Below are positions 1 through 64,000 of a DNA stretch of 64,000 nucleotides, in pieces. Each line of letters starts with the position of its first letter. Within the stretch, counting starts at the first letter, position 1. This DNA comes from Nereocystis luetkeana (taxonomy: Eukaryota; Sar; Phaeophyceae; Laminariales; Laminariaceae): assembly GCA_031213475.1 (NCBI GenBank), contig JARUPZ010000005.1, forward strand, positions 10,611,260-10,675,259. The letters are read 5' to 3'. A program made the translations under genes and the position numbers. The notes under the pieces are model-generated. The model had not been told where the DNA came from and searched no databases. It saw only the letters and a list, made by a program, of their open reading frames with translations.

Positions 1-246
1 GGCAGTAACGCGTGGAAATAGCAAACGTGTGGAATCTAGGAAGGTGTATAACCAGGGTGCACAACAAAAACGAGAAAACGTCCTACCTCCTACAAAAGGT
101 ACTTCATGATTGAATGAGGAAAGAGTAGTGGGGAGGGTGGGTGGGATTTCTGGACAATTTTTCCCAAATATGATTGAATTCCAAGTGTTTTTAGTTGAGT
201 GTATGCCCTCCCTGTTTACGGGTGTCGAAAATGGATGCATACGTAG

Positions 247-369
247 TATTACGGGGGACCATAGTTAATACCTGGTAGGACCTATGGTATACATAAAAAA
301 CTATATATTTAACCATTTTTACTAACAATATTTTGTCCTACCAGGTATTAACTATGGTCCCCCGTAATA
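247..369. mobile_element. TA MITE (GGGGGACC family) with two 7-bp inserts
   Basis: The ends are TATTACGGGGGACCATAG and its reverse complement, flanked by TA on both sides. Compared with sibling copies it carries CCTGGTA inserted in the left arm and CCAGGTA in the right arm, each exactly after a TA. Confidence 0.75.
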
Positions 370-435
370 GTACTTGTTTGGTTTGGTTTTCACGCTCCGC
401 CCTGGGGGCAGCCCGGAATGACCAATGATACATTT

Positions 436-453
436 TACCAGGTATACCTGGTA
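436..453. repeat. Two adjacent TACCWGGTA palindromes
   Basis: TACCAGGTA is directly followed by TACCTGGTA. This is one site of the 22-copy dispersed 9-mer described in the findings. Confidence 0.6.
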
Positions 454-1721
454 TATTGTTTACTGGAATCTCTAGGCTGCAGGGGAAACCTATGCTGTGT
501 AGAAAAAACACCCGTACGGATATAACTGGTACCTGGTATGTACTGCCGTTGCATTTTCTCTATGCAGGGTATAAGTCCAACAAGCGCTAGTTCGGTCGCA
601 ATGCTACGTATTGCTTTGGAGTTTGTCTGCTTTGCGTGCAAGGAGAGCGTTTTCGGTAGCGATATCAAAGGGGAGTTCTGTATAAACCATCGGTGCGTCT
701 AAACATTCTTCAACCTTGATAAATATTCCAGTTTTTTTTTTTAAATTGTTTGCCTTCTGACAATGTGCTCCGAGCGCGGGCCAATGGTATATAGAGGTAG
801 GACTGCGTGAATGCGTGGGCGGACGCCGTTGGCATGTGGCCGACGCCCATGAGTGACACGTGAAGAAAACTGTTAACTTTCAGGTGATGTCTTGTTGCAT
901 ATCTCCCTGTATTGGGGCAAAACAACAAGTACGGTATCATTTCGTTTAATTTCTGTCGTGTGCCCTTGGACTAATGTACATAGTCTCAAGGTATGGACGC
1001 ATATATACATTTTTTCGCGAAAATGTTTGAAGGGCTGATTCGGACCACCTGCAAACTTGGTAGTTTGAAAACAACCACGATCTGCACCCCGGATAAGGCA
1101 ATGCTCGAGTGGCACTCAACTCCGTCACGGAGAATGAACACGACGGCTCGGCCGCATCCCAAGGTAGCGACAGAGATAAAAGAGCGATCGCGGAATGCGG
1201 CAAGAGAGCGTGCCGAAGGCGGACCCTCAAGAACAACGGACGTGCTCAAGCAAGCGAATTTTTCGATATGTTTCTGCTCGACTTGTTAGGCTCTTTCACG
1301 TCTTCTTTTGACTAGAAAGCACGTTGTCATGGCTTGTCTGGACTCGTCCGTCCGTATCGCACGGACATGCTTGGACCTTCATCCGCGGATTCACTTTACA
1401 GCTTGGAAACAACAGGTGTGTTTCTCGTAAATCAGGGTCGAACATGCGAAGCATTCCAAACCGGCCACGTAGACGTACGCACCTGTACTGTCCCCCTCGG
1501 CAATGTTTCTTCCCGCCGCAAATGGTGGCAACCTCTAGTCTTCCCAGACAAAACTACTGGGACAAAAAAAACTTTCAACAATATCCCGTACAATGCAACA
1601 GTACGTGTCATCACAAAGCATCACACACGCCTTGCAAATACAAGTTTCAACGAAATCCTCCATCCTCCTTACAGCCGATATACTGTTCGTACGTTTACAT
1701 CACACTAATATATATTCTTAC

Positions 1722-1893
1722 GTTCATTTGCTCCAGCATCTCCTGGTACTTGGGAAACATTTTGGAGGATCGGATGGACTCGAGGAGGACCTCGACGGAC
1801 TCCTTCGTGGCGGCGGACACCCCTCCCGCCAACGTCTGTGCGACTCCCCCGGCTAAATTTGCTACGGGAGTGTCGACCTCAAGCTTAGCCAGC
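1722..1893 (-). CDS. Gene A exon 4
   Basis: A 172-bp exon lies between the acceptor TTTGCCAG and the donor AAC|GTAAGA. Its first base completes the Val codon left in phase 2 by exon 3, then 57 codons follow ([16 protein letters not shown]... to YQEMLEQMN). The amphipathic, acidic C-terminal half is compatible with the helices before the I helix of a CYP74-like P450. No gene B counterpart is visible because the window ends first. The acceptor is the best of several possible AGs. Confidence 0.6.
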
Positions 1894-4800
1894 CTGGCAA
1901 ACATGTCCCAGACACACAGTGTGGGGAAGGGGGTGAGCAAGGGGATGAGAGACACATCCCTTCTAAATATGGATAGGCCAAGAAGTGGGTAGCATGGGAG
2001 CATCCACTAAATAGGGAAAATATAAAATGTTGCTCGGGAACCTCGTTTGGGTTTTGTTCGAAAAACAAACGCAACAACAGCTGAAGGGACTCGCGCGGCC
2101 GGTTTCCGCCGAGGTCCACGGCCCGGGAGCACGCCGGCGCTGGTTGTTATCGCTCGGTCTTCGCGTAATTGTTGGTCCACTTTTCGTCAATCTGTCGTCT
2201 CTTATCTTTCTCGGTCTGCACTACCGTTGAAGGCGCAATATATACTCAGATTTTGAGCGTTTTTTCCCCAAAATCGTTTGGAGACAGAATACCTTTTGGG
2301 TGAGGGGTTCGGCCCCTAAAACGTGACAGTCGGACAATGGTCAAGGACCCTCTTCGAAATCACGGTTCAAAAGGCTTTTCGTTTGATATTTCATCGAAAC
2401 GAGGTTTGGCATGCGTTTTATGTGGATCTTCAAATAGCGAAAACTATTTCGTAGCATTTCGTTGAACGTTTCGGTATTAGGCACGTGGCTTTTTGAGAGA
2501 GTCTTGAAATCGTGAAAACATAGCGTTTCCAGTTTAATATTTTCGAAGTGGACTTCGTGGGACTGCCGTCCCGTTTTGGGGAAATTTTGCTTGATATTTG
2601 AGTGATTAGTCGCGAAAACGGGACTGCGGTTCTAAAAGGGTCTCGGTCTTGAAACGGGGAAGACGCAGCGGAGCAAAAAAAAGCATTTCGATTCAGTTTA
2701 CAATGAAAGATTCTCAACTGATAAAACACACGCAATAAGAAAACAGTTTGGCCGAAGTAAACATACTTGGACAACCCGCAACGGGTACGACTGCTAACAT
2801 ATTGTATATATATGTCCAATTATCATGTTTGCCTAAAAAAAGCAAACGTTTTCTAGTGACCGTTGGAAAGACCCTTGTACCAGGCGATGTCGTACACGGG
2901 CGGAGGTTGACTTCCCACATTCGTTTTTCAGTGGTACGTAAAGTGTCTATCTGACTTGTATCGCGACCCCAGCGATCAACGCAAGTGAATGTGTCTTTTC
3001 GTTTCTGTTCCCCTCTCTTTGGTGTATCTCATCGAGTTCCCATTGAGAACAAAAAACGGGGTGCGGACAACATCCACGGGACCACCACCTTCATCGACAA
3101 CAATCGCGACATCAGTGCACACTCGGCCTAGGAACCCCAGCACGCGAGAATTGAGCATGGACATGAGGGCAGCAGGCCATCAGGTAGTATCTGCGCGGCC
3201 TAAACACGGCACAACTCAGCTATACAACATCACTTAACGTTACATTTACATCATGCCGTGCACAACGCCGCGAACAGTACACCAAAGCCTATCCTAACCT
3301 AACCCAACCTCACTAAACGTAGCCCAGTACAAACCGACCCAACCCAATACAACGAAGACCCCAGAAATTACAATTGTACACGACGCTCACACGCTGGCAT
3401 CGGATGGGTTGACCGCAATAAAGTCCTTGAAGGGCGGGAGGGGCTGGCCACCCTCCTCACCTGTCCCGAGCACCCACTCAAGCATGAACCCAGACGTCTG
3501 CTTAACGAATGTATCGTATACGGTGGTGTATTCTCCCAAACCTGTCGTAAACGCGAAGAGCGAGGTATGTGTACAGGCATTGAAGCAGTTGTTCTGGTAA
3601 ACGCAGGAAGACAGGTAAAGAGAGAGATGTAGACCACACCTTCGCCAAACGCTTTATGAAAATGTTAGGCGCCAGCGAAAAGACACGCAGACATAGTTTT
3701 TCATGGGTTATGGTATCGACGGGCGATCGCGTAACATTATGCTCGAGTGATACCTTGATCCTCTACTGACCGCAGTATATGTGTGACGATGTAGGGTATG
3801 CAACCCATAGCGAGTAACACTTTTTTAGCGTGTTGGCGTATTTCCTTGTGGCTATCGTAACACACGTTAAAGGGATAACGTACACGGTCAGTCAAACGTT
3901 AACCTTGTCTTGCTGTGTTAGCGACATCAGCCCGCATCGAAGACAGCAACGTGAAGTTTTATCGGCGTTCTTACTTGCTACCGTAACACCCTTTAGACGG
4001 ACAACGCACACGGCCAAAAAAACGCGTACATAACAGTATGTGAAACAATTTCCTGTGTAGATTTGTTGGCTCGTACACAATTGACATATTGATACAATTT
4101 GGGAGATGACGTACAGCCCCGATCTAACATGAAGAATACTTTACTCTGTGTTAGCTCGTATCGGCAAGTGTGCATATTACGTTCAAGATAGATAACGTAC
4201 TGTATTTTAGATGGAAAACGTAGTGGCGGGGTTTCCACAGAAAATGAGGCATTTGTTTCGCGGGGATTCATCTTGAATATCCCCTTGTCTGGGGTTTCAA
4301 AATATGAAGGTTATTACGTACGGCGACTGGCGTGTGTACCAGCTCGTAGCTGATGTGTACGCCTAGACACGACTGCCGATGGCCGGCAATACGCAGTCAA
4401 AATGTTCGAGGCAAACAGGTAGCCACTATCAGGTGACTTGTACGCTAAGCTTCAAATGCAAGAGAAGAAGGTGGTGTGGTGAGACCCCAAGCCAGTGTTG
4501 ATTGATTTGCTTATCTGGAAGCTGATCATGGTGAGCAAAAGTAGAGTGCATACTCAAAAGGGGAGGTGGTGCGCGTGTGCGCTCGCAACAAAGGACGACC
4601 CTTACATTTCGGTCAACACGAAAACCTAAATATGGGAATATACCCCTGTATTTCGTTCACAAAAAAACAACGACGAGAACCCCCAGATTTACTGCGAGAA
4701 ACAATTTATCTTGGGGTACACATCCATGACCCCCGTGTTGCCTATCTATGTAGTTATATTCCAACCAGGACTAAAACTATGTTACCGGTCCCGGAGGGAT

Positions 4801-7800
4801 ACTGAAGATATCCTTTCCGTTATTTACGAAAATTAGCAAGTACTAAATGTGTTGTCTGCCGTAGACTATGTACGTACGTACCACAGCAGTAGATCCATGG
4901 TACTACTTGTCGCTGGGCCTTGATTATGTGCGTACGTGTGCAGAGCAGTACATGTGTAAAAAGACAGCTGCTGCTATCCTACTATAACTCAGACTGGAAA
5001 AACTGTCTGTTGTACCTAGAATGCGTAAATGTATGCCAGATGACGTAAGCGCAAGCGTGTAACGAATATGATGGCTACTGACAAGTATCATCTCTAGTAT
5101 AGGTGTTTTTAGCGGGCATGTCATACAATTGTCATGTGTTAGTAGGGCTGGTTAACAAGGTAACGTTATGTTGGCATGTTACGCATGACACACGTCCTAA
5201 GGGTAACACTACGTTAGTGTGCTATGTCGAACGTTTCGTCGACACTAACATTACGTTATCGTGTCAGTAAATATGTGGATATCGATCTGGGCACGATATA
5301 GTGATAACGTAGATGTTTGGCCAAGGCCTACCACTGTCTTACAGTGTCTGCTAAAGAACTGATCGCGGCATAGCATAATGTTACTGCACCCGAGCTGGAC
5401 GAGATTGAGCAGCAAGAAAACGTCAAGGCGTGTTTACATTCGTGTGTTACCAGTTAACACTGTATTCCCGCGTTACCGTGATCGTTCCTCCAGTGCTAAC
5501 GCTCTGTTTAGTACATTACTTTGTCAGGCCTCATAACGTGGACAAGTGTTTTTCCGGGTGTGAAGTTATCCGAGGTGCGAATAAATATGTGTACAGGCAT
5601 GAACACATGTTTTGGCGTAATGGGAGGTAAACACCTAGCGATAGATTAATATATAAATGTATATTATTCAATGCTGAGAGATGAAATGATAGAGGGGGCG
5701 AGCGAGATAACATAAAGATTTCTTTTGCAAAAGGCTTTTGCAAAATGGGGGTGACGAGTGGGTGAAAGGGGCAACAAGATGGGACCTTAAAAATAACCAG
5801 AGAACGTGCACGGTGTACGCTGGCCGGTATCCGTTCTATATATTTGGTAGAGGAGTCGGGTACCATATTTTTGACTACCCATGAAATTCCCCTCGGTGAG
5901 GTCACTGTTTCCCTGAGCCAGCAGCAAAAAAAAAATGGAACCAAAAGTGGATTCGCTTGGAGCCTGCACTATGAAATATCAAAATAGCGGGGGAGTCGTC
6001 ATTCCGAGAATATAGTTGGGTTCCCTATCGCTTCTTTCCACTTGGTAGACGAGGCGGTCATCTTGGATGATCGGGTTTATAGACCATGGGTGCGGGACGG
6101 CGAGATCGTTATTTCCGCACAGGATGGACGATCGTGTAACGCAGTGCGTATATAGCAAAGCACTCGCGAAGCAGATGCACAGTGTATCCGGCGCTGTCGT
6201 ACACAAAACGAAGACCATATTCAATGCAGGTTACGCTGCCATCCACAAAATGAAGACCGGAGGTGCAAGGTGTCAAAAATGTCTGCATGACATGAGGTTC
6301 TTACAAAGATGCAGCCCATCCATCAAGCGCGACTCGCCGAACATCTCACGGCGCTCGGCTTCTAGTACACACGCATTGTTTCCCTTGTCGATGAAAACCC
6401 GACGTGCTCTAACCAGGTATTGCAAGGGTGCCATGGCCTCCAAGGTCACACGACTACCGACATCAATGACGTTGAGTACGAACCCCCGCCTTCAGCCCGT
6501 TTGCCTTCCCCTCTCACCGTCCGCCCGAAGCTCCTTGTAGAAGTTGTCGGAGGCGTGGATGAGCGCCGTCTCTGTGACTCCAAGCCTCTCTCTCAAGGTT
6601 GCGATGGTGTACTCTCGAATGGCCGAGTGGGACTCCCCTATGTTGGTAATAAGCGCCGGCATCGTGTCATCACAGTAGTGCTCGGTGAACTTCAGCGGCC
6701 CAAAGTACTGCCCATCCTGGAAATATACGAACCAGGAAAATATTACGGGGTTTTCAAGCGAGTTCAAGGATGAAGTGATCGGGGGGTTTATGATGGAGTA
6801 GGATGGGCGTTCAGACGACGAAATAAGTAAATTAAAAAAGCTACCGTGGGTGACCGTGAATACTTCCTTCCTGTACGTTTCCGCGTGTTAGGCATCAACG
6901 CGTTGGTTTTATCAGCCTGCTTCTGACGTGCAGCCCATCGCGCTGGCCACGAGCTCTTCCAAACAATCACAACCTCGCAGCCAGCAGCCTAGAACCTTTG
7001 GATTCGATCGTCGGAGGCGGCTTCTATCACTTCCCCGGAGAATCAGACAACTCCATGCCAACGGCACACGGTGCGCTTCATGTTGTAGCCTACAAACAAT
7101 CTTCAATTTTCAAAGGCTCTGATTCATAGATGTCGCGTAGTCGGTGATATATGTGCTCTCTTCGGGTAAATGTCCCGAATAAGGCATCTACCAAGCCGGC
7201 AGCATTCGCTAACTGGAGTTCGTGATGTTCGTTTATGTGCTCAACTCAACACACAAGACCACAAACATACTTGGCGCCTCACGCCACTAGTCCGACTACA
7301 GTACAAGACAACAGCATTGGTTATGCATTTTACATTCATTTCAATACCTCAAACCCTGGACGATCGTCCCAGCCGGGGAATCGATCGGGAACAGGAGTAT
7401 CATGTCGCAACACTACGAAGAATAACGAACGACAACAGCGCTGGACTACTCGTAGGTAGTGCTATGCAGCCATAAACAACACGAGTCGAGTAACGTAAAC
7501 GTGACCTTCTATTGGGTAGCCCATAAAATCTGCAACAGATTGGTAGTGCCGGCCCGGTGGTAAGGAACGTCAAGTTTGCGGCCAGGCTCACGTCGTCTTT
7601 GGCGTGCGTCCCGGCACAAGCTACAGCAGTCGCCTGTACTGATGTTTCTTATGTTGCTCGCTACCACGAGGCCGCATCTCGCGCGTAAAGTCTGAACGCG
7701 ACGGCCGGAGCCAAACAGCACGATTGATGCCATACGACTACTTTGGTGTGGCGATACCACCTCGAGTACGCCGATCAACTGACAGTGTGCCGGATGTCGC

Positions 7801-10800
7801 AGGCCTAGCTGTAGTCGCTGCACCCACCACGTGCTACATCCACCATGAGCTGCGGCAACAAACAACTACAAAACCACCACACCACACTGTGCGTGCGAAC
7901 AGTTGAACGGTCGATAACCGTTAAATTTTATTCACAGCCTTTCCGGCCAGTCGTACTACGGGGAGGTGGTGACTCGGCCGCTTTTTCATGTGTGTCCTCG
8001 TCCGGAACGACCTCTTTTCGTTTGCGTGGATGGCCATCGAAATCGGCTTCTTATACCACTGTTTCTCTCCCGCTATACGTTTTGTTGCCGAGTTTCAGCT
8101 GTCACTTTTAACCTGAATTCCATGATATGTTTCCCAACGTTTAAGCTTGTCTTCCTTTACAGGTTTGGTTTCGAAACCGGTGACGCCCCCCCCCCCCCCC
8201 CCCCCCCGCCTCCTCGTAAGTTGTCGTTTAGTCCAGTAAAGAGTCGATACTGTGCATAGGACAGGTATATAATTACCTAACATTAAACGATCATCGGAGA
8301 TATACAGTGCGAGAGAGGAAAGACAAACCGATAATACGTAACGGGAGAGCCGATTCGTACTTTGCGCAAGGCAGCTGGTGGTCTGTACGGTTCCCGAAGC
8401 TATCGAGAGTAGGTCGGAACGGGCGGTCGTGCTTCCACGTGTAAAACCCCCCCGGAATTTATCGCTCTAAAGATAGCTGCAAGTATCTCCTTGACTACGG
8501 GTATACAGCGCCTGATAGCTGATAGCTGATAGGTCACGCAAGAAGCGATATTACATATATAAACGCATGAAGACGGCAAATCATTGGTTTCGGTTCGAAC
8601 ACTACGAAAAATCGCGGTCCACCGAAAACCAAACACGACGTGGAACAACGCAATGCCCAAACGAAGCCATCGCGCCCAAATATAGCAAGAGTCAGTCTAG
8701 TAATTCTATTATATAGCACGTTGTGTATCCAAGTCGCTGAAAGCTCACACTCCAACAAACAGCCCAGCAAATTACAAACATGATATATCTCAACGACTAC
8801 TCCGAAATACCTTACGACATCGCCAAGATGACACGACAGAACGAGATGCCATCGTACTGATCACGACAGGCACGACAAGTACGTACACATGCTTGAAACG
8901 AGAAGAGACACAAAACAAAACCAAGGACAAATAACAACTTGTGACATGCGACTAGTACATCAGGTAGCAACAAAAAGAAGGATCGAACTCACTGCAACAA
9001 CTACAGAGGGATTTTCGCTTGTCGTCCACACAGGCAAAGTGTTCTTGAAAATCGTCGCGTCCTGCCTCAGCACCTATTGCTAGACCGAGGAACTACTCCC
9101 TGAGGAACAGTGCGGCTTCCGTCTCGCACGATCAACGATTAATATGTTGTTGGTCGTGCGCCGGTTGCAAGAGCTCGGACGACAGAGGAAAATCCCCTTA
9201 TACGTGTGCTTGATCGATCTGCAGAAAGCGTGCGACTCTGTCGACCGAGAGCTGGTATTTTTTTTTAATTTAGTTATTTTTCTCATCCCGTTCATTATCT
9301 TCGCACATCTTCTTTTCTCTCTCCTTCCAACTCGTAACTCAGATCCGGGGTCACATAGCAGGCTCTTCTCCCCCCTTCTGTTATGGAAGGTACTCACACG
9401 CTTTGGCGTACCAACCAAGATGCTGAGAATTATCCGTAATTTCCACGATGGCATGCGGGCTCGCGTGTGTACTGATGACGTCGAGCTCTCGGAATGGTTT
9501 GATGTCTCGCAGGGGCTGCGGCAAAGCTGTGTACGATCACCGTTACTGTTCAACGTGTTCTTCGCTGCTGCGTTACACGTCGTACTGGTACGCTTCAGCC
9601 AAGACGAACCCATTGTAAGGGATTTGGTCCAACTCAGTGAAGCTGGAGTAGTTCGAACAGGGAAGGAGGAGCCATTGGCGTGCGTGCGGAGGTCTGTATG
9701 GGGCATGTTGTACGCCGATGATGCAGGAATTGTCTCGAAGTCGGCTGAAGGGCTCGCAAAAATGATGACAGTCATCGTGACTGTCTTCGAAGCAGCAGGC
9801 CTCACGGTGTCGGAAAAGAAGACTGAGACAATGGTCCTACAAACACTAGACCGGACAACCCTCGCACCACCGCTCGTCATCGAAGCGGCAGGTCAGAGGT
9901 ATAAGCAGACGACCCAGTGCTTATACCTAGGCGGCGTTATCCACGAAAACGCTGCGCTCTCGCTCGAAATCGACCGACGGATCCGCCTCATGCGAGCATG
10001 CCTCAAACGGTTCAGCCCGGAGTTGTATGATAGGACGACCGCTCCCCTTAGCCTTAAAGTCCGAATGCTGAAGGCCGAGGTGATTGAGACCCTGCTGTAC
10101 GGGTGTGTGACGTGGACCCCCAGAGCGGAACACTTTGCCAAACTTCGAACGGCTCACCACCAAGTCCTGCTGCGAGTCATTGGCTTCCAGCGCCGACTTC
10201 ATACTGACCATGTCACCCTCTCGTACGCGAAGGCCCCCTGACACGTTGCGAGAGCATCGAAACGACCATTCGTAAACGGCGGCTCTTCTTTGCGGGGGGC
10301 GTGGCACGGCAAAGCAAGGAGCGATTACCCAGTCGGGTAATGTTCGGGACGATAACTGGTGGGGAGAACCCGAGACCAGGCGGACAGTGTAAGACTTGGC
10401 ATAAATGCATAGTCGAAGACCTTAGGGAGTTCCGAGCCACCGAAGGGTCAACGGAAGTTGCCCCCTTGGTGTTTGGAGTTGAGACCGCGTTGTGGTCCAC
10501 TGCAGCCAAAAAGGCGGGGAAGTGGTACCGGGGGATCCTTGACGCAGCCGAACGGTTCATGGTGAGGTGGCACGAGGCTGAGGCTGAGATGAGTAGGCAG
10601 CGCCGCGCATCCGCCGTGGATGGTGCCCAAGGGAACGGGGGGGGAAGGGGCAACAGGAGAAGTGGCAGAAAGCCCGACCGAGGGAATGCGGAGAGGGGGG
10701 GGAACAGGAGGGGTAGAAGGGAAACGTCGGTAGACGAAAGTAGGAAGGAGATGGCAGACAGAGTAGCAAGGCACCAAGTCGACTAGGAAGTAGAACATGA

Positions 10801-13800
10801 CCATACTACTAGTGCTACCAACTGGTGCAGCTGGTTCGGACGTGGTCTTCCCTTGTCTTCTCTTCTTGTTTTTTTTTTTCTTCTTTCTTGCGCTGACTCT
10901 CCGTGATTTTCATATTATTTTTTCTCTTCCTCTTCCTTTTCGGATTGATAAGCCGTACTGAAGGAGCCGTGTGGCGTGGTTGGAAGACGAACCTGCTCTG
11001 CTCGTTTCGTATTGTCTGACGCCAAGGGGCTGGGCATAGTTGACGAACGCAGGGCGGAGACGGCAGTCTGGGTAGCAAGGTACCAGGCGGATTAGCAGGG
11101 AGAACCTGGCTATACTACTTGTACCACAAGCTGCTGCCGCCACGTGGAAGGTGCTTTGGGCTTTGGTCTGCCTGTTATTTCCCCTTTGTTATTTTTCCTT
11201 GTTACTTTCTCCTTGGTTCTTTGTCTTACTCTGTTCACAAGCAGTGGTGTTTTTTGTTATTTCTTCTTTTTTCCAGCTCGTTCTTTTTCAAGTGTTGGCC
11301 ACCTCCCCTGCGGGGGGGGGGGCACGACAGATTGTTTCTCTTAGATTTAGGTTTCATTTTTCTTCTTTTTCTTTTTCGATTTGTCTACCTTGTTTTTGTT
11401 TTCTCTTTGATTGTTTCTTTTCGTTTCACTATTTCATAGATTGCGTATGTCGTGCCTGTCGTATCTAGTATGATGACCTGGCTTTGCATTGCCCACCGAA
11501 GTGCACACTGCACACGTGGCAACGTAGTATCTCTGTCGCGTAGCTTTGTGACCACATAACTTGTATCTCTTCTAGGATTGACGAATCGGCACGGACACTG
11601 GCTGTGCTGGATGTCGACGGGTAGAAAGAACGGTTTAATGTGAAGAACACACACACATGTACTCATCTTAGATACGACAGGCACGACATACACAATCTAT
11701 GAAATATTGAAACGAAAAGAAGCAATCAAAGAGAAAACACAGACAAGAACAAAAAAAATCGAAGGAGAAAAAAAAAAATGAAAGCAAAAACTAGGAGAAA
11801 CAATCTCTCGTGCCCCCCCCTCGCAGGCGAGGCGGCCAACACTTGAAAAAGAACGAGCTGGAAAAAAAAAAACAACAAGACCGTTTTTTCATTTTCCATT
11901 CTTCTCCATCAATTTATTTTCTTTGGTTGGTAGGTTGGTTTGTTGTTTCTTTCTCTTTTTCAAGAATGTGTATGTCGAGCCTGCCGTTAGTATAATGACA
12001 TATGTCTGGGGTGTGTGTGTCCTCCACATTAACCCGTTCTTGCTACCCGGCGACACCTAGGACAAGTGTCCGTGCCGATTGTTCATGCCTACTACTAGAA
12101 GAGATACAAGTTATGTGGTCACTAAGCTACGCCACAGAGATACTAAGTTGCTACGCACCAGGGGTATGAAATAAGCATAGTGTTAATAGTGGGAAATTTA
12201 ATGCCATGTCATCACACTGAATACGATAGTCATGACACACACATTCCGTGAAAATATATAAACGAAAGAAAACGAACAAAAATACAAAATTAAAAAAAAG
12301 AAACAAACTGTCGTGCCCCCCCCGGCAGGGAATGTGCCAGACACGTGGGAAAAAAACGAGCTGGAAACTAAGAAACTAATAACAACACCACTACTCTAGT
12401 GAACAGAGTACGACCAAGAAGCAAGGGTAAGTAATTGGCATACCAAGCACAAATCACCTTCCACGTAACGGCAACAGTTTGTGGTACACGTAGCATGGCG
12501 AGGTTCTCTCAGCAAGTCCGGCTGGTACCTTGCTACCCTGACTGCCGTCTCCCTCCTGCGCTCGTCAAGTATACCCGGCCCATCGGCGTCAGACAATACG
12601 AAACGAGCATATCAGGCTCGTCATTCACCCACGCCACACGAGTTATTTCGAGAAGGCTTATCAATCTAAGAAGGGGGATAAACAAAAACAATGAAAAGCA
12701 GAGGATCATCGCAAGAAAGGAAGAAACAAAAAGAAGATAAAACAATGGAAGACTACGTTCCAATCAGCAGCACCAGTTGGTGGCACGTGAATTATAGGCA
12801 CGTTCTACTTCCTATCGGCCTGGTGCCTTGCTTTTTATACTACACTGTCGGCCATATCTTTCCTACTTTCGTCCACCGCAGTTCCTACCCCCCTCTCCTT
12901 TTCCCCTTGGTTTTGTTTTCTGCCACTCCTCTTGTCGCCCCCCCTCCCCCCATTCCCTTGGACACCACCCACGGCGGATGCGTGGCGCTGCCTTCTCAGC
13001 CTAGCCTCAGCCTCGTGCCACCTCACCATGAACCGTTCGTCTGTTTCAAGGATCCCCCGGTATCACTTCCCCGCCTGTTTGGCTGCAGTGGACCACAGCA
13101 CGGTCTCAACTCCAAACACCAAGGGGGCAAGTTTCGGTTTACCCTTCGGTGGCTCGGGACTCCCCGAGGTCTTCGACTATGAATCTATGCCAAGTCTCGA
13201 CCTGTCCGGCAGGTCTCGGGTTCTCCCCACCAGCGATCGTCCCGAAAATAACCCACTGGGTAATCGCTCCTTGTTTTGCCGTGCCACGCCCTCCGCGAAG
13301 ACGATCCGCCGTTTACGGATAGTCGTTGCGATGCTCTAGCATCGAGTCATCTTGGGGGCCGTCGCGTAGAGAGGGCGGTATGATCAGTGCGGAGTCGGCG
13401 CTGGAAGCCAATCACTCGCAGCAGGACTTGGTGGATTGACGTTCCAAGCTTGGCAAAGTGTTCCGCTCTGAGGGGACAAACCACACATCCGTACAGCAGG
13501 GTCTCAATCACCTCGGTCTTCAGCATTCGGATTTTGAGGCCAAGGGGGGCGGTCGTCCTATCATGCAACCCCGGGCCAAACCGATTGAGGCATGATCGCG
13601 GGAGACGGATCCAGAGGTCGATTTCAAGCAAGGGGTCAGCGTTTTTGTGGACAATGCCGCTTAGATATAAGAACTGGGCTGTCTGCTTATACCTCTGGCC
13701 TGCTGCTTCGATGACGAGCGGTGGTGCGAGGGTTGCCTGGTCTGGTGCTTGTAGAAGAAATGTCTCTGTGTTCTTTTCCGCATCGTAAGGCCTGCTGCTT

Positions 13801-16800
13801 CGAAGAAGGTGACGATGACTGTCATCGTTTTCGCGAGCCCTTAAGCTTCGAGAAAATTCCTGCGTCATCGGCGTACAGCATGCCCCATACAGCCCTTCGC
13901 ACCCACGCCAACGGCTCCTGCTAACCCGTTTCAACTACTCCAGCATAACGGAGTTGGACCAAATCCCTTACGATGGCTTCGTCTTGGCTGAAGCGTACTA
14001 GTACGATGTGTAACGTAGCAGCGAAGAATATGTTGAACAGTAGCGGTGACAGCACGCTGGCTTGCCGCATCCGCTGCGTGACCTCAAACCATTCCGAGTG
14101 CTCGCCGTCGTCCGTACGCCCGCGAGCCCGCGCGTAATAACGGATAATTAGCATCTTTGTTGGTACGCCAAAGCGTGTGAGTACCTCCGATACAAGCTCT
14201 CGGTCGCCAGAGTCGTACGCGTTTTGTAGACCGAAGAAGCACACGTGCAGTTGGATGTTCCTTTGACGTCAGAGCTCTTGCAACCGGCGCACGACGAACA
14301 GCATATCAATCGTTGATTGCGCGAGGCGGAAGCCGCGCTGTTCCTCCGGGAGCAATTCTTCGGTCTCGGGAATGGTTGCTGAGGCGGGAGGCGAAGAGTT
14401 TCAACGTAACTTTGCCTGCGTGGACCAGAAGCGAGATCCCTCTTAGTTGTTGTTGTCAGTTCGGTTCTTCTTTTCTCAGGACTCTTGGAGGCATTTACTT
14501 AGTATTTCCGAATAGATAGGCGTTGAGGTATTTGGTGCGTGAAATATGCTGGGAAAAGTGTCAAGAGTATGAGGTTTTGGCGAGCAGCAGACACAACGTG
14601 ATACATGGTAGATTGCTGGACTAACCGTTTATCAAGTTTTATAAATTGTTTATTTCGGCGCGCTGTCTTCGGGAAGGCTCTTTCGTGTCAATTATTGTTT
14701 TGCGTTGTTTCGGTATTTCTCGGCATGTAAAACAAATTCAATCACTTGCCGTCTTCATCCAGACCGAACCCATTAGAACTCTTGCCGCACAGCGCTATAC
14801 GAGCTATCAGCCACCGTCATCGCCGTCGAGGTCTTGGACTCGCGTCTCTGTTTAGTTCGTGGCTGCGACCGCTGACCGCTGCCCTTTGCTTGCGAATAGC
14901 GTCACTAGGTATATTGTGGTATCTCGGAATGCAATAATAGGAAGATAGTGACATAGTGCTGTTTAGAAAGGACACCAACAGACTATTGGTGTGCGTTGGG
15001 AGAGTAGCAACGACCCACATCGGTCGCTGTGTGTGTGTGTGTTCCTCACATTAAACCGTTATTTTCACCCGTCGACATCCAGCACAACCAGTGTCCGTGC
15101 CGATACTTCAATCCTAGAAGAGATACAAGTTCTGTGGTCACAAAGCTACGCCACAGAGATACTACGCTGCCACGTGTGCAGTATTATTATTTATTTTTTT
15201 CTCATCCCATTCATTATCTTCGCACATCTTCTTCTCTCTCTCCTTCCAACTCGTAACTCAGATCCGGGGTCACATAGCAGGCTCTTCTCCCCCCTTCCCG
15301 CTACGGTACGTGCCTTCATTTTTATCGCGAGAAGATTTCAGCCTTTTCTTCCCTCGTCGACTCGCATCGAATTGTGCCTACCCACGCTGCAAGGCGCTCT
15401 AAACAATTGAATCCCTTTTTTTATTTTTGCAAATAAAGTCAAAGTCCGACCCTCCTGGGGCTCGAACCCAGGACTCAAACAAGTAGAATTGGAGGTTAAC
15501 CACTTGAACCACCGGGGCGACCGGCTCATGCACTGCAGTGGGCAATGCTCTACAGCAGTGTGTACTCGATGTTTTGGTGTGTTTCATACGCGATATTTTT
15601 CCCTTTTTTCTCGTTCAGCTGAATACAATACATACATTTGATAAACGTTTGCTTTGACGTCAAATATTCTCTTCTCTACATCGTTCTAGCCAGAGGCATC
15701 GTCTCCACCCCCGCGAGACGAACCAAACCGCAGGAACGATACTGCTGATGAACTTCACCGTCGGGATGCTTGCTTTCCTTGTACCCGAATAAAAAACCAT
15801 TACGGGGGACAATAGTAAATATTTGGTACCAGGTACCAGGGTAGGACTTACGGTACACACAAAACTTACATGCTTCTTCACTCTTTTAAAACACAATATT
15901 TTCACTATGGACCCCGTCATACCGGCCTCCCGGCCTACCTTGTAGCACCCCCCGTTGTCTTTTGGTTTCGATTTTTCTCGCTTTTTTTCTTCCTTCCATA
16001 TTTTCTGTTCATCCCTCTGCTTTCCATGATTTTCGCCGATTTTTTATTTTGTCCTCTTGTACTTTTACCTCTCGCTCTGGTTTACGTTTGTTTTTTTTTA
16101 CGCGTACGTAGCTCGTTCTCCTTGGTGCGTGATTTGACCTGATTCTCGTGGATATCATGAGTGAGTGTGGTTTGATATTGTTTCAGCTGCATTCATTTTG
16201 TTTGACTTTGTGTTCCCTTTGCCTTCGTTTCCCCTCGGTTGCGCCCGCATTACTAAACGGTTGGAGGAAAACGTCAATACGAGGATGTATGGACCCAGTG
16301 ATCCTCGAACCCACGAAAATGATCTCAGTGCGCATCGGACCACCTACCGAGCCACCGGGGACGCAGTAGTACCCAAAAACGAGAGATTTCCAGTCCTCTT
16401 AAATACCTGGTACCAGGTACCACGTCAGCATCTTTCCGATCAAGAGGTGGACAGGAAAATGAGCACCCCGTTCAAACGTAACATATTTTTTTCGTTACTT
16501 GTTTTCCTCCCCCTCTGCCTGGGTACCTGCGGCCGTACCGTACCGGTCCACAGGGTCGTGGGCAACCTGTGGTCCGTCGAAGCCACACACGGAGGAAGCG
16601 TCTCCATGTGCGTGTTCTTCACATTAAACCGTACCTGGTATCGTTTACCCGTCCATTTTCAGCACAACCTGTGTCCATGCCGATTCCTCCTTCCTGGAGA
16701 GATAGCGTGGTACAAGCTCTGTTGAAACATAACAGCGTCATACCGATACTATTACGGGGGGCCATAGTTAACAGGACCAAATATTGTTAGTAAAAAAGGT

Positions 16801-19800
16801 TAAACATATAGGTTTTTATGTATACCATAGGTCCTGTTAGTTATGGTCCCCCGTAATACTTTGTTATCAAGGTAGCAGAGCGAGGACAATAAAATCTCGT
16901 GTCATCGGTGAATACGACAGGCACAACAGACACATTCTGTGAAGGAGAGAAAACGATACAAATCGACAAAACAAAATGAGAACAAATATATAAATATATA
17001 TTGAACAATAAAAGCGAAAGAAAAAACAAGACTACTAAAAAAATACATGTAAACACAATAAGACCTACTGCGTACACTTTGTCGGTCTTTGAGAGGCTCA
17101 GCACCAAGTCCGGTTGCGAGTGATTGGCTTCCAGCGCCGACGTCGTACTTAACCCTTTTAGAACCGCGGTCCCATATGTGGGGACTAAACACTCTAATTA
17201 TCCGTAGTTTGTCCGCAAAACGGGACTGGGGTACTAAAAGGGTTAACACGCCACCCTTCCCTACGCGAAGGCCCTCAACATGCATGACGTAATGGTAGCT
17301 GGTACTGGACGAAACGCAACGGCCATTGTCATTAGAAAACAGTTGGTTGGAACCAGTTTGGTTGGGTTTCTTGCAATCTGATTTTCGGCATATTAGCGAT
17401 CCCAACACACGAGAAAAATGACGTCGCGAGAAGATCGAAACAACCATCCGTAAAAAGCGTCTTCCTCTTCTCGGAGAGGGTGGCGCGACAAAGCAAGCAA
17501 ATACCCAGTCGGATGATCTTAACCCTTTTAGAACCGCAGTTCCGTTGTGGGGACAACACAGTCACTTTATAAGTAATTTGTCCCCAAAACGGGACTGCGG
17601 TTCTAAAAGGGTTAAGAACGATGGCTGGTGAGGAGAACCTGAGATCTGGTGGGCAGCTCAAGACCTGGCATAGGTGCATATTCGAAGACCTCGGGGAGCC
17701 CCGAGCCAACGAAGGGTCGACGTAACTTGCCCCCTTGGTGTTTGGAGTTGAGACCGCGCTGTGGGTCACTGCAACAAAAAATACTGGGAAGTGATACCGC
17801 GGGGTCCCCGAAGCAGTTGAACGGTTCATGAAAGTGAGCTGAGTAGGCAGGGCCGCGCATCCGCCGTGGGTGGTGTCCGAACAAATGAGGGGAGGGGGAG
17901 CAACAGGAGGAGTGGTAAAACACCAGACCAAGGGAATCCGGGGAGGGGGTGGGACATGAGGAGTCGAAGGGAAGCTGCGGTGGACGAAGGGAGAAGGGAG
18001 ATGGCAGACAGGGCAGCAACGCATCAGGCCGATTAGGAAATCAAATTTCCCCATCTATGCTACTCGTGCCGCGATTTGGCGCAGCTGGTTCTAACGTGCC
18101 TTTCCTTTGTATTTTTCTTTTGTTCTTTCTTATACTTGATTCTCTGAGATTTGAATTCCGTGTCTTGCTCTTCCCTCCTTCAGTTCATAAGCCTTATGTT
18201 GACTGTGCTCAAGAACACGATCCGTAAGATCCATCGTAGATTGAGGAGTTCCATGCTGAACAGGGATTCTGGTGGTAGGGTATTGGGATGTCGGGGTAAC
18301 GTGTACCCCACCAATACCACTCGATAGATGTAGCTCAATATGAGGCGAGTCAGCTCGACAGCTCGGATGTATAATATAAGATGAGTTCCGTGTTATTGTC
18401 TGGAGCAACCACGCGTTCCCGTGCCAGTTGCGTCTATACCTTTAGAGATCAATCAACACACTAGTGAAAAACCGGTGATCTTCTATTGGCAAGCGTGGCC
18501 CAGGCCAACCTAGAGAGGTGGGAACCTTCCGGCATGTCTGGTTTAGATGACGTGTCTAGTCTGGAAGCCAACGTGGGAAATTAGTAGAATATGCATGTAT
18601 ATGCATGTAGAGAAGCTGCTGCTGCGGATGATCCCGGAGAGGATCGAGGTCCTGGTGGAAAGGACGTAAGAGAAGAAGAAGAAGATGCCGCACCAGAAGC
18701 AGCAGCGATCCCAGCAGGGCCAAGTTTGAGCCGGACCTGGTAGATTCGCTTGGCACTGGTGGCGAAGGCTCTGGAGAGCAGCAGTTGCAGGGGCAACAGC
18801 ACCTCCAGTAGCACCGTCGCAACAGCAGCAGTCAGAGGACTGCTGCGCCTGTTTCGACGATGAAGCGCACGCAGCAACCACCGTCATCGCCGCCGCCGTC
18901 ACCACCGCCGCCGCAACCGCCGTCTTCGCTACCGCCGCTGCCGCCGCCGTCGTCTCGACCGCCGCGTTTCCGTCGATGCTGCAACACCCCAGGAGAGCCA
19001 GGTATCTGCCTGAATCTATCTGTGGGTTCGTTTCGCGCTGGCGAAGTAGAAGTAGAAACTAATAAGAATATATGAGAGGGTGAAGGACGCGTATGTGTAT
19101 CGCCGGGAGGAGCCGGGTGGAAGGTGGAGACCGCGGGTGGAAGCTGAAAGTGTTTTTGGGCAAAATCGTTTTCCTGGACTGCTGAAACACAGCGCCCGCA
19201 GGTGGTTGATGGAGGGGGGACGTTGCCCCCGAGGAAGGAGATGAAGGAGAGTGAGGATGGGCGCACGGGGGGGAATCTGCATCTGCTGTTCGGGATCAGC
19301 GCACGGGCGCGACAGGATGCACTGCCCCAAGCGAGAGAGGGTGAAAGAGAAGAGACCGAGGCGCCACCAGCAAGGACTTACGTCCGCAACAGGCACGTTT
19401 GACTTTGTTGATTGTTTGCTGTCGGTAATTTCCGTTTTTAGATTGATTTTATATCGATTTAAGAGTGGAAGATAATATCCGAACATTGCGATTGAGAATT
19501 GAGAATGTTGGAATTAGAATGAAATGCACGGACGTGTTCGTATATAGCTTCCCTCACTGAAGTTATTATGTAGACGATTGCAGGACAATGACGTCTGTCT
19601 GTTTTATAGTTGACTGGTCGAGGGCTCTGGTTGGGCATCGATGCGAGTGCGAGTACTTGTACGAGATGAAAGTAAAGTATATGCGAAAGCGTAAAATTCG
19701 AGTTGTGGCTGAGAATTCGGGGGAGAATGAAGTATCGAAGACAAGTGCACAAAGTTGGCGCCGAGTTAAGTTGCATTGATGTACTGGGCATGGAAGCCGA

Positions 19801-22800
19801 TACGCGCTGATGCTGGATGTTTTTTTTTTTTTTTATTGAGTTGTTTGCCCAGCACAGGACTATCATGCCCATCGCGTTGCTCGGCCTGCGGAGCACCACA
19901 ATGTCAAGTTGTATCTGGTACAAGCATCTGTCTGTATTTTATGCAACCATTGAAGAATGAACAATGAAGAATTTCGTTATGATATTCATACTGCTGTATC
20001 CCTGCGACCGATGCATGGCGTTCATTTTATATGGCGTAAAAACGTATGTCTTTCAGCTCTTGCCTATCCAACCCTTTTTCCCCCCATCTAGCAGTGACTG
20101 AGTAGCTCAGTGGTCCATTCCTTTTAAGTTACGCGGAATGAGTGGTCTAGCAGGTAGTGCTGTATAATTCCCAAGGGTGGGTCGGGGGTTCGAATCTCGC
20201 CGAATTTCGTAATTTGTGCTTTTCGAGCGTGCGCGCTGGAGACAATACGAATGATTATGATAGTGTGCCTCCAGACACCAGTGTAGCGATTGCCGAGGGG
20301 AGGGCCCCGGAGATCACTGTTACCTAGTTGGGAAAATATGGGCATGAGATGCAGGTTACAGTATTGTCTGATCATCTATGTATGTGTTGAACCCTTGAGC
20401 CCAACTACGTACAGCAACACGTGAGTTGAGACTCCGTTAGTTTGCGGCATTCCACATATTTATATCTTTATACGCGGACATCTCGTTTTTAAGTTTTTGA
20501 GTTGATGTGTAGGACCACCCATGTTACTTGATACGTACGTACCAAAAGGCGAGATGCTCGTATGTATGCGAACGGGGTAATATTCAATAAGAGTACAGCA
20601 GCAGAAGTAGAATGGAAAGAGAAACATCCGGGTATACCTGGTATGTATTTAGTGGTCGAGGAATACATGGATTTTATGTGGGACCAGATATTCTCGTTGA
20701 CAAGCATCTGTTTATTTACAGTCGCATTTGAAACTTTAGTGGTAAAGAGGAGTTGGAAAGCTGTTAACACATGGGAAGAGCAAAACACCCAATGCAGACC
20801 TAATCGCTCGATTGCACGCCCCATCCCTTGTGTGTGTCGGGTCATTACTGCGGAGGCGACGTTTGATTCACCCAGGAGGATAAGCTGGATGACCCGAGCT
20901 GCGGCGACGCCACGAGACCGGACGGAGAGGCAGCCGCGGCGGAGGCAACAGCAGTAGTGTCTGGGGTATCGGGGTGGTTTCTAATGAAATGTGATTGCCT
21001 GTGAATCTGAATGAATGATTTCATTGTTTTTTGTTTTTGAATTGTGTTTCCGGTCGATTTGGATTCCACGAGAGTTTTTGGTATTTTCCGAGTGGTCGCA
21101 ACGTCAAATATTCTTCTAGTGGGGAAACCTATGTGCTATCTCGCATTACCGTCGCGATCTGTGTATCTATGGCGGGAGTAGGGGATAAGGGGAGACTCTT
21201 GTCCGGAGGAACGGGGTTCCTCGCGATCTCTGGCATTAAGTTTCTTGACTTGATTTTTTTTATTGGCATGACCACTCCTGTGGTATTTTTCTGATGATAC
21301 GTGTGATTTACCTGGTAGGTTTTTGACAAGGCTGAAGTGAGACTAGGAAGCGCCTGGGGGCGTGTGCGGTCCACATAAAAATGTTTTCTGACGAGGGAAG
21401 GTTTGGATAGAAGTTCGGAATACTGAGAGAGAGGTTGGTAGGACTGAACACTGAAATGCCAGGGGGTGCATACGGTTCGGATTGAATACTTTTCGTTTTC
21501 GGTTTTTGGTAACTAACACGCTGATTATTTGTCGACAGGATTGGAATTTCTACAATTACGTTCGAGTCGATTTGCGTTTTACATTTTCTTGAAAGTGGAC
21601 GAATATACTTGGATCAATTCCGCGGACAACGCCGTTTTACCTGGCTGAATCCCGAGAAGAGTGCCGTTTTACCTGGCATTGGATTTCGAGAGTTTTACAT
21701 GTTTGGAACAGAGAGGCTTTGGATTTGATCGTTTGAATAATTATATGACGATTTGAGTGTTGATTCGAGGACTTGATTTTTGAGTTGCAGATTGGAGTTT
21801 TGAGTTTCTGAGTTTGGTATGAGGTGATTCTGATATTGCGATCTATCAACCCTGCTATTTCGTGCCTTGTCATGCACCGGAACAGGGGGGACATTGGTAG
21901 GGTCGTGTACAGTGTTACCGACCTGGGGGGATATTGGAGTATGGTCGTGTATAGTGAGCAGGGGGGATGTTGACTGTGCTCAAGAACACGATCCGTAAGA
22001 TCCATCGTAGATTGAGGAGTTCCATGCTGAACAGGGATTCTGGTGGTAGGGTATTGGGATGTCGGGGTAACGTGTACCCCACCAATACCACTCGATAGAT
22101 GTAGCTCAATATGAGGCGAGTCAGCTCGACAGCTCGGATGTATAATATAAGATGAGTTCCGTGTTATTGTCTGGAGCAACCACGCGTTCCCGTGCCAGTT
22201 GCGTCTATACCTTTAGAGATCAATCAACACCTTATGAAAGGAGTCGTTTGGCGTAGGTGGATGACGAGCCTGCTTTGTTTTTTTCGTAATGTCTGACGCT
22301 GAGGGGCCGGAAATACTGACGAACGTCGGACGGAGGCGGCAGTGAGGGTAGTCCCGTTTTGGGGACAAATTACTTAGAATTTGATCGGGTTGTCCCCAAA
22401 ACGGGACTGCGGTTTCAAAGAGGTTAAAGCAAGCGCCCTAAAGGGCGCCGCAGGCAAAAAAATATCGGGTAAGGCACGCTGTAAGGCGTTTGCCTTCAGT
22501 GCCATTTCATGCCTTCAATGCCTTATCTGCCTGAGGCTAATGCCTCAAAAATGCCTTAGACGTGCCTTGCAGCCCTTTTTCACCGTAGCGCGCGTTTGAT
22601 ACGTGGGAGAACTGGACACATAGGTTAGGTACGGGATATGCATTTCATACGACAGGAGTCGTGCCCGATTGGACTGAAAATACAGCAGCAAAGTAGGATA
22701 AAATATGCCTGTCTGAGTAGCAGTAGTAGTGGGTTTTTGGGAACATTGTATCAGGAACATCGCAATCAACGCCACAGCTTGCATTTTCATAGATACCCCA

Positions 22801-25800
22801 GCGCAGCTAAACATACACCAACCACAGTGCGGATGCGTGCATGCGTGCGTACACCGGCGGAAACGGACACGTATGCAACAACGGCAGCACAGCAGCAGCG
22901 GGCTGTGCGCGTTCAGCGTCCCGCGGTGCTGTGGTCGACGGTCAGGTATTCGTCGGTGGTGTATTTTTCGGATTAGTTACCGTGCTCTCCACCCGACTCC
23001 CGCATAACCAAGTTCGTTCGTACTCGTATGATACTTATCAGGTATCTTACAATGACTCGGTTTCCCCTGACGTCATGCTCACGGGCGAACGCCAAACCCA
23101 AATCCGGGCACTGAGAAAGAAGAGGGAACAAAAGAGACTGACAAATCGACATGTTTACTGGGACGGGCTGTCTCAAGCGTCAGCCGACAACATACAGACT
23201 CCTTTCTCCCGCCGCTGTCCCCCCACTATCAACCGTGGCAACCTCCTACGCGATGGGTTCGGATTCAAGAGCATCATTTTTGTTGCCGCGCCGAATTCGG
23301 CTGTTGTGGCGGATCATGACTGTCAGCTCGAACAGATCGTTCGAGATAGTTGTCTGCTGCGCGCAAAACACGGTGTTGACCACCGAGAACACGTGTTCCA
23401 TCATCATCGTCTATTAGCTAGAAATCCCTAGAGGTTCTTTGCAGATGGCTGACCGCTGACCTGGCATTTGAGCAGAGCGACCTATATCATGTGACCCCAC
23501 ACCCCGTTTTTGGGGAGTTCGTATTGGACGGCGTTTTTTTGGTGCACAAAACGTGCCTCATTGCCCCCTTTCGAGCGCAGGTACCGTGCCTTACGGGAGT
23601 AAGGTACGTAAGGCACAAAACAGCGTCTATGGCAGGGCTCTGCTGAGAAAGGGCTCTAAGGCAGATTCTTTACGGCATGACTTATTCGCTAGGGCCTACA
23701 CCAGGCCGACTAGGAAGTAGAACATGTCATATGACCATACTACTAGTGCCACCAACTGGTGCAGCTGGTTCGAAGGTGGTCTTCCCGTGACTTCTCTTTT
23801 TGTTTTGTTTTCTTCTTTCTTGCGCTGACTCTCCGTGATTTTCATATCATTTTTTCTGATCCTCTTCCTTTTCTGATTGATAAGCCGTACTGAAGGAGCC
23901 GTGTGGCGTGGTTGGAAGACGACCCTGCTCTGCTCGTTTCGTATTGTCTGACGCCAAGGGGCTGGGCAGAGTTGACGAACGCAGGGCGGAGACGGCAGCC
24001 TGGGTAGCAAGGTACCAGGCGGATTAGCAGGGAGAACCTGGCTATACTACTCGTACCACAAACAGTTACTGCTGCCGCCACCTGGAAGGTGCTTTGGGCT
24101 TTGGTCTGCCTGTTATTTCCCCTTTGTTATTTTTTTTCCCTTGTTTTTTTTGTCTTACCCTGTTTACAAGTATTACGGGGGACCATAGTTAATAGGACCT
24201 GTGGAATACATTAAAACCTATATATTTAGCCATTTCTGCTATCAATATTTGGTCCTATTAACTATGGTCCCCCGTAATAGTGGTATTTTTGTTATTTTTT
24301 TATTTTTTCCAGCTCGTTCTTCTTCAAGTGTTGGCCACCTCACCTGCGGGGGGGGGGGCACGACGGATTGTTTCTCCTGGTTTTTGTTTTCATTTTTTTC
24401 TCTTTCTCTTACGATTTGTCTGCTTTGTTGTTGTTTTCTCTTTTATTGTTTCCTTTCGTTTCTCTACCTTATAGAATGTGTATGTCGTGCCTCTCGTATC
24501 TAGTATCATGACATGGCATTGCATTGCCCACTGCTGTGCTTACTGCATACGTGGCAACGTAGTATCTCTGTGTGTGTTCTTCACATGAAACCGTTCTTTC
24601 TACCCGTCGACATCCAGCACAACTATTAATAGTGTCCGTGCCGATTCTTCAATCCGAGAATAGATACATGTTTTGTCGTCACAAAGCTACGCCACAGAGA
24701 TGTTCTGTTGCCACGTAGGTATGAAGAAAGCACTGCAGTGGGCAATGCAAGGCCATGTCATAATACTAGATACGACAGGCACGATATACACAATCTATGA
24801 AAAAAGGGGACGAATAGAAACAATCATGCAAAGAGAAAACAGAAACAAAGTAGACAAATCGAAAGAGAAAAAGAAAAAGAAAAGAAACAATAAATAAGTG
24901 GCGTAGCTTTGAGACCACAGAACTTGTATCTCTTTTAGGACTGAAGAATCGGCACGGACACTGGTTGTGCTGGATGTTGACGGGTAGAAAGAACGGTTTC
25001 ATGTGAAGACCACACACACAATACCCGCACTGCTGTGCTTACTGCATACCTAAGTGGCGACATAGTATCTCCGTGGCGAAGCTTTGTGACGACATAACTT
25101 GGATCTCTTCTAGGATTGAAGAATCGGCACGGACACCGGTTGTTTTGGATGTCGACGGGTAGAAAGAACGGTTTAATGTGAAGAACTCGCACACAACCTT
25201 TGTATGTGCCGATTCGATATTTTTACTCCTAGACGGATACAATCTATGTCGCAGAGGCCGTCTCAAAACTAAGTCACACAGCACTGCTGTGACTTACATG
25301 TGTAACAATTATGTACCATGTACACAGCCGGCAGATTGTCATCATTCATGCATACTGGGCACCACAAGCTTGACACTCACTTTTTTGAAATTTATTTTTT
25401 TGCTCATGCCATTTATTATCTGCGCACATCTTCTTCTCTCTCTCCTTCCAACTCGTAACTCAGATCCAGGGTCACATAGCAGGCTCTTCTACCCCCCTCC
25501 CGCTACGGTACGTGCCTTCATTTATATCGCGAGAATATTTCAGCCTTTTCCTCCCTCGTCGACTCGCATCGTATTGTGCCTACCCACGCTGCAAGTCGCT
25601 CTCAGCAATTGAATCCCTATTTTTATTTTCGCAAATAAAGTCACATACATGTCCGACCCACCTGGGGCTCGAACCCAGGACTCAAACACAAGGTAGAATT
25701 CGAGGTTAACCGTTTTAGGACCCCAGTCCCGTTTTGGGGACAAACTACTTACATTTAGAGTGAATTGTCCCCACATATGGGAGTGCGGTTCTTAAAGGGT

Positions 25801-26699
25801 TGACCACTTGAGCCACCGGGGCGACCTACAACACATGGAATACCCGAAAATATGAGCAGTGACAACACGCGTACATGGAAAATAATGTTTCAACCAAGTA
25901 TTAACAACACGGAATGCAAATGACGCAAGGAGATGAGATACGCTTATTTTGATATTTACTACCTGGTATAAATAATTGAAACGAAGACTATCCACAGAAA
26001 GACAGATAGCTGCTGCACGGACGAGGCAGCACGAAGAAAACGAACCAAATAAATGGTGGGTAGGAGACAGGAAACAAAGGGATGGACAACGCAAAATCAA
26101 CGGTTGACACCTGGTACGAGGGTGAGTTAATAAGACAATACCACAACCCAGTAAAATGCGGCACCGCGGTGTACGTACCCAACTCCCTGGGCACGTACGT
26201 GCACAGCTTTCGGCCCGCCCTGGACCCTGTAACGCTTCGAGAGCGACGCCCAACTCACCTGTCGATCAAGAACGGTATCCGGCTGTTCGAAGAACCACTT
26301 GCCGCTCGCGTGATCGGTGAGACCGATGCAGGCCAACCCGGGGTGCATCTTGAAGACAGAAGCCCCCTCGACGGCTTCGCTGCACTTCTTAAAATATGCT
26401 CCTGGCGTGGAGATCCACTCAGCGGCATCGGTGAGTGGCTTCAGCGAGTACCAAGAATAGTGCGTGCCCTGCGGCTCGAGGATGTTTTCATGATTGTCGG
26501 GGCTGGCGGCCATCTCGGTTCGCGTCGGACCCTGCGCCTTTTGTGCTGCTAGTGAAGAAGCAGAAGACACGAGCCAGGGAGATGGAGGAAAAGAAGAAGT
26601 GGCCGGAGGATAAGGCAGGAGGGTACGGGGTGGTAAGAAGCCCAGTGTGGGATGGAGTGTCGTGATTAACACTGCACGAGAAAGGCGTCTGTCCATCAT
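1722..26699 (-). CDS. Gene A: CYP74-like cytochrome P450, partial, 4 exons (continues past left edge)
   Basis: Four exons on the minus strand (26699-26259, 6716-6518, 3541-3391, 1893-1722) join with matching phases 0, 1 and 2 at canonical GT-AG sites, giving about 321 residues. Residues 1-70 are basic and Ser/Ala-rich like an organelle transit peptide. Residues about 78-147 carry [12 protein letters not shown] and [12 protein letters not shown]; the spacing resembles the part of plant allene oxide synthases that ends in a KSFPVLFD-type motif. Exon 2 ([15 protein letters not shown]) fits the following SEPKH..LK helix region, exon 3 the helix region after it, and exon 4 the segment before the I helix. 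CYP74 enzymes rearrange fatty-acid hydroperoxides and need no reductase. The I helix and the haem cysteine loop would lie left of position 1, so the family call rests on the N-terminal two thirds. The exon chain is much surer than the product name. Confidence 0.6.
1894..3390 (-). other. Intron 3 of gene A
   Basis: This is 1497 bp between donor CGT|GTGAGC and acceptor TTTGCCAG. It contains a degenerate copy of the TTAA MITE (about 2556-2645) and, near 3290-3320, a short CCTAACC-rich stretch. An open minus-strand stretch at 2976-3164 has no supporting splice sites. Confidence 0.45.
2556..2645. mobile_element. TTAA MITE, degenerate
   Basis: The inner arms GTCCCGTTTTGGGG and AACGGGACTGCGGTTCTA are recognisable; the outer left end is eroded. 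Confidence 0.5.
3391..3541 (-). CDS. Gene A exon 3
   Basis: A 151-bp exon begins after the acceptor CGACAG. Its first two bases complete the Gly codon split by intron 2, then it reads [18 protein letters not shown] and ends NPSDAS. The donor is CGT|GTGAGC, phase 2; the TGA seen just after is inside the donor and is not a stop of the gene. The same exon begins at 63944 in gene B with one amino-acid change (D to E) in the visible 19 residues. Confidence 0.75.
3542..6517 (-). other. Intron 2 of gene A with conserved tracts
   Basis: This is 2976 bp against 916 bp in gene B. The part at 5540-6517 aligns with gene B 63028-63840. The extra stretch, about 3640-5540, has no recognised gene; it is rich in GTTAAC- and ACGTTA-like words and looks like an inserted element whose ends I could not define. 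At 5979-6110 the words DDRLVYQVE and MTTP recur in both copies. Confidence 0.5.
6518..6716 (-). CDS. Gene A exon 2
   Basis: A 199-bp exon follows the acceptor TTCGTATATTTCCAG and ends at GCGGACG|GTGAGA (phase 1). It encodes 66 residues starting [10 protein letters not shown] and ending FYKELRAD. The protein is identical to gene B exon 2: eight bases differ and all are silent. It lies 19.5 kb downstream of exon 1. The phase-0 start matches the phase-0 end of exon 1. Confidence 0.8.
8180..8210 (+). repeat. C homopolymer
   Basis: A run of about 22 C near 8187-8208, followed by GCCTCCTCG. A similar run occurs in the gene B intron near 63867. Confidence 0.8.
8300..8860 (-). repeat. Repeat R5, copy i (gene A intron 1)
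   Basis: On the minus strand this shares GTGGAAGCACGAC, TTGTTGGAGTGTGAG and repeated GATAGCTGATAG words with copies at 14440-14935, 58190-58560 and 61470-61930. Copies i and iv sit at matching places in the two inverted genes. The family is not recognised. Confidence 0.5.
9144..10241 (+). pseudogene. LINE-A reverse transcriptase fragment with in-frame SINE insertion
   Basis: The reading frame has 365 codons. Residues about 36-80 come from a SINE-1 tail and interrupt the RT between SVDRELV and [13 protein letters not shown]. Other copies read straight across this point (14160-14190 minus, 40720-40760 plus). The YADD box lies at about residues 190-193. The insert keeps the frame open, which is a coincidence and not evidence of function. 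Confidence 0.75.
9255..9390 (-). mobile_element. SINE-1, 5'-truncated, inside LINE-A copy a
   Basis: The 3' portion only is present, read on the minus strand: the GATCTGAGTTACGAG and GAAGATGTGCGAAGATAATG words and the A-rich end (a T run on the plus strand) are shared with the full copies. Confidence 0.75.
11145..12470. repeat. Palindromic LINE-linked repeats R4, two in tandem between LINE-A copies a and b
   Basis: Arms at 11245-11480 and 11670-11890 are inverted copies (GTCGTGCCTGTCGTATCTAG and complement). They enclose a core with GAATCGGCACGGACACTG and GATGTCGACGGGTAGAAAG. A second, more worn unit fills 11900-12470. On both outer sides the arms run directly into LINE-A 3' ends (copy a plus, copy b minus). 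Confidence 0.6.
12470..14440 (-). mobile_element. LINE-A copy b (RT and C-terminal domain)
   Basis: This is on the minus strand: RT pieces at 14244-13921 ([30 protein letters not shown]) and 13934-13347 ([33 protein letters not shown]), then the tail to about 12770. The YADD segment is broken. With copy a it forms a tail-to-tail inverted pair around R4. Confidence 0.75.
14440..14935 (+). repeat. Repeat R5, copy ii
   Basis: This shares GGACTCTTGGAG, GCGCGCTGTCTTCG and GCTATCAGCC words in the same order with 61470-61930. Confidence 0.5.
15005..15180 (+). repeat. R4 core fragment
   Basis: CATTAAACCGTT, CCGTCGACATCCAGCACAAC and CACAAAGCTACGCCACAGAG match the cores at 11.5 and 24.6 kb in inverted orientation. 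A SINE-1 follows directly. Confidence 0.6.
15186..15523 (-). mobile_element. SINE-1, full length
   Basis: A tRNA-derived head on the minus strand (GGTCGCCCCGGTGGTTCAAG, with A-box-like TGGTTCAAGTGG and B box GGGTTCGAGCCCC) is followed by a body of about 260 bp and an A-rich 3' end. Confidence 0.85.
15797..15917. mobile_element. TA MITE, worn, with tandem CCAGGTA inserts
   Basis: The left end ATTACGGGGGACAATAG and a worn right end are visible. The left arm contains GGTACCAGGTACCAGG, the tandem form of the TACCWGGTA motif. Confidence 0.55.
16290..16372 (-). mobile_element. SINE-2 tRNA-like head fragment
   Basis: On the minus strand CCCCGGTGGCTCGGTAGGTG and CGTGGGTTCGAGG match the head of the SINE-2 copy at 51694. 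Confidence 0.5.
16404..16419. repeat. Overlapping double TACCWGGTA
   Basis: TACCTGGTACCAGGTA is two 9-mers sharing one TA, as expected if the 7-bp insertion occurred twice in a row. Confidence 0.6.
16585..17080. repeat. R4 fragment with a TA MITE inside
   Basis: The R4 core (TTCACATTAAACCGT) at 16610-16720 and an R4 arm (ATACGACAGGCAC) from about 16912 are separated by the TA MITE at 16750-16858. CCTGGTA interrupts the core at 16632. Confidence 0.5.
16750..16858. mobile_element. TA MITE, complete
   Basis: Inverted ends TATTACGGGGG / CCCCCGTAATA; 109 bp including the flanking TA pair. Confidence 0.8.
17149..17246. mobile_element. TTAA MITE in LINE-A copy c
   Basis: TTAACCCTTTTAGAACCGC at the left and ACTAAAAGGGTTAA at the right, bounded by TTAA on both sides; nearly palindromic. 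Confidence 0.8.
17519..17615. mobile_element. TTAA MITE in LINE-A copy c
   Basis: TTAACCCTTTTAGAACCGCA to GACTGCGGTTCTAAAAGG then GTTAA; 97 bp. This is the second member of the family in the same LINE. Confidence 0.85.
18197..18458. repeat. Left LTR
   Basis: 262 bp, TG...CA ends, the same as the right copy at 21968-22229. Confidence 0.85.
18640..19080. repeat. GCC/CCG-rich low-complexity tract inside the LTR element
   Basis: Short GAA and CCG repeats with long open frames on both strands. The composition explains the frames, and no protein family is recognised. Confidence 0.5.
20140..20215 (+). repeat. tRNA-like head inside the LTR element
   Basis: GAGTGGTCTAGCAGGTAG (A-box-like) and GGGGGTTCGAATC (B box) lie about 45 bp apart. 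No cloverleaf with a clear anticodon arm can be drawn, so it is more likely SINE-derived than a tRNA gene. Confidence 0.4.
21968..22229. repeat. Right LTR
   Basis: 262 bp, preceded by a purine tract and followed by the CCTTA duplication. Confidence 0.85.
22230..22350 (+). mobile_element. LINE-A copy c, right part
   Basis: CCTTATGAAAGGAGTCG continues the 3' region broken at 18196. The matching stretch of copy a is near 10950-11070. Confidence 0.7.
22348..22427. mobile_element. TTAA MITE, left-truncated
   Basis: GTCCCGTTTTGGGG to CAAAGAGGTTAA; the outer left arm is missing. Confidence 0.65.
22430..23695 (+). mobile_element. Possible DNA transposon with TGCCTT subterminal repeats
   Basis: Several TGCCTT/AAGGCA words cluster at 22470-22575 and again, mostly inverted, at 23545-23680. 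They enclose an open frame. AAAGGGC-type words near both ends could be terminal repeats but are imperfect. No target duplication was found. Confidence 0.35.
22841..23431 (+). CDS. Unrecognised open reading frame, 196 aa
   Basis: This is one of the longest frames outside recognised repeats. It has a possible hydrophobic segment near residues 36-52 ([14 protein letters not shown]), a basic stretch [15 protein letters not shown] in the middle and a His-rich end ([10 protein letters not shown]). No known domain or catalytic motif is seen. It lies between the two TGCCTT clusters in intron 1 of gene A, on the opposite strand to that gene. It may be a decayed transposon protein or chance. Confidence 0.25.
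   Translation: MRAYTGGNGHVCNNGSTAAAGCARSASRGAVVDGQVFVGGVFFGLVTVLSTRLPHNQVRSYSYDTYQVSYNDSVSPDVMLTGERQTQIRALRKKREQKRLTNRHVYWDGLSQASADNIQTPFSRRCPPTINRGNLLRDGFGFKSIIFVAAPNSAVVADHDCQLEQIVRDSCLLRAKHGVDHREHVFHHHRLLARNP
23697..24060 (+). mobile_element. LINE-A copy d (3' end only)
   Basis: This matches copy a from GGCCGACTAGGAAGTAGAAC through TACCAGGCGGATTAGCAGGG and runs into an R4 unit, the same order as in copies a, b and f. Confidence 0.75.
24060..25200. repeat. R4 palindromic unit followed by two extra cores
   Basis: Arms at 24060-24560 and about 24700-24890 are inverted copies. The core between them (24560-24700) is in opposite orientation to that at 11.5 kb. Two further cores follow at 24898-25020 and 25070-25200. 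A TA MITE splits the left arm. Confidence 0.6.
24171..24279. mobile_element. TA MITE with a recognisable empty site
   Basis: 109 bp with intact GGGGGACC ends. The related R4 arm near 11245 reads ACAAGCAGTGG uninterrupted where this copy has ACAAG-TA...TA-GTGG. Confidence 0.85.
25384..25826 (-). mobile_element. SINE-1 split by a TTAA MITE
   Basis: A full SINE-1 on the minus strand. Its head sequence GGTTAACCAC is interrupted exactly at TTAA by the MITE at 25706-25803. Confidence 0.85.
25706..25803. mobile_element. TTAA MITE inside SINE-1
   Basis: TTAA at the left and TTGA at the right enclose CGTTTTAGGACCCCAGTCCC and its inverted partner. This confirms the TTAA target. Confidence 0.85.
26259..26699 (-). 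CDS. Gene A exon 1
   Basis: This exon encodes 147 codons. The start is the first of two adjacent ATGs, and the paralogue in gene B also begins with Met-Met at the same place. It ends ...DTVLDRQ, directly followed by the strong donor CAG|GTGAGT, phase 0. Over the last 70 codons it is about 84% identical to gene B exon 1 in protein. In the final 24 codons about eight bases differ and all are third-position silent changes, so selection has acted on the protein. Confidence 0.75.
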
Positions 26700-27029
26700 G
26701 ATTGGTAAGCTGAGTCAGTTACCAGTGAGACGGGGTTGTGGTAATGTTGATGCCTCAGGAGGAAGCGGGGACAGCAGTGCTTAAATTAGGGTTTCACGAG
26801 ATGATAATCGCGATATGTACTTGTACTCGTGATCGCGAAAAAACACTCCGCGATCACGATACCCAATATGGTACATTCAAAATGCAAAAAACCCTCCGAA
26901 ACCCACTACAGGAAATACTACGGGGGCAGGGCAGGGAATCCCGATGCGAATTTTTGGTCAAAACAATAGCCAAAATAGGGGATACCCGATGGATTTGTCG
27001 CCAAAATAGGGTACCACATGTTCCAGTAA

Positions 27030-27270
27030 CCTCGAACGCCCCAGGACGCCATCTCATTGGTCAACGCTTCGCCGCCACCCGATGCTGGCCTCGTTTGCGG
27101 CGGGTAGACCCGATTTTGCCTACTTACCCCCCAAGAGGTACCCGATTAATGTACCCACCTGTCCGAAAATGGCCAGACTATTTCACCACAACGACCAATC
27201 ACCACCTCGGAGTTCATGCCTCTCATCCCGACGAAGGCGGGCAAGAACCACCTGCGTGATGTCCATGATT
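27030..27270 (+). repeat. Repeat R6, copy 1
   Basis: This shares CACCCG, ACCCGATTT, GTACCCG and GATGTCCATGATT words in order with 57060-57310 (minus) and, more weakly, 53640-53830. Function unknown. Confidence 0.5.
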
Positions 27271-27779
27271 AGGTTCAGTTCTAGACAACTTCGTCCGCTT
27301 TGTTTCTGTTGTAGCGCTGAAACAACCACACACAGACCACCGCTCTCCTTCCCTGTCGCCTCCTCTCCAGGACCAAATTTAGCACAGCCCTCTCTCTCCT
27401 CTTCTCCCGAACCAAAAGGAATCGAAAAGCAGTTTAAGCAAAGCAGTAGTAGTGACGGAGCATTGGCGACGCCACCAAATTCGCAACGAGTATGATGTTC
27501 TCCGGACACAAATAATGGGCATTGCTATGCAGCATCTCTCCTAAGTTCTGGTCACGCGCTGGAATTCTAATGTAAGACAGGGTGTGTCCCACGCTATTTT
27601 CAGTAGTACCTAAAACATATTTTCGTTTTTTTTCGTCCAGCCCTCGAGCCTGAAATTATCAGCCAGCAGTCAAGTTCGTAAGGGTAATTCTTGTGGGGTG
27701 GTTGTAGTCATCACGCGTCCGGGATTTTCGTTCCGTTCTCTGGGCGGTATGTAATATCCAACGGGAGATCATGTATCAG

Positions 27780-27945
27780 CGTGACGGGACGGTAAGCTAC
27801 AACGATATGACAGGGGCTATTTGGACGGGACGGGACGGTAAGTGACGATAGGGATATAACTTGTCGATGGAACGTGACTACAAGACCATTTGGACGTCGA
27901 TTTTACCGTTCCGTCCCGTCCCGTTGCTACCGTCTTTCCCGCTGC
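27780..27945. repeat. GGGACGG inverted repeat
   Basis: TTGGACGGGACGGGACGGTA at 27820-27840 faces TACCGTTCCGTCCCGTCCCG at 27904-27925, which could form a hairpin. Confidence 0.6.
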
Positions 27946-29849
27946 GTCAAAATACCGTGCTAAGTCATGATTATGCCGTATTATTGGTGAGGCACCTTCC
28001 TTGCCGCGATTTCCAAAGCTGGGGGTGGATGTGGGGTGACGGTCTGTATACAGTACGCGACAACACTTGAAAACGTCCTGTCTTAACCCAGTCTGGCGTC
28101 TTGTTTCTGCTCCAATTTCAGCTGAACTGTTTACATCCAAATTATTATCGGGCGAAGAGGTGCAAACCGCCAAATTCTTAAAGTGAAATATTTTATTTTG
28201 CAAAGTCGGTCAACGCGACTGTTGTTTTTCTTGAGCGGTTAGCGACCTTAACGTGAGCTGTTTTTCAGCATTTTTCCCAGTATTTTCCCGAACGTTCGGA
28301 TATTTCCCGATAATTTTTCGGGAAAAGCCGAAACACTCCGACCCCGAAAAATGACGTCTTGACGTTTTTAGGGGTTTTGGAGGAAATTTAGGTACAAGGC
28401 CGTAGAGGATCGGGCAGCCCCACAGCTCGAGCTGTGCCACCACTCGCGGGCGCACAGAGCTGACAGGGGTCGTTCCTAAGGTCACTCGCAAGTCATGGCC
28501 GAACGCAGAAGGCGCAATATATAGCTTTCTGGGCTCTCGTGGCCGAGTTCACAAGGTGATCGCACCGAGGTGGCCGACCGACTGAGCTCGGTGACAGCAA
28601 TAATAGCTGAGACTTTGTCGCTTTCGGCAAGCGTTGGGCGTTGTTCCGTGACGAGTTGGTGATGGATTTCACTCCCCAAGGCACCGACACCTGCCTACGA
28701 GTCAGGCCGATGACAGTGGGGCCACCGGACGCATGGGTTCCGCGAGGGCAGCTAATGTAGGGACGGTTCTGTGCAGGGTGGACGATTTTTTGCCTAGCTA
28801 ACTGAGGCACTTACTCGATAAGGTTGAACCCTCGCTGAATTTGGTGAAATGCCGAAATTTGAGGAAAAAACGAAATACAATACGTGTCAAGAATGTTTTT
28901 TTTTCCCACAGGATATTTATTAGAAAAGGATGCTCTTCAGGACTGCAGGCATCAAAGTTCATAATGGCCAGCTTCGATGACTTTGCTGTAGCACTTTTAA
29001 TAGTCATACAGAGGGGTTACAGCCACTCAATCGACCTGGTCTACGTTACGCACGTTGGGCGTCAATGCTCTGCCCCTGCTACTGACTGCCGTTTTTTTTC
29101 CGCCTGCTTGTGAATCTCCCAGCTGACTGTTCTGCCCGACCACTCTGGCTGCCCCCCCCGTCTGCACTTTTGTCGTTACGCTCTAGCGAAACCCACGCAC
29201 CCACCGCCACGCCTGTTTCCGTCCTGTATGCACATAACGGTAGCTTCATGCTCAGCACGCTTTTGTCTTCTTCAAGATGCACACTGTAGCCGTACACTTC
29301 TTTCGTGCCCTCTTAACTCTTGCGAGTGATCAGGCCACCAAACCACGCCATGCTTAGTCTGACTCACAGAACACACCACGTTTGCGAGAGTTGTCTAGAG
29401 CAGGTGGTCTCGACTCTTGAAGATTTAGATATATCCGGAATTACCAACCCGATTGCCTCATCCTCCGGTGACATGTCGTCTTCGTCGTCCAGCAGACACA
29501 GCGGTTCTTTCCCGTTGTCAGAGGCATCTGCATGTCATACTATGAGAGCGTAGGGGAAAACGAATGTGAAAAGGAGCGTCGTATTTCACATTGGTCAAGG
29601 GTCAAACTCTGGGACTATTCCCGAGAAGAGATACACACACAGTACAACACGTACTGTAAGTCACAAGTCAGGACACGTCTTGTCAAGTACCCGCTAAACA
29701 CTGGTCATACTGTATCTACTTACCTGTCCAGTAAACATCTTAAAGACCTGAAGCAAACGAGACTAGATGCAACAAAACAAAAACGTAAGACCCCTATATT
29801 ACCACCTTTTTCCAAGCTGCCCTTGTTTTTCTCCTCTCTGTCCTCGTCC

Positions 29850-30115
29850 TCGTCACCACAAGCCAGTGCTCATCCAACTCATCGCTGTCCTCGTCCTCGT
29901 CCCCGTCCCCACTACCCTCGTCCTGCTCCCCTTCTCCTTACTTATGCTCCTCGCCCCCTGACCCATCCGCTTCTTCCCCACTCTCGTCCCCAGCCCCCCC
30001 CCCCCCCCGCCCTTCCCGCGGCCATCCCCGTCACTTTCTCCATCAGCTCCTTGCCCGTCGCTTTCCTCCCCACTGCTCCCACCCCCCCCCACGCACACAC
30101 TCCCCCATACCACCT
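29850..30115. repeat. C/T-rich low-complexity tract
   Basis: CTCGTCC-type repeats and two C runs. The long frames here are compositional. Confidence 0.6.
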
Positions 30116-30181
30116 CGTCGTCGCGGCAGGGCGTTTGTCCCTCCTTCTGGAGACATAGATAAGGGGTGGTGCAGCAGGTAC

Positions 30182-30298
30182 GTGTTGCAGAGCCCCCCAC
30201 AACTTCCACGCAGTCGCTCTGTTGTCGAGTATCTCGGTGACCTTAGCGTCCACGTCTGAGGCATGCTCTTCTTCAGAAATGCCGCCAATGCACCTCAG
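30182..30298 (-). CDS. Exon-like segment, unrecognised
   Basis: The minus strand has acceptor TGTCGTTGCAG and donor CAACAC|GTACCT around exactly 39 codons (LRCIGGISEEEHASDVDA... to WKLWGALQH), acidic and helix-like. It is symmetric (phase 0 to 0). It stands alone between the two P450 genes with no neighbouring exon found, so it may be a fragment or chance. Confidence 0.3.
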
Positions 30299-31065
30299 CT
30301 GCAACGACAATGCGCATTCCCTCCTAGCTAGACGTACCAACAAGGTGGCCCTTGATTACGTGTTCCTTGGGTTGCCAGAATTGTCGCTTGTCGCTCAATC
30401 ATCAAGCATCCCCCCTTCAGGTGTTAACGGGGCAAGGGCCGTCAGGCCCCGCAAAGCGTCGTGGGATACATTCATCGCGCCGAACCGTCACCACCGCCAA
30501 TCGAAACCACGACGCAGTGCAGGTCAAGGCACTTACCTATATCCTCTGTTCCGAGGGTCCGCAGATACTCTAACAGCAAGCAGTACAGTGCCCACCCACC
30601 ACCGCACTGCTTGGGGGGTGGACAGACCTTGATAGTAGATTTTTTTGGGGGTTTTGGGTTGGACGCCTTAAGCCGATCTACCGACCCGAACCCGAACCCG
30701 AACCGTATACCAGTGGCCAGCGCTGGGATGCTGTGCTTGGTAAGACTCTTGGCTGGCTCGGCAGGCGTGGATGCTGACCCTGGGAAGATTCTAGGTTGAC
30801 TAGGGATGCTGTGGCTGGGAAATACTCAAGTTAAGTAAGCCGCGTAAAACATACCCCTAGCCAATCAGAGTGCGTAATTAGCTACCTTCGGAAGATCTAC
30901 TATCATGCTTTATCCGCTACTGCACTTCTTCCATCCGCATCGGAAAAATAAATAAATAATGGTGTTGCAATATACATATTTGCATGCTAGCAGAAGGGGA
31001 AAGGATTTTGTTTCTTGAACCAAAAATATATATTAAAAAAATATATCATGGTGAGAACGGTTTTT

Positions 31066-31166
31066 ACCCTTTTAGAACTCCAGTCCCGTTTTGGGGGCAC
31101 ACCAGTCAAATTCCAAGTAGTTTGTCTCAAATTGTCCCCAAAACGGGACTGTAGTCCTAAAAGGGC
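31066..31166. mobile_element. TTAA MITE
   Basis: ACCCTTTTAGAACTCCAG to CTGTAGTCCTAAAAGGG; outer TTAA worn. Confidence 0.7.
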
Positions 31167-31614
31167 CGTCCGTGGCGGGGGGCCTGATGTGGCCTTGGGG
31201 GATGTTTGGGCATATTCTTGCTTTTCAGAAATGCAATGCACTCAGCCAGATTCCTCCCTGCCGACCCCCTTGCACTTCCCAATTTCTATTTTTTTTCCCT
31301 CCTCGAGTCCAGCACATATGCGTACCTGAATACCTGGTATTCTTTAGTTTCCGAACATCCCAACCTGACATTCTTAACTGCCAGATTCTTAAGGGATGTC
31401 GCGTACTGTACTTCGTGCGTCTACTATTAATAGAGTAGTGGGGGTGTTGTATATCGTATCAGGACTTTCGAAACATCGAACAATCGACTTTCAACTGAGA
31501 ATGTCTGCCCGAATTCGAATTCTTACCAATTCAACTTAATTCCAGTACAAAATACAGAAATAAGTTGGAAGTGCCAATTACCCAACTATGTGTCTTTTTA
31601 CTGACATCAAAGGG

Positions 31615-31872
31615 CTATTGCCCCGACGCATGCTACTACTGGCAGGTACAAAGAAAAGCACCATTTCTTTCTTAGGCTCCCTACTTGAGGAGCTCCATAC
31701 CTTACCCCAGCACTGACTACAACAGCGGGAAAAAGAAAGCGTCCCGATGAATAATCCCATGGCCCAAGCATAAATCCGAATTATTTATCGGAACAAGATT
31801 GGCATCCAGAAGATTTTGGGTCAAGACGCCCCGTCATTCAGATATGTTTCTAGCGGACGTGTGCTGCTCCAG
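31615..31872. mobile_element. CGTTCTACGATAGAGGT MITE, degenerate
   Basis: The middle words GAGGAGCTCCA and GATGAATAATCCCATGG match the copies at 38344 and 57993; the ends are eroded. Confidence 0.45.
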
Positions 31873-32066
31873 TGTTGCACCTAGGGTGTGGTTCCAGGAT
31901 TGCCAAAAATGGACCCAGAGCACAGAACAAGGCAGTGCTAGACCAGACACGGGGGAGACACCCATGGCTAACACCACACACCCATAGCTTGTAAGTATAC
32001 CGATCTGGGAACCCAAGTGGAAGTCAATTATGTCCCCTATTGCGCACGAACGAGCTGCTGGTAACT

Positions 32067-32420
32067 GGTCGCCCCGGTGGTTCAAGTGGTTAACCTCGAA
32101 TTCTGCTTGTTTGAGTCCTGGGTTCGAGCCCCAGGTGGGTCGGACTTTGATTTTATTTGCAAAAATAAAAATAAAAATAAAAAAGGATTCAATTGTTGAG
32201 AGCGCCTTGCAGCGTGGGTAGGCACAATTCGATGCGAGTCGACGAGGGAAGGAAAGGCTGAAATCTTCTCGCGATAAAAAATGAAGGCACGTACCGTTGC
32301 GGGAAGGGGGGAAAAGAGCCTACCATGTGACCCCGGATCTGAGTTACGAGTGGGAAGGAGAGAGAGAAGAAGATGTGCGAAGATAATAAATGAGATGAGA
32401 AATAAAATAAAAAAAAAAAC
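32067..32420 (+). mobile_element. SINE-1, full length
   Basis: Head GGTCGCCCCGGTGGTTCAAG, B box GGGTTCGAGCCCC, body and an A-rich 3' tail near 32400-32420. Confidence 0.85.
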
Positions 32421-32567
32421 ATGGTGAGACTCTAAAAAAAAAACGTAACTCGCAGAGAGGAGGTGCGGAGAAACCTCCGCCGTAGCACCCCAAAATCAAG
32501 ACGACGCTCAAACGGGCGTGGTATTTAACCGATAGAAACGAAACCCTGCACAGTAGTATACAGCATC

Positions 32568-32707
32568 ATGACGGCAGTGATGCCGCCAAAAGCAGCTCGC
32601 AAACGCGAGGCGCGGCTGAGAAATGTTCGACAGCGTGCAAAAGCATGCCTTAAACAAGGTGGCAGATGCGTCGGTTCTAGTGCGTCAAATGCGATGGTAA
32701 GGGTCAT
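32568..32707 (+). CDS. Short basic exon-like frame, unrecognised
   Basis: MTAVMPPKAARKREARLRNV and the next 23 residues are very basic, followed by a GT donor (GCGATG|GTAAGG). It could be the first exon of a nucleic-acid-binding protein or of a transposon. No continuation is found before the MITEs. Confidence 0.2.
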
Positions 32708-33190
32708 TCATATCGGAGAGCGTTTTCAATTTTTTCGTCATTTATTTCGCGCAATTTTTCAATATTTCATATTTTCCTGTTTTTTTTTCCCCAAATATTG
32801 GAATGTTAACGAACTTGATATTTTTGCTTCTGGAGAATTTCACGAATAGTGACAGAACGCCTCCGTATATCCATACATATCTCCAATTATTTCCAAACTT
32901 TGGATTTAAAAAAAAACGGTCTCCGATTATAAGAATGACCCTTAGCGGAGAGCTTTTTCCCAATTTTCGACATTTTTTTCGCTAAATTTTTCAATCTTCC
33001 ATATTTCAATCTTCCATATTTTCCTGTTTTTTTTTCCCAAATATTGGAATGATAACGAACTTGATATTTTTGCTTCTGGAGAAATTCACGAATAATAGTG
33101 ACAGAACGCCTCCGTATATTGATACGTTTCTCCAATTATTTCCAAACTTTGGAAATATATTCTATAGGAAAAAACTCTTTCCGATAAGAA
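32705..33190. mobile_element. Two ATCGGAGAG MITEs in tandem
   Basis: Units at 32705-32934 and 32942-33190 share TTGATATTTTTGCTTCTGGA and GACAGAACGCCTCCGTATAT. Outer ends ATCGGAGAGCGTTTT and CTCTTTCCGATAAGAA are inverted. Confidence 0.65.
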
Positions 33191-33859
33191 TAAGCTAAGT
33201 AGCGCGTGCGATAGCCTGCGTTCGTGCTGTCACCTGGCCCTTTAACGTCTTTAGTGACGTGCCCTACACCTCGGTATATCCTGGAAGACGTGACCAGGGT
33301 TCGTACGAGTTCGACTGGTTAAATGGTTGGTATTCAACTTTGCAAGCTTGTACCGTCGATGTTAGGTTGCGCCGCTTACTGCTGTACTGCTGTAAAATGC
33401 TGAAACCGTGTTTTTGTATATAAACACGCGCACGGTTATCACGCATTTAATTTGGCAACCCCGAATATCGACCAATCGGTCGAACTCACAGCCGACGTGC
33501 CTTTTGTAGGATTTAATGAAAAATATGTACGTAGGGCAGTATACCAGGTATGAGGACCTTCTCCACACACACCCCCCTCCCTTGGCCTCTTGTGGTCAAC
33601 GCCAGTTTTTTGCCTTTTTCAGAGCAAGTAGCAGTAAACATACACTGTACATATATATCCATACACCAGAGGGTGAGGTGTTGGAGCGGCCCTGTCGGCG
33701 ACAAGTTTGAGATATCACATTTTGCAACTCTTACTAAAGGTTCGTGTCTGGACGAAAAAAAAGAATAAAACTACATCAACGTACGTACGTAGGACGTTGT
33801 GTTGTGCCGAGGCAATAATACCTGGACTACTATACTTTTTTCACTGCATATCCGCGAGT

Positions 33860-34230
33860 CTTCACTCTGACAGCACTCCAGATAGCAGGCAGGTGTGTTC
33901 TTCTTTCGTTTTCACGACTACCGTGCGTTTCGTACGGTGCAGGCAGCACCTCAGACAGCATCCGCTGTAGTCAGCAGCCACGAGTTGGTTAGTGGTGGGA
34001 ACGGGGGTACTCTATGTTATAGTTGAGAGGTTATACCCGTGGCCATGTTAGTTCAGTCTGCACATTGGTTTTAGCTCGTGTGCGGTTCTTCGTCCCGTGT
34101 ATTTTGAGGCCGCCGAATTTTCGTTTTTTTCCGTTTTTCGGATCTTCCTAGGGCTCCAGCACCTTTGTGTGACCACAGACTCCTTCGTCAGAGAGTTAAT
34201 GTGAGAACAACAACAACAACAACAACAACC
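33860..34230 (+). mobile_element. LINE-B-like 3' end with (CAA)n tail
   Basis: ACTACCGTGCGTTTCGTACG, CGGATCTTCCTAGGGCTCC and AGAGTTAATGTGAGAACAAC recur at 44690-45110 and partly at 49110-49318, each ending in CAA repeats. Confidence 0.65.
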
Positions 34231-35156
34231 TTGTAGTTAGTGCTGCTGAAGTTGTGTTCCAAGTACGTACCCTATCGAGGTCATTACACTAGCAATATCG
34301 CCAGGATTACTCTCGTTTGGGGGTCGAATTGCAGCTAAACACTTCCGAGCGAGTGAATGTCGTCGCGTCTACAGACGACAAAATGGGTCGGAGTTTTGCA
34401 AGGTTTCACCGTGTTCAGGCTTACCACGGCCGCTCTCACTTTCATGATTTGTTAAAGCATTGAGCAATCGCGTTCGGGCGAGAGGAAAACAAAATAGAGT
34501 AACCCCATCGCCACGCTATTTGCCTGAACTCACACCGCCCAGGGGCATGCATGCGTGTGCTCTGTGACTCTTTCCTTTCTTTTCTCATATTTTTTCTAAT
34601 ATGTTCATTTTCTTGTTTTTCATACCGTACGGTTCATTATACGAATTCGCTCATATTTTCTCTCCTCCCGAGAAGGAAACATACTCATTTATCCGGGTTC
34701 ACAGAGCAGCCCCCCCACCCTCCACAACGGTACGAATGTCGAATTTTTACTGGAAACCTCAGCGTCGTCCTCGTGCCACCTCACGAGGTGTTCGCCTGAC
34801 TTCGAGCACCCCCTCGGACCACGTCCCTGCCTTGTTTGCTGCAGTGGGCCACAGCGCGGTCTCCACTCCAAACACCAAGAGGCAGTGGTCCGATGACCCT
34901 TCCGTGGCTCGGAACCTCCTACGGTCTCGACTAAACAAATCTTTGCCTAAGTCTTGAACTGTACTCCCACGGCATCCGCAAATAAGAGCCGATGTTTACG
35001 TGTAATCGTTACGATGCTCTCGCAGCGAACAAGAGGGTGGCGTGGTCAGCGCAACGACGGCGCTAAAAGCCAATGACTCGCAGGAGGTTTTAGTGGTGAG
35101 CCATTCGAAGCTTGGTTCCCTAAGTGTCCCGCTCTGAGTGTCCTCGTCACCCTCCC

Positions 35157-35759
35157 TTACAGCAGGGTTTCAATCACTTCCGCCTTCAGCACGCGTTTTG
35201 ATTTTCTAAGGGTGGCGGCTGTCCGATCATACAACTCCGGGACGAACCGTTTGAGGCATGCCCGCATGAGACGGATCCATCGGGCGATTTTGGGCGAGAG
35301 GTCGGCGCTTTCGTGGATAACGCCGCTTGAGTATACGAACTGGGCCGCCTGGTCATACCGCTGGCCTGCGGATTCGGTGACGAACGGTGGTGCGAGTTGT
35401 CTGGTCTGGCGATCGTAGAGTAGACGCATTGTCCCCGTCTTCTCTGTGAATAATGTGAGACCTGCTGCTTCGAAGAAAGTCACGGTACTTGCCATAATTT
35501 TCAAGGCAGTCACGATGATTGTCATCATTTTCGCTAGCCCTTCAACCGACATCGAGACAATTCCTGCATCATCGGCGTACAACATGGCCCATACAGCCCT
35601 GCGCGCGCACGCCAACGGCTCTCGCTCCTCTGTTTTTACTACTCGAGCATCACTGATTTGGATCAAATGCCTGACGATGGCTTCGTCTTGGCTGAACGGT
35701 ACTGGTACGGCGTGAAATTCAGCCGGGAAGAACACGTTGAATAATAACGGTGATAACAC
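35157..35759 (-). pseudogene. LINE-A reverse transcriptase fragment (copy e)
   Basis: Contains [10 protein letters not shown], the [19 protein letters not shown] box, AAGQRYDQAAQFVYSSGVI and [11 protein letters not shown] duplicated stretch (TIIVTALKIMA) appears after the YADD box. Confidence 0.7.
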
Positions 35760-37540
35760 TTAACCTTGCCGCAGCTCCTGGGTGACGTCAAACCATTCCG
35801 AGTGCTCGCCGTCACCCGTACGCCCGCGAGCCCGCATGCTTCCGTGGAATGCATGGATGATTGTCAGCATCTTGGTTGCTACGCCAGAGCGTGTGTGAGG
35901 AAGTCCCATAGCAGCTGTCCGTCAACAGAGTCTTACACTTTCTGCAAATCGATGAAGCACACATACAGGGGGGGTTTCCTCTGTCGTCCGAGCCCTTGCA
36001 ACTGGCGCTCGACGAACAACATACCAATCCTTCATCGAGCGGGGCGAAAGCTGCACGTTTTCCCCGGGAGTATGGTCACTGTCGTGCAGGCGTTGCTGGG
36101 GCGGGACGCGATTATTTTTTCAACTATTTGCCTGCATGGGCAACAAGCGAGATCCCCCCATCTGTAGTTGTTGTTGCAATCAGCTGTGTCTGCTCCTTTT
36201 TGGAAAGGGCCTTGATGATAGCATGGTTTCCTTGCTGGGGGGCTTCTCCTGTCACCCAAACATGGACAAGGATGTTGGGAAACAACTGAGCGAATAAAGG
36301 CTGGCCGGTAGTCAAGAGTGCGGCCGGATGACCATCTGGCCAAACAGTTTTCCAATTTGACATCCCCTTGCGTGCTCCCGCCATTTCGCCCAGAGATGAT
36401 TCATCTATGAGCGACGCAGTGGAAATAGGTCGATGATCGCGGAATCGAGTCCAGGTGATTTCGTGCTCGAGAGATTGTGGTAAAGCCCCGCCCATCGTCC
36501 ACGAATTTGCATTTTCTCCCGCAACAGCGTGCTATCCTCGTCCCAGACGAACTCCCCTCTACTCGCTACAGTACCATTCAATCCCAACGTACTTTTCAGG
36601 CTCTGAAGAGATGCCCTCGGGTCATTGTTCGTTGTGAGAGTCACCCCACGGTAGGAGTTGCACTTTGTGGGACAAAGGTGCCTGACCAATTGATTTCCTT
36701 ATGTCTGGAAATACCAGTGAGGATGAAATGTTTACTCCTATATTCGTTTTAGGACTAGCGAATAGAAGCGCCGGTCGGGTGGTACGAACGATTTTTTTCC
36801 AAGTACTTTATCGGGTGAGATGTTGAGCTCCTAATGTTAGGGGCTCAGGAACGTCTGGTGCACCCCTACTTACTGTGGGATGGCTCGTGAGTCGTTTGAT
36901 TTCAACGAGGTACTCTTCGAAGTACGCCGGCAGTCCAGCGGCGATCACCTTCTACAGGTTCACACACGCAGATCTCAGTGTCTTCCACGCGCGGTTCGTT
37001 CCATCCTGTGGGTGGGTTACGCAATAATTAATCTCGCATATTCTGTGGCTGTCCACATGCTAGCAAGAATGCGGCCAAGGTTTCAGCAGACTCGCACGTT
37101 CCATGTCTGCGGTGGCGACGTGGAGAGGATGGTACCTCGTTTTTCAACAGCATCAATCGTGGCGGTAGTGAAATACCCAACCCTGCCAGACCTATTGCGA
37201 GGCTAGATAAGCTGATAGTGGAAACGATCCTCGGGATTACTCGTTCGCGACACATAACAAGCGGGCTGTCGAACCCTCGGTGTTTTGTCAGCCGTCGTAT
37301 TTGTCGGTCGGGCGAGTGACCACTGAGTAAGACTTTAATATGCAGGACGTTGTGGCCTGAGACAGCCTCATCTGGGGCGGCAGAAATCTTTTGGGCGACT
37401 TTAAAATCTTGTACTCTAGGTCGATGGGCCTAACGGGTGAGGGTGTAGTCGATCCGATTGCGATCGTTCGCGCTCGTGCCGTTGTGTGTATGTATGCTAT
37501 ATCCCACCTTTGCGCGTGCAGAAATACGTGTTGGTGAGAG

Positions 37541-37879
37541 CTAACTTGCAATTGGTGGCGAACGACGAGATTCGTCTGTCATTATCGCTACGAATATAAC
37601 GTGTACATGGTCCAACCGCTGTACTTCATCATCGCCGTCCGTACGCGCGTTGGCATCCTTCAGTACAAACAGACACTCTTTCGTCGTGATCTTCTCCACC
37701 AAGTCTTCCAGCTTCTGCCAGAAAATATGTTCCAGTTCGGTGTCTTTGGTACAATCAGTTGGAGCATACGCAACGACGAATCTGATTGCCTCCCATTTAC
37801 CAGCCAGCTCAAAGCGCATACTCGTAGACACAAGCCGTTCGCCAACGAACTGGTGAGTGTACACATACTCACTGCGCAA
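37541..37879 (-). pseudogene. LINE-A endonuclease domain fragment
   Basis: Residues SMRFELAGKW, FVVAYAPTDCTKD and ECLFVLKDANART match the spacing of APE-type LINE endonucleases (the N-Asp and Asn-Ala sites). The frame runs out at 37541. Confidence 0.65.
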
Positions 37880-38023
37880 CGATTCCTCGACAGCAAGACC
37901 TGCTTCGTACAGGCCTTGTCTGGCAGCTGTTTTGTCGGTGCTGATTCGTCAATCATAGAGAAACACGCAAGTTCTGTGTCACACTTTTACTCCTACTACT
38001 TGGAAAGTGGCCCGCGTGCCTAC

Positions 38024-38125
38024 TATTACGGGGGACCATATCTAATAGGACCAAATATTGTGAGTAAAAATGGGGGGTTAAACAGGTTTTTGTGTGTGTG
38101 TGCCATAGGTTCTATTTTATAATGG
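38024..38125. mobile_element. TA MITE, right end lost
   Basis: TATTACGGGGGACCATATCT at the left; the right arm ends at TAATGGT. Confidence 0.6.
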
Positions 38126-38164
38126 TAAAAAGACCATCTTCGTACGTCGACTATCCCAAATTGC

Positions 38165-38343
38165 ATAAAAGATAAATAGTGAGAGCAGAAACCGCAAGAC
38201 AAAGTGCGAGTTCTCAACATTCGAAAGAAGTAGACAAGCAGCGCGATAAAGAGGAGGGTACGTACCGGGGGGGGACCTGGGACCATGTTCTGTCCAAACG
38301 ATCGCCGACGGTTAAACTTATTACAAGGTACCAGTTGAAGAGG
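38165..38343 (+). mobile_element. SINE-2-like 3' fragment, worn
   Basis: CGTACCGGGGGGGGACCTGG and GATCGCCGACGGTTAAAC parallel 49900-50000 and 51890-51970. Confidence 0.4.
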
Positions 38344-38593
38344 CGTTCTACGATAGAGGTTCATCCTATAAATAGTTTTTCTGAGGCCCCTTACTCAAGG
38401 AGCTCCACACCTCACCCAAAAACTGGCGTCAGCAAAAATCAAATTACGCCCCGATGAATAATCCCATCGTCCAAGCATACCAAAGTGCCATTTTTCGAAA
38501 CGAGATTGGTATTCCGACGATTTTAGGGTTAAAAAAACAACCCGATATTCAGAAAACAAATGAACGGAAATGTGGTACCTCTGTCGTAGAACG
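38344..38593. mobile_element. CGTTCTACGATAGAGGT MITE, complete
   Basis: Terminal repeats CGTTCTACGATAGAGGT and ACCTCTGTCGTAGAACG; 250 bp, no coding. Confidence 0.75.
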
Positions 38594-38696
38594 TGTCTGA
38601 AAGCTACAGTAGTAAGAACCCAAGTAGTGATGAAGCGAAAGTGATAAGAATAGAGTAAAGAATCCACGTACGACAATGTTAGGCAGAAAGGCTCCT

Positions 38697-38925
38697 TTTT
38701 ATCGGAGAGCGTTTTTTTCCATAATTTAAAAAATTCGGAAATGGTTGGAAATATGTAGCGTAATATACGGAGGCGTTTTGTCACTCTTCGTGAAATTCTG
38801 CACAAGCAAAAAAAAAACATCGTCAAATTTCACACATTTATAAAAAAAACAAGAAAATATGGAATGTTGAAAAATTGCGGCACCAAATGTCGAAAATATG
38901 GGAAAACACTCTCCGATAAGAATGA
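38697..38925. mobile_element. ATCGGAGAG MITE
   Basis: TTATCGGAGAGCGTTTTTTT to AACACTCTCCGATAAGAA, with internal words shared with 32.7-33.2 kb in inverted order. Confidence 0.7.
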
Positions 38926-38934
38926 TCCCACAAG

Positions 38935-39130
38935 CGGAGTCGACTCCGCAAAGCCATGTCATCATACCGAAGAGGACAGACACGATATACACATTTTATG
39001 AAAATCCGATAGAATATAAACGGAAATAACAAGCGGGAAGAAAATAGAATAGCCAATATATAGAAACTGAATGTGGCCACCCGCAAGGGGATGATGTGGC
39101 AGACACTTGAAAGCCATCTCGTTGTTTGAT
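38935..39130 (-). repeat. R4 arm fragment
   Basis: GACAGACACGATATACACAT and GGCAGACACTTGAAAGCCA match the R4 arm on the minus strand. Confidence 0.5.
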
Positions 39131-39239
39131 GCGAGGTCCAGCGGTGATACAGTAGCAATGGGCAACTTGTATGTTTTACATGTAGATTGAGATACTGAAC
39201 TTAATCTCCGATGCATGAAACACCGAACTCGTATCCAGT

Positions 39240-42200
39240 AGGTGTTTGCTTCGTACCGTACCTATCTCTTGGATGCCGACGCGTTACCCGGGCAGAAGAT
39301 GGACGGGTGCATGGATGATGCGAGTAGAGTGCTTGGAGCATATACGGATGTGATGTTCGTAACGATCATGGCAAACGACCTTTGTCAGAAAATTATCTCT
39401 CACCAACAAGGGTGGAATATCGCATGCGCTAAACGGCCCCAGCCCGAACAACCGTAAGCGGAAGGACCCCACCGGAACCCGTCATCCCCATCGGCCTAGC
39501 GTACATGACGTTCACGTCATGCTACAGTCTCCCCCCCCTATCTAACGCCGACTCAGACCACAAGTTTCTTGTGTATCGAACTCCGACTCAGTGGTCACTT
39601 TGCACCCGACAGACAAACGCAAAGGGCGACGAAAAGCCGTGAGTTCGACAGGCAGCTTATTAAATCCGATGAAAAGCGTCGTCCTGCGTCAGTGAGTAAT
39701 CGCTATGGTCCTTCCCATGCTCAGCCAGATTATCCAGCCCCGAAATACGTCTGGAATGGTTGACTTTTTCGTATTACGGATGCGGTTGAATAAGAGGTGC
39801 CACCCCCTCCACGTCGCCACCACAGATATGGATGTTGTGAGTCTGCCAAACTCGTGGCCGTACTCACATTAGAATGGACAGCGAGGGCGGATGCACGACA
39901 ATTCTTGCGGGGATAGAAGCGAGTGGAAGCCACTGAGATCTGTATAGGGCGAACCTTCAGAAGGCGCTTGCCGCAAGACTGCATGCGTACGTCAAATAGT
40001 ACTTCACCAAAACAGAACGACTCATAACGAACAACGACCAGAAGGGATCGGATTAGAGCCTGAAAAGTACGGTGGGATTGGAAGGTACTATAGCGTGGAG
40101 GGAGCAGTTCAATAGGGACGTGGATGGCACGCTGTTGCGGGATAAGGTGCGAGTTCGTGGACGATGGGCGGGGCTCCACCCCTACGTTTGAACACGAAAT
40201 CGATCCCAGGATCATCGACCTCGTGCCCCCGCGACCGCTTCAACTGTCGCTTGAAGATGACGGTCCATGGACGAGATGACGGGAGCATATAGTCGAAGGG
40301 CGAGTTGGAAAGCTGTTGGGCCAGAATGTCTCCCGGCTGAATTCATAAACTTCGACCACCTCCCATCCGTCCAGTACTTTCACAAACCCTTGCCAATGTG
40401 TGGGTAGCAGGAGAAGCCCCCTTGTAATGAGAGGATGCGATCATCAGGGTCCTTCACACACAGAAAGACAGAGCTGATTGCAACAACTACAGAAGAGGGA
40501 CCTCGCTTGTTGCCCACGCAAGCAGATAAGTTAAAAATAGTCGCGTCACGCCCCAGCAAGTACTGCAGGACGGCGGGAATACTCCCGGAGAAACAGTACT
40601 GCTTCCGCCTCGCTCGATGAAAGATTGGTGTGTTGTTCGTCGTGCGCCGATTGCGAGCGCTCGGACGGCAGAGGAACCCCCCCCTGTATTTGTGCTAGAT
40701 CGATCTGCAGAAAGCGTACGACTCTGTTGACGGACAGCTGTCATGGGAGTTCCTCACACACGCTCCGGCGTACCAGCCGAGATGCTTACAACCATCCGCG
40801 CATTCCACGGAGGCACGCGGGCTCGCGTGCTTACGGGTGACGGCGAGCACTCGGAAATGTTTGACGGCACGCAGGTGCTGCGGCAAGGCTAAGTGTTATC
40901 ACCGTTACTATTCAACGTGTTCTTCGCAGCTGTATTACACGCCGTACTAGTACCCTTCAGCGAAGACGATGCCGTCGTCAGGTATTTGGTCTAATTCAGT
41001 GATTAAGGAGTTGTCGGAATAGAGGAGCAGGAGCCGGTGGCGTGCGTGCACAGGGCGGTATGGGGCATGTTGTACGGCGATGATGCAGGAGTTGTCTCGA
41101 TGTCGGCTGAAGGGCTAGCGAAAATGATGACAATCATCGTGACTGTCTTCGAAGCAGCAGGCCTCACACTATTCAAAAGGAAGACGGAGACAACATTTCT
41201 ACTCTACGATCACCAGACCAGACAACCCTCGCCCCACCTCTTGACATCGGATCAGCTGGCTATGGGTATGAACAGACGGCCCAGGTTATATACCTAGGAG
41301 GCGAAATCCTCGAAAACGCTTACCTCTCAATCGGAATCGATCGAGGGATCCGTCTCATGCGAGCACGCCTCAAACGGTTCGTCCCGGAGTTGTATGATCG
41401 GATGACCACCCCCTTACAAAAACAAAACGCGTGCTGAAGGCCGAGGTGATGGATACCCTGCTGTACGGGTAGGTGACCGACGACACCCAGAGCGGGACAC
41501 TTTGCCAAGCTTCTAACGGCCCACCCCAAAATCCTCGTGCGAGGCATTGGCTTTCATCGCCCACTTTGCACTGACCGCGCTACCCTTTCGTTCGCGAAGA
41601 CCCTCAAAATAACACAATTGCGAAGGCATCGAAACCATTGTACGTACTGGACGCCTCTTATTTGCGAACGCGGTGCCACGGGAAAGTAAGGAGCGATCGC
41701 CAAGTTAAGTATTTTTCGGGACGACGGCCGGTGGGGAGACCGCGAGACTTGGCGGACAGTTCACGACCTGGCATAGATGCTCAGTCGAAGCCTTTACAAA
41801 GCTCCGAGCCACCACAGTGTCTGCGGAACACTCCCTCTTGGTGTTTGGAATTAATTGAGACCGCGCTGTGGTTAACTGCAGCGAATAGGACGGAGAAGTG
41901 GTCTCGGGGGGTGCTCGAAGTTAGCCGAACGGTTCATGGTGAGGTCGCACAAGGACGAGGCTGAGCTTAGTAGGCAACGCTGCGCATCCACTGTGGGTTG
42001 TGTCCAAAGGACTGTAGGGAGGAGGGGGAGCAGGAGGAGTGGAAGAAATCCCGACCAAGGAAATGCGGGTAAGGGGGAGAACAGCAAGCGAAGAAGGTAA
42101 ACTGCGGTGGACGAAAGTAGGAAGGAGGTGGCAGACAGGTTCGCAAGGCACCAGGGCGACTAGTATGTAGAACATATGTATGCTACTTGTGCCGTCAACC

Positions 42201-42470
42201 CGTGCAGCTGGTTCGAACGTTGTTGTCCTTCGTCTTCATTCCTTGTTTCTTGCGCTTGATCCTCTGTGATTTTCATTTTACGTCTTTCTCTTCCTTTCTT
42301 CTATTATCAAGCTTTATCCAAAGAGCCGTGTGGCGTGGGCGAATGACGAGCCTACATTGCTTGTTTCGTATTGTCTGACGCTGAGTGGCAGGGCAAAATT
42401 GACATACCTCGGACGCAGACGACAGGCAGGGAAGCAAGGTATCAGGTGGACTAGGAGGGAAAACGTGGCT
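39240..42470 (+). mobile_element. LINE-A copy f (endonuclease end to C-terminus)
   Basis: The plus strand carries the end of the endonuclease domain (39240-39640), a linker, RT from about 40455 (LVAHAS-like, FRLAR, YGDDAGVV at about 41079) and a C-terminus to about 42160. It is decayed, and the YADD box has become YGDD. With copy e it forms a head-to-head pair in the intergenic region. Confidence 0.75.
41037..41297 (+). pseudogene. LINE-A RT active-site fragment (copy f)
   Basis: VWGMLYGDDAGVVSMSAEGL then EAAGLTLFKRKTETTFL. The second residue of the YADD box is changed (A to G). Confidence 0.65.
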
Positions 42471-42485
42471 ATGCTACTCGTGACC

Positions 42486-42744
42486 CGTTCTACGATAGAG
42501 GTAGCAGATTACCGCTATTTTGTTTCTGAAAGACGGAGTTCCTCGACCCCAAATCGTCGGAATACCAATCTTGATTTAAAAAAACAAGTTTGGTAGACTC
42601 GGGCCATGTGGGGATTATTCGCCGCGATGCAATTTGATTTTTGCTGAAGTTAGTTTTCGGGTGAGGTATGGAGCTCCTAAAGCGAGGAGCCTCAGAAATT
42701 TTATGGTGAATCTCAGTCAGTCGTGGAACACCTCTCGTATCGAA
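42486..42744. mobile_element. CGTTCTACGATAGAGGT MITE at the LINE-A/R4 junction
   Basis: Left end CGTTCTACGATAGAGGT; right end ACACCTCTCGTATCG. It sits exactly between the LINE-A tail (CTATGCTACTCGTG) and R4. Confidence 0.7.
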
Positions 42745-43230
42745 GACTGCTGCGGCTACCGAGACGGTGCTTTTCGTTTTAGATTGCCTGTTATTTTCCC
42801 TTTGTTCTCGTTCTCAGTCTGTGTACCAGCAGTGAGTGGTGTTTTATCGGCTTCTTTTTCATCAGCTCGTTATGGTATAGGGTCTGGAGCATCGCCTGCG
42901 GGGGGGCACGAGCGTGTTGTTTTTTACATTTACTTTTTTTTTTTTTTTTCTTTTTTGTCGGTTGTCTTCTTTGCTTTCCTTTTTTCTTTGTTTTCTTTCG
43001 TTTCCCTATTTTTTAGAATGCGTATGATATGCCTGTCGAATCCAGTATGATGCTGTTCGTACTGCATACCTAATGGGCAACGTAGTATTTCTTTTGTCGT
43101 AGTTTCGTGGCCACATAACTTGTATCTCTCTACTCGTAGGATTGAAGAATCGGCACGGACACTGATTGTGCTGGATGTCGACGGGTAAAATCACCGGTTT
43201 AGTATGAAGAACACACACACGGCTTGTGTA
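42744..43230 (+). repeat. R4 unit after LINE-A copy f
   Basis: TTGCCTGTTATTTTCCCTTT, the arm (ATGATATGCCTGTCG) and the core (GAATCGGCACGGACACTG), ending in ACACACAC. Confidence 0.6.
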
Positions 43231-43656
43231 GGATGTCGACGGGCGACAAGAAGGTATTCTCATGACGTGAAGTAATACATGTTACATTCTACCAGGTAGA
43301 GGACCACAAACGTTCGATGCGATAAATAAAAAATCGAAGTTCGATTTGTCGATGTTTCGAAAGTTTCGATATGGTATTCAACGGGCCATATCCATCGGCC
43401 CTAGTAATAACATCGTATACAAGTTCGGACTGTGTTTATCCTGCAGGAGAGCGTATCAAACACGTAGTACCCCCCACAGCTTGATGCAGGCGGTCGAAGG
43501 ACCACGGACAGCTCGCACAACGTGAGTTTTGACGAAATCCTCGATCTCGCAGCTGTAGTATTGTTTCCCCCATTTCGTCACGCCCCATCTTGCCCCATCT
43601 TGAAACACCAGCACCCCAACCCAGGCCTACTAACTTATCACAACTCCCCAAGTATC

Positions 43657-64000
<20,344 letters not shown>

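Follow-up and report, generated by a model that had tools for sequence, protein, structure and literature searches.

According to the available sections of PMC10813956, CYP74 enzymes split lipoxygenase-made hydroperoxides homolytically, and the epoxyallylic radical is then converted to an epoxyalcohol, an allene oxide, a hemiacetal or a divinyl ether. Brown algae produce unusual cyclic and epoxide oxylipins, and excerpts of PMC10813956, PMC10864609 and PMC12843491 describe two characterised brown-algal enzymes of the CYP74 clan, namely the epoxyalcohol synthase and the hydroperoxide bicyclase of the CYP5164 group in Ectocarpus. In the excerpt of PMC12843491, hydroperoxide bicyclase products are reported from Ectocarpales, Fucales and Laminariales. 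A duplication of a CYP5164B1-like gene has been suggested in Fucales (PMC8067260, in excerpt). The lipoxygenases of Saccharina japonica, as described in the available part of PMC5712309, belong to the same pathway and form a multi-intron family enlarged by tandem and segmental duplication; unlike the genes described here, they encode the upstream enzyme and not a P450. Given the suggested duplication in Fucales and the reported lipoxygenase expansion in kelp, growth of this P450 family is unsurprising. The excerpted literature on CYP5164, brown-algal P450 duplication and kelp oxylipins listed no CYP5164 gene cluster.

The window analysed here is a stretch of 64,000 bp (C5:10611260-10675259) of a 465-Mb assembly. 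We read it, with a probability of roughly 0.85, as holding two intact inverted sister P450 genes of the CYP74 clan, A and B, which belong to a family that has expanded locally in a large eukaryotic genome, most likely a brown-algal one to judge from the enzyme family, the genome size and the lipoxygenase copies. CYP5164B1 (EsEAS, the epoxyalcohol synthase of Ectocarpus siliculosus) resembles them as a brown-algal CYP74-clan enzyme, whereas at least eight copies are present here. CYP5164A3 (EsHPB, the hydroperoxide bicyclase of Ectocarpus siliculosus) shares the clan and the presumed lineage. PMC8124189 gives the accession APG42673.1 for CYP5164B1, and PMC10813956 gives CAB1111511.1 for EsHPB. 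Under the naming rule for CYP families, CYP5164 membership goes with over about 40% identity. With eight or more genes, two of which (A and B) are shown to be intact, the family is a natural test set for the residues that choose the product and for the growth of such clusters: its sister pair has an identical exon 2 at the protein level but unlike upstream flanks and N-termini.

Structure and intactness of the two genes

A further 20 kb was fetched beyond each window edge and the two arms were compared in translation, which gave ten conserved coding blocks per arm in identical order. Positions left of the window are given as negative numbers, counted so that 0 is the base immediately preceding the first base of the window. 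Gene A lies on the minus strand and comprises 10 exons over 39,871 bp from start to stop codon, encoding 544 aa. Gene B lies on the plus strand and comprises 10 exons over 35,003 bp, encoding 545 aa. The two proteins are 86% identical. After splicing, each reading frame runs from its start codon to its stop codon without interruption, which rules out that A and B are pseudogene fragments.

Exon 1 of gene A (26259..26699, minus strand) was read as an ORF from ATG with the donor GTGAGT; it holds the start codon and encodes the presequence and the N-terminal part. It is followed on the same strand by exon 2 (6518..6716) and exon 3 (3391..3541), both with AG/GT borders, and by exon 4 (1722..1893). 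The spliced model places exons 5-10 left of the window at -174..-25, -5411..-5307, -8135..-8085, -9386..-9261, -11470..-11349 and -13171..-13054. In gene B, exon 1 (43657..44100, plus strand) is an ORF from ATG with the donor GTGCGT, exon 2 (62829..63027) has AG/GT borders, and exon 3 covers 63944..64094. The partner of exon 4 of gene A lies outside the window at 65542-65713, and exons 5-10 of gene B follow in the spliced model at 68019-68168, 71568-71672, 72422-72472, 73094-73219, 75167-75288 and 78542-78659.

A sequence-only reading of the window had placed three exons in each gene, and all six stand at the positions and in the order claimed, with matching lengths, the same intron phases and good splice sites. 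Its last exon, 63944-64000, extends past the window edge and in fact ends at 64094, while position 1722, where its finding began, is the end of exon 4 of gene A. The genes are larger than it noted, since six more exons of each lie beyond exon 4 outside the window. It had also proposed a search for the haem-loop exons outside both edges; this check was run, and the flanks gave a candidate haem-cysteine exon in both A and B.

The exon lengths in A and B are 441 and 444 bp for exon 1, 199 and 199 bp for exon 2, and 151 and 151 bp for exon 3, and the intron phases 0, 1 and 2 are common to both genes. Exon 1 shows 77.6% nucleotide identity between A and B (arm-to-arm match E = 2e-70), and exon 3 shows 87.4%. 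Exon 2 differs at 8 of 199 nucleotides and its 66 encoded amino acids are all identical (arm-to-arm match E = 5e-54). The arm-to-arm matches are far beyond chance. Acceptors are AG in 18/18 introns of the two genes and donors are GT in 16/18; a GC donor follows exon 5 in both A (-175) and B (68169).

The first introns are long, 19,542 bp in A and 18,728 bp in B. The joining of exon 1 to exon 2 across these 19.5 and 18.7 kb appears supported because the paralogues retain the exon order. The distance between the two exons is 549 bp in paralogue H and about 1.1 kb in paralogue G.

P450 identity and relation to CYP74

The Pfam family p450 (PF00067) matched the two proteins with 42.8 and 36.3 bits, above the curated cut-off of 22.8 (E-values 3.9e-11 and 3.8e-9, residues about 350-470), and the P450 identity assigned from sequence alone therefore holds. 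An NCBIfam search gave a sole match, far below its cut-off. The best PDB match was CYP74A allene oxide synthase, at 1.8e-8 with one protein and 2.6e-10 with a two-gene profile, which bears out the proposed likeness to CYP74. 2rch and 2rcm ranked first and 3dam third; prostacyclin synthase and BM3-type enzymes came after CYP74A. The plant CYP74A enzymes (PDB 2rch, 3dam) are thus the best solved-structure matches from the K-helix to the meander, but the significant match spans only about residues 369-464, about 95 residues, and residues 73-355 of B had no PDB match even at E ≤ 10.

The available text of PMC8124189 lists as CYP74 features an Asn in the I-helix groove, the ERR triad, the PPV domain, a nine-residue insertion in the haem domain and the Cys ligand. 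The I-helix core MFNTGFQS is identical in all eight paralogues, and its Asn (MFN) was matched by eye to VMFNAV of CYP440A18 as given there. The core also fits FxxxFxS, which the excerpted text of PMC4108028 highlights as the I-helix motif of the CYP74-like Ectocarpus protein Esi0060_0078, so that A and B share its F and S. The ExxR of the K-helix is EILR or EVLR in 8/8 paralogues, and the downstream Arg lies in NPRRF in A and B. At the PPV position, B has APPFFF and A has APAFFF. A candidate haem Cys was found within WGC in exon 9 (C489 in B, C488 in A), placed by its position beyond any alignment. For the nine-residue insertion, the CYP74 alignment stops before the haem loop, and a loop search of the PDB gave no helpful match. 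The haem loop of A and B looks long. The I-helix and ExxR motifs are consistent with the CYP74 clan.

The Pfam match is to the generic p450 family only, and many BM3-type monooxygenases also match the region from K-helix to meander, so A and B could be pictured as ordinary O2- and reductase-dependent monooxygenases outside the CYP74 clan. An acidic-Thr pair in the I-helix is the monooxygenase signature; A and B have FNTGFQS in its place. CYP74A was also the top match in both full-length PDB searches, and the presumably long haem loop points the same way. We consider the monooxygenase explanation highly improbable and retain the assignment to the CYP74 clan.

The paralogue family and the history of the pair

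At least eight such genes were found in the genome, six of them within about 0.4 Mb on C5 and two on other contigs. Searches with three portions of the protein (N-terminal, middle and C-terminal) listed 24, 32 and 25 matches, respectively, and the counts are lower bounds. These searches located copies C (C5 10.537-10.571 Mb), D (C5 10.721-10.734 Mb), E (C5 10.760-10.779 Mb), F (C5 10.906-10.934 Mb) and H (C28 3.455-3.465 Mb) on the minus strand and copy G (C17 1.619-1.631 Mb) on the plus strand. B is the sole plus-strand gene among the six on C5. The exon order is kept across the eight paralogues. For C-H, the sequence of exons 1-6 was read, apart from that of exon 4 in G, with several ends incomplete. 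Exons 8-10 of C-H, taken from the match table alone, were in order in 6/6, with some stop codons within the matched stretch. Neither A nor B was among the 19 matches listed in a generic p450 family search of the genome, which indicates that such a first-pass search overlooks these genes.

A lone exon-8-like match was observed apart from the eight genes at C18:10182839-10182937 (76% over 33 aa), and it is possibly a ninth copy or a remnant. The GC donor after exon 5 occurs in 7/8 paralogues (A, B, C, D, E, G and H), with GT in F only; the intron is of the GC-AG type, old and inherited. In copy C, exon 1 is likewise followed by a GC donor. The N-terminus of A, B, D and F carries a GF/AF-P pattern, which in our view resembles stramenopile plastid presequences, and these proteins may be targeted to the plastid.

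The maximum-likelihood tree of exons 1-6 grouped A with B at 100/100 (99/98 when exon 2 was omitted); D paired with E, and G with H. The sequence-only reading had described an inverted duplication that produced a gene pair. A and B are indeed inverted sisters in the tree; the pair is not isolated, but is one part of a family that numbers at least eight genes, six of them on one stretch of C5. Within such a local family, an inverted duplication and a tandem duplication followed by an inversion are indistinguishable.

The whole-gene comparison of A and B gave a dS of 0.41 and a dN of 0.079, which indicates that both proteins are under constraint. The non-coding identity was about 70% overall and 65 to 85% per block in 14 aligned blocks, chosen from 123 blastn matches and excluding intron stretches that no longer align. 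This level of identity shows that the duplication is old. A recent duplication or an assembly duplicate is ruled out by the non-coding identity together with the dS. Beyond the last exon, the arms can still be aligned as far as about 82.3 kb (right) and -16.4 kb (left), so the duplicated segment took in the 3′ flanks. On the 5′ side, the homologous block begins 3 bases before the ATG.

One tract departs from this level of divergence. It comprises most of exon 2 and 85 bp of intron 2, at 62844..63112 (plus strand) in gene B and 6433..6701 (minus strand) in gene A, and it is 98% identical over 269 bp (6/269 mismatches). Its intron part has 1/85 mismatch, whereas the mismatch rate in the remaining 9363 aligned non-coding columns is 29.7% (binomial p 3e-12). 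The tract was chosen after inspection; among separate non-coding windows of 85 columns, the runner-up has 10 mismatches. The synonymous difference in exon 2 gave a Fisher p of 0.028 on rounded site counts, which is weak evidence alone. The dS of exon 2 is 0.20, not below that of exons 8, 9 and 10 (0.22, 0.20 and 0.10), and the comparison of D with E gives 0.067 for exon 5, which shows that dS per exon is noisy. Since the dS of exon 2 is not outstanding, the argument for conversion is carried by the intron part. The tract is most simply read as the result of gene conversion acting locally between the two arms, and conversion may also have affected the 3′ end of the genes.

Selection on a shared splicing or regulatory element could likewise keep the tract around exon 2 nearly identical. 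In favour of this, A and B encode the same amino acids in exon 2, and copy F lies slightly above its shuffles against the intron tract (score 33, shuffle maximum 26; A with B scores 165). In the other 5/6 paralogues, however, the 200 bases that follow where the exon 2 alignment ends gave no match above 200 shuffles, so the 85 intronic bases have no above-shuffle counterpart there, and the contrast between 1/85 and the remaining non-coding columns also speaks against selection. We regard it as unlikely and prefer gene conversion.

The exon 2 segment presumably covers substrate-recognition site 1, which in CYP74 enzymes is the first site that determines the product. We speculate, as a doubtful extension, that conversion between the arms might keep exon 2 and this site identical, so that one reaction would be kept while the rest of the proteins and the promoters diverge. 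If this were true, the inverted array would hold the product choice constant and leave expression free to differ.

Spacer, proposed function and repeats

The spacer between the two start codons (26700..43656) measures 16,957 bp, in agreement with the head-to-head pair about 17 kb apart described from sequence alone. The further suggestion that the pair could share regulatory DNA is not clearly supported. When the 2 kb upstream of A was compared with that of B on both strands, no match reached E ≤ 1; small matches were found among other family members. A comparison of the two spacer halves gave seven matches at E ≤ 1e-3, of which the longest (32701-32933 with 38695-38928, mirror orientation) covers 239 bp at 77%. 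The match closest to a gene (31446-31487 with 43341-43382, mirror orientation) covers 42 bp at 81% and lies upstream of B by about 0.3 kb and of A by 4.7 kb. The 239-bp and 42-bp matches could be either a repeat or a remnant of the duplicated 5′ side. At least two of the seven lie in reverse-transcriptase-like pieces (34.7-35.2 and 41.4-42.0 kb), so called because they are similar to an ORF inside intron 1 of gene A (9084..10238, plus strand, stop to stop; RVT_1 1.1e-15). This ORF gave the only Pfam match among 10 window ORFs scanned, and fragments similar to it occur near 13.0-14.5, 35.0-36.3 and 40.4-42.5 kb.

A co-regulated divergent unit driven by shared regulatory DNA in the spacer would suit the head-to-head orientation of two intact genes and the seven matches between the spacer halves. 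Yet the spacer is long, the flanks are unrelated, and the shared pieces are not equally far from A and B, some of them being reverse-transcriptase-like. Two family members (G and H) are moreover solitary on other contigs. Such a unit is very unlikely on this sequence evidence.

A and B are most likely fatty-acid-hydroperoxide isomerases of the brown-algal CYP5164 kind, as predicted from the analysis above. Judged from the family, their substrate would be a fatty-acid hydroperoxide made by lipoxygenase. The haem would cleave it homolytically, without O2 or a reductase, and the radical would be rearranged to an epoxyalcohol, a bicyclic oxylipin or an allene oxide. This reaction would depend above all on the I-helix Asn and the haem Cys, and the products would serve in defence or stress signalling. 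A and B are expected to give the same or closely similar products.

Eight places in the same genome matched lipoxygenase family positions 336-395 (8/9 matches), which we take to be the metal-site region. These matches indicate that the substrate-making enzyme is present. The match on C844 scores exactly as one copy on C7, and C844 may be a duplicate contig.

The lipoxygenase matches are clustered at 2.77-3.00 Mb on C7 and 10.10-10.58 Mb on C15, with the one more on C844. This clustering is an expansion parallel to that of the P450s, in the supplier of the presumed substrate.

No structured RNA in the window was over the Rfam cut-offs. A short dispersed repeat of about 350 bp, with copies up to 97% identical, occurs in both first introns and in the spacer (15.2-15.5, 25.4-25.7, 32.1-32.4, 46.5-46.8, 47.9-48.3 and 51.3-51.7 kb). 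Intron 1 of gene B also holds an AAC triplet array at 49176-49316, with 47 copies and 96% matches.
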